Assembly: GCF_002117125.1 (NCBI RefSeq)
Contig: NZ_CP019344.1
Location: forward strand, 372,001 to 436,000
From: Nonlabens spongiae
GTDB lineage: Bacteria; Bacteroidota; Bacteroidia; Flavobacteriales; Flavobacteriaceae
Reading direction: 5' to 3'
Length of the DNA: 64,000 nt
The notes beneath the pieces were generated by a model. It made no database searches, was not told where the DNA came from, and worked only from the letters and a program-made list of their open reading frames with translations. Each line of letters begins with the position of its first letter. Within the stretch, counting starts at the first letter, position 1. The position numbers and the translations under genes are program-made. Below are positions 1 to 64,000 of this stretch, piece after piece.

Positions 1-714
1 CGTTTCACCGCAACAGATGAAGAGGCTGTTCCTCCAGTTTTCATCTTGGATCAAACCTTTTGCCCTAATGTTCAATTTATGGTAAAAGGTGAGGTGCTCT
101 CTGAAGTACGCACTATCGTTTATGCCAGCGGTTCTAAATTCCCCAGTGGTGGGAAATGCACAGCGGGATACTGCATCACTAACGAGGTAGCTCAAGAATT
201 AACTCCAGTACTTAAAAAACATTTAGAGTTGTGTGATAACGAGGCCACGGCGTTTCAATACCATGTCCTTGCCGAGCAATTGCCATCCATGAACGATCGC
301 ATAGCAGCTGCTTACGATAACACTAGAGAGTTTGTAAACTTTATTGAGGACATACTTCCAGAAGCCAAAATCAATTTTGTCTCAGAAGAGCTGGCGGCGA
401 GAGGTTTCACCCCTTCTGTATTTTCCATGGATTTGCCCACAAAGGGAGATACACCAGAGGAGCGCGAGAGCTACAAAAGAGAACTCAATCTCAAATTGAT
501 CCATATGATGATCAATGAGATTCCTGAAGAAAGTAAGTTTTGTGTGAGCTACGGTCAGCTTAAAGGAGTGTACTGGACTGTTCCAGCTACTTCTACTCAA
601 GGAACCACAAAAGAATCTGATAAGGATTACATCGTGCGCGCCTCATTTTCCCCAGACTTGGATATGGATAAGCACAAAGAGGTTTTTAGAGAATTCGTGA
701 AATTGATCAAATAG
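1..714 (+). CDS. Unrecognised conserved-looking protein, 5' end outside window
   Basis: The reading frame is open from the first base of the window, so the N-terminus lies upstream; the first ATG-independent start (TTG at 46) is unlikely to be the true one. The visible 237 residues are soluble, acidic, without signal peptide or membrane segment, and end in a Lys/Phe-rich helix (EFVKLIK). I do not recognise the family. It is followed after 10 bases by the M23 peptidase on the same strand, so the two are probably co-transcribed. A role linked to that peptidase is only a guess. Confidence 0.7.
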   Translation, partial: RFTATDEEAVPPVFILDQTFCPNVQFMVKGEVLSEVRTIVYASGSKFPSGGKCTAGYCITNEVAQELTPVLKKHLELCDNEATAFQYHVLAEQLPSMNDRIAAAYDNTREFVNFIEDILPEAKINFVSEELAARGFTPSVFSMDLPTKGDTPEERESYKRELNLKLIHMMINEIPEESKFCVSYGQLKGVYWTVPATSTQGTTKESDKDYIVRASFSPDLDMDKHKEVFREFVKLIK

Positions 715-724
715 TAGAAGATTC

Positions 725-1384
725 ATGTTCAAGGAATTTCTTGTTCAGAATAATATCGTTCCCGCTCCAGTTATGGATTTGAGCGGGAAGAAGTTGATCA
801 AACTAGACTTAAGCAAGCACAATCAAGAACTGGCTCAGCTGGATTTGAATGATGAGTCTGCTTTTTCAAGATTTATCTCAGACCAGCTTAAAGATGATGA
901 AATAGGTTACGGCGGTTATGGAGAGGAGCGCTCATTGTACAGTCGTAGCGACTTGTTCTCAAGCGAGGAGCCGCGCACGATTCATTTAGGATTGGATCTT
1001 TGGACAGAGGCAGGGACTTCTGTTTTTGCGCCTTTGGACGGTAAAATTCATTCTTTCAACAACCTGGCAGTTCACGGCGATTACGGACCTGTGATTATTT
1101 TAGAACATCAAATTGAGAACCGAGTTTTTTATAGTCTCTATGGCCATCTTTCCGTCAAGTCACTAGAGAATAAAAAAGTAGGTCAAGAGGTTAAAGAAGG
1201 TCAAGAATTCGCTTGGCTGGGGGGCTATCATGAAAATTTTCACTGGCCGCCGCACCTGCACTTTCAACTCATGTTGGATTTGCAAGGGAAGACTGGTGAT
1301 TATTCTGGGGTTTGTAGAAAGTCCGAAAGTTCTGCTTATCTGGAGAATTGTCCTGATCCTGCACTTTTACTGATTGAACAATAG
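725..1384 (+). CDS. M23-family (LytM-type) zinc metallopeptidase
   Basis: The C-terminal half (about residues 85-185 of 219) is a LytM/M23 domain: HxxxD zinc motif H87-D91 in HLGLD, a GHLS motif near residue 140, and the HLH motif at 177-179. Members cut peptide cross-links of peptidoglycan. There is no signal peptide and no LysM domain, so the protein looks cytoplasmic or is exported by an unusual route. The same M23 type is known fused to aminotransferase and phosphotransferase domains in other bacteria, so a non-cell-wall substrate is possible. Start ATG lies 10 bases after the upstream gene. Confidence 0.85.
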   Translation: MFKEFLVQNNIVPAPVMDLSGKKLIKLDLSKHNQELAQLDLNDESAFSRFISDQLKDDEIGYGGYGEERSLYSRSDLFSSEEPRTIHLGLDLWTEAGTSVFAPLDGKIHSFNNLAVHGDYGPVIILEHQIENRVFYSLYGHLSVKSLENKKVGQEVKEGQEFAWLGGYHENFHWPPHLHFQLMLDLQGKTGDYSGVCRKSESSAYLENCPDPALLLIEQ

Positions 1385-1561
1385 GCTTTAATGTCAGAGA
1401 TCTGATATTTGTTGTCCAGTTTCACTTCGCCTCCGCCCAGCGACTGGTGAGAAAGCGAAAACATTCCTTACATAATTATTTATATTAACGATTCCAATTA
1501 GCTCGCGAAGCCTTTTCCCTAAAGTAATTAAGTGATCGCATATAATTTACAGGATAAGAAT

Positions 1562-2377
1562 TTATTTTGATTTTTTACGTCTTAACCATTTACGTCTCCA
1601 CATTAACAATCCTATTGCAATTAAAATTAAAGGCCATACCTTAACTAATAATAAGAATATTTCAATTACGATTTCCCAACCTACTTGTAACGATTCTTTG
1701 AGTTCTGTGAAAAAACCTTTCTCAAAAGTTTCGGGTTCTTCTGTGAAATCAACTTTTTGATAGATCTCAAGATTTATAGTGCTCTGACTTACCTGATCTT
1801 GCAGATATCTTAGACGGCCTTCTTTGGCTTCAATCTCTTCAGTTATTTTTCTGATAGCGTCTTCTGCAGCAATGACATCTTTTATTTCTCCTGATCGATT
1901 GCGTAGTATATCGATGTATCGCTCTCTGACTTCTTTTTTGGTTTTCAATCTACTTTCTACGTCAACAAATTCTTCTGTGACATCATTTGAGCGAATTTCA
2001 AAACGACGCATAAAGGTTGAAGTGCCCTTGATGTCATTAATCAACTTATTGAAATTTTTATCATCTACTCTTATAGTTATGCGGTTCATGACCTCATAAT
2101 TGGAACTTGTGAGGTCCATATGTGATATAAAAGCTCCATATTTTGAACAGAGTTGTGAGATATTTTGGGTGGCGTCATCAACATCATCAACCTGAAACTC
2201 TAGATTTGCATTCCAGATAATTTTTCTATTTGCTGGAGCTTGAGGTTTTTCGACGTTGTAATTAGAAGCTGGGGTAGCTTGATTAGCCACTGCAAAAGAT
2301 TCAGAGAAATTGTCCCGATCCGCTTCGCAAGAAAGTAGGGAGATTAAAACTATAAGAAGTAAACCATAACTTTTCAT
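1562..2377 (-). CDS. DUF4349 domain lipoprotein
   Basis: The 271-residue product starts with a lipoprotein signal (LISLLSC, Cys17). Residues about 50-220 match the DUF4349 pattern: an IIWNANLEFQV strand, NRITIRVD, the DVTEEFVDVESRLK signature, then a coiled-coil-like Glu/Arg-rich stretch ending in RLRYLQDQVSQST. A single membrane helix near 235-260 is followed by a basic RRKWLRRKKSK tail. The topology (lipid anchor, periplasmic coiled coil, TM, basic tail) is typical of the family, whose function is unknown. It stands alone between the M23 gene and a region of decayed genes. Confidence 0.88.
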   Translation of the reverse strand: MKSYGLLLIVLISLLSCEADRDNFSESFAVANQATPASNYNVEKPQAPANRKIIWNANLEFQVDDVDDATQNISQLCSKYGAFISHMDLTSSNYEVMNRITIRVDDKNFNKLINDIKGTSTFMRRFEIRSNDVTEEFVDVESRLKTKKEVRERYIDILRNRSGEIKDVIAAEDAIRKITEEIEAKEGRLRYLQDQVSQSTINLEIYQKVDFTEEPETFEKGFFTELKESLQVGWEIVIEIFLLLVKVWPLILIAIGLLMWRRKWLRRKKSK

Positions 2378-2526
2378 ATCAAATTGCTTAGATGTAGTAA
2401 ATCATTATAACTATTAACGTAAAATTCTTCATTTTATGCTGAAACAGAGTGAACTGCTTGCATAGACTCAATGAACACCATGTTTTGTACCAAAGATTGA
2501 CAAGATGATATTTCTAAGATCTATTA

Positions 2527-2542
2527 CGCTTTCGCGAAAGCG
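2527..2542. repeat. 16-bp palindrome copy 1 (intergenic)
   Basis: Perfect CGCTTTCGCGAAAGCG, lying between the DUF4349 gene and the MFS remnant, followed by AGAACA. Confidence 0.95.
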
Positions 2543-2625
2543 AGAACAACATCAACAGTCTTGAGATACGACGAAAGTTCAATCAAATGGGAATGGGAAT
2601 TTTCTTGAATATTTCAAATTCTGTA

Positions 2626-3029
2626 TCAGCTCTTGTAGAATAAGGCAAAAAGTCCGAGAATCGGCCCGATTGCGAGAAATGTAAATAGAAGGGTTACATC
2701 TATATAATCCATCATCAAATTGATGATCTGGATGCTAACTATAGAAATTGTAAAACCTATACAGTTTACAAGTGTTAAAGCAGCTCCACGGATTTCTGGT
2801 AAGGCGCTTTGAGCTACCTGAGTAGACAATAATGGTGAATCTGCAGTCACGGCCATTCCCCATAACATCAAAAAACCTAGAAAAATGATTTGATAATCTG
2901 TCATGAAAAGTACTGGTGAGAGCAAACAGCAAATCCCACTAGTTTCTCGGAGAGTCTGCCATAAATGCCCCAAACCGCTCCTAATATCAAAGCTCCTGAG
3001 ACGATGAGTATTACGATAAAGGTAGTCAT
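2626..3029 (-). pseudogene. MFS transporter remnant (C-terminal part, frameshifted)
   Basis: Read on the minus strand, an ORF starting at 3029 (MTTFIVILIVSGALILGAVW, then GIYGRLSEKL) runs into a stop after GFAVCSH. The neighbouring frame continues the transporter (CLLSPVLFMTDYQ, FLGFLMLWGMAVTADSPL, IRGAALTLVNCIGF) to a stop at 2626. Together they give only the last three or four membrane helices of a roughly 400-residue major facilitator protein. The N-terminal two thirds are not found upstream. The gene is therefore truncated and frameshifted. Family assignment rests on the ADSPL...GAALTLVNCIGF pattern known from MFS permeases. Confidence 0.75.
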
Positions 3030-3081
3030 ATCAAGCAGATTTTTGTAAGGCTATGATGATGGATTCAAAAAATAGACAATC

Positions 3082-3231
3082 TCAGTTCCTTTTAAAAATG
3101 TAGATTATTATTCCTGTAACAAAGAATCCGGCTTCAGAAATTTGACCTATGATTGGATCTGCCCAGTGAAGTATTGTCATTATTGAGCTAATCATTATCA
3201 GAAGAACGCCTAATATTATTAAAAGGAATGA
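3082..3231 (-). pseudogene. Fragment of a small membrane protein
   Basis: A minus-strand frame reading FLLIILGVLLIMISSI, then ILHWADPIIGQISEAGFF and a final IYIFKRN runs to a stop at 3082. It has two hydrophobic segments but is preceded by a stop codon (TAG) with no start codon, so it is the C-terminal remnant of a two-helix protein. The HWADPIIG motif between helices recalls small flavobacterial membrane proteins with HWP motifs. It lies in the same decayed island as the MFS and the next remnant. Confidence 0.45.
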
Positions 3232-3293
3232 ATGCTAAAGCCCTCATGTCCCACTAAAGTACTAATTTTAAGTATGGACACATTTAGTCTAAT

Positions 3294-3306
3294 TTTCGCG
3301 AAAGCG
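3294..3306. repeat. Partial palindrome copy (right half intact)
   Basis: TTTCGCGAAAGCG followed by AGAACAT. The left arm is AATT instead of CGC, so this is a degenerate copy of the 16-bp palindrome inside the decayed island. Confidence 0.7.
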
Positions 3307-3362
3307 AGAACATCCCGCTCGCTACTTTTCAAGAAACAATATAACTTGAAAGCTAAATCCTG

Positions 3363-3735
3363 TTACGATTTGGCCATAGCTCCTTTTATAAATTGGATTC
3401 CACCAAACACGATAGCACCCCAAAATATATAACCCAGATCAGCCACGGTTGCAAAACACCGCCCAGACACCAGGCGTCGCCTAACAGCATGTCTCTGGTA
3501 CTGCTATTACTGCCTTCCTCTGCGGCCATGTCATAAACCACGCCGTTCTTCTTATTCTAAATGAAGTCCTGAGGTGGGCGGCTCGCTGTGGTTTCATGCC
3601 TTTTTGAGTAAGTATGGCGTGAGCCTCCTCAGAAGTTTTATTTTGTTCCACGATTAAATCAGAGGCAACTTAGTAGTACTGGTCCGCAGTGAGAAGAGGT
3701 TGGGTAGTGAGATTAGGCTCTATAGAATGGTAAGA
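3363..3735 (-). pseudogene. Decayed small membrane protein gene
   Basis: On the minus strand the frame DLGYIFWGAIVFGGIQFIKG AMAKS ends at 3363, but upstream the same protein continues in other frames: NSSTRDMLLGDAWCLGGVL (about 3450-3510) and EEAHAILTQKGMK (about 3600-3640). The pieces are in the order expected for one protein with an N-terminal helix-forming region and two membrane segments. At least two frameshifts or stops separate them. I recognise the C-terminal pattern as common in flavobacterial small membrane proteins of unknown function; the upper boundary is approximate. Confidence 0.5.
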
Positions 3736-3816
3736 TTGATTAAAAAGATCTGTTGTATATAGGCCGTTCAGCTATGACGTGAACAACCTCTAGACGCATG
3801 GAGCTGGATTCTGCTC

Positions 3817-3857
3817 AAAAAAAATCCCCTCACCAAGTAGATGAGGGGATCAAAAAA
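3817..3857 (-). terminator. Rho-independent terminator of rpoD
   Basis: Stem ATCCCCTCA (3824-3832) pairs with TGAGGGGAT (3842-3850). On the minus strand the stem is followed by a run of U (complement of the A run 3817-3823). It lies just past the rpoD stop. Confidence 0.85.
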
Positions 3858-3871
3858 ATAGGGAGATTTAA

Positions 3872-4735
3872 TTATCCCAAATATGATTTCAAAATTTTGC
3901 TGCGTGAATTTTGACGCAGTCTCTTGATACCTTTTTCCTTGATCTGGCGCACGCGCTCGCGGGTCAGGTCAAATGTTTCTCCTATCTCTTCAAGACTCAT
4001 GGGTTGTTGATTCCCGATACCGAAATAAAGCGAAATAACATCTGCTTCTTTCTGGCTTAAGGTCTCTAGTGCGCGGGTGATCTCTAAGGTGAGCGACTCG
4101 TGCATCAAATCACGGTCTGGATTAGGTGATTCACCACTACGTACAACATCATAGAGGTTTGAAGTTTCCCCTTCTTTAAGCGGTGCATCCATGGACACGT
4201 GGCGACCTGCATTTTTAAGGGATTGTTTCACGTCGCTTACGGTCATGTCCAGCTCCTTTGCAAGTTCTTCTGGTGATGGTGGACGCTCATGTAATTGTTC
4301 AAGGTGTGAAAAAGCCTTGTTGATCTTGTTGATCGAACCGATTTTGTTCAACGGTAGTCGCACGATACGTGACTGCTCTGCTAGTGCTTGGAGAATCGAC
4401 TGGCGTATCCACCATACCGCGTAGGATATGAATTTGAATCCGCGAGTTTCATCAAATCTTTTTGCAGCCTTTACAAGTCCGGCGTTTCCTTCGTTGATGA
4501 GATCGGGTAATTTAAGCCCTTGATTCTGGTACTGCTTAGCTACAGAAACCACAAAACGTAAGTTTGCTGTCGTTAAACGCTCCAGGGCCCTCTGATCACC
4601 TTTTTTGATACGCTGTGCGAGCTCCACTTCTTCTTCGGCTGTAATCAAGTCGATTTTTGAAATGTCCTGTAGATACTTGTCCAGCGATTTAGATTCCCTA
4701 TTGGTAACCTGCTTGGTGATTTTGAGTTGTCTCAT
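3872..4735 (-). CDS. rpoD: Primary sigma factor RpoD/SigA, Bacteroidota type
   Basis: Directs RNA polymerase to the Bacteroidota promoter (TTG / TAnnTTTG). The 287 residues contain region 1.2 ([20 protein letters not shown]), region 2 with the core-binding and -10-recognising segment ([42 protein letters not shown]), region 3, and region 4 with the helix-turn-helix [20 protein letters not shown] near the end. It lacks the long acidic region 1.1 of E. coli RpoD; this short form is the normal primary sigma factor of the phylum. It is single-gene, with its own terminator and a 450-base upstream region. Confidence 0.97.
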
Positions 4736-5188
4736 TGAATGAATTAAGATTAATAATAAAACTGCCAGCTTTTGACAGCATTTTACTGTAGCAAAAATTA
4801 TACCATACAGGCTGTGTCAGGTGAGTCTGTAAGATTCATTTTTGCCACCTTATATTAGTCGTATTTTTCTCCAGATGTTACAAGCAAATGTTTGTTTTAC
4901 AAGTTGAAGGTTAAACAAAAAAACCTGAACCACTGTAAACACTACTCTTACGTTACAGCAAAAATTTTTAAAAAAAATCAAATTATTGTTTTGCCTTACG
5001 TATAAGAATGCATTACGAAGATGTTAAAAGCTGATATCTTAATCTATGTTAAAGTTTTCGTTTCATTATTTCTCTGACATTCCGTCTATTCAATCTAGGT
5101 CTCTGGATAAGCTGCCAGGCTATGCTCTGTCATGAAGTATCTTCAAAACTCACTCGATTCCTGTCAGTAAATAGATCGTTTCCTAGAG
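4736..5188. other. Gene-free upstream region of rpoD
   Basis: About 450 bases, AT-rich, without a credible ORF. It must contain the rpoD promoter on the minus strand. The nearest match to a -7 box is TAATTTTTG (minus strand, about 4795-4803), which has one extra base compared with TAnnTTTG, so I do not call a promoter. Confidence 0.5.
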
Positions 5189-6610
5189 TTAATATCTCAA
5201 CTCGCTGGCTTTGACTTGATAATCAAATTGTTTTTGTCCCTGACTATCATAAATCGTGAGTTTCAATTGCCGATTCTTACGATCACCAGTAACGTTCAAA
5301 ATACCAAAGTTATGCTCATAAAACGTCTTGCCCTCTACTTGAAAACTGTTCCCTTCATCTCTTGCAGCATGTGTACCCGCAGTAAGTGGAGAGCAGGTAA
5401 TGTCGATGAGTGGGTAGGCATTCTCACGCTCCATACGTGAGATCTCCGTGTGATGTCGGTCTCCACTTAAGAAGATCACACCAGAAATGCGCTCCTCGTG
5501 CAATCTTTTAAGCAATTTTTCCCTTTCGCCGGGATAGGTCGCATAGTTCTCATATTTTGCGGCATCGCTCACGATCTGTCCACCAGCAACCACGATTTTA
5601 AAACTGGCTCTGCTCGCCGTGAGTGCGTCGATCAACCAGTCCAGTTGTTCTTTGCCAAAGTAGGCCTTGTCCCTGTCACGAGATCGGTTAGGTGCACGAT
5701 GGTAGCGATCATCGAGCATAAAGAACTCCACATCTGCCGTGGCAAAATGGCTTGTGATACCGCCTTTGCCTGTTGCATTTGTATTGAAATTTCCCCAGTA
5801 GGTATTAAAAATACGTTCTGAGATCTTTTTGTTTACATAACTACGGTCGCTATCATTAGGTCCATAATCATGGTCATCCCAGATGGCATAATTGTGAACA
5901 CTTGCCAGTAAAGCTTGCATTTCTGGAAGTGAGCGTGTATGACGGTAGCGATGCTCGATGCCGGTTTCGGTCAGGAAATCTGGTGTGCGTAGATACATAT
6001 TATCGCCCATCCATAACATCATATCGGGATCTTGTTCCAGAATTGAGTTGAAAATTTCATATCCCCCACCATAAGGTTCAGGCCGGTCGTCGCGCTCCTC
6101 ATTTATAAAAGAACAGCTTCCTATAGCGATACTGAGCGCTGGTGGCTCGGTGCGGTATTGCCACAATTCTTGGGTTTGAAACTCAGTTTTGTAGGGAAAT
6201 TCCAGTTTCTCATCGTTGATATAAACATCATATTGATACGTAGTGCCGTATTCCAAATCAGTAGGGAAGAGCTTTGCGATGTGATAATCTTCTTGAGTTG
6301 TAGTGACCTGCTGCGTGTATCTTTCGTCTATTCCTTTTGAACGGTAGGCGATTTTAACTCGAGCACTTTCAGTGGTTTGCACCCAGATCAATAGCTCCCT
6401 GAATCCAGAATAGCCCAGCATGGGACCGGCTTGTAAGAGATCTGTTGCGGTTTTGGAAACGGGTATATCTTCTGCGTAAACAGGTCCTTTTACTTGAATG
6501 ACAGAAGTTATTTCGCTGTCGTTTGATTTGGAAAGTGGGTGAGATGTTTCCGCTTTCGCGAAAGCGTAACTCATCAATAGCATCACCATCAATTTCAATC
6601 TTAGAATCAT
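5189..6610 (-). CDS. PhoD-like secreted metallophosphatase
   Basis: Secreted alkaline phosphatase/phosphodiesterase of the PhoD family (metallophosphatase fold, usually iron/calcium). The 473 residues carry a signal peptide (1-20), an N-terminal beta domain, and the catalytic motifs GSCSF (164-168), MGDN (201-204), WDDHDYG (244-250), LDDRYHR (299-305) and GDRHH (383-387). The 16-bp palindrome at 6551-6566 encodes residues 16-20, AFAKA, at the end of the signal peptide; its AKA fits the AxA signal-peptidase I site. Monocistronic, with a large gap before rpoD. Phosphate control is plausible but no Pho box was found. Confidence 0.92.
   Translation of the reverse strand: MILRLKLMVMLLMSYAFAKAETSHPLSKSNDSEITSVIQVKGPVYAEDIPVSKTATDLLQAGPMLGYSGFRELLIWVQTTESARVKIAYRSKGIDERYTQQVTTTQEDYHIAKLFPTDLEYGTTYQYDVYINDEKLEFPYKTEFQTQELWQYRTEPPALSIAIGSCSFINEERDDRPEPYGGGYEIFNSILEQDPDMMLWMGDNMYLRTPDFLTETGIEHRYRHTRSLPEMQALLASVHNYAIWDDHDYGPNDSDRSYVNKKISERIFNTYWGNFNTNATGKGGITSHFATADVEFFMLDDRYHRAPNRSRDRDKAYFGKEQLDWLIDALTASRASFKIVVAGGQIVSDAAKYENYATYPGEREKLLKRLHEERISGVIFLSGDRHHTEISRMERENAYPLIDITCSPLTAGTHAARDEGNSFQVEGKTFYEHNFGILNVTGDRKNRQLKLTIYDSQGQKQFDYQVKASELRY
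6551..6566. repeat. 16-bp palindrome copy 2 (in phoD-like signal peptide)
   Basis: Perfect copy; read in the AFAKA phase, it supplies the signal-peptidase cleavage region of the PhoD-like protein. Confidence 0.95.
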
Positions 6611-6776
6611 ATCATCTGGAATTTGCGCTAAAAATAGGAGCTAAATATAGGAGTTAGACCTATGCAATGTTTAAGCAATTGTTATTTCAGAAGTAAGAGT
6701 TTATTAATTACTATTGAGATTGATTTGCATGTATGAACGCGCTTAAAACCTACCAGTATTTAGTATACTTGTATCC

Positions 6777-9227
6777 ATGTCCCATTTTATAGACGTCATT
6801 CTGCCATTGCCGTTAGAGCGGTTCTTTGCCTACAGCATCACCCCTGCAGAGGCTGATTATATCCAGCCAGGGATGCGTGTGGCGGTTCCCTTCGGTAAAT
6901 CAAAAATCTATACGGGAATCGTAGATCGCGTGCATCAAGAAGAACCCGTCGCTTATGAGGTACGAGACATTGAATTCATCGTAGATGATACGCCTATAGT
7001 AACTCAAGACCAGCTTAAACTCTGGCGGTGGATTGCGTCCTATTACGTTTGTAGTGTGGGCCAAGTCATGCGGGCGGCTTTGCCAAAATCCCTTATGCTG
7101 GAAAGTGAGACCATCGTTTTGAAAAACGAACAAAGCAATCACGATGAAGATGAACTGGATGACAAGGAATTTTTGATACTCGAGGCGCTGGAAAATAGAA
7201 ACGCCCTCAAGGTTCAAGAAGTTATGGACATTGTAGATCGCAAGTCTGTTTTACCACTACTGAGAGACATGCTGGACAAGAATTACATCTTGCTCAAAGA
7301 AGAAGTTTACAATACCTACAAACCCAAGCTTGAAAAATACATTTACCTGCATGAGCACTACCGTGACGAGGAACGCCTAAAAAATCTACTGGACGATATG
7401 ACTCGCGCCCACCAGCAGCGCAACGCGGTCATGACGCTCTTCATGCTCAAAACCGGTAATAAGGATGTGACTAAAAAAGCGCTGATGGAACGCGCTCAGG
7501 TTACCAGTAGCGTGATCAAGGCACTCGTTGATAAAGAAATATTTATAGAAGTAGAGAAAGCGGTAGATCGCGTGCTCGATGAGCGTATGGATGGCGAAGA
7601 CCTATATGAGCTCAACCAAGACCAAGCCGTCGCCATGACACAAATCAAAGCCAGTTTTGAAGAAGATAAGGTGACACTTCTACATGGTGTGACTTCCAGC
7701 GGAAAGACCGAGATCTATGTTAGATTGATCAAGGAGATTCTAGAAAAAGGTAAACAAGCGCTTTATCTATTACCCGAGATTGCACTGACTACTCAACTCA
7801 TAGGAAGGCTCAAATTTTTCTTTAAACATCAGGTACTGGTGTTTCATTCTAAATACAGCTTGAATGAACGACTGGAAGTTTGGCAGCATATTATAGATGC
7901 AAAGGAACCTTACGTCATCATAGGCGCCAGAAGTGCCGTTTTGTTGCCTTTTCAAAATTTACGACTCATCATTGTAGATGAAGAACACGAGACCAGTTTC
8001 AAGCAGCAAGATCCAGCACCTCGATACCATGCTCGGGACACCGCGATTGTCTTGGCCAAAGTCAAGTCGGCGCGCGTGTTATTGGGAAGTGCTACGCCCA
8101 GTATCGAGAGTTATTATAATGCTACAACTGGCAAGTACAGCCTGGTAGAACTTAAAAGAAGGTTCAAAAATATTAAGATGCCAGAGATTAACATGATCGA
8201 TCTTAAAGTCAAGCATCATAAAAAGCGTATGAAAGGCCATTTTTCTGACACGCTTATCGAGCACATGCACGAGGCTTTTGCAGATAATAAACAAGTCATC
8301 TTGTTTCAGAATCGGCGTGGTTTTGCGCCCATTTTAGAATGTGAGACCTGTGGCAACGCACCGCAATGTCCTAACTGTGACGTGAGTCTTACCTATCACC
8401 AGTACAAGAACCAGTTGCGCTGTCACTATTGCGGCTACCACACCTACATTCCCAAAGAGTGTCCTACTTGTTCCAGCACGGCGCTGGATACTAAAGGTTT
8501 TGGCACCGAGCAAGTGGAGCAGGAGTTTATGGAACTGTTTCCCGACCATAAAATCGCGCGCATGGATCTGGATACTACCCGAGGAAAGAACAGCTATGAG
8601 AAGCTCATTGCAAAAGTAGATACCGGAGCCGTGGATTGTCTCGTGGGAACCCAAATGATTACCAAAGGTCTAGATTTTAGAAATGTGGATCTGGTAGGCG
8701 TGATGAATTCAGACAGCATGCTCAACTTTCCAGATTTCAGATCGCACGAGCGCTGTTTTCAATTGCTTACCCAAGTCGCCGGTCGCGCCGGCCGTACAGA
8801 GAATAGGGGAAAGGTGCTTATTCAAACCTATAACCCTGATCACATGATCTTGCAGCAGGTGAGTACCTACGACTATTCCACTTTTTTCAGGGAGCAGCTG
8901 GAAGATCGGTATCAGTTCAAATATCCGCCGTACCATCGTTTGATACGCATTACATTTAAGCATCGCGATTACAACTTCACCCAAGAATCTGCCCAATGGT
9001 TTGTAAATGCCTTGAATCAGATACCGCATGGGGTTCAGGTATTGGGACCTGAATTTCCAGCCGTGGCGCGCATCAGGAATAAATACCTCACGCACGTAGT
9101 TGTAAAAATTGGTAAACAGCACGAAGTGAACAAGATCAAGGGCTATATCGTAAAAGTGCGCCGTAGTTTTGAGGCGATCAAGCAATACCGCTCCGTGCGC
9201 TGCAATGTGGATGTAGATGCTTACTAG
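6777..9227 (+). CDS. priA: Primosomal protein N' (PriA), replication-restart helicase
   Basis: PriA recognises stalled forks and D-loops and reloads the replicative helicase. The 816 residues show the N-terminal DNA-binding domain (FIDVILPLPLERFFAYSIT), a superfamily 2 helicase core with Walker A GVTSSGKTE near 305 and DEEH near 400, the zinc-binding insertion with paired CxxC motifs (CETCG, CPNC, CHYCG, CPTC, about 520-565), motif VI QVAGRAGR, and the C-terminal KIKGYIVKVRR end. Length is slightly above the usual 730 because of a charged insertion at about 120-260. A -7-like TATACTTG at 6763-6770 lies 6 bases before the ATG. Confidence 0.97.
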   Translation: MSHFIDVILPLPLERFFAYSITPAEADYIQPGMRVAVPFGKSKIYTGIVDRVHQEEPVAYEVRDIEFIVDDTPIVTQDQLKLWRWIASYYVCSVGQVMRAALPKSLMLESETIVLKNEQSNHDEDELDDKEFLILEALENRNALKVQEVMDIVDRKSVLPLLRDMLDKNYILLKEEVYNTYKPKLEKYIYLHEHYRDEERLKNLLDDMTRAHQQRNAVMTLFMLKTGNKDVTKKALMERAQVTSSVIKALVDKEIFIEVEKAVDRVLDERMDGEDLYELNQDQAVAMTQIKASFEEDKVTLLHGVTSSGKTEIYVRLIKEILEKGKQALYLLPEIALTTQLIGRLKFFFKHQVLVFHSKYSLNERLEVWQHIIDAKEPYVIIGARSAVLLPFQNLRLIIVDEEHETSFKQQDPAPRYHARDTAIVLAKVKSARVLLGSATPSIESYYNATTGKYSLVELKRRFKNIKMPEINMIDLKVKHHKKRMKGHFSDTLIEHMHEAFADNKQVILFQNRRGFAPILECETCGNAPQCPNCDVSLTYHQYKNQLRCHYCGYHTYIPKECPTCSSTALDTKGFGTEQVEQEFMELFPDHKIARMDLDTTRGKNSYEKLIAKVDTGAVDCLVGTQMITKGLDFRNVDLVGVMNSDSMLNFPDFRSHERCFQLLTQVAGRAGRTENRGKVLIQTYNPDHMILQQVSTYDYSTFFREQLEDRYQFKYPPYHRLIRITFKHRDYNFTQESAQWFVNALNQIPHGVQVLGPEFPAVARIRNKYLTHVVVKIGKQHEVNKIKGYIVKVRRSFEAIKQYRSVRCNVDVDAY

Positions 9228-9233
9228 GGATTT

Positions 9234-9249
9234 CGCTTTCGCGAAAGCG
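9234..9249. repeat. 16-bp palindrome copy 3 (intergenic)
   Basis: Perfect copy six bases after the priA stop codon, followed by AGATTAA. Confidence 0.95.
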
Positions 9250-9387
9250 AGATTAAACATGTGGGCGGCGTGGCGCTAAAGTGAGATCGATATTAAATCA
9301 CTGATGGCTGAATCACTTTTCAAGGTGCACATGTGTTTAGATGGATAGGATCATTGAGCAGATTTGATATTCAGCATAAATACAGCC

Positions 9388-9972
9388 TTATCCTTGACTC
9401 TTCTCAAAAAATCTTCTATGTACAAAGTGATTTATTGATGTCAGCATAATGAAAATCAAAATTTTAGATATCCAACCCATCAAAATCCAATATGGACCCA
9501 GAGTGAAATCATATCCGATAATTCCCTCGTTCAACAGATAATCTCGGTGAAATATTGCCACTAAAAAGGTAAACCTTTCAATACTTAGAACGAATAACAA
9601 GCTTATGAGAATTCTTGTGATCAAAAGTTTCCTTACAATTTTGAATCTGAAAAGCTGAGTTAGCAGTAACTATAGCAGTGGCTCAGCCCAGACAGCGAAC
9701 GTATATTTATTAGTTAATTGATCATAGTATTCTCTTCTGAGCAAATTGTTATCCAGTTCAAAATAATATGAGATAAGACCAATAAGCCAAAGAACAAACC
9801 AGGCGATCCCAACATAAATAACTGTTTGAATTGCACTCTTATCAAAATCAGCCAGCCACTTCTTGTTTCTGAGAAAGAGTTTAATCAAGAAATAAATTAT
9901 TGAATAAAACCCAAACCCTACGAGAATATCTATTCTCAATAAATCTCGAATTATCAATAGAATTTCACTCAA
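9388..9972 (-). pseudogene. Membrane protein gene interrupted by one in-frame amber codon
   Basis: Two minus-strand ORFs, 9972-9670 (100 residues) and 9624-9388 (78 residues), are in the same frame and separated by a single TAG at 9670-9672. Read through, they give one roughly 194-residue protein with four or more hydrophobic segments: N-terminal MSEILLIIRDLLRIDILVGF, then ...FAVWAEPLL-stop-LLLTQLFRFK, then ISLLFVLSIERF and HRDYLL. From memory, flavobacterial homologues have PLLW followed by a similar LLTQLLW segment, so the stop fits a TGG-to-TAG change. No function is known. It could be a recent pseudogene or two short proteins. Confidence 0.7.
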
Positions 9973-10269
9973 TGATCATCATTTTTTAATGTGTTTCAAC
10001 CTTCTTCTGAATTAAGAGATAGAGATTTTTAGATAGTTTGCTTTGTTGTTGGAATTATTATCTAAACATGAAAACAGGGTATGTAATTTGTATCATCGTC
10101 GCTAGAAAATAAGGGGTTTTTATCTAGTCCAGCAAAATGTGATTTTTTCAAAAAAAAAAAATTCAGTTAAGTGTATGCGAAGTTAAAATTTGACATCCGA
10201 GATTTATGATAAGCGCTAATTTTCTAAATTACTCACGAACTGATTAAAGTATTAGGACATCGTAGTAAT

Positions 10270-11259
10270 CTATATTTCATTTAAGCAATTGATCAGATTG
10301 GGATTCGATTCACCATAGCTGACAATTTTTATATCCAAGGGAACATTTTTAAATTTTCTAATGGATTTTTGCAATGATTCTAAAATCCAATATTCTTCAT
10401 TCCCAAATGCGCCACCACCAACTAAAGTAAGATAAACTTTGTTTGATTCATTATTTTTCATATTCATGATTGCAGCAAATAAAGTAGATTCATAAGTTGA
10501 TTCCAAAATTACTCTCGCAAAATATTCCCAATAAAAGGATTCTATATGACTGTAAGCAACAGGAAGGGCTGAGCAGTATACTTGGGATACTTTATGCTTC
10601 GTAATTGACTTAGTAACTTCAGTATTCCATTGAACTCCAATTTTTAATTTTTGTTTTAATCTTTCTCTTTCAAGTTCGGAAAATCCAGCGATTATTTTGT
10701 TTATTTTTAAAAGACCATTTTGGTTTATTAGGGCATAGCCATTCTTCATTTTCCAAAGATTTAATTCTTCATTCTTCAATTCTCTGCCTATTAATTCTAG
10801 GCAGTCAATTTGATTATGAGCTGATTGTCCGATTTGTCCATTTACTTCTACAAAGTAATTCCTGAAAATTGTTCCTGCTCCACACGCAATGGCACAAGCT
10901 GGGCCTTGAGTAAGATCAAACTCATATCTATCTATTCCTTGTTCTGGTGTAACCTCAGGGCTAACCATTTCCAGCAGATTGAATTGTGAAGCAGCCTGAA
11001 ATAAAGCATTGGAATTTTCTACTTTGCAATGCAATTCTTGAACGTCCGTAACAACTTCTTCTACTTGAATTTCTGAATGAAAATCGCTAATATCTCTACT
11101 GCGGCTTTTTAATTCTTCTAGAGTTAAAATCTCTAATTTTCCAAATGAAAATCTTTGAGAATTTCCAAGTGAAATAAAATCGTTTCCTTCAATTTTAAGA
11201 TTACTTCTGACATATTCTGGTGAATTTTCTTTGAATCCAGTTAGTTGTTCAAACCACAT
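10270..11259 (-). CDS. Macrodomain-like uncharacterised protein
   Basis: The 329 residues have no signal or membrane segment. Conserved-looking motifs are NALFQAASQFNLLEM (about 85-100), DLTQGPACAIACGAGTIFRN (about 115-135), YCSALPVAYS (near 230) and LTLVGGGAFGNEEYWI (about 277-292). The NALFQAAS block followed by a glycine-rich GGGAFGN loop resembles the ADP-ribose-binding macrodomain/PARG fold. I recall homologues in both bacteria and eukaryotes without assigned role. ADP-ribose hydrolase or binding activity is an inference. It is isolated, with AT-rich flanks and a lower GC content than nnr downstream. Confidence 0.75.
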   Translation of the reverse strand: MWFEQLTGFKENSPEYVRSNLKIEGNDFISLGNSQRFSFGKLEILTLEELKSRSRDISDFHSEIQVEEVVTDVQELHCKVENSNALFQAASQFNLLEMVSPEVTPEQGIDRYEFDLTQGPACAIACGAGTIFRNYFVEVNGQIGQSAHNQIDCLELIGRELKNEELNLWKMKNGYALINQNGLLKINKIIAGFSELERERLKQKLKIGVQWNTEVTKSITKHKVSQVYCSALPVAYSHIESFYWEYFARVILESTYESTLFAAIMNMKNNESNKVYLTLVGGGAFGNEEYWILESLQKSIRKFKNVPLDIKIVSYGESNPNLINCLNEI

Positions 11260-11474
11260 TTACTGTATTTAAGTTACCTTAACCGGCAGCAGTATAATCT
11301 TTTTCTGCTGAAGGTTTTCTATTAATTTCAATTTCCTAAAAATACATTTTAAAAATAGAATTTTCCATCGATTAAAACTTGTTCAACTCGATCGATGTTT
11401 TCTTCATACAATCCCTAATCCCACCACCTTAAAATCACCTTCATTTCCTTAAATTGCGAGTAAGAAATTTTGAT

Positions 11475-13010
11475 TTGAAGATACTCAGCGCACAACAACT
11501 TGCCGAAGCCGACAAGTCCACCATTGAAAAGCAACAAATCACCAGCATCGACCTAATGGAGCGGGTCGCCACGCTGGTCGTGGAGCGATTGCACGCCCGT
11601 CTCAATGGCGCGCCGGTTCCCATTAAAATCTTTTGCGGGATCGGTAACAATGGCGGCGATGGCCTTGCGATTGCTAGACTTATGATCCAGCACGGTTATC
11701 ACGTCACTACTTATGTGACCAATTGCAGTAAGAAACGCAGCAAGGACTTTCTCGTGAATTACGATCGCATCAAAGACGTGACAAAGGACTGGCCCATTTT
11801 ATTGAGCTGCAAGGAGGATTTTCCTGAGATCACACCCAAGGATATTGTGATAGACGCTGTTTTTGGCACGGGTTTGAATCGGCCGGTGACGGGATGGATG
11901 GCAGATTTATTCAATTATATCAATTCAGTTTCCGCTTTTACCGTCGCTATAGACATGCCCAGCGGCTTGTACGCAAATGAACCGCACGATAAACAAGACG
12001 CGATAGTCAAGGCAGATCATACCTTTACCTTTCAAACGCCCAAACTATCCTTTTTTCTACCCGAAACAGGGAATCAAGTGGGCACATTTGAAGTGCTCAA
12101 CATAGGTCTCGACCCTGAGTACCTCATGCAGGCGCAGCCTCTCGCTCAGCTCATTGCACGTGAAGCAGCTCAAAACATGTACCGCCAGCGCGATAAATTT
12201 GTCCACAAAGGCAACTTGGGGCATGTATTATGCATGGGTGGTTCTCACGGCATGATGGGGAGTATTTCCCTCACCGCCGGTGCTGCGATTAACGCAGGCG
12301 CAGGCAAAGTAAGTGCTTACATCCCCAGTCATGGGAACACTATCGTGCAGACTCTTTGTCCCGAGGTGATGACCTTATCCAGCAAGGGCGAGCAATTCAT
12401 CACTGATTTTGAGCATGTCTTAAAGGACTACGTGTTATGTGTAGGGCCTGGAATGGGGCAGGAGGAGGAAAGTTATTCCGCTTTCGCGAAAGCGGTACAT
12501 CAACAATCATCTCCCATGATCATAGATGCAGATGCGATCAACCTGCTTGCCTCAAACCATGATCTGCTGGAAAAATTACCCAAAAACAGCATACTGACTC
12601 CACACGACGGAGAACTTAAGCGATTGATAGGCGATTGGAAAAACGACTATGAGCGATTAGAAAAAGCCAAAGAGTTCTCCGCAAAGCACGATCTAATACT
12701 GGTACTAAAAGGAGCCTACACGATTACCGTTGCTGAGAATCACCTATATGTGAATGATAGTGGAAATCCTGGCATGGCTACTGCTGGTAGCGGCGATGTT
12801 CTAGCCGGTGTGATTGCCTCTTTTGTCGCTCAAGGTTATGACCCACTTATCGCAACGGTTTTTGGCGTTCATATGCACGGTGCAAGCGGTGATCTTGCTG
12901 CCCAGACTTATGCGCATGAAGGTCTTAAGGCGAGTATTATATCAAATTTCATAGGACCAGCCATTTTAAACCTATTCAGAAATCCAGAAAACAAACCCCA
13001 AAACGCATAA
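11475..13010 (+). CDS. nnr: Bifunctional NAD(P)HX epimerase / ADP-dependent dehydratase
   Basis: Repairs hydrated NADH and NADPH: the N-terminal YjeF_N epimerase (to about 215) interconverts R- and S-NAD(P)HX and the C-terminal YjeF_C kinase-fold domain dehydrates the S form using ADP. Seen motifs are FCGIGNNGGDGLAIAR, DAVFGTGLNR, the kinase-domain GNLGHVLCMGGSHGMMG, and the nucleotide-binding NPGMATAGSGDVLAG. I chose the TTG at 11475 (MKILSAQQL, as in homologues) over the in-frame TTG at 11454. The palindrome at 12479 encodes SAFAKAV in the dehydratase domain. The stop overlaps the hutH start by one base (TAATG). Confidence 0.93.
   Translation: MKILSAQQLAEADKSTIEKQQITSIDLMERVATLVVERLHARLNGAPVPIKIFCGIGNNGGDGLAIARLMIQHGYHVTTYVTNCSKKRSKDFLVNYDRIKDVTKDWPILLSCKEDFPEITPKDIVIDAVFGTGLNRPVTGWMADLFNYINSVSAFTVAIDMPSGLYANEPHDKQDAIVKADHTFTFQTPKLSFFLPETGNQVGTFEVLNIGLDPEYLMQAQPLAQLIAREAAQNMYRQRDKFVHKGNLGHVLCMGGSHGMMGSISLTAGAAINAGAGKVSAYIPSHGNTIVQTLCPEVMTLSSKGEQFITDFEHVLKDYVLCVGPGMGQEEESYSAFAKAVHQQSSPMIIDADAINLLASNHDLLEKLPKNSILTPHDGELKRLIGDWKNDYERLEKAKEFSAKHDLILVLKGAYTITVAENHLYVNDSGNPGMATAGSGDVLAGVIASFVAQGYDPLIATVFGVHMHGASGDLAAQTYAHEGLKASIISNFIGPAILNLFRNPENKPQNA
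12479..12494. repeat. 16-bp palindrome copy 4 (in nnr)
   Basis: Perfect copy read as AFAKA inside the dehydratase domain, in a surface-like segment between EEESYS and VHQQSS. Confidence 0.95.
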
Positions 13011-14515
13011 TGGAACATTTCATTTCAACCAAAAAACTGTCTCTCAAAGATTTCAGCTCGATCGTCAATCAGGTGGATCGCATAGAGCTCTCAGAAGAGT
13101 GTAAAGAATTGATTAAGAATAGTAGAAATTTTTTAGATGAGCGTTTCGGCTCGGAGTCAGACCAGACATCGTATGGTATCAACACGGGTTTTGGGTCACT
13201 TTGCGATACCCGTATCGAATCAAAAGATCTACAAGAGCTCCAGCATAATTTATTGAAATCCCACGCCTGTGGGACGGGTGATGAGGTCCCCAGTGAAATT
13301 GTCAAGCTCATGCTATTCCTCAAGGCAAAAAACCTTTCTTATGGTTATAGCGGTGTGAGCCTGGAAGTGGTAGAGCGGCTTATTTATTTTTTTAATAATG
13401 ATGTGATGCCCGTAGTTTATGAACAAGGGTCTCTGGGAGCTTCTGGAGATCTAGCTCCACTGGCGCATCTTACGCTTCCTATTATTGGTTTTGGAGAGGT
13501 GCATTATAAAGGTGAGCGTATGAATGCCGCCGATTTTTATGAAAAAGTAGATCTTGAGCCTCTAACTTTACAAAGCAAGGAAGGGCTCGCGCTGATTAAC
13601 GGAACCCAGTTTATGCTGGCTTATGGAATACACTCTCTGTTACAGGCTTATCGCAATATTTACTGGGCGCATATTACCGCTGCACTTTCAGTAGATGGGT
13701 TTGATGCAAGTAAAATCCCGTTTGATCAGAGGATCCATTTAATCAGGCCACATAAAGGACAGCTCAAAAGTGCGGCAGAGATGGAGGAATTGCTGGAAGA
13801 TAGCGAGATCGCAGATCATGTAAAACCTAACGTGCAAGACCCTTACAGCTTTAGGTGTGTCCCACAAGTTCATGGTGCTACTTACGACACCCTTGCATTT
13901 GTTTCAAAAACTTTCATGACGGAAGCTAATGCTGTAACTGATAATCCCAATGTTTTTCCAGATTCTGGAGACATTCTCTCTGGTGGAAATTTTCATGGTC
14001 AGCCGCTGGCTCTAGCGCTGGATTACCTTGCGATCGCCATGAGTGAGATTGCCAATATTTCAGAACGCAGGACTTTTCAATTGCTTTCAGGAAAAAGAGG
14101 ATTGCCATCTTTCCTCGCAAAAAATGCAGGTCTTAACAGTGGATTGATGATTTTACAATACACCGCTGCGAGTATCGTTAGTCAGAACAAGCAACTATCG
14201 GCTCCGTCTTCAACAGATAGTATTGTTTCTTCAAACGGCCAGGAAGATCACGTGAGTATGGGAGCTAATGCCGCAACTAAGTGCTACCGAGTCCTGGAGA
14301 ATGTTACAGCCGTACTTGCTATTGAATTGATTACCGCTACAGAGGCTTTAGAGCATCGCTCTATGAAGACTTCGAGCTTTTTGGAAAATATAAAAACGCT
14401 ATTTAGGGTAGATGTTCCCGCACTTGAAAGTGATCGTATCATGCACGACGATATCGAGGCCTCTAAAAAGTTCATTAAAGAGTTGATGATTGAAGATGAG
14501 TTGCTTTTTGGGTAG
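13010..14515 (+). CDS. hutH: Histidine ammonia-lyase
   Basis: Converts histidine to urocanate and ammonia. The 501-residue protein has the aromatic lyase signature GSLGASGDLAPLAHL (about 140-155) whose Ala-Ser-Gly cyclises to the MIO cofactor, the catalytic-loop Tyr in YGINTGFG, and a Ser-His pair in LLKSHACGTG. In this family the SH pair points to histidine rather than tyrosine or phenylalanine. The start overlaps the nnr stop (TAATG), so translation is probably coupled. No hutU, hutI or hutG is next to it, so the pathway is split or the lyase has another use. Confidence 0.93.
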   Translation: MEHFISTKKLSLKDFSSIVNQVDRIELSEECKELIKNSRNFLDERFGSESDQTSYGINTGFGSLCDTRIESKDLQELQHNLLKSHACGTGDEVPSEIVKLMLFLKAKNLSYGYSGVSLEVVERLIYFFNNDVMPVVYEQGSLGASGDLAPLAHLTLPIIGFGEVHYKGERMNAADFYEKVDLEPLTLQSKEGLALINGTQFMLAYGIHSLLQAYRNIYWAHITAALSVDGFDASKIPFDQRIHLIRPHKGQLKSAAEMEELLEDSEIADHVKPNVQDPYSFRCVPQVHGATYDTLAFVSKTFMTEANAVTDNPNVFPDSGDILSGGNFHGQPLALALDYLAIAMSEIANISERRTFQLLSGKRGLPSFLAKNAGLNSGLMILQYTAASIVSQNKQLSAPSSTDSIVSSNGQEDHVSMGANAATKCYRVLENVTAVLAIELITATEALEHRSMKTSSFLENIKTLFRVDVPALESDRIMHDDIEASKKFIKELMIEDELLFG

Positions 14516-14533
14516 TTAATTTCTAAAGTGTCT

Positions 14534-15070
14534 ATGAAAACCTTTTGGTACATATTACCAAGCTTGATTTATATTTTGTGCTTGATAAGCATGGAGAAAT
14601 ATATTCTTGCTCCGGTATTCATGTTAATTGTACTGGCTTTCGCAGGGAGTTTAATAAACCATTTCAGAATTTATAAATCAACATTCGAACTGCGTAGAAA
14701 GCTCATTGTAGGGCTTATTACACTGCTACCATTATTGGATATAAGTTTAGGTATTTCAAACTCAATTAGAGATCAGATAAAAGGTGAGATCGTTTTGAGT
14801 ATTATTGATGATGGAGTTTTTGCCTCTTCTGCTTTCACCATTAGAGAAAAAAACCAACAACTAGTGGGGTATATAGATCAGTCTGCTGCTGGTCTTGGTG
14901 AGATAGAAACTGCAGAAGTGGAAATCATTAATGATTCAACCCTGACTTTTACATTATTAGAAAGAGATTATTATCAAATACTAATTTATGATAAAGAGCA
15001 TCAAGTTTTTAATGATACTTCCAATTTGAGAACATACTGTATTATGAGAAACAAATTAATGTCTCAATAA
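14534..15070 (+). CDS. Uncharacterised membrane protein
   Basis: About 178 residues starting MKTFWYILPSLIYIL (ATG 14534, preferred over the upstream GTG at 14528). Three hydrophobic segments fill residues 5-75, followed by a soluble beta-rich domain (SAFTIREKNQQLVGYID, STLTFTLLERDYYQ). The family is not recognised. It lies 18 bases after hutH on the same strand and may be in its operon. The sequence is AT-rich compared with nnr. Confidence 0.7.
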   Translation: MKTFWYILPSLIYILCLISMEKYILAPVFMLIVLAFAGSLINHFRIYKSTFELRRKLIVGLITLLPLLDISLGISNSIRDQIKGEIVLSIIDDGVFASSAFTIREKNQQLVGYIDQSAAGLGEIETAEVEIINDSTLTFTLLERDYYQILIYDKEHQVFNDTSNLRTYCIMRNKLMSQ

Positions 15071-15094
15071 AAATAATTTTCTACAATTTTAATT

Positions 15095-15463
15095 TCAAAA
15101 TACCTTAGAAAACCATAATCCTAAGAATACAAAAAGCAAACCTCCGAGGATAGAAATGAGCAGGTAGCTTAACATGCCCATATAATCTTGCTGTTTCATA
15201 AGATTAAAAACTTCCAAAGAAAAAGTACTGAATGTGGTCAAACCACCACAAAAGCCCGTACCTAGCAGCAGGTACCAGCTCTGAGGAAAGTCTTGTTTCT
15301 CAAATGCTCCAAAGACAAATCCCAATGCGAGGCAGCCCAATAAGTTGACAGCAATAGTAGGTAGCCATTGAATGGTATTTGAATTGATCGTTGCAGAAAA
15401 GTAATATCTCAAAGAGCTACCCAGACCACCACCTATAAAGACCAGAATTAAATATTTAATCAT
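15095..15463 (-). CDS. fluC: Fluoride ion channel FluC/CrcB
   Basis: Small four-helix dual-topology fluoride exporter (122 residues) that protects enolase and pyrophosphatase from fluoride. The signature GGGLGSSLRYYFS at the N-terminus, the Asn in VNLLGCLALG and the GTGFCGGLTTFSTFS motif that lines the pore are all present. The start overlaps the upstream gene stop by 4 bases (ATGA). No crcB-type fluoride riboswitch can be seen ahead of the operon. Confidence 0.95.
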   Translation of the reverse strand: MIKYLILVFIGGGLGSSLRYYFSATINSNTIQWLPTIAVNLLGCLALGFVFGAFEKQDFPQSWYLLLGTGFCGGLTTFSTFSLEVFNLMKQQDYMGMLSYLLISILGGLLFVFLGLWFSKVF

Positions 15464-16476
15464 TCTACTGGGATATAGACTTCAGTAATTTGATTTGCTG
15501 GGTTATAAACATCCTCTGCATCCACTCTATAAACTTCCCATGGTGCATAGCTGGACCTGGATAAACCTTGTTGCTCTATAAACTTATCAATTTTTGTCCT
15601 GACGAGCTCAAGGTTTTGAGTATCTCCATTCAATGTACATCTAATAGCTTCAACAGGATTTTTATACTGACATATAATACTGCTATTGACCTCAGTAATA
15701 ATTTTCTCTTGTATGGGTATAGCAACGGTGATGATCGCCGTTCCATTTTGCTGATCTACTTGATCATAGATCAGTTTTGTAGGCCCACTCGCAGCTATAT
15801 TGTGCCTTCTCATAAAGTTAATAATTCCAGCCTCAATTTTATTTCTTAATTCGGGTACAAATCCCACATTTGTACTTTGAGTCATCATAAGATGAAATCC
15901 ACCACTAGTTGCGGTTTTGAATGGTTCAGAGATGGTATATGTTGCCATCATACTTTTGAGAGAGGCATCAAGTGAATCAATAAATGGATCTTGCAGCGCT
16001 GGAATCATCTCATCAGTGATTTCATCAGAAAGAAATCGAGCGACGATCTTATCAGTGAGATCTCGATCTCCCGTAACTATCGTCTTAATTTTAGTTTGAT
16101 TTTTTTCAATAGAGTCTAGCAGAATATTTAGGGAGAGCGATGTACCGCCTTTACTGATAAAGTCAAATTTCACGGAATCAAGAGAGTCTAGGCTTTTCAA
16201 AGTGAGTGTTCCAAACTCTGCACTACCATACTTATACTTGGCGGTTGCATCTACATCATTCAAGAGTAGCTGATTGCTGCTGTCCTCTATTGTGATATGC
16301 TTGTTCCATTCATCCCATTTTGAGAAATCTGTAAGAACTTCATAAACTAGCGGAATAGGAGCATCCACGGTAACTTCTTGTTCTTCGTTAATCGCTCCGT
16401 CCTGAAGTGAAAAATAGATAGCACCTCCTATAAATACGATGCACAATAATATGACTAAGTACTTGATAGCTTTCAT
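15460..16476 (-). CDS. SRPBCC-domain protein with C-terminal GyrI-like domain
   Basis: Starts at ATG 16476 (MKAIKYLVILLCIVFIGGAI, a membrane anchor); the longer TTG start at 16497 is less likely. Residues about 35-165 form a START/SRPBCC ligand-binding domain (VTVDAPIPLVYEVLTDFSKWDEWNK), and the C-terminal half resembles the GyrI-like effector domain (GTAIITVAIPIQE, YAPWEVYRVDAEDVYN). Such anchored proteins bind small hydrophobic ligands; the ligand is unknown. It overlaps fluC by 4 bases and is first in that two-gene operon. Confidence 0.8.
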   Translation of the reverse strand: MKAIKYLVILLCIVFIGGAIYFSLQDGAINEEQEVTVDAPIPLVYEVLTDFSKWDEWNKHITIEDSSNQLLLNDVDATAKYKYGSAEFGTLTLKSLDSLDSVKFDFISKGGTSLSLNILLDSIEKNQTKIKTIVTGDRDLTDKIVARFLSDEITDEMIPALQDPFIDSLDASLKSMMATYTISEPFKTATSGGFHLMMTQSTNVGFVPELRNKIEAGIINFMRRHNIAASGPTKLIYDQVDQQNGTAIITVAIPIQEKIITEVNSSIICQYKNPVEAIRCTLNGDTQNLELVRTKIDKFIEQQGLSRSSYAPWEVYRVDAEDVYNPANQITEVYIPVE

Positions 16477-16546
16477 GAGCCTAGAGCTTTGCGCCAAATA
16501 TACAATTTATGACAATCCACAGATATACTCTGTGTTTAAGATGTGT

Positions 16547-16596
16547 GCGCTTTCCCTTGGTCGCCATAGGCTTGCCGACGGCGCAGCGCGAAAGCG
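16547..16596. repeat. Palindrome copy split by a 30-odd-base insertion
   Basis: The left arm GCGCTTTC (16547-16554) and right arm GCGCGAAAGCGAGATTAA (from about 16587) match the two arms of the 16-bp palindrome, but are separated by a GC-rich segment that itself has a CGCC/GGCG hairpin (16562-16583). The right flank AGATTAA equals that of the copy at 9234. Confidence 0.55.
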
Positions 16597-16697
16597 AGAT
16601 TAATTTCAATCTACAGCCCTAATTGCACTTTTGTAGTTCTAAAATTAATAACGGTCATAGAACAGCTAATTTATGCGGAATAATACAGTACTATGAT

Positions 16698-18035
16698 CTA
16701 ACGGCTTATTCCACTGGGAAAGCTCACGATACTTTCCATACCATTTTCACCCACGGCAGCAACTCCGAAGAAATAGTTATCAATCACAATTCCTTCAAGA
16801 GTAAATTCTGTTACACTACCCACATATCTACTATGATCCCAAGTAGGGCTAGTGGTGTCTCTCCAGTAAATTTTATAACCCACCGCATCTGGATGAGCAT
16901 CCCATTTAAGTTTTGCGCTAGGTTCTACGATACCGCCTATTTTCACATTTTCAGGTCGGGTAGGAGCGTGGGCTAATAGGGCTAAATTAATGGCGTTTAC
17001 AGCGGTGAGTTTTTTAGCATAAGGAAAATTAACGTGTTCAACCACATCACCATATTTGATTCCGTTCTCTTCGCGTATATCCTGATGTTGTTGCGTGTAG
17101 TTTTCATGAGCCTCCATGATGCGTATTCCGGCAAAACCTAAATCATTAAAAGGTCTGTGGTGTCCACCTCGACCAAATCGATCCAGTCGATAAACCATCA
17201 TAGGCTGCATCTCTGGCATATAGGTGTTAACAGACCTATAGACATAACGAGCAAGTTGCCTGGAGATTCCATCAACTTCTCCACCGTAAAATCGGCGGCC
17301 AGTGCGTTGTCTATCTGTTTCCGTCGGGTCTGTAGGTTCTGAAAAGATGCGAAACTCTCTATTACTTATGACACCGTCCACCCCTTTGATGTTACCGATC
17401 ATGTCGTTATTCAAGATTCCTATGATGTTCCATTCTTTATCTTTGGCATAATCTGCCAGTACTTTCCCACCAAAAAGTCCTTGTTCTTCACCACTCAAAC
17501 CCACATACACTATGGAATTATTGAATTTGCGTTTACTTAAAACCCTTGCTGCTTCAATAGTTCCGGCCATACCACTTGCATTGTCGTTTGCACCAGGAGC
17601 ATCTGTAGTATAGTCCATGGTATCACTGGCTCGACTATCTATGTCGCCGCTCATGATAATCATGTTATTTGGATTTTTAGAACCTCTTTGTATCGCAACA
17701 ACATTTACAACATAAGCATCTTTGGGAACTCTATTTCCCATTTCGGTAGTTACGAGATCGCGCTGGTAGAATACTTCAAGGCATCCATCACACTCGGCAG
17801 AAATCTTATCAAATTCAGCTTTGATCCATCGTCTGGCAGCACCTATTCCACGCGTATCTGAAATCGTATCAGAAAAAGTATTACGGGTTCCAAAACCGGC
17901 CAGTCTCCTCACATCAGCCTCAATACGATCAGCGCTCACCTCGTCAACGATCTTGTATAAATCCATTTGATCCTCAGTAGGAACTTGGGCAAATGCTAAA
18001 CTGGAGAGAAATAAGGAAGCTAAGAGTAGTCTCAT
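16698..18035 (-). CDS. Secreted M28-family aminopeptidase
   Basis: The 445-residue protein has a signal peptide (MRLLLASLFLSSLAFAQ) and an M28 zinc peptidase domain: MSGDIDSRASD for the first ligand region, GANDNASGMAGTIEAAR with the bridging Asp, and GLSGEEQGLFGGK with the catalytic Glu pair. The C-terminal 85 residues (from about RPENVKIGGI) look like a fibronectin type III domain, ending without a T9SS tail. It probably trims peptides in the periplasm or outside the cell. Monocistronic. Confidence 0.92.
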   Translation of the reverse strand: MRLLLASLFLSSLAFAQVPTEDQMDLYKIVDEVSADRIEADVRRLAGFGTRNTFSDTISDTRGIGAARRWIKAEFDKISAECDGCLEVFYQRDLVTTEMGNRVPKDAYVVNVVAIQRGSKNPNNMIIMSGDIDSRASDTMDYTTDAPGANDNASGMAGTIEAARVLSKRKFNNSIVYVGLSGEEQGLFGGKVLADYAKDKEWNIIGILNNDMIGNIKGVDGVISNREFRIFSEPTDPTETDRQRTGRRFYGGEVDGISRQLARYVYRSVNTYMPEMQPMMVYRLDRFGRGGHHRPFNDLGFAGIRIMEAHENYTQQHQDIREENGIKYGDVVEHVNFPYAKKLTAVNAINLALLAHAPTRPENVKIGGIVEPSAKLKWDAHPDAVGYKIYWRDTTSPTWDHSRYVGSVTEFTLEGIVIDNYFFGVAAVGENGMESIVSFPSGISR

Positions 18036-18064
18036 TATTTTTTCTTTAAATATAGAGGTTGTTA

Positions 18065-18080
18065 CGCTTTCGCGAAAGCG
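18065..18080. repeat. 16-bp palindrome copy 5 (intergenic)
   Basis: Perfect copy 30 bases upstream of the M28 peptidase start. Confidence 0.95.
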
Positions 18081-18215
18081 TAAAATCCCAACTTCTACAG
18101 CCTCAATGAACTAATAAGAAAAAACCATCTACTTTAAAATTCCCAGTTGCAAAGGAAATTTCAAATAGATGGTCTTAAATATTAGGAGACCTCGAGAGTC
18201 TAATATCTCAGATCG

Positions 18216-19376
18216 CTATTGCTGTGGCTCAAGCATTTTCATTTCAAAAACAAGATCGCTATTTGGAGGTATAGGTCCCATGGCACGCTCACCATATCCT
18301 ACCGCAGATGGTATGAAGGCTACAATTTCCTGTCCATACTCCATGGATAGTACGGCATCCTTGAATCCCTGTACTGCAGACATCTCAGGAGTGAACTTGA
18401 CTCCTATAGGTCGGTAGGCCCCAGCGCGTTCTTTCATAGGGTTTACCGCGTTGAAATTTTGAGCCAACTCTAGATCAGAACTGTCAAACATAACACCGTT
18501 TTCCAGATAACCATTATAATCCAGTTGCACTTGAGCTCCATTTTCAGGCTTGACCCCAGTTCCTTTTTCAACCACATAGATCTTTATCTCACTATTGGGA
18601 ATGCTCTTAGCTTTCTTTTTAAGCTCCATCAATTCCTTTTTTTTGTCAGCGATGAAAGCTTGTGATTTTTCAGCCCGTTCTCTGGCGATACGCTGTTCTT
18701 CTAAACGTTTTTCTTCAGCTTTTTTCTCAAGCCCTTCAGATGCCTCTTTGAACACTTTCATGGCGTCAAATTTTCTGGCCTCGTTACCTTTACGGATTAT
18801 GCGTACACTATTCATAACCACGCTGTCTAGGGGTTTGTCCCTACCATCAGTCTGTACTGTCGCTATGGAATCTATAACTTCAGTTCCTTGAATTACTTTC
18901 CCAAAAACGTTATAATTCATATCTAAGCTGGGATTAGGCTTATGCATAATAAAGAACTGGGTCCCGTTTGTTCCTGGACCTGCATTTGCCATGGACATCA
19001 CGCCTTTCTCGTCATGTTTGAGACTGTCTTGAACTTCTTGAGGGAATTTGTAACCCACACGACCACTACCTGTTCCTGTGAAATCACCCCCTTGAATCAT
19101 AAATCCATCAATAACGCGGTGAAAAATTAATCCGTCGTAATAAGGCTTGCCTTGAAGACTGTCAGTAAGCTCAGTGTGCTCACCTTCTGCAAGGGCAACA
19201 TAATTTGCAACGGTGGCAGGCGCTTCATCGTAGTACAGTTCAGCAACCATAGTACCTTTAGTTGTATTGATCTCTGCGTAGATGCCATCTTCTAGTTCTG
19301 GATATTTATCTTCCTCACATCCAGCAGACATGAGTATCAACGACAGTGCGCAAAGTAAATAATGTATTTTTTTCAT
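18216..19376 (-). CDS. Cyclophilin-FKBP fusion lipoprotein (peptidyl-prolyl isomerase)
   Basis: Two different prolyl isomerases in one periplasmic lipoprotein. I place the start at ATG 19376, giving MKKIHYLL with lipobox SAGC. The cyclophilin domain (about 30-190) has FHRVIDGFMIQGGD and GTNGTQFFIMHKPNPSLD. A charged coiled-coil linker (KKAEEKRLEEQRIARERAEK) leads to an FKBP domain (KIYVVEKGTGVKPENG to LVFEMKMLEPQQ, with VGYGERAMGPIPPNS). An in-frame GTG at 19460 would extend the protein through the palindrome, but would bury the lipoprotein signal. It follows gldI and nrnA. Confidence 0.93.
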   Translation of the reverse strand: MKKIHYLLCALSLILMSAGCEEDKYPELEDGIYAEINTTKGTMVAELYYDEAPATVANYVALAEGEHTELTDSLQGKPYYDGLIFHRVIDGFMIQGGDFTGTGSGRVGYKFPQEVQDSLKHDEKGVMSMANAGPGTNGTQFFIMHKPNPSLDMNYNVFGKVIQGTEVIDSIATVQTDGRDKPLDSVVMNSVRIIRKGNEARKFDAMKVFKEASEGLEKKAEEKRLEEQRIARERAEKSQAFIADKKKELMELKKKAKSIPNSEIKIYVVEKGTGVKPENGAQVQLDYNGYLENGVMFDSSDLELAQNFNAVNPMKERAGAYRPIGVKFTPEMSAVQGFKDAVLSMEYGQEIVAFIPSAVGYGERAMGPIPPNSDLVFEMKMLEPQQ

Positions 19377-19418
19377 TCTAAATTTTAAAATTTTGATTAG
19401 AGTATTTTGAGGGTTTTT

Positions 19419-19434
19419 GCTTTCGCGAAAGCGA
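19419..19434. repeat. Palindrome copy with one mismatch
   Basis: Has T in place of the first C but is otherwise complete (GCTTTCGCGAAAGCG), in the gap between gldI and the PPIase gene. Confidence 0.85.
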
Positions 19435-19459
19435 GATATAAACCAGCAATTATGATGCA

Positions 19460-20029
19460 CTACGGCTTATTACCACCCGATTTATTGATTTCTAATAATT
19501 TGATTCTGCTTTTGAACGGTGTATTTGCACCTATACGATTCTTATCTCCTATATAACCATAGGCAGAGTAGGAGGGGAAATAGGCGATAATCTCGTCGCC
19601 GTCTTGCATCAATTTAAGGGCTTCACGCATGCCTTTGAAAATCCCATATTCCTGCTCCATACTTTTAGTTACTGGTGACAGCTCTTCTTTACGATAAATT
19701 GTGTCACCATTTAGTGCAACAACGTCATATTCAAAGGTCACTCGGTCGCCAAATTCAGGTGAGGGAGTCTCCAGTTCATCTTGTTTTGTGAAGTAATAAT
19801 AGAATCCATCACCACTACGCAAGTAATCAATGCTATCTCGTTCCAGCAGCGTTTCTATAGCCGCCTCTTGAGTCGCATTCAGCTTTTTATTGAATTCTAC
19901 TGATGCCTGATCATTAGAAGTTGAGCCTCTGGTGACCGGTCTTCTTGCCTCAATTTTTTGACAGCTTGAAATGGTCAGTGCCAGGACCATTCCTAGACTA
20001 GATATCAGTCGCCAGAAGTTCTTTTTCAT
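19460..20029 (-). CDS. gldI: GldI, gliding-motility FKBP-type PPIase lipoprotein
   Basis: Periplasmic FKBP-like lipoprotein needed for gliding and T9SS function in Flavobacterium. The 189 residues begin with a lipoprotein signal ending ISSC, followed by the EARRPV segment typical of GldI. The FKBP domain spans about 90-185 (FGDRVTFEYDVVALNGDTIY, SYSAYGYIGDKNRIG, KSRIKLLEI). The gene overlaps the end of nrnA by 32 bases and precedes the cyclophilin-FKBP gene, making a small folding-factor operon. Confidence 0.92.
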   Translation of the reverse strand: MKKNFWRLISSLGMVLALTISSCQKIEARRPVTRGSTSNDQASVEFNKKLNATQEAAIETLLERDSIDYLRSGDGFYYYFTKQDELETPSPEFGDRVTFEYDVVALNGDTIYRKEELSPVTKSMEQEYGIFKGMREALKLMQDGDEIIAYFPSYSAYGYIGDKNRIGANTPFKSRIKLLEINKSGGNKP

Positions 20030-21023
20030 AGGCGGGCAATATACTAATTAATTTGGTCACCGTGTCTTCTAGTGACTCATCACTCTTGCCACCAGCAGCA
20101 TTATTATGGCCTCCACCTTGCCAGTGTTCTCGCGCCATTTTATTAACGTTGAAAGTGCCTTTAGATCTTAGAGAGGTTTTAATAATACCTTCTTGCTTAT
20201 TTTCAAGAAATATTTGGGCAAAAACGATGTCATCTATACTCAAGGCGTAGTTCACAAAACCTTCAGTATCTCCCTTTTTAAAATCATGATCATCTTGCTC
20301 TTTCTGGCTTAGGGTGATATAAGCCGCTCGGTATTCAGGTAAAACAACCAGATTATTGAGAGCAGTGCCTAAAAGTTTTAGCCTATTAGGAGTATTTGTG
20401 TCATAAATACGACGATTGATCATTTCAGGATTTGCCCCATTATCTACCAGCGCTGCTGCAACTCGCAGAGTTGTTGAGGTTGTAGAACTGAATTTGAAAC
20501 TTCCCGTATCAGTTAAAATCCCGGTATACATGCTGGTCGCCATCGCAGGAGTAATCACATCAATAGCCTGCATCATTTCCAAGAAATGAAAAACCATTTG
20601 ACAAGTGGAGCTCATCGAGGTGTCACTGTAAGTGTATTTGGCAAAATCTCCAGGTTGCTGGTGATGATCGATCATCACAAAATCAGCCTTGCTTTTGACT
20701 AAATACTTTTCTAGCTCACCCGTGCGAGAAAGATCATTGTGGTCCAAACAAAAAATCAAATCAGCTGCATTAATGATTTCCTCAACCTTCTCAGGTTGCT
20801 GCTCCACGTTTATAAAAAGATCAGCGTCAGGCAACCATTTTAAAAACTTGGGAAAATCATTAGGGGTAACAAGACTTACTTCATGTCCCAATTGATCCAG
20901 ATAACCTTTGAGTGCCGTGGTAGATCCTACCGCATCACCGTCAGGACTTTTATGTGGTACAACCGTAATTTTTTTGGGTTGCGTTAGTATTGATTTGAGT
21001 TCTTTAACTTGATTTTCATTCAT
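19998..21023 (-). CDS. nrnA: DHH-family nanoRNase / pAp phosphatase
   Basis: Degrades short RNA oligonucleotides and often dephosphorylates pAp. The 341 residues contain the DHH domain motifs PHKSPDGDAVGS (motif I), DHND (motif II), VMIDHHQQPGD (motif III DHH) and STTLRVAAAL, followed by the DHHA1 domain with GGGHNNAAGG. First gene of the operon with gldI; the reading frames overlap by 32 bases, so translation is coupled. Confidence 0.95.
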   Translation of the reverse strand: MNENQVKELKSILTQPKKITVVPHKSPDGDAVGSTTALKGYLDQLGHEVSLVTPNDFPKFLKWLPDADLFINVEQQPEKVEEIINAADLIFCLDHNDLSRTGELEKYLVKSKADFVMIDHHQQPGDFAKYTYSDTSMSSTCQMVFHFLEMMQAIDVITPAMATSMYTGILTDTGSFKFSSTTSTTLRVAAALVDNGANPEMINRRIYDTNTPNRLKLLGTALNNLVVLPEYRAAYITLSQKEQDDHDFKKGDTEGFVNYALSIDDIVFAQIFLENKQEGIIKTSLRSKGTFNVNKMAREHWQGGGHNNAAGGKSDESLEDTVTKLISILPAYEKELLATDI

Positions 21024-21071
21024 AGTTCAATAATAGGAGCGTACTCAGATAGTTGTGATGAAGCACTATTT

Positions 21072-22895
21072 TCAAGCGCGCAGGCTCTGCATATTTACCA
21101 GAGCGTAATAATGCCCGTTTTTTGCCAGCAACTCTTCATGGGTACCTTGTTCTACAATCTCGCCCTGACCCATAACCACAATGTGATCTGCATTTTGAAT
21201 GGTAGATAGGCGGTGTGCGATCACGATACTGGTACGGTTTTTCATAATGCGTTCTAAGGCATCTTGGACCAGACGCTCACTTTCTGTGTCGAGTGCACTG
21301 GTAGCCTCATCCAGTATGAGTATGGGAGCGTTCTTTAAAACGGCACGTGCGATACTGAGGCGCTGTTTTTGCCCACCGCTCAGTTTGCCACCGCTGTCAC
21401 CTATGTTAGTATGAATTCCTTCATCAAGATCCTTGACAAACTCCCATGCATTGGCAACTTTGAGCGCTTTGATAATGTCTTCCTCAGTCGCATTTTTATC
21501 GCTCAAGGCTACATTTACCGCCACCGTATCGTTAAAAAGGATACTGTCTTGAGTAACGATTGCCATTTGATCGCGTAGCGTTTTTAAGCTCACATTCTTG
21601 ATATCATGCCCGTCGATGGTGATGCTGCCGTTTTGAACATCGTAAAACCGAGTGAGCAGGTTTGCAATTGTACTTTTACCTGAACCACTCTGGCCTACGA
21701 GGGCGACACTTTTCCCCTTTTCAACGTTCAGCGTGAAGTTTTTGAGTACAGGATTCTCGTTATAGGCAAAGGTGACGTTTTTGAGTTGTATCGCTTTCGC
21801 GAAAGCGGGAATTTCAATAGCTCCAGGCTTATCCTCGATCGTATTTTGCGTATGTAAAATCTCTAAGACGCGTTCTGCAGCGGCGTTTCCTTGCTTGACT
21901 CCATAACTAGCCTTTGAAATAGCTTTAGCAGGCGTGAGGATTCCGTAGGCCAGTCCCATGAATGAAATGAAGATAGCACCATCTATATCGCCGTCAAACA
22001 CCATCGTACCTCCAAACCAAAGCAATGTCCCGATCACTAGAATACCTAGAAACTCACTTACTGGGCTGGCAAGTCCCTTACGTAATTCCAGCTTATTTGC
22101 GTAATTGTAATATCGTTGTGTACTGTCAGTAAATGTATCTTCCATACGCGATTCGGCATTAAAACCTTTTATGACCTTAAGTCCGCCCAAGGTTTCTTCA
22201 AGCAGAGACAGAAAATAACCCTGCTCGCTCTGCACCCTATCAGATTGTTTTTTTAAACGCTTGCCTATAAGCGATATGATAAATCCAGAAACTGGAATAA
22301 ATACTAATACAAAAATGGTAAGCTTGACACTAAATAATAGCATGGCTACAAGTGCAAAAAGAATGTTGAGTGGTTCTTTTACCATCAATTCCAGTACCGA
22401 TAGGAAACTGGTTTGTATCTGTTGCGTATCATTTGTAGCGCGAGCAATAACGTCACCTTTACGCTTTTCAGAAAAAAATGATATGGGGAGATTCACTACT
22501 TTGTGATAAAGCTCATTTCTTATATCGCGCATCACACCATTGCGTAGAAAGGTGATGAAATACATCCCTAAATATCCAAAAAGATTTTTCAGCAAAAATA
22601 GAATCAGGACTAATGCTATCATCATAACAAGTGCTTTGTCTTGATTTTCATTCATCACATCAGTCACGTACCAGTTGACATAACTTTCTAGGTATTCCTT
22701 TGATTCCCTAATACCGGTCCAAACGGGTTTGACATATTCTTCTTCAGTAGTTTGAAACAACACTTTCATCACCGGCACTAATGCTACAAATGAAAGAGTT
22801 CCAAAAAGCGCGTAGAAAATATTACAGACAATATTAAGGACACCATACCTTTTATAGGGTTTGGCGTAAGTTAGGATTTGCTTGAAGTAATTCAT
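21072..22895 (-). CDS. MsbA-like ABC exporter
   Basis: A half-transporter of 607 residues with six membrane helices (about 15-320) and an ATPase domain (about 360-600): Walker A GQSGSGKST, signature LSGGQKQR, Walker B ILILDEAT, switch His in IVIAHRLST. Homodimers of this type export lipids, lipid A core or drugs. The palindrome at 21792 encodes PAFAKAI exactly in the linker between membrane and ATPase domains. The start overlaps the mutase stop by one base (TAATG), so it is translated after that gene. Confidence 0.92.
   Translation of the reverse strand: MNYFKQILTYAKPYKRYGVLNIVCNIFYALFGTLSFVALVPVMKVLFQTTEEEYVKPVWTGIRESKEYLESYVNWYVTDVMNENQDKALVMMIALVLILFLLKNLFGYLGMYFITFLRNGVMRDIRNELYHKVVNLPISFFSEKRKGDVIARATNDTQQIQTSFLSVLELMVKEPLNILFALVAMLLFSVKLTIFVLVFIPVSGFIISLIGKRLKKQSDRVQSEQGYFLSLLEETLGGLKVIKGFNAESRMEDTFTDSTQRYYNYANKLELRKGLASPVSEFLGILVIGTLLWFGGTMVFDGDIDGAIFISFMGLAYGILTPAKAISKASYGVKQGNAAAERVLEILHTQNTIEDKPGAIEIPAFAKAIQLKNVTFAYNENPVLKNFTLNVEKGKSVALVGQSGSGKSTIANLLTRFYDVQNGSITIDGHDIKNVSLKTLRDQMAIVTQDSILFNDTVAVNVALSDKNATEEDIIKALKVANAWEFVKDLDEGIHTNIGDSGGKLSGGQKQRLSIARAVLKNAPILILDEATSALDTESERLVQDALERIMKNRTSIVIAHRLSTIQNADHIVVMGQGEIVEQGTHEELLAKNGHYYALVNMQSLRA
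21792..21807. repeat. 16-bp palindrome copy 6 (in ABC exporter)
   Basis: Perfect copy read as AFAKA in the linker between transmembrane and nucleotide-binding domains. Confidence 0.95.
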
Positions 22896-24610
22896 TATTG
22901 AACGCCTAGATCTGACAGTATGCCGTCCATCTTATCAAACAATTGCTGCCTCTTGGCAAAGTAATTATCGATGGAATCCAACTCGGTTTTGGCGGAAATG
23001 TAGAACTTTATTTTTGGCTCCGTACCGCTGGGTCGTGCCGCGATCTTAGTACCATCGGCTAGGTAGAAGATCAGCACGTTTGACTTAGGCAGATCGATAT
23101 CCTCCGTTTTATCCAGTTCTTTGTTATGCCTCTTGCTAGTCGCATAATCTTCCATAATGACCACGTCCTGCCCGCCTATTTGAGCTGGAGAATTCTCACG
23201 TAGATCAATCATCATTTGTTTGATTTCTTCAGCACCAGAAATACCTTTCTTTACTAGAGAAACTAATTTTTCTTGATACAGTCCGTGCTCTAGGTAGAGC
23301 TTCAATAATTCCTGATAGGCGGTTGAATTTTGCGCTTTCGCGAAAGCGTACATCTCACAAGCCAGTAAACTAGCAGTTACAGCATCTTTATCACGCACAA
23401 AGTCGCCCACCATGTAACCAAAACTTTCCTCACCACCACCGATGAAGTCCTGATCTGGATGGTCCAAGATCATTTTTGCAATCCATTTGAAACCAGTAAG
23501 TCCTTCCTTGCATTCCACCTCGTACTTGCTCGCCAGGTCGTGCATCATAGGTGTAGATACGATGGTCGAGCCTATAAAAGGAGCTTTTTTAGAACCAAGA
23601 TCTGTCTGGCGTAAAAGGAAATCAGTCATGGCGATCATAGTTTGGTTTCCATTAAGTAGGGTCATATTACCCTCATTATCACGCACTGCGACCCCTAAGC
23701 GATCACAATCTGGATCTGTACCGATTACGATGTCTGCATGAATTTGATTTGCGAGGTCAACAGCCATTTTCAGAGCTGCTGGTTCTTCTGGATTTGGTGA
23801 ATTTACGGTCGGGAAATCTCCATCAGGGAACGCTTGTTCCTTAACAACATGTAAATCTGTATAGCCAGCGCGCTTCAAAGTTTCTGGCACCATCGTAATA
23901 CTGGTCCCATGAAGACTGGTAAAAACAATTTTTAAACGACTGCGATCTATATCACCGGCAATCTTACCAGATTTAATACTGTCTTCGATAAAATTATTAT
24001 CGTCCTCTTCACCTAATAGTTCAATAAGCTCCCCCTTACCATTAAAATTGATGTCTGAAAATTGGGTTTTATTAATAAGGTTAAGGATTTCCTTGTCCTG
24101 AGGCGGTACGAGCTGCCCACCATCTTGCCAGTATACCTTATATCCATTATACTCTGGCGGGTTGTGGCTCGCAGTGAGCACAATACCAGCGTGACAGCCT
24201 TTTTTCTTTACCGTATAGGAAAGAACTGGAGTAGGGCGCAATTCTGGAAATAAATAGACCTTGATATTATTTGCACTAAGGACTTGAGCAACGACCTGAG
24301 CCAACTCTTGCGAATTATGACGGCAATCGTAAGCTATCGCAACTTTCACCTGCTCATCAGGAAATTCTTGAAGGAGGTATTGGGACAGACCTTGCGTATT
24401 TTTACCTAAGGTATACTTGTTGATACGGTTAGTTCCCACACCCATGACACCTCGCATTCCTCCGGTACCAAATTCAAGATCCTTATAAAAGGATTCTTTA
24501 AAATTGTCATCGTTGGCATTTATCATAGCTTGAGTGGCAGCTACGGTTTTTTCATCAAAAGGAGGTTGTGTCCATGCCTGGGCACTGCTTAATATTTTGT
24601 CTTGGTCCAT
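22895..24610 (-). CDS. Alpha-D-phosphohexomutase (phosphoglucomutase/phosphomannomutase)
   Basis: Interconverts hexose 1- and 6-phosphates for polysaccharide and nucleotide-sugar synthesis. The 571 residues carry the phosphoserine loop TASHNPPEYNGYK, the metal-binding GTDPDCDRLG, the sugar-binding GGGEESFGYMVGD and the phosphate-binding RPSGTEPKIKFY. The length fits the longer PgcA/PGM2-like group. The palindrome at 23333 encodes YAFAKAQ. The stop overlaps the ABC exporter start by one base; pairing with an exporter suggests a cell-surface sugar role, which is inference. Confidence 0.95.
   Translation of the reverse strand: MDQDKILSSAQAWTQPPFDEKTVAATQAMINANDDNFKESFYKDLEFGTGGMRGVMGVGTNRINKYTLGKNTQGLSQYLLQEFPDEQVKVAIAYDCRHNSQELAQVVAQVLSANNIKVYLFPELRPTPVLSYTVKKKGCHAGIVLTASHNPPEYNGYKVYWQDGGQLVPPQDKEILNLINKTQFSDINFNGKGELIELLGEEDDNNFIEDSIKSGKIAGDIDRSRLKIVFTSLHGTSITMVPETLKRAGYTDLHVVKEQAFPDGDFPTVNSPNPEEPAALKMAVDLANQIHADIVIGTDPDCDRLGVAVRDNEGNMTLLNGNQTMIAMTDFLLRQTDLGSKKAPFIGSTIVSTPMMHDLASKYEVECKEGLTGFKWIAKMILDHPDQDFIGGGEESFGYMVGDFVRDKDAVTASLLACEMYAFAKAQNSTAYQELLKLYLEHGLYQEKLVSLVKKGISGAEEIKQMMIDLRENSPAQIGGQDVVIMEDYATSKRHNKELDKTEDIDLPKSNVLIFYLADGTKIAARPSGTEPKIKFYISAKTELDSIDNYFAKRQQLFDKMDGILSDLGVQ
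23333..23348. repeat. 16-bp palindrome copy 7 (in phosphohexomutase)
   Basis: Perfect copy read as AFAKA near residue 423, after CEM and before QNSTAYQ. Confidence 0.95.
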
Positions 24611-24816
24611 ATCAATTGTTGAATTACAAAAATAAGGAAACCTATTATGACAGCCATTGCTATGCAGATTTACCTTAATTCCATTTTTAGGTTAAATAAC
24701 AATTCAGTTGTTGTTTTTTACAGTTGGGTAAGTACCATTTCTCTTAACCATCCTATTGAATGCATATTTGAAGCGTCTCAAGATTAGATGTATTTTAGAG
24801 ACTTCAAGGAAAAACC

Positions 24817-26448
24817 ATGACAATTAAAAGATTTTTTGAAATAGTCTACGCCTCGATAGGCATTGCTGTAGGAATCACGTTGATCAATTTCTTGTTTGGG
24901 AATTATAAAGACGGCTGGGAGAGTACTCTAATAAATTTCGGAATCAATCTCATGTTTTCATTTTCTCTAACGCTGGTCAATAACTGGTTTTTCCATTTTA
25001 TGGATAGGTTCTACAGCTGGGAGCGGGACGGAATGAAAAGGTTAATAATAGGAGCGATAGGATCTGTATTCATTACCATGATAACACTGTTTCTGCTATT
25101 ATTTATTACCACGGTTATCATATATGATCAGACAGTATCAGCATTCTGGGATAACCAGCAGTATGAGTGGTATATGGTAGGCCTCCTTATAACTCTTGCT
25201 ATTACAGTGATCTTTCATGCCATCTACTTTTATAAGGAATTACAAGCCAGAAAGGTAAGTGAGCAAAAGGTGATAGCAAGAAGCGCTGAAGCCCAATTTG
25301 ATGCACTTAAAAATCAACTAGACCCTCACTTTTTATTCAATAGTTTAAACGTTCTGGTATCACTTATAGAAGAAAACCCAAAGGCAGCTACAAAATTCAC
25401 GACTTCCCTCTCAAAAGTTTACCGATATGTTTTGGAACAACGTAATAAAGAAACTGTAGCGGTAGATGAGGAACTGAATTTTGCACGTACCTACGTTCAT
25501 TTATTGAAAATGCGCTTTGAAGACAGTCTAGAAATAGAAATCCCTGAACAAAGTCAGGATCCTGACGCTCTGGTTGTGCCTCTATCACTCCAGTTACTGT
25601 TAGAAAACGCCGTCAAACATAATACCGTAAGTGATTCAAAGCCTCTGAAAATTAGAATCTTTGAAACGGGAGGTGAGTTAGTCGTAGAAAATAATTTGCA
25701 GCCCAAGTCTGTAGTCAAAAAGGGTAGCGGTGTAGGACTACAAAATATCGCATCAAGATATGGATTGCTTACTGATCGTAAAATGTCCATCGAGAAAACA
25801 GATTATCAGTATAAAGTTCAGGTTCCTATACTTAATAAGGACGAGATAAATAAATCAAAAAATCATAACACAATGGAAAATTACTCAGTAGAAGATGTAA
25901 AAATGGTTCACGCACGTGAACGGGTTAAAGAGCTCAAGGGTCTGTATAACAATGCCTTTAAATCTGTAGCGATCATCCTATTTTTAGTGACGATCAATTT
26001 TTTCACTAGTGATTTTCCTTGGGCAATCTTTCCAGCTATAGGAATCAGTATAGGCTTGTTGATGAATTATCTACGTACAACTGACCAGGATGTGTTTTTA
26101 GGAAGACAGTGGGAAGAGCGCAAGATTGAGGAACACATCAGACAGAATTCTGAAGGTATAACGGCAACTTATCAGGAACGCTATACGGCGGCCAAAGAAC
26201 AAGTAGGGGAGATCAGAGGTTTCTACCACCACCTATTAATATATATTGTGATCAATGCCGGTATTGCCTATCTCAACTACTTTATAGATCAATGGGCGTT
26301 TCCTTGGTTTTTGTTTCCGCTTGGGGGATGGGGACTTGGGGTCATAGGTCATGCGATAGGTACATTTAACTTGAATCCATTTCTATCTAAAGATTGGGAA
26401 GAGCGCAAGATCAAAGAGATCGTAGAAAAGGAAAACAATAAATTATAA
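24817..26448 (+). CDS. LytS-type sensor histidine kinase fused to two 2TM domains
   Basis: Membrane sensor kinase of the His_kinase (PF06580) class: four membrane helices (to about 150), the phosphoacceptor motif DPHFLFNSLNVL near 168, and an ATPase part with QLLLENAVKHN and GSGVGLQNIASRYG. Unusually the frame does not stop at the normal kinase end but continues through NKSKNHNTMENYSVEDVKM into two 2TM domains (each ending WEERKIEEHI / WEERKIKEIV). In relatives the 2TM proteins are separate genes. It begins an operon with a third 2TM protein and the response regulator. Confidence 0.9.
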   Translation: MTIKRFFEIVYASIGIAVGITLINFLFGNYKDGWESTLINFGINLMFSFSLTLVNNWFFHFMDRFYSWERDGMKRLIIGAIGSVFITMITLFLLLFITTVIIYDQTVSAFWDNQQYEWYMVGLLITLAITVIFHAIYFYKELQARKVSEQKVIARSAEAQFDALKNQLDPHFLFNSLNVLVSLIEENPKAATKFTTSLSKVYRYVLEQRNKETVAVDEELNFARTYVHLLKMRFEDSLEIEIPEQSQDPDALVVPLSLQLLLENAVKHNTVSDSKPLKIRIFETGGELVVENNLQPKSVVKKGSGVGLQNIASRYGLLTDRKMSIEKTDYQYKVQVPILNKDEINKSKNHNTMENYSVEDVKMVHARERVKELKGLYNNAFKSVAIILFLVTINFFTSDFPWAIFPAIGISIGLLMNYLRTTDQDVFLGRQWEERKIEEHIRQNSEGITATYQERYTAAKEQVGEIRGFYHHLLIYIVINAGIAYLNYFIDQWAFPWFLFPLGGWGLGVIGHAIGTFNLNPFLSKDWEERKIKEIVEKENNKL

Positions 26449-26458
26449 TTTCCATACC

Positions 26459-26746
26459 ATGAATAATCAAGAAGAAATCTACAAAAAGGCAAAGGAGAGA
26501 ATTCATCAACTCAGAGCATTTTACACGCACTTCACAGTTTTTCTCGTGATTGCTATACCCTCCTTGATCATAGGCTGGATATTATCTAAGGCTGTATTCC
26601 ATAGTTTCTTGATAGGTTATGCAGGCTGGGGATTAGGAGTGCTTATTCATGCTATCGTAACGTTTGAGATCTTCAACTTCTGGGGTAAGGACTGGGAGGA
26701 CCGCAAGCTTAAGGAAATCATCCAAAAAGAAAATCAAAATGCGTAG
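26459..26746 (+). CDS. 2TM domain protein
   Basis: A 95-residue protein made only of a 2TM domain: KERIHQLRAFYTHFTVFLV, a second helix, and the typical GWGLGVLIHAIVTFE and WEDRKLKEIIQKE end. It is paralogous to the two copies fused to the preceding kinase. It lies 10 bases after the kinase and overlaps the regulator start by 8 bases. Its role is unknown; co-occurrence with LytS/LytR pairs suggests a membrane accessory of the signalling system. Confidence 0.88.
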   Translation: MNNQEEIYKKAKERIHQLRAFYTHFTVFLVIAIPSLIIGWILSKAVFHSFLIGYAGWGLGVLIHAIVTFEIFNFWGKDWEDRKLKEIIQKENQNA

Positions 26747-27512
26747 CATCATAATAGAAGACGAGAAACCTGCAGCGAGACGCCTACAGCGCATGGTGAC
26801 TGAAATAGATCAAGCTCCCGTAGCCGTGTTGCATAATGTTAACGATAGCATCGAATACCTAAAGAACAACGACCACCCTGATCTTATTTTTCTGGACATA
26901 CAATTGAGTGACGGCTTATCTTTTGAAATTTTTGATCATGTAGAGGTGAGCAGTTCCATAATCTTTACCACGGCTTATGATGAGTACGCCCTGCAAGCCT
27001 TCAAACTCAACAGTATCGACTACCTTCTCAAACCCATTGATGAAGAGGAGCTTAAGGCAGCGATGGATAAATTTAGTTCACGCTTTCGCGAAAGCGAGAA
27101 AACGACAACCACCGTTCAGCAACTGGACCTGGAAAGTATCGCAAGACTTCTTCAGAATCCCGTGGATAAACAATACAAGAAGCGATTTACCGCAAGAGTA
27201 GGTGAGCACATTAAACTGTTTCCCGTGGATGAGGTCCAGCTTTTTTATTCTGAAAATAAGGGGACATACCTTAATATAGAAAACGGGAGAAATTACCTGA
27301 TTGATTCCAAGCTTGAAGCTCTGGAAGACGAGCTGGAACCCCAAAAGTTTTATCGCATAAGCCGGCAGGCGATCGTAAATGTAGATGCCATACAAGATAT
27401 CGTTGCTTATACAAACAGCCGCTTACAGGTTAAGATTAAATCATTTGATGAGTTCAAACTCATCGTAAGCAGAGAACGTGTAAAAGATTTTAAAAATTGG
27501 ATAAACCGCTGA
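26739..27512 (+). CDS. LytTR-family response regulator
   Basis: DNA-binding partner of the upstream kinase. The start at ATG 26739 gives MRSIIIEDEKPAARR, the normal receiver beginning; the longer frame upstream reads through the 2TM gene. Receiver domain (1-115) with DLIFLDIQLSDG phosphoacceptor Asp, TTAYDEYAL and LLKPID; LytTR DNA-binding domain (about 155-257) with FYSENKGTYLNIENGRNYLI and FYRISRQAIVN. The palindrome at 27081 encodes RFRESE in the linker between the domains. Confidence 0.94.
   Translation: MRSIIIEDEKPAARRLQRMVTEIDQAPVAVLHNVNDSIEYLKNNDHPDLIFLDIQLSDGLSFEIFDHVEVSSSIIFTTAYDEYALQAFKLNSIDYLLKPIDEEELKAAMDKFSSRFRESEKTTTTVQQLDLESIARLLQNPVDKQYKKRFTARVGEHIKLFPVDEVQLFYSENKGTYLNIENGRNYLIDSKLEALEDELEPQKFYRISRQAIVNVDAIQDIVAYTNSRLQVKIKSFDEFKLIVSRERVKDFKNWINR
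27081..27096. repeat. 16-bp palindrome copy 8 (in response regulator)
   Basis: Perfect copy read in the RFRES phase, in the inter-domain linker. Confidence 0.95.
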
Positions 27513-27630
27513 TAATTTGTAATTAAATCTTAAAATTCCTAGGATTATTAAGCCTTTAACAAATTATTTCAAACCAAAGCTGCTTCCACTACGTAGTTTG
27601 AATAAATAATATACTTAAATCAAATTACAA

Positions 27631-28341
27631 ATGAAAAAAATTGCTCTCTGGTCGTGTGTAGCTTTGTGTGCCATCGCCGGTACTATTATCGCTGCAGACC
27701 ACCTCGACGCACCGGCTGTTGCTGGTACAACTTCTGACATCGCTGATTTTTATGCCTTTGAAGGAGAAGATGATGATTCCACAGTTTTTGTAGTAACGCT
27801 GCCTGCTGGTGATGCTGCTTCAAATTTTGATGAAGACGTGCTTATTGAAATTAACATTGATAACACTGGTGTTGATACTCCTAACGGTGTGCCCTCTGCT
27901 GGTGTAAATCAAGATCTTGTTATTCAGGCATTGAGACAAGGTGACCGCATGTACTTCTTTGGGCCTTATACAAACACTTCCACTGAACTTACAAGTACTA
28001 TAGATGTTGATGAATTTACGGGTAGTGTACAGATCAACTCTGAAGGTGGCGAGATGAATCGCGGTGTACGTGCATTTGCTGGCCAGCGTCAGGATGCATT
28101 CTTCTTTGATTTTCAAGCATTCAACAACGTGATCATGAACGCACCTGCTGAAGGTTTTGGAACAACTGGAAATAATGATTTTGCAAGTGCAAACGTTAAT
28201 GCAATCGTAGTAGAAGTGCCTAACTCATTATTGGGAACTGCACCTACCCACCTAGTAGATCAATTGGCAACTGCTGTTGGTTTACCAGCATTCAATCTTC
28301 CTGACTCTTATAATGTTTGGGTAGAAACAAAAAGACGATAA
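27631..28341 (+). CDS. DUF4331 secreted protein, N-terminal-type half
   Basis: A 236-residue protein with a signal peptide (ending IIAADHL) and the DUF4331 opening motif ADHLDAPAVAGTTSDIADFYAF. DUF4331 proteins are secreted, of unknown function, and usually 400 residues or more. This one has the HxDxP start and the central AGQRQDAFFFDFQAF motif, but ends at VWVETKRR. The next gene, 23 bases on, carries a C-terminal DUF4331-like segment, so the two may act together. Confidence 0.88.
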   Translation: MKKIALWSCVALCAIAGTIIAADHLDAPAVAGTTSDIADFYAFEGEDDDSTVFVVTLPAGDAASNFDEDVLIEINIDNTGVDTPNGVPSAGVNQDLVIQALRQGDRMYFFGPYTNTSTELTSTIDVDEFTGSVQINSEGGEMNRGVRAFAGQRQDAFFFDFQAFNNVIMNAPAEGFGTTGNNDFASANVNAIVVEVPNSLLGTAPTHLVDQLATAVGLPAFNLPDSYNVWVETKRR

Positions 28342-28364
28342 TACCAACTTTTAAAAAAATAGAA

Positions 28365-28955
28365 ATGAAAATATTTAAATATATAGGAATAGCAGCATTT
28401 GCTCTAATGGCAGTAAGCTGTAATAATGATGATGACGTAGCAACTGATGGCGGTGTAGATACCGATTTTACAGGTACGTTTGCACAAGAAGATCAAATGG
28501 GTAGACCCGGTATCAATACTGTTTTTACTCCTACTGATGCTGACGAGAATCAATTTAACGTTACTACACCAGCAAATCAGTTGAGTTTTCAGCCTACTTT
28601 TCAAAGTCGTATAGAGGCTTATTATGCGGCTTACAGTCAGACAGCTGGTACAACTCTTGAATATGAGAATAATATTTTGGGTGTGGATTTACCTACATTA
28701 ACAACAGTTCTAGCAATTGATGTACTACAAGTGTCTCCTAATGCAGATACTTCTTACTTTAATCCAAATACAGGTGTGCCGCTTACAGGTCGTACGCTGG
28801 AAGATGACGTAATTGATGTGTCTTTGATTTTGCTTTTTGGTGGTAATGACGGTATGCGTTTTACCTCACCTACTAATTTAGTAAGTGACAATGTAGGAGT
28901 AGAAGCTGGTGCAGCTAGCTCAAGTTTTCCTTATTTAACAGCTGCAAGATTTTAA
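28365..28955 (+). CDS. DUF4331-like lipoprotein
   Basis: Starts at ATG 28365 with a lipoprotein signal (FALMAVSCNNDDD); the longer frame from 28317 runs over the end of the previous gene. After an Asp-rich spacer it has DQMGRPGINTVF and LTGRTLEDDVIDVSLILLFG, which match the C-terminal part of DUF4331 proteins. About 196 residues. It is co-transcribed with the preceding DUF4331 gene and followed by a terminator. Function unknown. Confidence 0.82.
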   Translation: MKIFKYIGIAAFALMAVSCNNDDDVATDGGVDTDFTGTFAQEDQMGRPGINTVFTPTDADENQFNVTTPANQLSFQPTFQSRIEAYYAAYSQTAGTTLEYENNILGVDLPTLTTVLAIDVLQVSPNADTSYFNPNTGVPLTGRTLEDDVIDVSLILLFGGNDGMRFTSPTNLVSDNVGVEAGAASSSFPYLTAARF

Positions 28956-28975
28956 AATTTGATAGTTATAAATTT

Positions 28976-29007
28976 AAGCCGATTCTTAAAAAAAGGATCG
29001 GCTTTTT
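28976..29007 (+). terminator. Rho-independent terminator after DUF4331 pair
   Basis: Stem AAGCCGAT (28976-28983) with ATCGGCTT (28997-29004), A-rich loop, then a T run to 29007. Confidence 0.85.
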
Positions 29008-29018
29008 AATACCTGCCT

Positions 29019-30335
29019 ATGAAAAAAATATCTCTATTACTTGTTCTTTTAATCCTTGCCAGCTGCAAAAATGATTCTGGTAAAGATGCTGCAACTAGCA
29101 TAAAAGATAACAACGCCATCGTAAACTTTAGTGATTTTGAAGATCATCTTGATCATGATATATCTCAGAGAATCGGCGAGATCAATACTGAAATTGATAG
29201 TCTGAAAAAAGTTCTTGATGACCGACCTAACAATATTCTAGACTTAGCAAAGGTTGCTTCGCTACTAGATGAACGATTTGACCTCAAGGCAAATGTGGAG
29301 GATTTGAATGAGTCAGTACGCTTTCGCGAAAGCGTAACAAAAAAAACAGCCATCAAACCAGAAGGTGCGCAACGCATGCTCGCACAATCTTATATCAAGC
29401 AGCACCGTTTCAAAGACGCTGATAGTGTGATGAAATCCTTCACGCAAGAATATGCGAGTAGGGAGAGCAAATATGTGCTTTTTGACGTGGCGATGGAGTT
29501 GGGCCGTTATGATGAAGCAGAAAAATTACTGGACGAGCTAAAAAACGATTCAGATTATAATTATCTTATCCGGTCCGCGAAGTGGAATGATTATATAGGT
29601 AGACTAGACAACACCATCATAGCGATGGAAAAAGCTCTGAAACTTGCTGAATCTAGCGGGAATACCGGATGGAAGTTGTGGAGTTACAGTAACATCGCAG
29701 ATTATTATGGCCACGACGGTCAGGTAGAAAAAAGTTATGACCATTATCTAAAGACTCTTGAGATAGATCCAGGAAATACTTATGCACTTAAAGGAATTAG
29801 TTGGGTAGCTTTTTCAAAAGATGGTCAGGCAGAACAAGCACTGCAAATCATTAATAAACTACAAGAAAGACATCCATCACCAGACTATCTGCTATCAAAA
29901 GCAGAACTGATGGAATTTATGGGAAAGGAAAAAGACACTGATGCTTTAAAGAGTGAGTTTATAACCCGCGTGAACCGTCCAGAATATGGCGAGATGTACA
30001 ATGCCTATTTAATTGAAGAATTAGCTTCAGGATCTGATGAGGAAAAAAGTAAATCCCTCGAAATTGCTCGTAAGGAAATTGAGAATAGAGCGACTCCTGA
30101 GACCTACGATCTTTTGGGTTTAGCTTTATTAGAAAATGGGCAAAATGAAGAGGCTTTGGAAAACCATAAATCCTACGTGATCGGTAAAACTTTTGAACCT
30201 GTTGCTCAAATGCATACTGCGATGATTTATAGGGCAAACGGTATGGATGACGAAGCCGAAGAGCTTAAAAAAGAGCTTCTTGAAGCTGAGTATGAGCTAG
30301 GTCCAGTGGTGATTAAAGAAGTAAAGAAAATTTAA
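29019..30335 (+). CDS. TPR-repeat lipoprotein
   Basis: A 438-residue protein with lipobox LASC, a short coiled-coil (HDISQRIGEINTEIDSLKKV), then helical repeats: YIKQHRFKDADSVMK, VAMELGRYDEAEKLL, NIADYYGHDGQVEKSYDHYLK and LGLALLENGQNEEALEN fit tetratricopeptide repeats. Such proteins scaffold periplasmic complexes. The palindrome at 29319 encodes RFRES near residue 102, before the first repeat. It begins 12 bases after a terminator, so its promoter must be close or overlap that terminator. No more specific role can be given. Confidence 0.85.
   Translation: MKKISLLLVLLILASCKNDSGKDAATSIKDNNAIVNFSDFEDHLDHDISQRIGEINTEIDSLKKVLDDRPNNILDLAKVASLLDERFDLKANVEDLNESVRFRESVTKKTAIKPEGAQRMLAQSYIKQHRFKDADSVMKSFTQEYASRESKYVLFDVAMELGRYDEAEKLLDELKNDSDYNYLIRSAKWNDYIGRLDNTIIAMEKALKLAESSGNTGWKLWSYSNIADYYGHDGQVEKSYDHYLKTLEIDPGNTYALKGISWVAFSKDGQAEQALQIINKLQERHPSPDYLLSKAELMEFMGKEKDTDALKSEFITRVNRPEYGEMYNAYLIEELASGSDEEKSKSLEIARKEIENRATPETYDLLGLALLENGQNEEALENHKSYVIGKTFEPVAQMHTAMIYRANGMDDEAEELKKELLEAEYELGPVVIKEVKKI
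29319..29334. repeat. 16-bp palindrome copy 9 (in TPR lipoprotein)
   Basis: Perfect copy read in the RFRES phase; flanked symmetrically by TA (TACGC...GCGTA). Confidence 0.95.
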
Positions 30336-30406
30336 CAGTTGTTCAAAAACTAAAACAAGTTTTTGTTCGTAGATAGAGAGTAATAGTTTTTTGGTTGGTT
30401 AGTTGG

Positions 30407-30444
30407 GATGCCTGATCTGATTCTTTTCAGATCGGGCATCTTTA
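30407..30444. terminator. Bidirectional terminator between TPR gene and trmL
   Basis: A 14-base stem GATGCCTGATCTGA (30407-30420) pairs with TCAGATCGGGCATC (30427-30440, one G.T pair), followed by TTTAA. It serves converging genes. Confidence 0.85.
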
Positions 30445-30446
30445 AT

Positions 30447-30899
30447 TTAGGAGATGTTTAATTGCCTTAACCCTTCATAGACAACTATTGCAACGCTGTT
30501 TGCCAGATTGATACTTCTGATTTTATCGCTGCGCATCGGGATGTTATAAAGATCTTCTGTGTATTTATCGGTGATAGCAGAATCTAAGCCTTTAGACTCC
30601 TTACCAAAAATGATCATGGTCTCTTCTTCAAACCTAATCTCAGTATAATTCTTTATTGCTTTGCTGCTCGTAAAAACCTTAGGCTTGTCCGCATGTAGTT
30701 TTTCAAACTCCTCAAAATTCTCGTAGATGTACAGATCGATGTGCTGCCAGTAATCTAACCCAGCGCGTTTAAGTCTGGCATCAGTCAATTCAAACCCAAA
30801 GGGCTTGATCAAGTGCAAGCTGCAACCAGATGCCAGTGACAGCCTGCCTATGTTACCGGTATTAGTATGAATTTCAGGTTCTACAAGTACGATGTGCAT
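30447..30899 (-). CDS. trmL: tRNA (cytidine/uridine-34-2'-O)-methyltransferase TrmL
   Basis: SPOUT-class enzyme that methylates the wobble ribose of leucine tRNAs. The 150-residue length and motifs fit: PEIHTNTGNIGRLSLASG (motif 1), LKRAGLDYWQ, MIIFGKESKGL (motif 2) and IPMRSDKIRSINLANSVAIVVYE (knot motif 3, quoted from about residue 121). Monocistronic. Confidence 0.95.
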   Translation of the reverse strand: MHIVLVEPEIHTNTGNIGRLSLASGCSLHLIKPFGFELTDARLKRAGLDYWQHIDLYIYENFEEFEKLHADKPKVFTSSKAIKNYTEIRFEEETMIIFGKESKGLDSAITDKYTEDLYNIPMRSDKIRSINLANSVAIVVYEGLRQLNIS

Positions 30900-31107
30900 A
30901 TTGTTGAGTTGTTTGTTTATAGTTGACGGTTCTCAGGTTGGTAATTTGAGTGACTTCATGAAATTCTCAATTTTGTTTTACTAAATCGAATTAATAATCC
31001 TAAAATTGATTTCCCGATACGAGAACACGGATTTTTGCTTTTAATCAACCTTGGATTTTAAACTTTGGAAACTATTTTCGAATTAATTCAGCAGGGAAGA
31101 ATCAAAG

Positions 31108-31764
31108 CTATTTCTGGACTTTTAAATTTTCTTCGAATACAACCTTAATTCGTTCATTTGCAAAGTATTTAACAAACATTTCTTCAGTAATTCCGATACC
31201 TGTGTATTCCACCAAGTACAATATGTTGGCACCAGATGCTTTCATTTGTCTTAAAACAGCTGGATAATCATCACTCACCGTAGGTTTGATTTCAATTCTA
31301 ATAGGTTTTGTTTCATACTCATCACTTCCTAAATAATTGAACATTCCGTCTTCAAATAAATCCATAGTTTGATCAAATACTATCTTGAAACTCAATAAAA
31401 CGTCAATTCCAGCATTTTCAAAGGAGCGTGTCGATATTCTTAAGCTCGTGATTTTTTCTCCAAATTTAAAACTCCAGTTCCTGTCAGGAATCCGTGCAGG
31501 ATTCTCGAATAATGTTGGACTAATATTTTTGAGAAAGGCGATACAAAATTTGTCGTCTAGAAAATCTCCTTGCAGCTTGTTATGTTCAGGTGTTTCATTT
31601 GTCTCCTTGAAATTGTTTATTATGATTAATTTCAAATCAGGAAACTTCTGAGCGAACCAACTCTGTGCTAATAACCAATTTCTATATTCAGGGTCATTTA
31701 TCAGAATTTCTATGGGCTGATCTTTATATTTTCCGAATGGAATTAGCTTCATATCATCTATCAA
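31108..31764 (-). CDS. Hypothetical protein with N-terminal FGKYK...WLL module
   Basis: The 218-residue product begins MKLIPFGKYKDQPIEILIND and PEYRNWLLAQSWF (Met at residue 5, position 31752, may be the true start). This small module occurs in DUF3820-like and exonuclease-associated proteins, where it follows or replaces a nuclease domain. The rest (FKFGEKITSLRISTRSFENAG, VDVLLSF, IKPTVSDDYPAVLRQMKASG, ILYLVEY) is not recognised but IEIKP and YPAVLRQM are compatible with a nuclease-like fold. AT-rich, flanked by gene-free stretches; possibly transferred. Confidence 0.65.
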   Translation of the reverse strand: MIDDMKLIPFGKYKDQPIEILINDPEYRNWLLAQSWFAQKFPDLKLIIINNFKETNETPEHNKLQGDFLDDKFCIAFLKNISPTLFENPARIPDRNWSFKFGEKITSLRISTRSFENAGIDVLLSFKIVFDQTMDLFEDGMFNYLGSDEYETKPIRIEIKPTVSDDYPAVLRQMKASGANILYLVEYTGIGITEEMFVKYFANERIKVVFEENLKVQK

Positions 31765-31964
31765 TTAGGCTTATCAATAACTACTGATTTTTTCTAAAAT
31801 AAACTTACCAATGTAGATCTTTAAGAGAATTATTTCATTTCTGGGATATTTCCGTATTGATATTTTTTTCAATAAATCTATCAAACCCTATTCTCACTGT
31901 AGATAACTCTCGTTTACGACTGATCGACACCTTTTTGTCTCCAATAAAACAAGTTCTAGAGCCA

Positions 31965-32318
31965 TTATTCTTCATTACTCTTCTCCACCGCATCCCAGTA
32001 CTCATAAGCTCGGCGCAGGTGAGGAATCACGATGGTTCCACCTACAAGCGTAGCGATAGAAAGGGCTTCCACGACCTCCTCTTTTTTTAATCCAGCTTTG
32101 TGGCTCGCCTCCAGGTGGTATTTGACACAGTCGTCACATCTTAAAACAGTACTGGCGACCAGTCCTAAGAGTTCTTTGGTTTTCTTGTCCAGGGCGCCTT
32201 CAGTAAAGGCATTTGTGTCGAGATTGAATATGCGTTTCAGGATTTTATTGTTATCCTCAAGTATCGCGTCGTTCATTCTTGCGCGATACGAGTTGAATTC
32301 TTCTACGAGATTACTCAT
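31965..32318 (-). CDS. Carboxymuconolactone decarboxylase family (AhpD-like) protein
   Basis: Starts at ATG 32318 (MSNLVEEFNSYR), which overlaps the tatC stop by 4 bases; the longer frame lies inside tatC. The roughly 117 residues have the CMD/AhpD core with the redox motif CDDCVKYHLEASHKAGL and ALSIATLVGGTIVIPHLRRA. AhpD-like proteins use this CxxC-H motif for peroxide or disulfide chemistry; the substrate here is unknown. Last gene of the kdsD-tatC operon. Confidence 0.92.
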   Translation of the reverse strand: MSNLVEEFNSYRARMNDAILEDNNKILKRIFNLDTNAFTEGALDKKTKELLGLVASTVLRCDDCVKYHLEASHKAGLKKEEVVEALSIATLVGGTIVIPHLRRAYEYWDAVEKSNEE

Positions 32319-33148
32319 GCGTTTGCTGTAATTTTTCTTTTTTCTTGTTTTTTCAATACGTACGCTGAGATCCAAATACTGATCTCATAAAGAATTAGTA
32401 CTGGGATAGCAACGATGATTTGGCTGGCTACATCTGGTGGGGTAATGACCGCTGCCACGATCAAAACGATCACCAGAGCAAATTTTCTGTTCTTACGCAG
32501 GCCTTTGGGCGTGGCAAGACCTATTTTGGTTAGAAAATAAATAATGATGGGAAGCTCAAATAGTAATCCACTGGCTAATATACTCGCCCGTACATAAGCT
32601 ATATAACTTGACAGGCTGGGCTCAACGGATATCTCTTTACTCAAATCATAGGTGACCATAAAATGAATGGATAACGGTGCTATAATGTAGTAGCCAAATA
32701 CAACTCCCAAGAAGAATAATAAACTACAAACGATTATAAAGCCGCTACTGTACTTGCGCTCACTGCTGCGCAATCCAGGAGATACAAACCTCCAGATTTG
32801 CCACAGAACCCAAGGAAATGCGATTACAAATCCTACAAGTATAGAAGTCCAGATGTGCGTAGAAAACTGATCTGACATTTCACGCTGCTGAACCTTAAAT
32901 TGAAAAGTAGGATCACAAAAATCACTTTCCACACCTATAAATCGTCCCATCTTGCAGAAAAACTCATAGGTCACAAAGTCGGCGCGCTTAGGACCAAAGA
33001 TGATAGTATCAAAAATAAAATCGGTAAAAAATGCTGCAAGAATTGCTCCTGCGACAATTCCTAGAATAGCGCGGATCAAGCACCATCTCAATTCCTCAAG
33101 ATGATCCAAGAATGACATATTGTTGGGATCCTTCCTAACTCGTGCCAT
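32315..33148 (-). CDS. tatC: Twin-arginine translocase subunit TatC
   Basis: Receptor of the Tat pathway for folded proteins. The 277 residues show the N-terminal MSFLDHLEELRWCLIRA signature, six membrane segments, FVSPGLRSSERKY and the LPIIIYFLTKIGLATPKGLRKNRK loop region. An extended periplasmic loop (about 60-95, CKMGRFIGVESDFCDP) is common in Bacteroidota. It lies two bases after kdsD; TatA/B are not in the window. Confidence 0.96.
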   Translation of the reverse strand: MARVRKDPNNMSFLDHLEELRWCLIRAILGIVAGAILAAFFTDFIFDTIIFGPKRADFVTYEFFCKMGRFIGVESDFCDPTFQFKVQQREMSDQFSTHIWTSILVGFVIAFPWVLWQIWRFVSPGLRSSERKYSSGFIIVCSLLFFLGVVFGYYIIAPLSIHFMVTYDLSKEISVEPSLSSYIAYVRASILASGLLFELPIIIYFLTKIGLATPKGLRKNRKFALVIVLIVAAVITPPDVASQIIVAIPVLILYEISIWISAYVLKKQEKRKITANA

Positions 33149-33150
33149 AA

Positions 33151-34116
33151 TTAAACGATTCCTTCTCTTATTAAATCATGAATGTGGACCACACCTGCAT
33201 ATTTATCATCTTCTAGAGCTACCAGCTGTGTGATGTTGTATTCCTCAAGGATCTCACGCGCCTCAACCGCCATGGCATCATTATCAATCGTTTTGGGCCC
33301 TGAGGTCATGATATCTTTAGCCGTAAGTGAATCAATGTCTTTATTAGTAGTCAACATACGCCTTAAGTCACCGTCAGTTATGATTCCTATCACTTTTTCG
33401 TTTTCAGTCACTACCGTCATTCCCAGGCGGTTTTCAGAAATATTGATGATTACTTCCCTGAGCGTAGACAGTTTATGAACTTGAGGTCGTGCATTTATAG
33501 CAGTGAGGTCACTCACTCTCAAATACAATCTCTTGCCTAAAGCCCCACCAGGATGGTAGCGAGCAAAATCTTGGTCTGTAAAACCTTTTAATTCTAACAG
33601 GCAAATCGCAAATGCATCACCTATGACAAGCTGTGCGGTGGTGCTCGTAGTAGGAGCCAGACCATTGGGACAGGCTTCTTCTTCAATAGGCGCGTAGAGA
33701 ATAAAATCTGCTTCTTGCCCTAAGAAAGAGTCCTTATTACTGGTAATGGCGATCAATTTATTTTCAAAATTCTTGATGAGTGGTACAAGCACTTTAATTT
33801 CTGGAGTGGTACCGCTTTTTGAGATACAAATGACCACATCGTCTCGCTGTATGTTTCCCAGATCACCGTGAATAGCGTCAGCGGCATGCATAAAAACAGC
33901 AGGTGTTCCCGTACTATTGAGGGTAGCCACGATTTTTTGGGCGATAATGGCACTTTTGCCTATTCCAGTGATGATGACTCTACCTTTTGATAAGTGCACG
34001 TGTTGTACCGCTTTCGCGAAAGCGGAATCTAAACTATCCAGTAAACCTTTTATGGCTTTTTGTTCTATTTCTACGGTACGTCGGGCTACGGAGAGGATTT
34101 GCTGCTCGTCTTGCAA
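33151..34116 (-). CDS. kdsD: Arabinose-5-phosphate isomerase (KdsD/KpsF)
   Basis: Makes D-arabinose 5-phosphate for Kdo of LPS. SIS domain (GRVIITGIGKSAIIAQK, HAADAIHGDLG, ISKSGTTPEIK, PTTSTTAQLVIGDA) followed by two CBS domains (GIITDGDLRRML; DIMTSGPKTID, VVHIHDLIREGIV). No ATG lies near the expected start; I choose TTG 34116 because homologues begin about there. The frame stays open to an ATG at 34209, but that overlaps the divergent recQ start. The palindrome at 34009 encodes AFAKAVQ near the N-terminus. Operon with tatC. Confidence 0.92.
   Translation of the reverse strand: MQDEQQILSVARRTVEIEQKAIKGLLDSLDSAFAKAVQHVHLSKGRVIITGIGKSAIIAQKIVATLNSTGTPAVFMHAADAIHGDLGNIQRDDVVICISKSGTTPEIKVLVPLIKNFENKLIAITSNKDSFLGQEADFILYAPIEEEACPNGLAPTTSTTAQLVIGDAFAICLLELKGFTDQDFARYHPGGALGKRLYLRVSDLTAINARPQVHKLSTLREVIINISENRLGMTVVTENEKVIGIITDGDLRRMLTTNKDIDSLTAKDIMTSGPKTIDNDAMAVEAREILEEYNITQLVALEDDKYAGVVHIHDLIREGIV
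34009..34024. repeat. 16-bp palindrome copy 10 (in kdsD)
   Basis: Perfect copy read as AFAKA between SLDS and VQHVHLS, before the SIS fold. Confidence 0.95.
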
Positions 34117-34200
34117 AGTGGGCGCTATTTTAGAATTTGTGATAACGAAATTATATCGTAAATTTAGCTTACAAAGATAGTTAAAAACCCTACAGCCATT

Positions 34201-36393
34201 ATGGCACATACTGAAGTTGCGCTAGAAGAATCTCTAAAGAAATTTTTTGGTTTTGACCAGTTTAGAGGACTACAAAAGAGCGTCATAAAATCCCTCCTCA
34301 ATAAAGAAGATGTTTTTGTAATCATGCCTACCGGTGGTGGTAAGTCACTTTGCTACCAGTTGCCTGCATTGATGCAACCTGGTACCGCGATCGTGGTATC
34401 CCCACTTATCGCCCTGATGAAAAATCAGGTAGATGCTATAAGAGGTGTCTCAGATAACGATGGTGTGGCGCATGTTTTAAACAGCTCGCTTACCAAAACT
34501 GAGATTACTCAAGTCAAAAGCGATATAGAAAACGGCGTTACCAAACTGCTTTATGTAGCACCAGAATCGCTTACTAAGGATGAATATGTCGAGTTCTTAA
34601 AAGAGCAGGACATCTCTTTTCTTGCTGTAGACGAGGCACACTGTATAAGCGAGTGGGGGCATGACTTCAGGCCAGAATACCGCAATTTGCGTAAGATCAT
34701 AGATCGCATAGGAAAAGATATACCTATTATAGGGCTCACGGCGACTGCTACACCTAAGGTGCAGGAGGACATCATGAAAAACCTGCAGATTCCTAACGCT
34801 ACAAGTTATAAAGCGTCCTTTAATAGACCTAATCTTTTTTATGAGGTGCGACCCAAAACGGCTCAAGTAGATTCAGACATTACGCGTTTTATCAAACAAA
34901 ATGAAGGTAAGTCTGGGATTGTTTACTGTCTATCACGCAAGCGTGTAGAAGAACTAGCCCAAGTTTTACAAGTAAATGGGATCAAAGCGGTTCCTTATCA
35001 TGCTGGATTGGACTCTAAAACCCGTGCTAAGCATCAAGACATGTTTCTCATGGAAGATGTAGATGTCGTAGTGGCTACGATCGCCTTCGGTATGGGAATC
35101 GATAAGCCTGATGTGCGCTTTGTGATCCACCATGATATACCTAAAAGTATTGAATCCTATTATCAAGAAACCGGTCGAGCCGGTCGTGATGGTGGTGAAG
35201 GTCACTGTCTAGCTTATTACTCTTACAAGGACATCGAGAAATTAGAAAAGTTCATGAGCGGTAAGCCTATCGCGGAGCAGGAAATAGGACACGCATTGCT
35301 ACAGGAAATGGTGGGTTATGCCGAGAGCAGCATGAGCCGTCGCCAGTATATTCTTCATTATTTTGGAGAAGAATTTGATCCAGCTACCGGTGAAGGTGGT
35401 GATATGGATGATAATATGCGCAATCCAAAGCCTCAAAAAGAAGCCGGTGATGATGTCAAGAAGTTGATCAAACTGGTAGATGATGCGGGTGAGCGCTATA
35501 AATCAAAAGACATTGTCAATATTCTTATGGGTAAGAGCAATGCGATGATTTCCAGTCACAAACTGGATCAACACGATTATTTTGGTAGCGGAAAGGATAA
35601 GGAAAAAGAGTACTGGACTGCGCTTGTGAGACAAGTCATCGTTGCTCGTTTTCTTAAAAAGGATATCGAAACTTACGGTGTTTTAAAGGTCTTGGAAGGT
35701 GGTCGTGAATTTGTCAAGATAGGCAAAAGTTTCATGATGACTGAGGATCATAGCTATCATGAAGGCGACAGTGCTGGTGTGGCGGCGAGCAAAGGAGGAG
35801 CCGTGGACGCACAACTGGTTAAATATTTGAAAGATCTGCGTAAAAAAGTCGCGTCCAAAAAACAGGTGCCACCTTATGTGGTTTTTCAAGATCCATCGCT
35901 AGACGATATGGCAACCAAATATCCCATTACGATGGAAGAAATGGTGAATATTCATGGAGTAGGTGAAGGAAAAGCCCGTAAATATGGAAAAGATTTCGTA
36001 GACCTAATTGCCAAGTATGTTGAGGACAACGATATTACACGTCCCGATGATTTGGTTATAAAGAGTACAGGTTCCAAGAGTGGTAATAAATTGTATTTTA
36101 TTACCAGTATAGATCGCAAGTTGAGTTTTGAGGACATGGCAAGTGCCAAAGGTCTTGAAATGGATCAGCTTATAGACGAGTTGGAAAGCATTGTTTATAG
36201 TGGTACTAAACTCAACATAGGTTATCAAGTAGATGAAATGCTCGATGATGACCAGCAAGAAGAACTTCACGAATACTTCCTTGAATCTGAAACCGATAAA
36301 ATTAGTGAGGCATTTGATGAGTTTGATGGTGATTATGAGGAGGAGGAGCTCCGTTTGTATCGATTGAAGTTTATTAGTGAGGTGGGGAATTGA
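34201..36393 (+). CDS. recQ: ATP-dependent DNA helicase RecQ
   Basis: 3'-5' helicase of recombination and fork repair. The 730-residue protein has Walker A MPTGGGKSLCYQLPAL, DEAH box AVDEAHCISEWGHDFRPEYR (quoted to 20), motif VI YQETGRAGRDGG, a RecQ C-terminal winged-helix part and an HRDC domain (MVNIHGVGEGKARKYG near 580). An acidic C-terminal extension follows (DEFDGDYEEEEL). The zinc-binding Cys set of E. coli RecQ is not evident after motif VI, as in one of the two RecQ types common in Bacteroidota. Divergent from kdsD. Confidence 0.95.
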   Translation: MAHTEVALEESLKKFFGFDQFRGLQKSVIKSLLNKEDVFVIMPTGGGKSLCYQLPALMQPGTAIVVSPLIALMKNQVDAIRGVSDNDGVAHVLNSSLTKTEITQVKSDIENGVTKLLYVAPESLTKDEYVEFLKEQDISFLAVDEAHCISEWGHDFRPEYRNLRKIIDRIGKDIPIIGLTATATPKVQEDIMKNLQIPNATSYKASFNRPNLFYEVRPKTAQVDSDITRFIKQNEGKSGIVYCLSRKRVEELAQVLQVNGIKAVPYHAGLDSKTRAKHQDMFLMEDVDVVVATIAFGMGIDKPDVRFVIHHDIPKSIESYYQETGRAGRDGGEGHCLAYYSYKDIEKLEKFMSGKPIAEQEIGHALLQEMVGYAESSMSRRQYILHYFGEEFDPATGEGGDMDDNMRNPKPQKEAGDDVKKLIKLVDDAGERYKSKDIVNILMGKSNAMISSHKLDQHDYFGSGKDKEKEYWTALVRQVIVARFLKKDIETYGVLKVLEGGREFVKIGKSFMMTEDHSYHEGDSAGVAASKGGAVDAQLVKYLKDLRKKVASKKQVPPYVVFQDPSLDDMATKYPITMEEMVNIHGVGEGKARKYGKDFVDLIAKYVEDNDITRPDDLVIKSTGSKSGNKLYFITSIDRKLSFEDMASAKGLEMDQLIDELESIVYSGTKLNIGYQVDEMLDDDQQEELHEYFLESETDKISEAFDEFDGDYEEEELRLYRLKFISEVGN

Positions 36394-36529
36394 TCGGTTT
36401 GCTGCTTTGCGCAGGTCCAAATCTTAGCGTTTTCTTCCTAAATATACCCAAGATGTAGAAAGTCTCGCAGAAATTCTCGGATGGGAAAGAATCCGAGCAA
36501 CTGCGTATAGCCCGTGTTGCCCAGAGTTA

Positions 36530-37087
36530 TTATTCGGTTATTGTCCTTTTCAATTTATGGAATGGCTCCCATTCATCCGAAGGATAATCATCTATTATAA
36601 GAGTTGAATCTTTTGAAACAACGCTATTTACAATTCCACCGTGAGTGGGCATCGAGCTTTTTGTAATTTTCTCTTTGGCGAGATGATAAATGGCATCTTT
36701 AATCAATAGTAACTGTTCGGTTGTCAATTCAACACTATCTATCTTACGTTCCAACTTTTTGTATTCATACCAGACTTTCACTTCTTCATCTTCTTTCGGT
36801 TGTTCTGGTGGACCAGGTTCTCCCAAGTACTTAGCATAATTTGCATAATATACCTTTCCATCAGAGTAAATTTGAATTATTTCGGAATCACCACCCCATT
36901 CACCGTATTCATCATTAGTATGAGCTAATTCGATGCTATTCCATTCGTCGATATAACCTAATTCGGCACTTTTGTTGTTGTCCGATGCATCGAAATTATT
37001 GGATTGACTATTTTCTAATTCGCCATTTTTATCAACGCAGCCAGCTAACAAAATTCCGATCGATAAAGTCAGCAGGATATTTTTCAT
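36530..37087 (-). CDS. Hypothetical lipoprotein
   Basis: Starts at ATG 37087 with a clear lipoprotein signal MKNILLTLSIGILLAGC. The 185 residues are mostly soluble and acidic, with VKVWYEYKKLERKIDSVELT and KLKRTITE at the end. No family recognised. AT-rich. It is 22 bases downstream of the PagL-like gene on the same strand and likely shares its transcript. Confidence 0.75.
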   Translation of the reverse strand: MKNILLTLSIGILLAGCVDKNGELENSQSNNFDASDNNKSAELGYIDEWNSIELAHTNDEYGEWGGDSEIIQIYSDGKVYYANYAKYLGEPGPPEQPKEDEEVKVWYEYKKLERKIDSVELTTEQLLLIKDAIYHLAKEKITKSSMPTHGGIVNSVVSKDSTLIIDDYPSDEWEPFHKLKRTITE

Positions 37088-37108
37088 AATAATGGTCAAC
37101 ATGGATAT

Positions 37109-37750
37109 TTAATTGATAACATAAACTATACCAGCCTCCCCACCGAAGCTGTTGTGTCCCGAATTGGGTCTTCTCAATCCAGCATTTGAGGTATGTCTAA
37201 TAATGGCTCTAGCATCTAGGCGCCAGTTTTGGGCGAATTCATATTGAAAACCAGCTCCTAGAATATTTGAGAAGGCAAAGCCGCCTTTTAATCGTTCGGT
37301 GGATTGTTCGGAATACATAGGGCCTGAACTAAGTAATCCGTAAAAATCTAGTCTTTCAAATAGGGATCTAGATACGCGTAGGCCAGCATTCAAAGCATAC
37401 TCGTTAAAAGTACGTGGCATTTGAAAACGTTCTCTTCTTTCAAGGTAATTTGGATCATCTGGAGTGATGAAATAAAAATTGATCAACTGATGGTCTACCC
37501 TATAAAAGCCAGGCTCAATTAAAATATGGGCATCCCATTTTCCCCAGTTCCACAATTGCCGATTGTATTGAAATTTAATTTGCGTGGAAGAATATATGTA
37601 CCCGTTGCTGGTGAAGGGAAATGTCTTTTGACTCGCCTTGCCGAAAACGACTCCTATGTATTCAGATTTGCTAGAATTCTGCTCAGACTGATCTTGACTG
37701 TAGCAAAATAGAGGGAGAAATATTAGTAAAAAGCTGAATAATCTGAGCAA
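37109..37750 (-). CDS. PagL-like acyloxyacyl hydrolase (lipid A 3-O-deacylase)
   Basis: Outer-membrane beta-barrel enzyme that removes an acyl chain from lipid A. The 213 residues have a signal peptide (LLIFLPLFCYSQ) and end in alternating barrel strands. The conserved catalytic region RHTSNAGLRRPNSGHNSFGG (about 184-203) carries the His-Ser pair and the downstream Asn/Gly pattern of PagL. N-terminal YIGVVFGKASQ is a typical first strand. Lipid A remodelling would fit, but the neighbour lipoprotein gives no support. Confidence 0.85.
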   Translation of the reverse strand: MLRLFSFLLIFLPLFCYSQDQSEQNSSKSEYIGVVFGKASQKTFPFTSNGYIYSSTQIKFQYNRQLWNWGKWDAHILIEPGFYRVDHQLINFYFITPDDPNYLERRERFQMPRTFNEYALNAGLRVSRSLFERLDFYGLLSSGPMYSEQSTERLKGGFAFSNILGAGFQYEFAQNWRLDARAIIRHTSNAGLRRPNSGHNSFGGEAGIVYVIN

Positions 37751-37897
37751 CTTGATGAATTTGGTTGCAAAAATAGATCAATTGATGGAAGGAATTGCTG
37801 CGAACGATTTCCAAAAAGAATCACAAGTGTAAACTATATTTCACCCGTCCCAGCCTTTCCTCAAGGGAAGCAGTTTCTATCGCTCAGTATACATCAA

Positions 37898-37932
37898 TTA
37901 TCAAAAGCCCCCTTGAAGGGGTTTGGGGGTGT
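37898..37932. repeat. C/G-rich intergenic repeat-like hairpin
   Basis: CCCCCTTGAAGGGGTTTGGGGGT forms nested C/G pairing (CCCCTTGAAGGGG palindrome). I recall near-identical intergenic elements in many flavobacterial genomes; only one copy is in this window. Confidence 0.5.
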
Positions 37933-37969
37933 TATCTAATACAATTTCGGAGTGTCACCCAATATTAAT

Positions 37970-38000
37970 AAAAAAGCCGCTTCAATCGCGAAGCAGCTTT
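37970..38000 (-). terminator. Terminator of the fasciclin gene
   Basis: On the minus strand AAAGCTGCTTC pairs with GAAGCGGCTTT (one G.U pair) with a six-base loop, followed by U residues. Confidence 0.85.
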
Positions 38001-38028
38001 AACTTAAGGTATTTCTATCACTCTACAA

Positions 38029-39003
38029 TTACATAGGACGCAATACAAAATCTATCGCGTGTACGACACCGTTTGTACCAGTTACATCAGTTACTACAAT
38101 GTTAGTTGTGGTTGCAAAACCATCGGTTATAGTCGCGCCTCCAGTGATGTTTACTGTAAAAGTTCCTGTAGTTATAGGATCTACAGTTAAATTATCTGAT
38201 AACTCATCTGAACGTACCTCATCTCCGGCTACCACATGATATAATAGGATATCAGATAGGTTGCTTAAACCTAGAACATCATTGATATCGTTTAAACTAT
38301 CGTTAGCATCAGCATCGATCAATGCTTGAAATGCATCGTTTGTCGGCGCAAAAACGGTAAACGGCGATGGAGGTGTTGCATTTACGTCAGCTGTGGATAA
38401 GGCCTCTACGAGATTTTCTCGACTCAACGCGGTTACCAAGTTAGAGAAATCGGGATTGTATGCTGCTAAATCAGCTACGGTAGGCATAGGAAGTACACCT
38501 TGGACAGCATGAATTACTCCGTTATCGACTTCTATATCCAGAGCAGTGGCATCAAGAGCCACTCCATTTATTGTTGTATTATCTGCGCTGATGTATGCAT
38601 CAAGTGAATTGCTACCATTATTTGCTGCCGTTTTTATATAGCCGTTAGCAAAAGCACTGCTCGTGATTTCAGTGCCTAAAATATGATATAATAACAAGGA
38701 TTGTAATGTTGTGATGGGCACTTGAGCCAGCTCGTCAAATTCGTCACTATTATTAATAAAGGCTTCAAACGCATCATTATCAGGTGCAAAAATGGTGAAA
38801 TCACCATTTCCTTCTAATGTAGATCGCAGTCCCGCTGCATCAACCGCTGCTTTCAGACTACTATAATTAGGATTGTTTTCTAGAAAATCATAAGCTGTAT
38901 TTTCTGATGCTACAGCATTGTCATCGTCATCATCACAAGATGTGAGAAAAGTTGCGGTCAGTAAAATCAGCACCGCAGTTGTAAGTTTTCTTAGGTTTTT
39001 CAT
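38029..39003 (-). CDS. Lipoprotein with two fasciclin (FAS1) domains
   Basis: The 324 residues begin with a lipoprotein signal (ATFLTSCDDDDD). Two FAS1 domains follow: about 40-175 (SSLKAAVDAAGLRSTLEGNG, FTIFAPDNDAFEAF, LLYHILGTEI) and about 185-324 (NLVTALSRENLVEALS, FTVFAPTNDAFQAL, LLYHVVAGDE, NGVVHAIDFVL). FAS1 domains mediate adhesion, so a surface or periplasmic binding role is likely. Monocistronic with its own terminator. Confidence 0.94.
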   Translation of the reverse strand: MKNLRKLTTAVLILLTATFLTSCDDDDDNAVASENTAYDFLENNPNYSSLKAAVDAAGLRSTLEGNGDFTIFAPDNDAFEAFINNSDEFDELAQVPITTLQSLLLYHILGTEITSSAFANGYIKTAANNGSNSLDAYISADNTTINGVALDATALDIEVDNGVIHAVQGVLPMPTVADLAAYNPDFSNLVTALSRENLVEALSTADVNATPPSPFTVFAPTNDAFQALIDADANDSLNDINDVLGLSNLSDILLYHVVAGDEVRSDELSDNLTVDPITTGTFTVNITGGATITDGFATTTNIVVTDVTGTNGVVHAIDFVLRPM

Positions 39004-39186
39004 TGCTTAAAATTTTTGATAAAAATACGCCTCAGGTTCACAGCTATTATTAAACTAACAGTTAAAAGGCTAGACCAGCAATCTCTACTGGCTTCAGGTC
39101 AGCGCCATTGGGAATAAATTTTGTCCATTGAGAAAAGCGATCATGAATCATGTCTATCTCATTTTCAAACCAACTATTTTTGCAGC

Positions 39187-40383
39187 ATGGCAAGAGTAGT
39201 AGTAGGATTATCAGGTGGAGTGGACAGCAGTGTTTCTGCATATCTTTTAAAGGAGCAAGGACATGAGGTGATCGGGCTTTTTATGAAGAACTGGCACGAC
39301 GATTCTGTAACCATTAGCGATGAATGTCCCTGGCTGGAAGATTCTAACGATGCCATGCTGGTGGCAGATAAGTTGGGAATTCCATTTCAAACGGTGGATT
39401 TAAGCGAGATGTATAAAGAGCGCATCGTTGATTATATGTTTGATGAGTATGAGCGAGGTCGTACGCCTAATCCTGATGTACTTTGTAATCGAGAGATCAA
39501 GTTTGATGTTTTTCTAGATATCGCGATGGATTTGGGAGCTGATTATGTGGCCACCGGCCATTACTGTCAAAAAGATTCTTCTATGGCAAATGGCAAGGAG
39601 GTATTTCAATTAAAGGCTGGAGCAGATCCTAATAAAGATCAGAGTTATTTTCTTTGTCAGGTTTCTCAAGCACAACTTGCCAAAACCCTTTTTCCCATAG
39701 GCCATCTGCAAAAAAGCGAAGTGCGTGCCATCGCCGCAGAACAGGATCTGATCACTGCTGGTAAGAAAGATTCGCAAGGTTTATGTTTTATCGGTAAAGT
39801 GCGTCTTCCGGATTTTCTGCAGCAAAAACTCCAACCTAAACCTGGAGAAATAATAGAGATAGACGCTTCAATTAGCGATGCCAGATCTTCAGAAGTAAGT
39901 GTGGAGCAAGAAGAATTCAGTAGGGATGAATTGATCTCGCTTTCGCGAAAGCGTACCTATCAAAAAACCGATGGAAAAGTAGTCGGCAAACATCAAGGAG
40001 CACATTACTTCACCCGTGGACAGCGTAAGGGACTCGCCGTGGGAGGAACACCAGAGCCCCTTTTTGTGATCGATACGGATGTCAATGAAAACATTATTTA
40101 TACTGGTCAGGGAAAATCGCATTCTGGATTATACAGACACGGTTTACGAGTTGCAGCAGATGAAATTCACTGGATCAGGGAAGATTTGAAGCTGGCAGTA
40201 GGAGAGAGTAAGCCAGTGATGGCGCGCATACGCTACCGTCAGCAATTGGAACCGGCTAGACTTTTTATGACCGAAGATGGTCTTTTTGTGCTATTTGATG
40301 AAAAACAGAGTGCGATCGCTCCTGGTCAGTTTGTGGCATGGTACGAGGGTGATGAATGTTTGGGTTCAGGAGTTATTTCGTAA
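39187..40383 (+). CDS. mnmA: tRNA-specific 2-thiouridylase MnmA
   Basis: Thiolates U34 of Lys, Glu and Gln tRNAs. Start at ATG 39187 ([20 protein letters not shown]); the in-frame extension to 39121 does not belong. PP-loop SGGVDSS, catalytic Cys in [12 protein letters not shown] and the second Cys in [10 protein letters not shown] are present, as is [15 protein letters not shown]. An extra segment around 235-262 contains the palindrome (39938), read here as SLSRKRT. A perfect -7 box TATTTTTG ends 4 bases before the ATG, hinting at a very short leader. Confidence 0.96.
39938..39953. repeat. 16-bp palindrome copy 11 (in mnmA)
   Basis: Perfect copy in the third codon phase (SLSRKR), the only one of its kind in the window, in a variable segment before the conserved HYFTRGQ motif. 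Confidence 0.95.
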
Positions 40384-40393
40384 CTTTTCTGGC

Positions 40394-41971
40394 ATGAGGA
40401 TATGTATTGTCTTGTTTTGGTTGCTGTTTGCTCAACTGTCTTTTGGTCAGCAATTACATGCATGGGTATACTTTGCTGATAAACCCAACGTCTCAACCTC
40501 ACTGGCAAATCCATCGACTATTCTTACCCAGAGAGCGCTGGTTCGTAAGGCTAGGCATAATATTGTAATTGACCAGCGCGATGTGCCCTTGAACCAGAGC
40601 TATGTTAATCAAGTGAAAAACAGCATTGGCATTACTTACAAGGCACAATCAAAATGGTTCAATTGTGTGCATGTCATTGGCTCACAATTAGATGTGGAAG
40701 CACTCGAGTCTCTTGCATTTGTTGATCGAGTTGAATTTGCTGATCCTTTGTTGAATCCGCGTGTGGAAGGTTCTTGGGATAAATATGCTGAACTTAATAC
40801 CCAAAATCAAAATTACGGCAGTGCTCGGAATCAGATCGAAATGATTGATTTAGACCAATTGCATAATGCTGGTTTTAAGGGAGATAATGTGTTCATCGCG
40901 GTAACGGATTCTGGATTTCCGGGAATTCCAAATAATGCAGGTTTCAGTCATTTAATAAATAATGGCCGCATTTTAGGCGGGCGTGATTTTGTAGAGCGCG
41001 ACAATAGCTATTATGGAGATAACATTCATGGAACTAGAGTTTTAAGCGTTATGGCAGGACTGGAATCTTTTCAGTTTCAGGGAACAGCGCCAGACGCCTC
41101 CTATTATTTGTTCAGAACAGAAGAAAGCGCGCAAGAAACGCCAGCAGAATTAGCTTACTGGGTAGCCGCTGCGGAACGTGCCGACTCTTTGGGTGTAGAT
41201 GTAATTAATGTTTCGTTGGGCTATTTAGGCTTTGATAATCCTGCAGAAAATTTGACCTACCAAGACATGGATGGAATGACTAGTTTTATCTCTCGAGGAG
41301 CAAACGTTGCCTTTGAAAAAGGAATGGTCGTGGTTACGAGCGCGGGAAATAGTGGTAGAAGCACGGTTCATCCTTATATCGCCGCACCTGCTGATGCGCT
41401 GGGTAGTCTATGCATAGGATCTGTAGATGCTTCTATGCAGCGATCTGTATTTTCTAGTGTGGGACCCACTTTTGACGGGAGAATAGCTCCAGATATTGTG
41501 GCGCAGGGAACTGCAACCGCCTTGATCGATGAGAATGGGTCGGTAACTACGGGTAATGGAACCTCGTTTAGCGCTCCCCTGATTAGCGGTGCGATAGCTT
41601 GCTTGATGCAGGCTTTTCCAGATTTGACGCCGCTGCAGATTTACGATTTGGTACGACAATCAGCCAGTCAGGCGGCTACGCCAGATAATCAGATTGGATA
41701 TGGAGTTCCTGATTTTGGGCAGATTCTCACCACGTTGTCTAACGAAAATGAATTGATAGATAATATGTCAATTTATGTTCGTGATGGAATCATAAACCTT
41801 TCCTCGAGTAATGAAGACCAAGAATTTCAAATCTTTGCGCTAAGTGGTCAACTGGTGCATTCAGGTTGTAGTGTAAAGAACCAGATTGATGCTACTGTTC
41901 TAAAATCTGGGATTTATTTGTTGCGGTTGAGGTCTGAAGGAACAATTATTAAAATTGCTATTTCTATTTAA
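40394..41971 (+). CDS. Secreted subtilisin-like (S8) protease with T9SS tail
   Basis: Start at ATG 40394 gives a signal peptide MRICIVLFWLLFAQLSFGQ. The S8 triad is seen as Asp in VTDSGF, His in NIHGTRVLSVMAG and Ser in GTSFSAPLISGAIA. The last 75 residues (MSIYVRDGIINLSSS, FALSGQLVHSG, LKSGIYLLRL) form a type A T9SS sorting domain, so the enzyme is secreted through the gliding-linked type IX system. About 525 residues. It starts 10 bases after mnmA and may be co-transcribed. Confidence 0.93.
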   Translation: MRICIVLFWLLFAQLSFGQQLHAWVYFADKPNVSTSLANPSTILTQRALVRKARHNIVIDQRDVPLNQSYVNQVKNSIGITYKAQSKWFNCVHVIGSQLDVEALESLAFVDRVEFADPLLNPRVEGSWDKYAELNTQNQNYGSARNQIEMIDLDQLHNAGFKGDNVFIAVTDSGFPGIPNNAGFSHLINNGRILGGRDFVERDNSYYGDNIHGTRVLSVMAGLESFQFQGTAPDASYYLFRTEESAQETPAELAYWVAAAERADSLGVDVINVSLGYLGFDNPAENLTYQDMDGMTSFISRGANVAFEKGMVVVTSAGNSGRSTVHPYIAAPADALGSLCIGSVDASMQRSVFSSVGPTFDGRIAPDIVAQGTATALIDENGSVTTGNGTSFSAPLISGAIACLMQAFPDLTPLQIYDLVRQSASQAATPDNQIGYGVPDFGQILTTLSNENELIDNMSIYVRDGIINLSSSNEDQEFQIFALSGQLVHSGCSVKNQIDATVLKSGIYLLRLRSEGTIIKIAISI

Positions 41972-42092
41972 TTTAGGTGTTCAGACTTTCTATTGTAGCA
42001 AGTAACTTCGTTAATATTTCTGGTGATAACTAGCTTAGTTATTCATTGATTTATAAAGGCTTTACACTATATTTTCGCTTTGTTGGGATTTG

Positions 42093-42108
42093 CGCTTTCG
42101 CGAAAGCG
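42093..42108. repeat. 16-bp palindrome copy 12 (parC upstream region)
   Basis: Perfect copy 66 bases upstream of the parC start. Confidence 0.95.
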
Positions 42109-42109
42109 T

Positions 42110-42143
42110 AACCACTCAATAACTATAGTGGTTCATAACCACT
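42110..42143 (+). promoter_or_regulatory. Alternative hairpins in the parC leader
   Basis: AACCACT (42110-42116), AGTGGTT (42127-42133) and AACCACT (42137-42143) allow two mutually exclusive 7-bp stems. It could be an operator or a small RNA switch ahead of parC; nothing more is known. Confidence 0.35.
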
Positions 42144-42174
42144 TGACAAGGACTCAAATCCTGAAGGATAATCC

Positions 42175-44847
42175 ATGAACGAACACAACGACGATTTAGA
42201 ACATATCAATAGCGGCCAGGAAGAACAACCCACGGAGACGATTACTCGTGTCACGGGAATGTATAAAGAATGGTTTCTGGATTATGCGAGTTACGTAATT
42301 CTCGAGCGTGCCGTTCCTGCGATTGAAGATGGCTTTAAACCGGTGCAGCGTCGTATCATGCAGTCCATGAAGGATCTGGATGATGGGCGTTATAACAAGG
42401 TGGCCAATATTGTAGGTCATGCCATGCAGTATCACCCCCACGGAGATGCGAGCATAAGCGACGCAATGGTACAATTGGGTCAGAAGGATTTGCTGATCGA
42501 CATGCAGGGGAACTGGGGTAATATTTTTACGGGAGATCCTGCTGCCGCTTCTCGTTATATCGAAGCGCGTATATCCAAGTTCGGCCTTGAAGTCCTTTAC
42601 AACCCAAAGATTACAGAATGGCAGGCCAGCTATGACGGTCGCCGCAAGGAACCGATTAATTTACCGGTAAAATTCCCACTCTTACTCGCTCAAGGAGCAG
42701 AGGGTATCGCGGTAGGTTTAAGTACCAAAGTACTGCCTCACAACTTTATCGAGTTGATCGATGCCAGTATCAAGCACCTTAAAGGAAAGCGATTCAAACT
42801 CTATCCAGATTTTCCAACGGGTGGCGAGGCTGACATTTCAGATTATAAAGATGGGAACCGTGGTGGCAAGGTGCGCGTGCGTGCAAAGATGCATTCGCCT
42901 GAAAAGAATACGATTGTCATCACCGAGATCCCTTTTTCTACGACGACGAGTTCGCTTATCGACAGTATTTTAAAGGCAAACGACAAGGGTAAGATCAAAA
43001 TCAAGAAGATCGAAGACAACACCGCTGCAGAGGTCGAGATTGTCATCCATTTGCCAGCTGGCCTCTCACCAGACAAAACCATGGATGCATTATATGCGTT
43101 TACTAACTGTGAGGTGAGCATCTCGCCTTTGGGGTGTGTGATTGAGGACAACAAACCACTTTTTATAGGAGTTTCAGAAATGTTGCGCCGCAGTGCTGAT
43201 CACACGGTGGAATTGCTCAAAAAAGAGCTGGAGATTCTTTTGGGAGAAGTAGAAGAGCAGTGGCATTTTGCATCGCTCGAGCGCATATTTATCGAGAATC
43301 GCATCTATCGCGACATCGAGGAAGAAGAAACTTGGGAAGGAGTACTATCTGCAATTGATAAAGGTTTGAAACCACATATTCAACACTTAAAACGGGCAGT
43401 TACAGAGGATGATATTGTACGATTGACCGAGATACGCATTAAGCGCATTTCAAAATTTGATATTGACAAAGCACAGCAAAAAATTGAGGCGCTTGAAGAC
43501 CGTATTGCAGAGCTTAAACACCACCTGGAACACCTCGTGGAATATGCCATCGATTATTTTACCAAGCTTAAAAAAGATTATGGTACTGGTAAAGAACGCA
43601 AAACGGAGCTCAAGAATTTTGAAGATATCGTAGCCACAAAAGTGGTGATACGCAACACAAAGCTCTACGTGAACCGCGCAGAAGGCTTTATAGGTACCTC
43701 GCTCAAGCGTGATGAGTACGTCTGTGACTGTGCAGATATCGATGATATTATCGTTTTCACGAAAGATGGCACCATGATGGTCACCAAAGTTGATTCAAAG
43801 ACCTTCGTGGGTAAAAACATCATTCACGTAGCGGTATTTAAGAAAAAGGACAAGCGTACTATTTACAATTTAATCTACCGCGACGGTAAAAGCGCACCGA
43901 GTTACGTAAAGCGTTTTGCGGTAACCAGCATTACTCGCGATAAAGAATACAGCGTAGGCTACGGCAGTAAGTCCACCCAAGTCCATTATTTCAGTGCTAA
44001 TCCTAATGGAGAGGCAGAAGTGGTGACCATCAATTTACGCCAGCAGGGAAGTATCAAAAAACTGAAGTGGGATCTTGACTTTAGCGAGATCAAAATTAAA
44101 GGTCGGGCAACTAAAGGAAATTTGGTTACTAAATACAACATCAAACGTGTTGATCTGAAAGAGGAAGGTGTTTCTACACTTAAACCTCGTAAGATTTGGT
44201 TTGATGATACGGTGCAACGTTTGAATGTAGATGGTAGGGGAGAGTTGCTGGGCGAGTTCCGTGGTGAGGATCGATTGCTGATCATTAATCAGAAAGGAAT
44301 CGCAAAAACCATCATACCAGAAGTTACCGCTCGGTTTGATGACGATATGATCGTTTTGGAAAAATGGATTCCCAAAAAACCCATAACGGCGATCTATTAT
44401 CATGGAGAACGCGAATTGTTCTATATCAAGCGATTCTTGATTGAAAACGAAGAACGTGAGGAAGAATTCATTTACGATCACCCAGACAGCTATCTAGAAG
44501 TCATTTCAACTGATTATCGTCCTGTTGCTGAGCTGGTACACGTGAAGCCACGTGGTAAGGAGCAACCGCCTAACGAAGAGATTGATCTTGAAGAGTTTAT
44601 TGCTGTAAAGGGAATAGGAGCCCAAGGAAACATGCTAACCAAAAGCAAGATCAAGCAGATCAATCTATTAGAGCCGTTACCTTATGAACCTGAAGAAACT
44701 ACACCAGCTGCAGAAGTTGAGGTGAAAGATGAAGAGGTATTATCATCACAATCTCAAGATCAGAAAGCTCAAAGTTCAGATTCAAGTTCAAGTTCTACCG
44801 ATACTGATCCAGAAGTGGATGAGACCGGGAATTTTAAGTTGTTTTAA
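42175..44847 (+). CDS. parC: DNA topoisomerase IV subunit A (ParC)
   Basis: DNA-cleaving subunit of topoisomerase IV. The 890-residue protein has the winged-helix/tower breakage-reunion domain with GFKPVQRRIMQSM, the quinolone-region HPHGDASISDAMV and catalytic Tyr in AAASRYIEAR, a long coiled-coil tower (IEALEDRIAELKHHLEHL) and a C-terminal beta-propeller-like domain. It resembles ParC more than GyrA because no QRRGGKG GyrA box is seen. The tail is acidic and Ser-rich and ends DETGNFKLF. A diverged copy of this tail lies at about 45629-45682. parE is not in the window. Confidence 0.93.
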   Translation: MNEHNDDLEHINSGQEEQPTETITRVTGMYKEWFLDYASYVILERAVPAIEDGFKPVQRRIMQSMKDLDDGRYNKVANIVGHAMQYHPHGDASISDAMVQLGQKDLLIDMQGNWGNIFTGDPAAASRYIEARISKFGLEVLYNPKITEWQASYDGRRKEPINLPVKFPLLLAQGAEGIAVGLSTKVLPHNFIELIDASIKHLKGKRFKLYPDFPTGGEADISDYKDGNRGGKVRVRAKMHSPEKNTIVITEIPFSTTTSSLIDSILKANDKGKIKIKKIEDNTAAEVEIVIHLPAGLSPDKTMDALYAFTNCEVSISPLGCVIEDNKPLFIGVSEMLRRSADHTVELLKKELEILLGEVEEQWHFASLERIFIENRIYRDIEEEETWEGVLSAIDKGLKPHIQHLKRAVTEDDIVRLTEIRIKRISKFDIDKAQQKIEALEDRIAELKHHLEHLVEYAIDYFTKLKKDYGTGKERKTELKNFEDIVATKVVIRNTKLYVNRAEGFIGTSLKRDEYVCDCADIDDIIVFTKDGTMMVTKVDSKTFVGKNIIHVAVFKKKDKRTIYNLIYRDGKSAPSYVKRFAVTSITRDKEYSVGYGSKSTQVHYFSANPNGEAEVVTINLRQQGSIKKLKWDLDFSEIKIKGRATKGNLVTKYNIKRVDLKEEGVSTLKPRKIWFDDTVQRLNVDGRGELLGEFRGEDRLLIINQKGIAKTIIPEVTARFDDDMIVLEKWIPKKPITAIYYHGERELFYIKRFLIENEEREEEFIYDHPDSYLEVISTDYRPVAELVHVKPRGKEQPPNEEIDLEEFIAVKGIGAQGNMLTKSKIKQINLLEPLPYEPEETTPAAEVEVKDEEVLSSQSQDQKAQSSDSSSSSTDTDPEVDETGNFKLF

Positions 44848-44930
44848 AGTAGAAAAAAGTTTTTTATATCGCTTGTAAATATTTTAATAAAATAAACATT
44901 TATCATGGGAATCGAGATGATCGTAAAATA

Positions 44931-44966
44931 AAAACTCTTTCAGTTAATTCAAACTGAAAGAGTTTT
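44931..44966. terminator. Bidirectional terminator between parC and lipoprotein gene
   Basis: Perfect 15-bp stem AAAACTCTTTCAGTT (44931-44945) with AACTGAAAGAGTTTT (44952-44966); U runs on both strands. Confidence 0.9.
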
Positions 44967-44996
44967 TAAGATTAAATTGCTCAGGAAATAGAGATC

Positions 44997-45512
44997 CTAT
45001 GGATCAAGGCTAGGATCCTCATTACCTCCAGTAGTGGTTCTCTTACAATCCCCTTTAACACCACTCGGCCCATAAGGTCTACATTCGGTGCAATACTGAC
45101 CATCAGGTACGCAACCGCCGCCGCTAGCACATCTCGTGGATTCACATACTGTCTCACCTAAAGAAACATCGCCATTCTGAGGATTAACATTCAGAGCAAC
45201 GGTGGCCACTTTGTTGTTATCTCCACTCCATCTCAAATACGATTTACCGTCAATGTCTTCTACATGATATTCAACTAGCGAAGCTTTTTCATCACCTTTC
45301 CTAAGAAATTTTTGCGCCTCTATTCTAATTGAAGCATCCGTGGCGGTCAAGTGAATAGCACCATCGCTATCAATTTTGCCTATTTTTGAGTTCATTACAG
45401 ATTTGAGTTCCAAATTTCTTTCGAAGATTTGTGACTCATTTGAATCAGCATTATCACGTTCACAAGATGCTGCGATCAGAATTATCCCGATTAATGACAA
45501 GATTTTTTTCAT
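44997..45512 (-). CDS. Hypothetical lipoprotein with Cys-rich C-terminus
   Basis: The 171 residues have a lipoprotein signal (IILIAASCERD) and a C-terminal cluster of six cysteines (CESTRCASGGGCVPDGQYC, then CRPYGPSGVKGDC), likely disulfide-bonded outside the cytoplasm. The middle (AIHLTATDASIRIEAQKFL, YLRWSGDNN) is beta-rich. Family not recognised. It sits between parC and a second, diverged copy of the parC 3' end, so it looks like inserted cargo. Small secreted Cys-rich lipoproteins of flavobacteria are sometimes toxins or precursor peptides; that is speculation. Confidence 0.75.
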   Translation of the reverse strand: MKKILSLIGIILIAASCERDNADSNESQIFERNLELKSVMNSKIGKIDSDGAIHLTATDASIRIEAQKFLRKGDEKASLVEYHVEDIDGKSYLRWSGDNNKVATVALNVNPQNGDVSLGETVCESTRCASGGGCVPDGQYCTECRPYGPSGVKGDCKRTTTGGNEDPSLDP

Positions 45513-45628
45513 AATATTTTATTTGGTTATTCCTTAAATATACAATCATTTAGTAGCGTTTTTTTTTTTTTTGCCTTTTTTAACAAGACTTTATTATTTA
45601 ATATTTTTCGCGATTTTCTATAAAAAAA

Positions 45629-45682
45629 CCTCAAAATGCTGCTCCTGAAATGAATGAGACTGGTAATTTTAAGTTGTTTTAA
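45629..45682 (+). pseudogene. Second copy of the parC 3' end
   Basis: In frame it reads PQNAAPEMNETGNFKLF then TAA; parC itself ends DPEVDETGNFKLF. The last 26 bases differ from parC only at two third-codon positions (GAGACTGGT versus GAGACCGGG), so the homology is real and old enough to have diverged at silent sites. There is no start codon or upstream domain. Confidence 0.75.
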
Positions 45683-45691
45683 TTTACTCTG

Positions 45692-45810
45692 TTGTCATTC
45701 TGAACGGAGCCTTGCGACGATTCAGAATCTGCCTAATCGGGAAGTCGGATAGGATTTCGAGGTTACTTATTGAGACTCTGAATCGCTCGTGCCTCGCGTT
45801 CAGAGTGACA
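45692..45810. repeat. Inverted-repeat element (MITE-like)
   Basis: TGTCATTCTGAACG (45692-45705) and CGTTCAGAGTGACA (45797-45810) are inverted repeats with one mismatch, enclosing about 90 bases. The right end includes the first copy of the 40-base repeat. Confidence 0.55.
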
Positions 45811-45811
45811 G
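45772..45811. repeat. 40-base direct repeat, copy A
   Basis: Begins GAGACTCTGAATCGCTCGTG and ends in CAGAGTGACAG; identical to 45890-45929. Confidence 0.9.
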
Positions 45812-45889
45812 AAAAATTTCTATTATGATGGGCGCAATCCAGCATTTATTTATTTGCATCGCGAGGTTAATGCATTACAGCCATTTGTG

Positions 45890-45929
45890 GAGACTCTGAA
45901 TCGCTCGTGCCTCGCGTTCAGAGTGACAG
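45890..45929. repeat. 40-base direct repeat, copy B
   Basis: Identical to copy A over 40 bases, 118 bases downstream. Confidence 0.9.
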
Positions 45930-45993
45930 GTCGAATTATATTAACTTCAACTTTAATTTCAGCTTCGACTTCAACTCCAAGTTCAACTTCGTG

Positions 45994-46007
45994 CCGATAG
46001 CTATCGG
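45994..46007. repeat. CCGATAGCTATCGG palindrome, copy A
   Basis: Perfect 14-bp palindrome next to the comM stop. The same sequence, three bases longer, occurs inside the DinB pseudogene at 56709-56725. Confidence 0.8.
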
Positions 46008-46018
46008 GATCAACTTCT

Positions 46019-47572
46019 CTACCCCAGCCACCCATCACGATCTAGGCTGCGGTACTGTATGGCTTCAGCGATGTGGGTGCCGTTGATGTCTTCGGTTGCT
46101 TCTAGGTCGGCGATGGTGCGGGCAACTTTGAGAATGCGGTCGTAGGCGCGCGCACTTAGGTTGAGTCTTTCCATGGCGTTTTTCAGCATTTCTTTGCTGG
46201 CGTCGTCGAGTACACAGTATTTTCTAATGTCTTTAGTAGACATTTGAGCATTGTAGTGGGTTCGAACTGCGTTCTTATCCGCCGCGGCGGAAAAGCGTGC
46301 CGTCTGAATATCCCTAGCCGCAGTAACCCGTTTTCTAATTTCTGTAGAGCGCTCTGCTCGCTGGTCGTCAGTCAATTTTTCAAAGGGAACGGGTGTTACC
46401 TCGATGTGAATATCAATGCGGTCGAGTAGTGGCCCGGATATTTTACTGAGGTAGCGCTGCATCTCGGCTGGGCTGCTTTGCACGGGAGCATTGGGATCGT
46501 TGAAATAGCCTCCCGGGCTGGGATTCATACTGGCGACCAGCATAAAACTGCTGGGATATGTGACGGTAAATTTGGCGCGCGAAATGGTGACCTCGCGATC
46601 TTCCAGCGGTTGGCGCATCACCTCAAGTACTGTGCGCTTGAATTCGGGTAACTCGTCCAAGAAAAGAACACCATTATGACTGAGCGAAATCTCGCCGGGT
46701 TGCGGGTAGGCTCCACCACCTACAAGCGCGACATCGCTTATCGTATGATGCGGGCTGCGGAATGGCCGCTGCGCCATCAAGCCCGATTTTTCTTGCGTGC
46801 GACCGGCAACACTATGGATTTTTGTGGTTTCCAGCGCCTCGTGAAGCGTCATGGGAGGTAGAATGGAAGGCAGTCTTTTGGCGAGCATGGTTTTTCCGGC
46901 TCCCGGCGGGCCGATTAAAATAATATTGTGACCGCCAGCGGCTGCAATTTCCATACAGCGCTTGATAGAATCCTGTCCTTTAACATCGGCGAAGTCAAAT
47001 TCTGGATGTTCCAGAGCTTGAAAAAACTCATCACGAGTATCGACTACTGTTGGTTCTAATTCAGCATCACCTTTGAAGAAGTTGATAACCTCTTCAATAT
47101 TTTCTGCGCCGTAGACGTCTAAGTCGTTGACAATAGCTGCCTCTCTGGCATTTTGAGCTGGAAGGATAAAACCCTTAAAGCCTTCTTCGCGAGCCTTGAT
47201 GGCAATGGGTAACGCACCTTTTATGGGTTGCAAAGTCCCATCAAGCGACAGTTCACCCATGATGATGTATTTATCAAACTCATCTGTAGAGATTTGTCCG
47301 CTGGCGTTGAGTATACCGAGAGCTAGTGGTAAATCGTATGCACTGCCTTCCTTGCGTAGATCAGCTGGGGAGAGGTTAATTATTAACTTTTTACCCGGCA
47401 TTTTATAGCCCACATTTGAAAGTGCGGCGGTGATACGGTAGGAACTTTCGCTTATAGCTTTATCGGGAAGCCCTACGAGGTGATAACCTATTCCCGTTGC
47501 GCTATTCACTTCGACAGTTATGGTTGTTGCTTCCACGCCAAAAACGGCGCTTCCATAAACTTTGGTCAGCAT
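46019..47572 (-). CDS. comM: ComM/YifB-type AAA+ ATPase (Mg-chelatase-like)
   Basis: Branch-migration helicase for natural transformation in other bacteria. The 517 residues have the N-terminal Lon-like fold (GIGYHLVGLPDKAISESSYR), AAA+ core with Walker A GPPGAGKTMLAKRLP, Walker B LFLDELPEF, and the Mg-chelatase C-terminal part (LSARAYDRILKVARTIADLE). The conserved RSPHHTISDVALVGGG and ASMNPSPGG motifs are also present. Members help import or recombination of DNA. Monocistronic. Confidence 0.95.
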   Translation of the reverse strand: MLTKVYGSAVFGVEATTITVEVNSATGIGYHLVGLPDKAISESSYRITAALSNVGYKMPGKKLIINLSPADLRKEGSAYDLPLALGILNASGQISTDEFDKYIIMGELSLDGTLQPIKGALPIAIKAREEGFKGFILPAQNAREAAIVNDLDVYGAENIEEVINFFKGDAELEPTVVDTRDEFFQALEHPEFDFADVKGQDSIKRCMEIAAAGGHNIILIGPPGAGKTMLAKRLPSILPPMTLHEALETTKIHSVAGRTQEKSGLMAQRPFRSPHHTISDVALVGGGAYPQPGEISLSHNGVLFLDELPEFKRTVLEVMRQPLEDREVTISRAKFTVTYPSSFMLVASMNPSPGGYFNDPNAPVQSSPAEMQRYLSKISGPLLDRIDIHIEVTPVPFEKLTDDQRAERSTEIRKRVTAARDIQTARFSAAADKNAVRTHYNAQMSTKDIRKYCVLDDASKEMLKNAMERLNLSARAYDRILKVARTIADLEATEDINGTHIAEAIQYRSLDRDGWLG

Positions 47573-47730
47573 AGAAAATTATTTATGCCTAAATGTAAAC
47601 AAGAAATTTTACTTAGTCACCTGTTAAGGATTTCATCAGTAATGCTTGACTTAGCTAAAGTCTCTTGAAAATCAAGTTAAATGAAATTGAAGTAAACGCC
47701 TTGCTAGACTAGCTATACCTATTTTTAAGC

Positions 47731-48375
47731 ATGGAAAATATTTTAGTAGCAGGTGCCACAGGTACTACAGGAAGACAAGTCGTGGATTTTTTGAGCAAAT
47801 CACAATATTATAATCCTATCGCTATGGTGCGTAAGGAAGAACAGAAAGCCGAATTTCAAGCAAAACAAGTCGATTGTGTCCTCGCCGATCTAGAGGATGA
47901 TGTTACCCCAGCATTTCAAGGTAGTAAGCCCATTGATAAAGTTCTTTTTGCCGCTGGATCTGGAGGTAAAAAGGTGGTAGAAGTAGACCGAGAAGGTGCT
48001 AAGAAATTGGTTGATGCTTCCAAAACAAACAACATACGCAAATTTGTGATGTTGAGTTCTATGGGAGCTGATAATCCTGAACAGGCCGATGATCTCAAGG
48101 AATATCTCAAAGCAAAACACAACGCTGATGAATACCTAAAAAATAGCGGTCTTAATTACAGTATTGTACGTCCAGGTTCTTTGACAAATGAAGAATTGAC
48201 CAACAAAATCAAGTTGGACAAGAATCTTGGCGAAATGGGAGAAATAAGTCGTGCCAATGTCGCTCAAACACTCACCAGAGCATTAAGTGATGATGTAGCA
48301 AATAAACAAACCTTTGAAATTTTGGATGGTGATACTTTGATAGGGGAAGCTCTTGATAAAGTCTCTACCGATTGA
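47731..48375 (+). CDS. NAD(P)-binding SDR-type protein (NmrA/YwnB-like)
   Basis: The 214 residues have an N-terminal Rossmann motif VAGATGTTGRQVV, the FVMLSSMGAD strand and SGLNYSIVRPGSLTNEE, typical of atypical short-chain dehydrogenases that act as redox sensors or flavin reductases. The active-site YxxxK is degenerate (KEYLKAKHNADEYL). Cytoplasmic. A diverged copy of its last 12 codons and of its terminator lies about 1.07 kb downstream (49400-49499). Confidence 0.9.
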   Translation: MENILVAGATGTTGRQVVDFLSKSQYYNPIAMVRKEEQKAEFQAKQVDCVLADLEDDVTPAFQGSKPIDKVLFAAGSGGKKVVEVDREGAKKLVDASKTNNIRKFVMLSSMGADNPEQADDLKEYLKAKHNADEYLKNSGLNYSIVRPGSLTNEELTNKIKLDKNLGEMGEISRANVAQTLTRALSDDVANKQTFEILDGDTLIGEALDKVSTD

Positions 48376-48400
48376 TTTAAGCAAATTTGATATTGAAAAG

Positions 48401-48427
48401 AGATCAGCATTTGCTGGTCTTTTTTTT
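48401..48427 (+). terminator. Terminator of the NAD(P)-binding gene
   Basis: AGATCAGCA (48401-48409) pairs with TGCTGGTCT (48412-48420, one G.U pair), followed by eight T. Confidence 0.85.
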
Positions 48428-48564
48428 GTTGTTTGCCCTCGCACGCTTTGCAAAAGCGCGCGACATGGTAAAAGCGTGCGGCGTGGGACAATTGTATTAA
48501 ATCCAGACGTTATCGATTGGGATGGAAGTTTGGATAGTGATAATTTTATGGCGTGGTCTATGTC

Positions 48565-48801
48565 TCAACCAGTTCCTCTTATAGCTTTTATTAGTTTGAT
48601 GATTTCCCGATTAACATTTTTTCTTTTCGTATCATTAAGGATGCAATAGGTAAGCATAACCAAAAAGACAAAACCTAAAAAACTAAAGAAAAGGGTTTTT
48701 ATAATTAGAAATACTTCAATGACTATATTGCCAAGAGACAATAAGATCATATTAAATCCAAATTCACTTGTGAAAACGGAGGTGTAGATAAACTCATACA
48801 T
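48565..48801 (-). CDS. Small membrane protein, unrecognised
   Basis: A 78-residue ORF with two membrane helices (FNMILLSLGNIVIEVFLII and FFSFLGFVFLVMLTYCI) and a basic tail (DTKRKNVNREIIKLIKAIRG). It is the only gene-like ORF in the stretch between the NAD(P)-binding gene and the second copy of its 3' end. Codon use is AT-rich. It may be cargo of an insertion; function unknown. Confidence 0.5.
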   Translation of the reverse strand: MYEFIYTSVFTSEFGFNMILLSLGNIVIEVFLIIKTLFFSFLGFVFLVMLTYCILNDTKRKNVNREIIKLIKAIRGTG

Positions 48802-49399
48802 AACTTCATAAATTTGTTTGTGTGGCGCAAAGCAGTAAATGTAATTATTTGTAACAATTCTAAATAATACAATAACTTACTAGTTTTCAACATGCTTTGT
48901 CAATATCTAAAATTGTTTATAATCATAACATCTATCTCCAAATCGCAAAAAGACGTCTTAAAAATTCACCTGAACCAGCAAACAGATCTAAAGCGTGTAA
49001 CTACTTCATACAATGATCACTCAATTGTCTGAAAACAAAAAGTACAAGCAATTTTAACCTGTAACTATCTGTTAATCAAATTATAATACATTATTAGTTC
49101 AAGACGAACCTTTGATTGTGGACACTTTGTCCATTTAGCTTAAGCGTTCTTAAACAAAACTAGAAAGCCGATTTTGATTTTGCTTGAACTTAGATATTTA
49201 TACTGTTTTCTTCACTTATGCTTTGTAAGAATACATGGTTAATTGGCTGAAAACAAATATGATATATAAATTTAGTACATATGTACTACAAATTTTTTAG
49301 GATAATATCGATTAAGTGCATTTACCAAATGAAGCCAAGCAATAAAAGAACTTCTATACAATTATTGCAACATGTTTTTTTACTTCACAATCCCAATAT
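48802..49399. other. AT-rich gene-free stretch
   Basis: About 600 bases with no ORF I can support. It has a perfect 16-bp palindrome TAGTACATATGTACTA at 49273-49288. It ends at the second copy of the NAD(P)-binding gene tail. Confidence 0.6.
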
Positions 49400-49440
49400 G
49401 ATACTTTGATAGGAGAAGCTCTTGATAAGGTTTCAGCCTA
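49400..49440 (+). pseudogene. Second copy of the NAD(P)-binding gene 3' end
   Basis: Reads DTLIGEALDKVSA then TAA; the intact gene ends DTLIGEALDKVSTD. Over about 32 bases it differs from 48331-48362 at two silent positions. The terminator just downstream also resembles that of the intact gene (TCAGCA...TGCTGA core). Confidence 0.75.
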
Positions 49441-49456
49441 AAAGATTTCAATCTTT

Positions 49457-49499
49457 AAAACTACAAACGGTCAGCATATTGCTGACCGTTTGTAGTTTT
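49457..49499. terminator. Strong bidirectional terminator
   Basis: A perfect 20-bp stem: AAAACTACAAACGGTCAGCA (49457-49476) and its complement (49480-49499), loop TAT. Serves the minus-strand nucleoid gene and, formerly, the plus-strand gene remnant. Confidence 0.9.
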
Positions 49500-49516
49500 G
49501 AGATAATGTGAGAAAC

Positions 49517-50575
49517 TTACTTCTTCTCCTCACGATTGAAATAAACGAGGTAGTAATACATCTGGCGTTCCTCGTCCCAGCCTTTCTCGATGAATTTTTC
49601 TGCGCTGTCGCTGTTGGTAAAGTCCATTTTGATTTGAACGTGGGTGTCGAGGTTGATCACGCTCTTAATGCCCTTTCTAGCCGCGGTCACGGCCGTATTT
49701 GAGATAGGGAAGGAGCTCACGTCTTCAATGCTGTATTTGGGGCCTTTCTCAACTTTGTAATTCTTGAACTCGGGTATGAGTTCTGGATTTTCTAATGTCT
49801 CATTTAAGAATACCGTTTCTTCAAAATCGTCATTCTTCGCAAAGTGGTTCACCGCACGGTTCATGAACATTACCTCTTCTTTTTTGTCCTCGGCTGGTAG
49901 GACGACTTCTTTGGCAAAATCCTGACAGAATTTGAGGTATTTCTTAGTGAAAAAGTTCTCGTCCTCAAAAACATCAACACCCAAAAAGCTCTCCAGCCAG
50001 TATTTTGCATCATAGCGGTTGCTGTCTACTGATAGGATCTTATAGCCCGATTCTTCTTCAACATTAAAAATGATGGCACCTTTGTCCAGTTTGTTAAGAT
50101 TCACACCTTGCTGCAGGATCATGCGTAAATCGTCTTCACGTTCCTCAAACTGCAAAAATTCTTGCTTGATCTCGCTTTTGAATATCCCGACGGCGTCCAC
50201 CTTATTGTTGTCCACCATCAGGTTTTCTAGATGACAGACGTATATCTCACCACTTCGTATGTGTGGATGATCTGACTGTTGATAGAGGTGTTTGGCAATC
50301 TTTTTACTCGTATCCAGCAGAGAAGCTGGTGTGTTAAATATCGCTTTCGCGAAAGCGTACATCTCATGAAACTCCAAGTCTTCTTCATGGTGAAAGCTGT
50401 AATAAGCCTCCTCCTTAGAGCGGAAGGGTTTCAAGAAATACTCCTTGAGTAGCGAGTGCATCTCATCGTCCAGCGGTGTGGTGTTGCTGGAGGTAAGCAA
50501 TAGCTCGCCTTTATTCTTATTGCCCACGCGGTGGATGGCGAGGTTTTCAATGCGGGTATTGAATAGATTGATCAT
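49517..50575 (-). CDS. Nucleoid-associated protein (YejK/NdpA family)
   Basis: The 352-residue length and motifs fit the family: N-terminal NTRIENLAIHRVGNKNKGE, IYVCHLENLMVDNNKVDAVGIFKSE and C-terminal KIDFTNSDSAEKF-like QIKMDFTNSDSAEKFIEKG. YejK proteins bind the nucleoid; their exact role is unknown. The palindrome at 50342 encodes MYAFAKAIF near residue 75. It follows the pRiA4b ORF-3-like gene by 3 bases and is probably in its operon. Confidence 0.9.
   Translation of the reverse strand: MINLFNTRIENLAIHRVGNKNKGELLLTSSNTTPLDDEMHSLLKEYFLKPFRSKEEAYYSFHHEEDLEFHEMYAFAKAIFNTPASLLDTSKKIAKHLYQQSDHPHIRSGEIYVCHLENLMVDNNKVDAVGIFKSEIKQEFLQFEEREDDLRMILQQGVNLNKLDKGAIIFNVEEESGYKILSVDSNRYDAKYWLESFLGVDVFEDENFFTKKYLKFCQDFAKEVVLPAEDKKEEVMFMNRAVNHFAKNDDFEETVFLNETLENPELIPEFKNYKVEKGPKYSIEDVSSFPISNTAVTAARKGIKSVINLDTHVQIKMDFTNSDSAEKFIEKGWDEERQMYYYLVYFNREEKK
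50342..50357. repeat. 16-bp palindrome copy 13 (in nucleoid-associated gene)
   Basis: Perfect copy read as AFAKA between EMY and IFNTPASL. Confidence 0.95.
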
Positions 50576-50578
50576 AGT

Positions 50579-51094
50579 CTAATAGAGGTCGTCGTAGTTG
50601 TCAAAGTTTTCTTCGTCATAGTAATCTTCTTCATCGTCATCGCCTTCATCATCATCGTGAAAACGAGGATCTGCTTCAAACTCCTTGTCTGGTGGGGAGT
50701 CAGGCAACTCTCCCATGGAAAATATCACCTGAGGGTAGGCGATTCCATCAGTCGGGCCTACGATCTCAGCAAGTTCTACAAGAAAGGTCCACATGCTCAA
50801 AAAGTCGTAGACGTAGATCAGGCGCGTATCTTTCTTGCTTAAAACATCTTGGATCTTAGTTTCGGCCATCTTCTGAACCGGATTCAATCCCTCGCTCATG
50901 TCAAATAGGCAATACTCTTGACCTTGATTCCATTCTTCATCGCTGGAATAGAAGCTTGCCATCTCATCTCCCTGCAATTGAAAGGATTGCGTGATCACGT
51001 TATGAAAGTCCTCAAGCGTACTGTCGCCTTCTATTTCTATGTCTCGGAGGCAGTCGTTTGCCGCGTCCAGCAGCACCCTCAATCTATAGATCAT
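50579..51094 (-). CDS. Plasmid pRiA4b ORF-3-like protein
   Basis: The 171 residues match the pRiA4b ORF-3 fold: MIYRLRVLLDAANDCLRDIE, STLEDFHNVITQSFQL and the YSSDEEW motif, followed by VYDFLSMWTFLVELAEI. A run of Asp, Glu and Tyr ends the protein. The family is widespread on plasmids and chromosomes without known function. It is the first gene of a likely operon with the nucleoid-associated protein. Confidence 0.85.
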   Translation of the reverse strand: MIYRLRVLLDAANDCLRDIEIEGDSTLEDFHNVITQSFQLQGDEMASFYSSDEEWNQGQEYCLFDMSEGLNPVQKMAETKIQDVLSKKDTRLIYVYDFLSMWTFLVELAEIVGPTDGIAYPQVIFSMGELPDSPPDKEFEADPRFHDDDEGDDDEEDYYDEENFDNYDDLY

Positions 51095-51129
51095 ATAGTC
51101 TGTTTTTTTAGGATTGCAAAGGTAATGAA

Positions 51130-51151
51130 TGGTGAATTCAGAATTCAGAAT
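51130..51151. repeat. Short tandem repeat GAATTCA
   Basis: Three near-tandem GAATTCA units in the gap upstream of the pRiA4b ORF-3-like gene. Confidence 0.6.
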
Positions 51152-51375
51152 TCAAAGTTTTTGAATTTGTTATCTCTTAAGTTTATATAATAGACACTTT
51201 CAAGATTATTCAATTCCCTCTCAGTCGAAGAGTGTTGGGGTGAGGTAACGGTTCTTGTATCAGCGAAGTAGCAGTTTTCTCCTACGTACTTTCTAGCTTA
51301 AAACTTACCTTTGATTTATTCGTTTTCTTTTGTTTCTGAACCACCACCGCTATTACGTTTTATACGGTATTGTGC

Positions 51376-52398
51376 CTAGCGCTGTACGTATGGCCCAAGA
51401 AACTTATCCCCATTGAAATGCACCAAATGGTCGGGATTGTCAGCTATCCAGACTTCCGTTTCCCAAGCGATATCTGCAATATACTGACGGAATTTTTTTC
51501 TGTCAAGAAATGCTGTCACATAGACTATGTCCGCTTTACATTTTTCTGTTAATTTTTGTAACTGTATCAGCCTAAGTTCGCTAATTGGCCCAGATGAATG
51601 AACAGCTTCAATTAAGTATATCCAATTTTTCCGCTTTGAATATGCTATGACATCAGGTAATTCGTCGTGTGAAATCTCGAAGAAATTCAATTCTTCTAAT
51701 TTTTCAGTCTCCAAATAGAGATATTTGTTAGAAGTGTCTCCTACATAATAGACCTCTGCATCAAATCCGTATCTCGGTAAAAAGTCTTCGATTATCGCTT
51801 TCTGTAAATCGTTATGTTTTCCTGCGGAAAATACCAGTTCTCCTCCAGAAGGTAACGTTACATTAACCTTGGCAAGCTGTCGCTCTCGCTTTAACTTTTT
51901 GCGTAATGGCTCAATGCTTTCTAACTTCTTTTCAACAAGACTTTGCCAATTGCTTGTGCCGTAAAGTCTTAAAAGTTCTGCATAAACTGGATTGATCGAA
52001 TAACCGCGAGTTGAGTCATTTGTGGCTGAATTTGGGCTGGATTGAAGAACAACCTGTGCAACAGTAAGAAGTTTTAAATCCTTTCTGCGTATATCATCAT
52101 ATGAACCAGAGCTGATGTTCTCTCCAAAATGCTCATTTACGTACTCAATTATACCCCTTGTTTTTAGAGCATACCCTGAATTCAAGTCTCTTACTGATCT
52201 AAAATGATTGATATCCTTAATGTCGCCGCAAGCAAGAAAAGCTATAGCCATTCTTTCAAGACGTCTAGGTGTATTTTCAACTGGAATACCGAAGCAATCT
52301 AGTATGTGAAGTGTCGTGTTTATCAGTTCCTGAACTTCCTTGGTTTTTTCTCTATAAGTTCTGGATTTATCTGGACTGATATATTGCTTCATTCTCAA
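51376..52398 (-). CDS. BsuBI/PstI-type type II restriction endonuclease
   Basis: The C-terminal half (about 190-340) matches the BsuBI/PstI endonuclease domain: FSAGKHNDLQKAIIEDFLPR, YYVGDTSNKYLYLE, ELPDVIAYSKRKNWIYLIEA, then VYVTAFLDRKKF and IAWETEVWIADNPDHLVHFN. The N-terminal half is a helical BsuBI/PstI-type DNA-binding region. PstI-like enzymes cut CTGCAG, but this partner is a C5-methyltransferase and the site here is unknown. The gene overlaps the methylase by 32 bases, downstream of it. Confidence 0.93.
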   Translation of the reverse strand: MRMKQYISPDKSRTYREKTKEVQELINTTLHILDCFGIPVENTPRRLERMAIAFLACGDIKDINHFRSVRDLNSGYALKTRGIIEYVNEHFGENISSGSYDDIRRKDLKLLTVAQVVLQSSPNSATNDSTRGYSINPVYAELLRLYGTSNWQSLVEKKLESIEPLRKKLKRERQLAKVNVTLPSGGELVFSAGKHNDLQKAIIEDFLPRYGFDAEVYYVGDTSNKYLYLETEKLEELNFFEISHDELPDVIAYSKRKNWIYLIEAVHSSGPISELRLIQLQKLTEKCKADIVYVTAFLDRKKFRQYIADIAWETEVWIADNPDHLVHFNGDKFLGPYVQR

Positions 52399-53392
52399 AT
52401 AGTTTGAATTGTTGGTTTTCTGTAATAAGATATGTTTGTTCGTTGGATAAATAGTTTTTCACATTCTTGGCCAAATGAAAGGCAAAGTATGGTGCAACCG
52501 CATTACCTATTTGGTAAAATTGGTTAGTTTCTGTGCCAACGAATGTAAACCAATCAGGGAAACTTTGAAGTCTAGCAGCTTCACGAACGGTTATTCTTCT
52601 TCTTCTGCCGTCTTTTAGCCTAACTCTATGCATATCACCCGTAGCACCAGCTAAATTTCTACAGGTCAAAGTTCGGGCAGGTCTATTTAGATATAGGTCT
52701 CTTGGATTTATACATTTGGATGCTTTCTCATATTTGGCAACATATTCATCCATTGATTTAGTAAAAAACTTAGAATTATCATTGAATTGAAAAGCCAATT
52801 CTCCTAGGGCTTCACCAGCTGTTACTTTTCTATTAATTTTCTTTGGAAGTCTGTTTCGCTTTTTCGTGCCTAGTACAATGACCCTTTCCCTGTTTTGAGG
52901 AACTTCATAATCTTTTGCATTTAACAATGCATAATTTATGAAATAACCGAGGTTTTCAAGTTCGTCAATTACCTCTTTGAGATACCATTTGTTTTTGTAA
53001 AGCATTCCACGAACATTTTCAAAAAGAAGAACCTCTGGGTCAATTTGTTGGATGGCAGATAAAAAAATCGGAAACCCGTCACGGGAATCTTTAAGTCCAA
53101 GTTGTTTTCCACCAACGCTAAATGGTTGGCAAGGTGGTCCACCGATAACTATATCAGCCTTTGGATATTCAGTATCGGTCGCTAACTTTTGTTGGAAGCA
53201 TTTTCCTAATAAGTTTTTGTTGTAGGTTTTGGTAGCGTTTTCATCCATTTCATAACCAATGGTTTTAAATCCATTGGCCTCAAATCCAAGAGAGAGCCCA
53301 CCACAGCCTGCAAATAAATCTAGTACCGTCTTATCTAAATCAGTATCAATCCAAGGCTTTAGTTTTTCATTTATTTCTTCCCAATATTTCAT
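52367..53392 (-). CDS. DNA (cytosine-5-)-methyltransferase of the R-M pair
   Basis: The 341 residues have the C5-methylase motifs: I LDLFAGCGGLSLGFE, IV GGPPCQPFSVGG with catalytic Cys, VI ENVRGM, VIII NRERVIVLG, IX-X RRRRITVREAARLQSFPDWF and QIGNAVAP. It protects host DNA from the overlapping endonuclease. The target-recognition region lies about residues 175-265. The pair is AT-rich relative to neighbours and sits beside small accessory genes, which suggests transfer. A separate controller protein is not adjacent. Confidence 0.95.
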   Translation of the reverse strand: MKYWEEINEKLKPWIDTDLDKTVLDLFAGCGGLSLGFEANGFKTIGYEMDENATKTYNKNLLGKCFQQKLATDTEYPKADIVIGGPPCQPFSVGGKQLGLKDSRDGFPIFLSAIQQIDPEVLLFENVRGMLYKNKWYLKEVIDELENLGYFINYALLNAKDYEVPQNRERVIVLGTKKRNRLPKKINRKVTAGEALGELAFQFNDNSKFFTKSMDEYVAKYEKASKCINPRDLYLNRPARTLTCRNLAGATGDMHRVRLKDGRRRRITVREAARLQSFPDWFTFVGTETNQFYQIGNAVAPYFAFHLAKNVKNYLSNEQTYLITENQQFKLFENEAIYQSR

Positions 53393-53529
53393 TGGTTAAA
53401 GGTACGAATTTTAGTGTTTTTTCCGAGTGTTCTAGCATTAGGCACAACGTACTCCTTTATTATATCTCTACGGTTTAGAGACCTATTAAAATGCCATGAA
53501 AGAAACGCTAACAATATGCAATTAAATGA

Positions 53530-53901
53530 TCAATCGATCCTTGTTGCAGATCCCTTATAAATCTGATCGCGACCCGACTGGCGGAATTCAAAATCATAGG
53601 AATCTTTTTCGGTACGCATGATTTTAAATAGGTAAGCGCGGCTTTCTGCGTTAGTTTCAGGATTGATAGGGATGATACGCCACTCGCACTCGTTGATCCA
53701 TTCCACTCGGCTCGTGTCAGTAACTCCTTCAAAGGTTTCAATTTGCAAACTATCTGTTCTTGTGAAAGTAGTGGTTAGAAGTTTACCACCCGATTCTTGT
53801 GTCCATTCAAAGCTACCGGTTCTGAAATCAGAACATTCCCTAGGATTTTCATAACAACTCGCTGTTGCAAAAATCAAAACAATAAGAATCATAAATCGCA
53901 T
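53530..53901 (-). CDS. Small conserved flavobacterial lipoprotein
   Basis: The 123 residues carry a lipoprotein signal (LIVLIFATASCYENP). The DFRTGSFEWTQESGG, FTRTDSLQIETFEGVTDTSR and VEWINECEWRI segments match small Flavobacteriia lipoproteins I have seen, sometimes misnamed as topoisomerase-related. Probably a beta-barrel-like or lipocalin-like fold; function unknown. It stands between the R-M pair and the XRE regulator. Confidence 0.8.
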   Translation of the reverse strand: MRFMILIVLIFATASCYENPRECSDFRTGSFEWTQESGGKLLTTTFTRTDSLQIETFEGVTDTSRVEWINECEWRIIPINPETNAESRAYLFKIMRTEKDSYDFEFRQSGRDQIYKGSATRID

Positions 53902-53940
53902 ACCACAAAAGTAAGGTCTAGAGTCAGAATTAAAGTCGGC

Positions 53941-54393
53941 TTATGGAGTAAAACTTTCAAAAGTTCCATCTTCATAAAACAAAATCGCTTTTGATATATT
54001 TTTCCCTTTTTCGGATTTGGTATTTGACATCTTTCTTGGGTCGTTCTCAGATGTCTTAATTGGTGTCCCTTCTTTATTCACGGGAGAAACTGACTCGGCT
54101 GGAGTAGGGGGCGATGGAGCATTCTGTACTGGAGAACGCATTGCTGGTTGAGCAACGATTGGATTTTTAGGATCTGGATAGCGATCATAATCAGTGATGA
54201 ACCATTCAAAAGTGACTTCATCAAAATGGGTCAATACGGACATCACAAAGTCTAAACTCGGTTTGTTACGACCTGATAAAATATGAGAAAGCGAACTGCG
54301 TCCCACGCCAATTTTTTCAGCAAATGATGACGCATTGAGCTGATGTTTGTCCATTATCAGCTGAATTTTATCCGAAAATTTTTTGAGCTCCAT
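53941..54393 (-). CDS. XRE-family transcriptional regulator
   Basis: The 150 residues have an N-terminal helix-turn-helix (about 5-60: KIQLIMDKHQLNASSFAEKI, GVGRSSLSHILSGRNKPSLD), a Pro/Ser-rich middle (PSPPTPAESVSPVNKEGT) and a short C-terminal hydrophobic-aromatic end (KAILFYEDGTFESFTP). A perfect -7 box (TACATTTG on the minus strand, 54403-54410) lies 9 bases upstream of the ATG and is overlapped by a TTTAC-N4-GTAAT site, so self-repression is likely. Confidence 0.88.
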   Translation of the reverse strand: MELKKFSDKIQLIMDKHQLNASSFAEKIGVGRSSLSHILSGRNKPSLDFVMSVLTHFDEVTFEWFITDYDRYPDPKNPIVAQPAMRSPVQNAPSPPTPAESVSPVNKEGTPIKTSENDPRKMSNTKSEKGKNISKAILFYEDGTFESFTP

Positions 54394-54738
54394 ACGTGTT
54401 TACAAATGTAATATTTTATAAATATAAACTGACTGTCCTGAAGTGCTTTTTCATAAAAATAAGCAGTATTTCGTATTGATGTAGTTAAAGTTTATATTTA
54501 ATTAAATACATGTAAATACCTAGAAATAAATTATAAAAGTAATTAAGAGTGGGGGTGCGTTCTAAAAGTGAAAAAATCACGATTTTCAAACTGTAGTTGT
54601 TTACTGCTGTTACTTATAACAAGTAACATCGTGTTTACAGTTGTAAAATATCAATTGTTTACCGATGTAAAACCGATAGTTTAGTGAATCAGAGGAACAG
54701 TTTACGGTTGTTAAAGAATAGACTCGTAATTTTAGCCT
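54394..54738. promoter_or_regulatory. Divergent control region with repeated TTTAC-N4-GTAAA sites
   Basis: Between the XRE regulator and the M14 peptidase, five sites fit TTTAC-N4-GTAAA or differ by one or two bases: 54399-54412, 54600-54613, 54634-54647 (perfect), 54658-54671 (perfect) and 54701-54714. An additional inverted repeat GTTACTT-N5-AAGTAAC lies at 54609-54627. The first site covers the -7 box of the regulator; the last covers a TTG (54708-54710) placed 16 bases before TAATTTTA (54727-54734), a possible peptidase promoter. Confidence 0.65.
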
Positions 54739-55833
54739 ATGAAATTGAATCGCTATTTTAAGTACTCAGAATTTGAAAAGGGTCTCGATCAGATTTTAAA
54801 TCGTTCAAAAAATCATTCTTGGCAGAAATCCGTCATCGGGAAATCAGTTTTAGGAAAATCGATTTACGGACTCAAATTTGGAAGTGGTAATAATCATGTC
54901 TTGATCTGGTCGCAAATGCACGGTAATGAAAGCACTTCTACTCGAGCGCTCATACGATTACTGGATTCCGATTTTTTTCACCAGTTTGAGCAAAATTTAG
55001 AATTGTATATTATTCCCGTTTTAAATCCTGATGGTTGCGATTTCTGGACCAGAAATAATGCAAATAATGTGGATCTAAATCGGGATGCGATAGACCTCTC
55101 GCAGCCCGAAAGCAAAATATTGAGAACCGCAATTGATGATTTTCAACCTGACTTTTGTCTAAATCTACATGACCAGCGTACCATTTATGGAAACGACTCA
55201 GGAACATTACCGGCACAATTTTCATTCTTGGCGCCTGCCGGTGATGCCGAGAAAACAATTTCTGGTGCCAGGTTAAAAGCCATGAGCCTGATCAATTCGA
55301 TTGCTGGTGCGATAAATTTAGAATCTGCATACGTAGGACGTTATGGAGATGATTTCAATATTAATTGTATAGGTGATTACTGCATGTCCCGTGGTATACC
55401 TATCGTACTTTTTGAAGGTGGACATGCCGGTCAGGATTATGATAGGGAAGAAGCTGCCCAATTGTACGAGAATGCCCTCAAAATAGCGCTGACTAAATTA
55501 TCAAATGACCTCAAACTTCAAAGTCGTGATGAGATTGTTGATGGTTATAATGAAATCCCTTCCATTGCACAAACCTATACCGATATACTCTTAAAACAAG
55601 TATCAGATGCCAGAGGATCGCGACAGGATCTGGCCATCATGTACCGAGAGGTAATCGATGGTGATCGATTATGGTTTATTCCCGTTATTACCGATATTGA
55701 TCAGGAACAAATAAAAAACGCTCATCGAGTGTTGGATGCCGCTCATCTCTCCTTCGAGGAATTGGATCTGTTAATTGAAGAATGCGGAGTTGTTCAATCT
55801 ACATCGTTTTCGATACGCTCTTTTTACAAATAA
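54739..55833 (+). CDS. M14-family zinc carboxypeptidase
   Basis: The 364 residues have the M14 zinc motif HGNESTSTRALIRLL (His and Glu), NPDGCDFWTRNNANNVDLNRD, the third ligand His in CLNLHDQ, and the catalytic Glu in IVLFEGGHAG. No signal peptide is seen, so it may act on cytoplasmic or imported peptides or murein fragments, like succinylglutamate desuccinylase-related members. Its upstream region holds the TTTAC-N4-GTAAA array, so the XRE regulator probably controls it. Confidence 0.92.
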   Translation: MKLNRYFKYSEFEKGLDQILNRSKNHSWQKSVIGKSVLGKSIYGLKFGSGNNHVLIWSQMHGNESTSTRALIRLLDSDFFHQFEQNLELYIIPVLNPDGCDFWTRNNANNVDLNRDAIDLSQPESKILRTAIDDFQPDFCLNLHDQRTIYGNDSGTLPAQFSFLAPAGDAEKTISGARLKAMSLINSIAGAINLESAYVGRYGDDFNINCIGDYCMSRGIPIVLFEGGHAGQDYDREEAAQLYENALKIALTKLSNDLKLQSRDEIVDGYNEIPSIAQTYTDILLKQVSDARGSRQDLAIMYREVIDGDRLWFIPVITDIDQEQIKNAHRVLDAAHLSFEELDLLIEECGVVQSTSFSIRSFYK

Positions 55834-55916
55834 TTCATTAAAACTCCAAAATACTTAGATTTTACTACTTAAAAACCTTTATTTTGTAAATTAAATGCAT
55901 AAAAAGCTGCAAAATC

Positions 55917-56390
55917 ATGAGTAGGATAGATGACATTGATAAGCAAATTCTAGATGTTCTTATTGAAAATACTAGAACCCCTTTTACAGACATTGCAAAA
56001 AGACTCAATATAAGCGCTGGTACCGTTCACGTAAGAGTAAAAAAAATGGAAGAGTCTGGTATCATCCATGGATCATCACTCACTGTGGACTATCATCAAT
56101 TAGGTTATACTTTTATTGCATACATAGGTGTGTTTCTTGAAAAAACAAGCCAAACTCAATTTGTGATCAGTCGTATTAAGGAAATTCCGTATGTGACAGT
56201 AGCTCACATAACCACTGGCAAATTCAATATTTTTTGTAAAATCAGGGCTAAGGATACCACCCATGCCAAAAAGATTATTTTTATGCTCGATGATATCGAT
56301 GGTGTGAGTCGTACGGAGAGTATGATCAGCCTTGAGGAAAGTATCAACGATAAGAAGAGATTACTCCACAAGGTTTTTCAAGATCTATAA
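55917..56390 (+). CDS. Lrp/AsnC-family transcriptional regulator
   Basis: The 157 residues have an N-terminal winged HTH (IDKQILDVLIENTRTPFTDI, AKRLNISAGTVHVRVKKMEE) and a C-terminal RAM ligand-binding domain (GYTFIAYIGVFLEKTSQT, VTVAHITTGKFNIFCKIRA). Such regulators sense amino acids. The stop overlaps the start of the DinB-like pseudogene by one base (TAATG). It follows the M14 gene and may regulate peptide or amino-acid use. Confidence 0.94.
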   Translation: MSRIDDIDKQILDVLIENTRTPFTDIAKRLNISAGTVHVRVKKMEESGIIHGSSLTVDYHQLGYTFIAYIGVFLEKTSQTQFVISRIKEIPYVTVAHITTGKFNIFCKIRAKDTTHAKKIIFMLDDIDGVSRTESMISLEESINDKKRLLHKVFQDL

Positions 56391-56920
56391 TGTTCACGAT
56401 TCAGGATCTCAAATCTGAGGAATACGATACCTATTTTAAGCAATATTTGGGTTTATAGATGTGATTCTGGAAAGGTTTGAAGTACTTGTTCGATCTTTGA
56501 AACAAATTCTGGATTTCAAAGTTGGCCTTCAACAACCTTTGGAACATCATTACGTTCCTGGAAAATGGAGTATCGCTCAAATGTTTATGAATAAATTGGA
56601 TATGGAGCGGGTTTTTCATTACAGGGCCTGGAGGTTTCTAGGAGGCGACAACACGCCTTTGACGGGTTTTGATAAGGATGAATTTGTGGGTGCTCTTGGA
56701 GATCTCGTCCCGATAGCTATCGGGATCGCGAAAGCGGATTTAAAACAATTATTTGCCATCACACGAACTTTAACGATCGATATATTCAAAAATGCTAGCT
56801 CAGACCAACTCCAATTCAAAGGAAACGCCAGCGGTAAAAACATAACCGCCCGAGTAATTCCGTTTTTTCATAGCTGGATACAACAAACATCATGAAAATG
56901 TGATTGCCGAGCGATATTAA
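56390..56920 (+). pseudogene. DinB-family pseudogene
   Basis: The frame starts at the AsnC stop (MFTIQDLKSEEYDTYFKQYL) and stops at TAG 56456-56458. The protein goes on in a second frame from about 56461 (ILERFEVLVRSLKQ, VPGKWSIAQMF, YRAWRFLGGDNTPLTGFDKD) and shifts again near 56870, where AGYNKHHENVIAERY ends at 56918. Together these are a DinB/DUF1572-type metal-binding four-helix protein. Near 56709 the frame also carries a CCCGATAGCTATCGGGA palindrome and half of the 16-bp palindrome. Translation of the middle part alone is possible. Confidence 0.8.
56709..56725. repeat. CCCGATAGCTATCGGGA palindrome, copy B
   Basis: Lies in the DinB pseudogene and abuts ATCGCGAAAGCG (56724-56735), the right half of the 16-bp palindrome, as if the two repeats had merged. 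Confidence 0.8.
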
Positions 56921-57033
56921 CGCATTTTAATAGAATCATCAAATCTTTAATAACCTGCTAGGACAACCTTAGCAGGCTATTATCATGAATAGGGGAATTG
57001 TCATGCGATCTTTGGGGAAAATAAAAAACTATT

Positions 57034-57582
57034 ATGAAAAAGAAAGTAGCCATATTAGCAACAAATGGATTTGAAGAAGTAGAATTAACAAGCCCTAAAA
57101 AAGCGCTAGAAGACGCCGGTGCCGAAGTTCACATCGTGAGTCCAGAAGCCGTAAGTATCAAAGCATGGGATAAAGACAAATGGGGAGATACTTATAAAGT
57201 AGATAAGCAAGTTTCTGAGGTATCTGCTTCAGATTATAATTCGTTGATGTTACCTGGAGGCGTTATGAATCCAGACCAGCTGAGAATGAATAATGATGCG
57301 ATAAGCTTTATAAGAGATTTCTTCAAGCAAGGAAAACCTGTAAGTGCTATTTGCCACGGTATTCAACCGCTTATCGATGCAGAGGTATTAAAAGGTAGAA
57401 AACTTACTTCTTACCCATCACTGAAAAAAGACGTAATGAACGCTGGAGGTAATTGGGTAGATGAAGAAGTAGTCGTAGACCAAGGTTTTACCACGAGTAG
57501 AACGCCTGACGACTTAGATGCTTTTAATGCAAAACTAGTAGAAGAAGTAAAAGAAGGTAAACACGATGAGCAACACGCGTAA
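57034..57582 (+). CDS. DJ-1/PfpI-family protein
   Basis: The 182 residues show KVAILATNGFEEVELTSP with the conserved Glu, and the nucleophile elbow SAICHGIQPLIDAE with Cys. The family includes glyoxalase III, deglycase and general-stress proteins (YhbO/PfpI). Chemistry here is inferred. Ends with a good terminator. Monocistronic. Confidence 0.93.
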   Translation: MKKKVAILATNGFEEVELTSPKKALEDAGAEVHIVSPEAVSIKAWDKDKWGDTYKVDKQVSEVSASDYNSLMLPGGVMNPDQLRMNNDAISFIRDFFKQGKPVSAICHGIQPLIDAEVLKGRKLTSYPSLKKDVMNAGGNWVDEEVVVDQGFTTSRTPDDLDAFNAKLVEEVKEGKHDEQHA

Positions 57583-57605
57583 ATTGTAAACCTTCATAAA
57601 TCAGA

Positions 57606-57636
57606 AACGTCCCGAAATTCATCGGGACGTTTTTTT
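57606..57636 (+). terminator. Terminator of the DJ-1/PfpI gene
   Basis: AACGTCCCGA (57606-57615) pairs with TCGGGACGTT (57622-57631), then T run. Shared position with the end of bshB1 on the other strand. Confidence 0.9.
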
Positions 57637-57642
57637 ATGTAA

Positions 57643-58359
57643 TTAAATCAAGTCAAAAAGACTATCCACTGCGGGATAACGCTCTGCAATAAATCCCTCA
57701 CCGTAGTCAGTTCCTATAATTCTGCCATAATTAGCGCTTCTATACTTGATGGAATTGAGAAAGTTCTTAGTAGAAATGGGGGTGTCCTCGCTCTTATCGT
57801 CTGGATTGTAAAATTGGGTTTTATACGCTTGAACGGCATCAATTTTCTCATCGATGAATCCCGTAATGTCAACGACGATGTCTGGCTTAAGTTCCAACCA
57901 TTGAATGTAGTGATACACTTGCTTAGGACGCCAGTGTTCTTGCTGCCTACCGTCCAGTTCGGTTTTAATTCTTTTCAATCCTGATAGAAAACAGCTCACG
58001 CTCGCTAAATCGCTACCTCGACCATGATCAGGATGCCGATCTTGTGGTGAGTTACAGATTACGATCTCTGGGCGGTATTTTCTAATGATTTTTATGATCT
58101 CCATCTGGTGTTCCCGATCATTGCTGAAAAACCCATCGGCAAATGCGAGGTTTTCACGCACGCTCAGTTTCATGATTTTTGCAGCATCTGCAGCTTCATG
58201 ATCTCGTATTTCAGCGCTCCCTTTAGAGCCTAATTCACCACGGGTCAGATCTAGGACACCGGTTCTTTTTCCTCTGGACTGTTCTTTAATCAAGACGCCC
58301 GCACAGCTTAATTCAACATCGTCTGGGTGCGCGCCTATGGCTAGAATATCTAATTTCAT
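57643..58359 (-). CDS. bshB1: Bacillithiol biosynthesis deacetylase BshB1
   Basis: Removes the acetyl group from GlcNAc-malate in bacillithiol synthesis. The 238 residues carry the LmbE/PIG-L zinc motif AIGAHPDDVELSCAG, the DLTRGELGSKGS segment diagnostic of BshB1, and SPQDRHPDHGRGSD. The start overlaps the trans-sulfuration gene stop by one base, so low-molecular-weight thiol and sulfur amino acid synthesis are coupled. bshA and bshC are not in the window. Confidence 0.95.
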   Translation of the reverse strand: MKLDILAIGAHPDDVELSCAGVLIKEQSRGKRTGVLDLTRGELGSKGSAEIRDHEAADAAKIMKLSVRENLAFADGFFSNDREHQMEIIKIIRKYRPEIVICNSPQDRHPDHGRGSDLASVSCFLSGLKRIKTELDGRQQEHWRPKQVYHYIQWLELKPDIVVDITGFIDEKIDAVQAYKTQFYNPDDKSEDTPISTKNFLNSIKYRSANYGRIIGTDYGEGFIAERYPAVDSLFDLI

Positions 58360-59513
58360 TATTGCTTTTTTGATTTCTCAATGGCGTTTTCTATGTCGGT
58401 TTTGAGCACCTCAAATTCCTCAATTCCACAGGAGAATCTCAGTAATCGGTCTGAAATTCCTTGCTCTGCACGCTGTTCTGGGGTCAGAAGGCTATGAGAA
58501 GTGAGAGCGGGAGACAAGATAATACTTTCTACACCTGCAAGGCTTAGGGCAGGTCTTATAACCTCAAGATGCTCGAGAAACGCATCAGGATCTACTTGTT
58601 CATTGAATTCAAAAGAAAGCATCCCGCCGTAACCGTGCATTTGCTTCTTTGCTACCTCATGATTTTTGTGATTTGGTAAACCGGGATAATTCACGCGAGC
58701 TACACAATCGAGTCCATCCAGCCAACTGGCAAGTTCACCGGCGTTTTTAGTCTGTTCTTTAACCCGCAAGCCTAAAGTTTTTATACTGCGATCCAGTAAC
58801 CAAACGGTATGATCGCTGAGGCTCCCACCATAATTCTTAGCCGTTTTCCACAAGCGATCCATGTCATCGTGAGAGCCACAAACCGTTCCCGCACAAATAT
58901 CGCTGTGACCTCCCAGATATTTTGTCGCGCTGTGCATGATGATATCTATTCCCCAATCGGCAGGATTTTGGTTGATGGGCGAGGCAAAGGTGTTGTCGAT
59001 AACGGTTTTTAATGAGTTCGCTTTCGCGAAAGCGGAAACCACTTCAAGATCAGTAATCTCTAACAACGGATTGCTGGGCGTTTCTACGTAAAGCATTTTG
59101 GTTTCTGGCTTCATCGCCTGCTCCAAATTTTCTGGAGTAATTTCTTCCAGTAGGGTATAATCAATTCCCACACGGTGAAATTCTGCCGCGGCAAAATGGG
59201 CAGTTCCTCCATAAATCGCGCGCTGCATGATGATATGGTCACCACTTTTGAGAAATGCCATAAACACCGCACTGATCGCTGCCATACCGCTACCAAAAAT
59301 CAAACCAGCTTCAGTATGTTCCAAAGCTGCTATTTTCTCGCCCAGCGCTATTTGATTAGGAGTATTAAAATAACGCGGATATAGATTTGTGCCCTCACTA
59401 CGGTAATCATAAGCCGTGGAAGTGTAGATGGGCGGTGTAGCACCTCCATATACTTCGTCTCGCAACTCGCCAGCGTGGACACAAAGATGATTAGGTGCGG
59501 GTTTCTTTTTCAT
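58359..59513 (-). CDS. Trans-sulfuration PLP enzyme (cystathionine gamma-synthase/lyase type)
   Basis: Cys/Met metabolism PLP enzyme of 384 residues. Substrate-binding YGGATPPIYTSTAYDY, PLP-phosphate GSGMAAISAVF, IDNTFASP and the PLP-lysine motif HSATKYLGGHSD are present; RFSCGIEEFEVL ends the fold. Sequence alone does not separate MetB, MetC-like, MGL or CGL. The palindrome at 59019 encodes SAFAKANSL. It is the first gene of the operon with bshB1, and supplying cysteine for bacillithiol is a reasonable inference. Confidence 0.93.
   Translation of the reverse strand: MKKKPAPNHLCVHAGELRDEVYGGATPPIYTSTAYDYRSEGTNLYPRYFNTPNQIALGEKIAALEHTEAGLIFGSGMAAISAVFMAFLKSGDHIIMQRAIYGGTAHFAAAEFHRVGIDYTLLEEITPENLEQAMKPETKMLYVETPSNPLLEITDLEVVSAFAKANSLKTVIDNTFASPINQNPADWGIDIIMHSATKYLGGHSDICAGTVCGSHDDMDRLWKTAKNYGGSLSDHTVWLLDRSIKTLGLRVKEQTKNAGELASWLDGLDCVARVNYPGLPNHKNHEVAKKQMHGYGGMLSFEFNEQVDPDAFLEHLEVIRPALSLAGVESIILSPALTSHSLLTPEQRAEQGISDRLLRFSCGIEEFEVLKTDIENAIEKSKKQ
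59019..59034. repeat. 16-bp palindrome copy 14 (in trans-sulfuration gene)
   Basis: Perfect copy read as AFAKA near residue 162, just ahead of the TVIDNTF strand. Confidence 0.95.
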
Positions 59514-59655
59514 ACCGTGAAAATAAGCAAGAATTTATGGATGTTGTCATGCGCTGGCGGTGGAAAGGTTTCATTCATGAAGGCTCGACCCTCTTATCTA
59601 TGTTGATTCTAGATCGTTGAATGCTTAAATTGCGGGAAATTATAAATATTACTTG

Positions 59656-60927
59656 ATGAGCACACAAATCGCGAGCAAATCGCAAGAATTCATAGATTTA
59701 GAAGATAAGCATGGAGCGCATAACTACCATCCGTTACCGGTAGTTCTTGAGAAAGGTGATGGCGTTTATGTTTGGGATGTAGAAGGCAAGCGTTATTATG
59801 ATTTCTTGAGTGCCTACAGTGCTGTAAATCAAGGGCACTGTCACCCTGCGATCGTGGGAGCAATGAATAAGCAAGCACAAACGCTCACCTTAACGTCTCG
59901 AGCTTTTCACAATGATAAGCTAGGTGTTTACGAGAAATACATTACGGACTATTTCAAGTTTGATAAGGTCTTACCCATGAATACGGGTGCCGAGGCTGTA
60001 GAAACAGCTATTAAGATTGCACGTAAATGGGCTTATGAGAAAAAAGGCGTTGCCGAAACTGAAGCGAAGATCATAGTTTGTGAAAACAATTTCCACGGTA
60101 GGACAACGACGATTATTTCGTTTTCAAATGACGAAGGTGCTCGTAAAAACTTTGGACCTTATACGCCAGGTTTCGTAAAGGTGCCTTATGATGACGCAGA
60201 AGCGCTTGAAGAAGCTTTGAAAGGCGATAATATCGCTGGTTTGCTGGTGGAGCCTATTCAAGGTGAAGCCGGAGTCTACACACCGTCAGACGATTTCATG
60301 AAGATATGTCGTGAGTTGTGTTCAAAATACAATGCACTTTTCATAGCTGACGAGATCCAGACTGGTATCGCACGTACGGGTGCCTTACTTGCCGTTTGTG
60401 GAAAATGTAGTTGTCAGGGACACTGTGAGCGTCAAGAAACCTATTCAAGACCCGATGTTTTAATTCTGGGTAAAGCCTTATCAGGTGGAGCTTATCCTGT
60501 AAGTGCCGTGCTTGCTGATGATGAAATCATGAATGTAATCAAGCCTGGGCAGCATGGAAGTACTTTTGGCGGGAATCCAGTCGCGGCTGCAGTAGCAATG
60601 GCTGCTCTAGATGTTGTGAAAGATGAAAACTTAGCTCAGAACGCACGAGAACTGGGGAGTTACTTCAGGGAAAAGATGAACGATTATATCCAGAATTCAG
60701 ACCTTGTAACTCTTGTAAGAGGTCGCGGATTACTTAACGCGATCGTAATCAATGACTCAGAAGAAAGTGATACCGCATGGAACATTTGCTTGAAGCTGCG
60801 TGACAACGGCTTGCTGGCAAAACCTACTCATGGGAACATCATTCGTTTTGCACCGCCGCTGGTCATGAATAAAGAACAGCTGGATGAATGTATAGAGATT
60901 ATCATCAGAACGCTGGAGGAATTCTAG
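59656..60927 (+). CDS. rocD: Ornithine--oxo-acid aminotransferase
   Basis: Class III PLP aminotransferase, making glutamate semialdehyde from ornithine. The ATG at 59656 is preferred to the preceding TTG. Seen: the SAYSAVNQGHCHPAIV motif, NTGAEAVETAIKIARKWAY, FHGRTTTIISFS, FIADEIQTGIARTG, PLP-lysine in LGKALSGGAYPVSAVL and HGSTFGGNP. An insertion with four Cys (CGKCSCQGHC) between TGALLAV and RQETYSRPD could bind a metal; it is common in Bacteroidota RocD. Monocistronic. Confidence 0.95.
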   Translation: MSTQIASKSQEFIDLEDKHGAHNYHPLPVVLEKGDGVYVWDVEGKRYYDFLSAYSAVNQGHCHPAIVGAMNKQAQTLTLTSRAFHNDKLGVYEKYITDYFKFDKVLPMNTGAEAVETAIKIARKWAYEKKGVAETEAKIIVCENNFHGRTTTIISFSNDEGARKNFGPYTPGFVKVPYDDAEALEEALKGDNIAGLLVEPIQGEAGVYTPSDDFMKICRELCSKYNALFIADEIQTGIARTGALLAVCGKCSCQGHCERQETYSRPDVLILGKALSGGAYPVSAVLADDEIMNVIKPGQHGSTFGGNPVAAAVAMAALDVVKDENLAQNARELGSYFREKMNDYIQNSDLVTLVRGRGLLNAIVINDSEESDTAWNICLKLRDNGLLAKPTHGNIIRFAPPLVMNKEQLDECIEIIIRTLEEF

Positions 60928-60951
60928 AGATCTAAAACGACAATAAATAAG

Positions 60952-60978
60952 AAAGGCTGCCCTGGACAGCCTTTTTTT
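60952..60978 (+). terminator. Terminator of rocD
   Basis: AAAGGCTG (60952-60959) with CAGCCTTT (60967-60974), followed by T run. Confidence 0.85.
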
Positions 60979-60997
60979 GTATTAAGCAAAGTAAGTA

Positions 60998-61369
60998 CTA
61001 CAGTGCACAACCCTCTTGATCAGCCCAATCATAAAGAGGCTGTAATTGTTCTTGAGTCACGTCAGGATTTTGCTCTGCAAGATCTATGTACCATTCGATA
61101 AATTCACACGTATCATTGAATTGTGCAAAAAATGCAATAACACTTATCAAGCCTATTACAGATATGATAAGAGAAATTATAGCTACAACCTTAGCATTTT
61201 TCATTGCCTTACCATTAGAGTAAAGGGAAGGGTCAGCCTCATATTTTTTAAGCTGATTGATCGCGATAATAAGAGCGATGATTGCAGCGATTGTACCTAA
61301 TCCAATACAGCAGCAGAGAATTCCAACTACAGAGAGAATGTAAACAGCAGTGGTATTTAATTTTTGCAT
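60998..61369 (-). CDS. CCC-motif membrane protein
   Basis: I place the start at ATG 61369 (MQKLNTTAVYILSVVGILCC), matching the paralogue upstream; an in-frame ATG at 61390 adds seven residues. Two or three membrane helices, the CCC cluster in the first, SNGKAMKNAKVVAI between helices and a C-terminal acidic tail (EWYIDLAEQNPDVTQEQLQP). Function unknown; it resembles DUF4190-like proteins. Tandem paralogue of the next gene. Confidence 0.85.
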   Translation of the reverse strand: MQKLNTTAVYILSVVGILCCCIGLGTIAAIIALIIAINQLKKYEADPSLYSNGKAMKNAKVVAIISLIISVIGLISVIAFFAQFNDTCEFIEWYIDLAEQNPDVTQEQLQPLYDWADQEGCAL

Positions 61370-61415
61370 GAGATTTTTGATTTGATTCAAATATAGGATT
61401 TCAATCTATAACACA

Positions 61416-61446
61416 AAGCAAAAAAAAGCTGCCAATAATTGACAGC
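61416..61446 (-). terminator. Terminator of the second CCC-motif gene
   Basis: On the minus strand AAGCTGTCAAT pairs with ATTGGCAGCTT (one G.U pair), then U run. Confidence 0.85.
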
Positions 61447-61470
61447 TTCTCAGATTTGATGAGAGGTTGC

Positions 61471-61833
61471 TTATTCTTCAAGGTTATCTAATTCAGCTTC
61501 CATGGCATCAATGGCTTCTTGTGGAGCTCCAAATTGCTCCATCCATTCAATGGTTTGTTCTAATCTTTCAGCTTCAGAATACATAATTGCATTATAGGCT
61601 GTCCAAGCGGCAACAATTCCACTAATAACCATTGCTACGATAGCAAGAGTCCTCGCATTTTTCATGGCTTTACCATTGCTGTATTCCTCTGGATTAGCAG
61701 CATATTTCTTTAATTCGCTAGTAGCTATTACAAAAGCAATAATGGATAGAACAAATCCTATTCCCCAAAAGCAGCAACAGAGTATTCCTAGTATGGAAAG
61801 TACATAGACAGCAGTAGTATTTAATTTTTGCAT
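61471..61833 (-). CDS. CCC-motif membrane protein, paralogue
   Basis: The 120-residue protein has the same plan as its neighbour: MQKLNTTAVYVLSILGILCC, CCC cluster, SNGKAMKNARTLAIVAMVIS and an acidic tail (IEWMEQFGAPQEAIDAMEAE). Each copy has its own terminator or gap, so they are separately transcribed units after a tandem duplication. Function unknown. Confidence 0.87.
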   Translation of the reverse strand: MQKLNTTAVYVLSILGILCCCFWGIGFVLSIIAFVIATSELKKYAANPEEYSNGKAMKNARTLAIVAMVISGIVAAWTAYNAIMYSEAERLEQTIEWMEQFGAPQEAIDAMEAELDNLEE

Positions 61834-62066
61834 AGAAAAGTGATTTAGTTAGATTTTAATTGATGTGAAAATAATAAGATTTATGAATTAACTAAACATT
61901 GGTCTTTAGTTGTTTGTGAGTGTTACACTTTGAAATCTGAAATTTCAGTAAAATATTCTCAAAAAAAAATTGATCGATTTGTAATGAGATCATTTATAGA
62001 AGAAAAGATTCTTATCATTTAAAAAATTGTGCTAAATTGATATATTTATGCTAAATAAATATAGAA

Positions 62067-62480
62067 ATGCTTCAATGTCCTAATTGTCAATCATCTGAAA
62101 ATGTAAAAAGCGGTATCATTAAAGATCGTCAGAGATATAGGTGCAAAAGTTGTAATTACCACTTTACGGTCCAGAAAATGGGTAAAAAAATAGATAGCTA
62201 TTATGTGAACAAAGCGCTTCAGCTCTATTTGGAGGGTTTAAGTTATCGTGAGATAGAACGCCTACTAGGTGTGTCACATGTAAGTGTCATGAATTGGGTT
62301 AAAAAGTACAAGATCAAGAGACCGTATAATTCTACCTATCACCCCACCTATAAAATTTTGAATGCCACTGAGATCAAAGTTTTTTTCTCAAATCCAGAAA
62401 ATATGAGTGGGGCTGGTGTTGTCGTGACCGAGCTTGGTGACAAGTATATGTTGATTAAATGGGAGCGATTCAGAGACTAA
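62067..62480 (+). CDS. Zinc-ribbon/HTH protein related to IS1-type transposase N-terminus
   Basis: The 137 residues begin with a zinc ribbon (LQCPNCQSSENVKSG, RYRCKSCNYHFT), then a helix-turn-helix (YLEGLSYREIERLLGVSHVS, VMNWVKKYKI) as in IS1 InsA-like and IS1595-like transposases. The catalytic DDE domain is absent; instead a short domain (ATEIKVFFSNPENMSGAGVV, YMLIKWERF) ends the protein. No terminal inverted repeats are seen. It therefore looks like a domesticated DNA-binding protein, perhaps regulating the porin and symporter genes that follow. Confidence 0.8.
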   Translation: MLQCPNCQSSENVKSGIIKDRQRYRCKSCNYHFTVQKMGKKIDSYYVNKALQLYLEGLSYREIERLLGVSHVSVMNWVKKYKIKRPYNSTYHPTYKILNATEIKVFFSNPENMSGAGVVVTELGDKYMLIKWERFRD

Positions 62481-62598
62481 GGTATAGTATTAACATATAA
62501 GTATATTAAATTTTTATTAACAGTTTCTTTTAGAGAGTTTAGCGCAATCGTTTTAGGAGTCCGGGTCTTGAAACTTTAACTTAATTGATCTCTCTATT

Positions 62599-63846
62599 AT
62601 GAACTTAAAATTAACCCTTTTCATAGGCGCTTTATTAGTAGCGCTGGCTGGATTCTCGCAAGGCTCCATGGAGTATACTGATGGGATGAAAGTGAAACTT
62701 AATGACGCTGGAACTAAATATTTCCGAATAATTTCCTGGGCACAATTCTGGACGCAGTACAGCGATCTTGAAACGGTCAATGCTGCGGGCAATGAAGAGA
62801 GTCAGTTCGATTTTTCCATAAGGCGCGCACGTGTTTTGATGTATGCGCAGGTAACTGACAAGTTTTTGATTCTTACTCATTTTGGTCTCAATAGTCAAAA
62901 TGCACAAAACATGTCTCCCACTGGATTGGGGGCAAACTCACAACTTTTCTTCCATGATGTATGGGGACAGTGGTCTCTTACAAAGGATCATGCCGTAGGA
63001 GGTGGTTTGCATTACTGGAACGGTATATCTAGATTGAACAATCAGAGCACCCTTAACATGCTTACCCTAGATAATAACCGCCAGAGCTGGGCGAGTATAG
63101 GTCTCAGCGATCAATTTGCTAGACACATGGGGGTTTACTTTAAAGGTAAATTTAATAGGTTTCAATACCGTTTATCAATCAATGAGTCGATAGAGAATAG
63201 TCTGGATGTAACCTTGGATAATGCACCAGGAGTTGATCAAGCCGTTTATCGTGGTCGCGAGTTTTTGGGAGGAAAAGAGTCTGGGAAAAATTTTGCAGGT
63301 TATTTTGATTACCATTTCTTGGATCAAGAAAGTAATTTTTTACCCTATAAAGTTGGGTCTTATTTAGGAGGTAAAAAGGTCTTTAATGTAGGTGCGGGAT
63401 TCTTCTATCATCCTAATGGAAGTATTGCCCTGGACAATTCTGGAGGTATAAGAGCAGAGGATGTTTCTGTTTTTGCTGTTGATGCATTTTATGACGCTCC
63501 CATAGGTGATCAAGGCGCGGCAATTACCGCTTACGCGACCTTTCAATCAAATGACTATGGTACTAATTATGCCTTAGGCTCGACATATACTACTGGTAGC
63601 ATGTTCTACTCCCACATAGGATATCTCTTGCCTAGTGAAAACGCAAATCTCAAATTTCAACCCTATGCTTCCTTTAATACCCGCAGTATTGATGCAATTG
63701 ATGATAATGCTTCAAGGTTAGGAATAGGAGGAAATCTGTATCTAAGCGGTCACCATTCAAAAATTTCTCTCGAATATTCCCGCGACCAGGTAGGCGATCT
63801 CGATGCGATCAACACTTTCACACTTCAAGCAATGATCTACCTCTAA
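62599..63846 (+). CDS. Outer-membrane porin-like beta-barrel protein
   Basis: The 415 residues have a signal peptide (MNLKLTLFIGALLVALAGFS) and repeated amphipathic strands ending in aromatic residues (FDFSIRRARVLMYAQVTDKF, GVYFKGKFNRFQYRLSI, FQPYASFNTRS), with an aromatic-hydrophobic end LQAMIYL. This is the DcaP/phosphate-selective porin type. It is followed after 15 bases by the DUF4212 symporter gene, so it probably passes the same substrate (such as a carboxylate) over the outer membrane. Confidence 0.85.
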   Translation: MNLKLTLFIGALLVALAGFSQGSMEYTDGMKVKLNDAGTKYFRIISWAQFWTQYSDLETVNAAGNEESQFDFSIRRARVLMYAQVTDKFLILTHFGLNSQNAQNMSPTGLGANSQLFFHDVWGQWSLTKDHAVGGGLHYWNGISRLNNQSTLNMLTLDNNRQSWASIGLSDQFARHMGVYFKGKFNRFQYRLSINESIENSLDVTLDNAPGVDQAVYRGREFLGGKESGKNFAGYFDYHFLDQESNFLPYKVGSYLGGKKVFNVGAGFFYHPNGSIALDNSGGIRAEDVSVFAVDAFYDAPIGDQGAAITAYATFQSNDYGTNYALGSTYTTGSMFYSHIGYLLPSENANLKFQPYASFNTRSIDAIDDNASRLGIGGNLYLSGHHSKISLEYSRDQVGDLDAINTFTLQAMIYL

Positions 63847-63861
63847 TCTAAAATTAAAATT

Positions 63862-64000
63862 ATGTCACAAAAAAACAAAAACGCTTCCGCATACTGGAAG
63901 GAAAACATTAAATACCTGGCACTGCTCCTAGTGATATGGTTTGCAGTTTCTTATGGCGCTGGAATTTTGTTTAAAGATGCGCTTAACAATTTTACGTTAG
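63862..64000 (+). CDS. DUF4212 symporter small subunit, partial
   Basis: Begins MSQKNKNASAYWKENIKYLA and continues LLLVIWFAVSYGAGILFKDA to the window edge. The YW...N...L...VIWF(A/L)VS(Y/F)GAGIL pattern is the start of DUF4212, the small subunit of sodium/solute symporters. The large subunit gene should follow outside the window. Confidence 0.88.
   Translation, partial: MSQKNKNASAYWKENIKYLALLLVIWFAVSYGAGILFKDALNNFTL

What the first reader, a model, noticed from the sequence alone, without database searches (positions are those of the whole stretch)
2527..59034. A perfect 16-bp palindrome is repeated 14 times
CGCTTTCGCGAAAGCG occurs perfectly at 2527, 6551, 9234, 12479, 18065, 21792, 23333, 27081, 29319, 34009, 39938, 42093, 50342 and 59019, on average once per 4.3 kb. 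By chance a given 16-mer is not expected even once in 64 kb. There is no constant longer flank, so it is not a fragment of an insertion sequence. It resembles in density the HIP1 repeats of cyanobacteria. A role in nucleoid binding, methylation, DNA uptake or repair is open.
Basis: partly seen in the sequence, partly recalled or inferred. Interest (0 to 1): 0.85.

Follow-up and report, generated by a model that had tools for sequence, protein, structure and literature searches.

The report
Repeated palindrome, likely DNA uptake signal
A 16-letter DNA palindrome recurs about every 4 to 5 kb through a marine bacterium's genome and in related viruses, and it looks like a tag by which cells of three bacterial genera could recognise each other's DNA when taking it up, although no experiment has yet tested that.

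Summary
All 14 copies are real and the signal is genome-wide: 671 exact copies in 3.39 Mb against 0.0003 expected. The genus is Nonlabens, Flavobacteriaceae. The 23 Nonlabens genomes held carry 180-737 copies each. Of 397 family genomes sampled, two others carry it densely: Croceiramulus getboli (153) and an unnamed relative of Leeuwenhoekiella (630). The three lineages are not sisters (one-gene tree). Copies have symmetric flanks, poor in G on the 3' side for about 20 bp, inside and outside ORFs. They avoid close spacing, show no sign of insertion in the two genes tested, and in one ABC-transporter gene stay fixed within a variable segment. They occur in temperate phages but not in two isolated Nonlabens phages lacking an integrase. 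DNA uptake sequences behave like this. Best explanation (0.55): an uptake-type signal spread by transformation, using a pilus-independent machine of the Riemerella kind, parts of which are present. Main rival: direct selection by a DNA-binding protein.

The parts
2527..2542 (.). exact copy of CGCTTTCGCGAAAGCG, outside called ORFs
6551..6566 (.). exact copy, near the 5' end of a PhoD-like phosphatase ORF (5189-6610, minus), read SYAFAKAE
9234..9249 (.). exact copy, 6 bp after the priA-like ORF (6777-9227)
12479..12494 (.). exact copy inside the YjeF_N/Carb_kinase ORF (11454-13010), read SAFAKAV
18065..18080 (.). exact copy, outside called ORFs
19418..19433 (.). copy with one change at the outermost base (TGCTTTCGCGAAAGCG)
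21792..21807 (.). exact copy inside an ABC transporter ORF (21072-22895, minus; 'msbA' is my label), between the membrane and ATPase domains, read PAFAKAI; whole 16-mer kept in 15 of 20 other Nonlabens
23333..23348 (.). exact copy inside a phosphoglucomutase/phosphomannomutase ORF (22895-24610, minus), read YAFAKAQ; whole 16-mer in 7 of 20 other Nonlabens
27081..27096 (.). exact copy inside ORF 26664-27512, read RFRES
29319..29334 (.). exact copy inside ORF 29019-30335, read RFRES
34009..34024 (.). exact copy inside ORF 33151-34209, read SAFAKAV
39938..39953 (.). exact copy inside ORF 39121-40383, read LSRKR
42093..42108 (.). exact copy between ORFs, 66 bp before a DNA gyrase/topoisomerase IV subunit A ORF
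50342..50357 (.). exact copy inside ORF 49517-50575, read YAFAKAI
59019..59034 (.). exact copy inside ORF 58359-59513, read SAFAKAN

Best explanation
The palindrome is the core of a DNA uptake-type signal of about 56 bp (16-bp core with 20-bp flanks poor in G on the 3' side). Shown: abundance, flanks, avoidance of close spacing, conservation at two genes, origin without insertion at two genes, and presence in temperate phages but not in two isolated phages without integrase. Inferred: an outer-membrane DNA import machine of the type-IV-pilus-independent kind known from Riemerella prefers duplex DNA that carries the signal, probably through a symmetric (two-fold) reader. Homologous recombination of imported fragments then spreads and repairs copies (molecular drive), so that about one copy per few-kb fragment accumulates.
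For: 671 copies against 0.0003 expected. Close spacing avoided: in 344 kb of G000 the CV is 0.59 (random 0.98) with 0 gaps under 1 kb against 10.6 expected; G004 0.66, 2 against 11.9. 42 of 119 copies lie outside ORFs that cover 88% of 778 kb, p 2e-11; frames 49/16/12, p 1e-7. No gap at the ABC-transporter and pgm copies in the 13 outgroup rows printed for each. In the ABC transporter the motif ranks first of 602 five-codon windows, inside a segment less conserved than 96% of windows and between two Pfam domains. Seven stretches over 11 kb lack copies; six are of low GC. Five of 19 site-bearing virus records have an integrase and one more is Mu-like; isolated Nonlabens phages P12024L/S have no copy with up to 3 changes. 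Pasteurellaceae phages show a like split for uptake signals (PMC6776037, passages); Neisseria DUS are likewise conserved in permissive places (PMC2397512, abstract and passages). G000 encodes an adjacent CarboxypepD_reg/DUF5689 pair and ComEC, as in the Riemerella transformation screen (PMC8459023, abstract, passages and section 19). R. columbina prefers its own DNA (PMC7965970, section 16).
Against: No type IV pilus/type II secretion ATPase over the cut-off in G000, G234 or G250 (3 of 13 Nonlabens have one), so the machine of known DUS/USS systems is not evident. DUF5689 and ComEC occur in every genome tested, carrier or not (30 of 30 each), so they do not explain specificity. The DUF5689 tree does not unite the carriers, and the G000 protein is strongly acidic (20 K+R, 80 D+E). 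I saw no report of competence in Nonlabens among the papers listed, but made no search for exactly that. Fourteen of 19 site-bearing virus records show no integrase, one of these being the Mu-like one. Even spacing fails when long empty stretches are included: over all 100 places listed, with a 43.6-kb gap, CV is 0.94 (p 0.33), though only 1 gap is under 1 kb against 19.2 expected. Exact copies in G250 (CV 0.99) and G234 (0.96) are not even; with up to two changes G250 is (0.58), G234 hardly (0.80, p 0.13). Four of 20 relatives have lost the ABC-transporter copy, and the pgm copy is exact in only 7 of 20. The GC trend is weak (rho 0.26).
Confidence: 0.55

Rival explanations
1. A sequence-specific chromosome-organising or nucleoid-occlusion protein, dimeric, binds the palindrome; regularly spaced sites are selected directly for chromosome structure or segregation.
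For: 16-bp perfect palindrome and symmetric flanks fit a dimeric protein; close spacing avoided; conservation.
Against: No second ParB-type protein shared by the genus: an extra one in only 3 of 23 Nonlabens. A chromosome role does not need copies in a separate 14-kb contig or in phages. Long stretches without copies are not expected if spacing alone is selected.
Confidence: 0.22
2. A Chi-like or self-protection signal: a helicase-nuclease stops or changes at the palindrome, so resident DNA carries one every few kb. The G/T-rich side upstream of the core on each strand would suit RecA loading (recalled).
For: Density near one per 5 kb, close spacing avoided, presence on the second contig and phages; strand asymmetry of flanks; long AddB stem branch in Nonlabens (0.83).
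Against: AddB of the carrier G250 falls outside the Nonlabens clade (100/100), beside G188 (86/93). A 16-bp palindrome is unlike known Chi sites (recalled). Two isolated phages do without it.
Confidence: 0.1
3. HIP1-like: copies are kept through a DNA methyltransferase acting on an inner sequence such as TCGCGA.
For: Palindromic with nested palindromes; HIP1 genomes have such enzymes (PMC4390886, passages).
Against: The constraint reaches about 20 bp beyond the core. Methylation and carrier-specific methyltransferases were not tested here.
Confidence: 0.08
4. A mobile palindromic element (REP or Rickettsia palindromic element type) inserted many times.
For: High copy number, many copies inside ORFs.
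Against: No insertion in the alignments of the two well-aligned copies. Two other genes gave one weak hit each: one ungapped at 35% identity, one at 27% with a 7-column gap before the motif, too poor to weigh. No fixed flank letters; target duplication was not tested. 49 of 77 ORF copies share one frame.
Confidence: 0.02

Closest known systems
DNA uptake sequences: Neisseria DUS and Pasteurellaceae USS
   Same: Hundreds of near-perfect copies, fewer in newly acquired DNA, placed in permissive spots yet conserved, core plus degenerate AT-rich flanks in USS, copies in temperate phages (PMC7811141, PMC2397512, PMC6776037, passages).
   Different: 16-bp perfect palindrome instead of a 9-10 bp core; one per 4-5 kb instead of about 1 kb for USS; Bacteroidota; no type IV pilus ATPase over the cut-off in G000; uptake bias not measured.
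HIP1 and other highly iterated palindromes of cyanobacteria
   Same: Genome-wide iterated palindrome.
   Different: Different and longer sequence, lower density (198 against 500-2500 per Mb), extended flanks; methyltransferase link untested.
Riemerella natural transformation machinery (CarboxypepD_reg/DUF5689 pair, ComEC, DprA, ComF, RecA)
   Same: G000 has the adjacent pair with the same domains, and ComEC; R. columbina prefers its own DNA.
   Different: No uptake signal was established for Riemerella (PMC7965970 section 16 lists A/T-rich k-mers of 7 to 10 bp); competence of Nonlabens not shown.
Chi sites
   Same: Similar density (recalled for E. coli) on resident DNA.
   Different: Known Chi sites are short and oriented (recalled); AddB inheritance does not follow the carriers.

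Membership tests
DNA uptake sequence (DUS/USS) | strong genome-wide over-representation | tested here: met
   671 against 0.0003 expected
DNA uptake sequence (DUS/USS) | over-represented outside coding sequence; conserved although in permissive spots | tested here: met
   42 of 119 outside ORFs; ABC transporter and, more weakly, pgm
DNA uptake sequence (DUS/USS) | depleted in newly acquired DNA | tested here: inconclusive
   seven long empty stretches, six of low GC, but rho 0.26, p 0.025; of ten proteins sampled there some look accessory, some ordinary
DNA uptake sequence (DUS/USS) | accumulates in temperate, not in lytic phages | tested here: inconclusive
   direction as expected, but only two alike isolated phages, and 13 of 19 site-bearing records with neither an integrase nor the Mu-like genes seen
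DNA uptake sequence (DUS/USS) | uptake by a type IV pilus machine | tested here: not met
   PF00437 not over the cut-off in G000, G234, G250
DNA uptake sequence (DUS/USS) | measured uptake preference of competent cells | not testable with these tools
   needs an uptake assay
Riemerella-type transformation machine | adjacent CarboxypepD_reg and DUF5689 genes, and ComEC | tested here: met
   pair in G000; DUF5689 30 of 30 and ComEC 30 of 30 genomes, carriers and non-carriers alike
Riemerella-type transformation machine | DprA, ComF, helix-hairpin-helix and DUF1343 genes | not tested
   no search spent on them
HIP1 | GCGATCGC or a close derivative | tested here: not met
   sequence differs
HIP1 | co-occurring methyltransferase of an inner site | not tested
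   none
ParB/Noc-type binding site | cognate ParB-family protein shared by carriers besides the usual one | tested here: not met
   extra protein in 3 of 23 Nonlabens
Chi site | reader AddAB/RecBCD shared by carriers | tested here: not met
   AddB tree; AddA and G234 not in the tree
REP/RPE mobile palindrome | insertion of a unit at each copy | tested here: not met
   ungapped at the two copies with good alignments

The most novel reading that the evidence does not exclude
A palindromic DNA uptake signal in Bacteroidota, read without type IV pili by a symmetric outer-membrane reader that passed between distant genera, making Nonlabens, Croceiramulus and a Leeuwenhoekiella relative one exchange community with a common DNA tag.
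Probability: 0.42. Interest if true: 0.92.

Novelty: new variant of a known kind. Interest (0 to 1): 0.8.

Why it matters
Self-DNA tags are best established in two families, Neisseriaceae and Pasteurellaceae, whose uptake uses type IV pili. A palindromic tag in Bacteroidota would show that such signals evolve with an unrelated import machine, would give a direct assay for the unknown outer-membrane step of flavobacterial transformation, and would mark DNA that has passed through these genera. If it is instead a binding site of an unknown chromosome or repair protein, it is an unusually long and conserved one and would lead straight to that protein.

Tried and rejected
Searches in the held PMC library: the 16-mer itself, 0 papers; Nonlabens with palindrome, 7 papers, nothing relevant in the titles and abstract starts listed; uptake sequence with natural transformation and Bacteroidetes, 3 papers, none on the point by title. 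Other repeated palindromes in outgroups: none comparable in 79 non-Nonlabens loci, only AT-rich words of two or three copies and, in two loci (L020, L036), other 12-14-mers of two copies. Stem extension by the flanks: no covariation over 90 sites. Type IV pilus, second ParB and AddB as reader: not supported. DUF5689 as the sequence reader: tree and charge speak against it; its model resembles adhesin, MAM and carbohydrate-binding sandwiches in the 50 rows listed, none described as a DNA-binding protein. Hairpin: 6-bp stem, -4.3 kcal/mol with RNA or DNA parameters; not compared with controls. One search was faulty (eight loci read on the wrong strand) and was replaced. An earlier count said 45 low-count genomes; the right number is 42.

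Rows dropped: virus sites from stretches of GC 0.495 or more, duplicates and short flanks were left out of the flank table (36 sites kept); L082 (GC 0.48) was kept although it may be chance. Only the first 14 alignments per gene were printed. One spacing list (CV 0.46) was cut before a 43.6-kb gap; one search repeats it with all 100 listed places (CV 0.94) and after the gap (0.42). ORFs come from a simple greedy caller, not a trained gene finder. Only 764,000 bases of the 3,379,276-base chromosome and the 13,959-base second contig were read. The non-carrier stretches come from eight genomes of the 42, seven chosen for recurring site spacings and G033 because it was met first.
Full report
What was checked. 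The 14 copies are present as described, with one further copy changed only at the outermost base. The window lies in a 3,393,235-base assembly of two contigs. The nearest named relative of a window gene is Nonlabens xylanidelens, 79% identical in protein, and the same-genus genome G007 has a contig of the same length as that record, so the genus is Nonlabens. The genome holds 671 exact copies; the same letters read backwards occur 0 times, and base composition predicts 0.0003.

Anatomy. In 777,959 bases of the genome there are 119 exact copies, 41 with one change, 10 with two, 15 with three and 27 with four, so the motif is nearly all-or-nothing. Of the 41 single changes, 26 are at the outermost base pair and 7 at the sixth pair. 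The flanks are degenerate but strongly shaped: little C at +1 and +2, A at +3 in about 80%, then few G to about +20, mirrored on the other side. At +3 to +20, G:C counts are 105:354 outside ORFs and 250:807 inside ORFs, so codon use is not the cause. The two flanks of a site do not covary (90 sites), which argues against a longer hairpin and for independent half-sites.

Placement. 42 of 119 copies lie outside ORFs although ORFs cover 88% (p 2e-11); within ORFs the frame that reads xAFAKAx is used 49 times against 16 and 12. Close neighbours are avoided: in 344 kb the coefficient of variation of spacing is 0.59 (0.98 at random) and no gap is under 1 kb where 10.6 are expected; the relative G004 gives 0.66. 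Over the 100 places listed, only 1 gap is under 1 kb against 19.2 expected, but one 43.6-kb empty stretch brings the coefficient to 0.94, not different from chance; on its two sides it is 0.46 and 0.42. Seven stretches of more than 11 kb in the DNA read lack even one-change copies; six have GC 0.364 to 0.377, one 0.413. Ten proteins sampled from three of them include polysaccharide synthesis genes, an IS110 transposase, a TPR protein, a P-type ATPase, an MFS transporter and an AAA protein, and also enzymes that look ordinary. The 14-kb second contig, perhaps a plasmid, has two exact copies.

Evolution. In the ABC transporter gene at 21072-22895 (Pfam ABC_membrane and ABC_tran; 'msbA' in my scripts), 16 of 20 other Nonlabens keep all five codons of the motif (15 the whole 16-mer), while other codons for conserved residues agree at the third base in 45%. 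The five-codon window ranks first of 602, yet the 15 residues on either side are only 52% identical against a gene mean of 75%. In pgm 7 of 20 are exact, the window ranks 12 of 566, and the surroundings are near the gene mean (73% against 77%). Four genomes have lost the transporter copy. In the 13 outgroup rows printed for each gene the copies align without gaps, so there they arose by substitution or replacement and not by insertion.

Distribution. The 23 Nonlabens genomes carry 180 to 737 copies; of the 36 other genomes one carries 4. In a sample of 397 genomes of the family, 48 have any copy: 4 Nonlabens, G250 (630), G234 (153) and 42 with 1 to 13. With the inner 12-mer, G250 has 917, G234 445, the four Nonlabens 586 to 801, and 98 others 1 to 21. 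In G234, 200 kb hold 34 copies of the inner 14-mer but only 16 of the 16-mer: its outermost pair is relaxed. Both share the G-poor flanks, more weakly in G234. A tree of the transporter puts G250 beside Leeuwenhoekiella and G234 beside Mesonia (one gene, quick tree). In eight non-carrier genomes looked at, the copies lie in related DNA, 67-99% identical between genomes; two of the genes that hold them, in G033, are an AcrB-type efflux pump and a heavy-metal P-type ATPase. This is as expected of mobile DNA that passed through carriers.

Phages. A scan of IMG/VR gave 41 stretches with a copy. Some are high-GC single hits that may be chance. The others carry copies with a like flank bias (36 sites), several in tail and head genes. 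Of 19 of these virus records, 5 have a tyrosine integrase and one more has Mu-type portal, F and I proteins; the other 13 show neither, many being fragments. Two phages isolated on a Nonlabens (Persicivirga) strain, P12024L and P12024S, have no integrase match and no copy with up to three changes in 71 kb together. That they were isolated by plaques is recalled; their host genome was not examined. A like contrast between temperate and large, probably lytic, phages is reported for uptake signals in Pasteurellaceae (PMC6776037, passages).

Mechanism. [quoted passage not shown] The usual machine is not evident: no type IV pilus or type II secretion ATPase over the cut-off in G000, G234 or G250; 3 of 13 Nonlabens have one. 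Flavobacteria have another machine: the Riemerella anatipestifer transposon screen found a DUF5689 protein, an adjacent outer-membrane CarboxypepD_reg protein, a helix-hairpin-helix protein and a DUF1343 protein besides ComEC, DprA, ComF and RecA (PMC8459023, abstract, passages and section 19), and R. columbina prefers its own DNA although no signal was established (PMC7965970, passages and section 16). G000 has the adjacent pair with these domains at C1:2757261-2761546; DUF5689 is found in 30 of 30 genomes tested and ComEC in 30 of 30.

What remains open. These genes are in non-carriers too, so they do not explain specificity. The DUF5689 tree splits the eight Nonlabens tested six to two and does not unite the carriers, and the protein is acidic, so it is a poor candidate for the sequence reader. 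A shared extra ParB and AddB were also not supported as readers. Competence of Nonlabens is inferred, not known. A dimeric chromosomal binding protein or a Chi-like function therefore remains possible; the copies on the second contig and phages and the long empty stretches make the first less likely, and the AddB tree speaks against the second.

Verdict. A real, unusually long and conserved genome-wide signal. It works most like a DNA uptake sequence but is not filed as a member of the pilus-dependent DUS/USS systems, because that feature was tested and not met in G000, G234 and G250.

Noticed in passing
L158-L160, L336-L343: Related DNA shared by eight non-carrier genomes at 67-99% identity, in G033 holding an AcrB-type efflux pump and a heavy-metal P-type ATPase, carries the palindrome at corresponding places, as if it had passed through carrier genomes.
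   Followed up: partly
L281, L150:7030-9789: AddB of Nonlabens sits on a long stem branch (0.83) relative to other Flavobacteriaceae; the G000 protein contains the peptide RFRES, one reading of the palindrome.
   Followed up: partly
G000:C1:2892167-2892454: A second ParB-like protein (616 residues in G000) occurs in G000, G018 and G019 among 23 Nonlabens.
   Followed up: no
L304, L305: The two isolated Nonlabens phages contain no TCGCGA and only 9-10 CGCG each; possible avoidance of the inner sequence, not tested against chance.
   Followed up: no
G000:C1:279653 and 284123: Two copies with one change and identical flanks about 4.5 kb apart, near an IS110-type transposase: a site apparently duplicated with a larger segment.
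   Followed up: no
L319, L335: Nonlabens G022 and G007 have a DUF5689 protein of a different type from that of six other Nonlabens, closer to those of other genera: perhaps replacement of a surface component.
   Followed up: no
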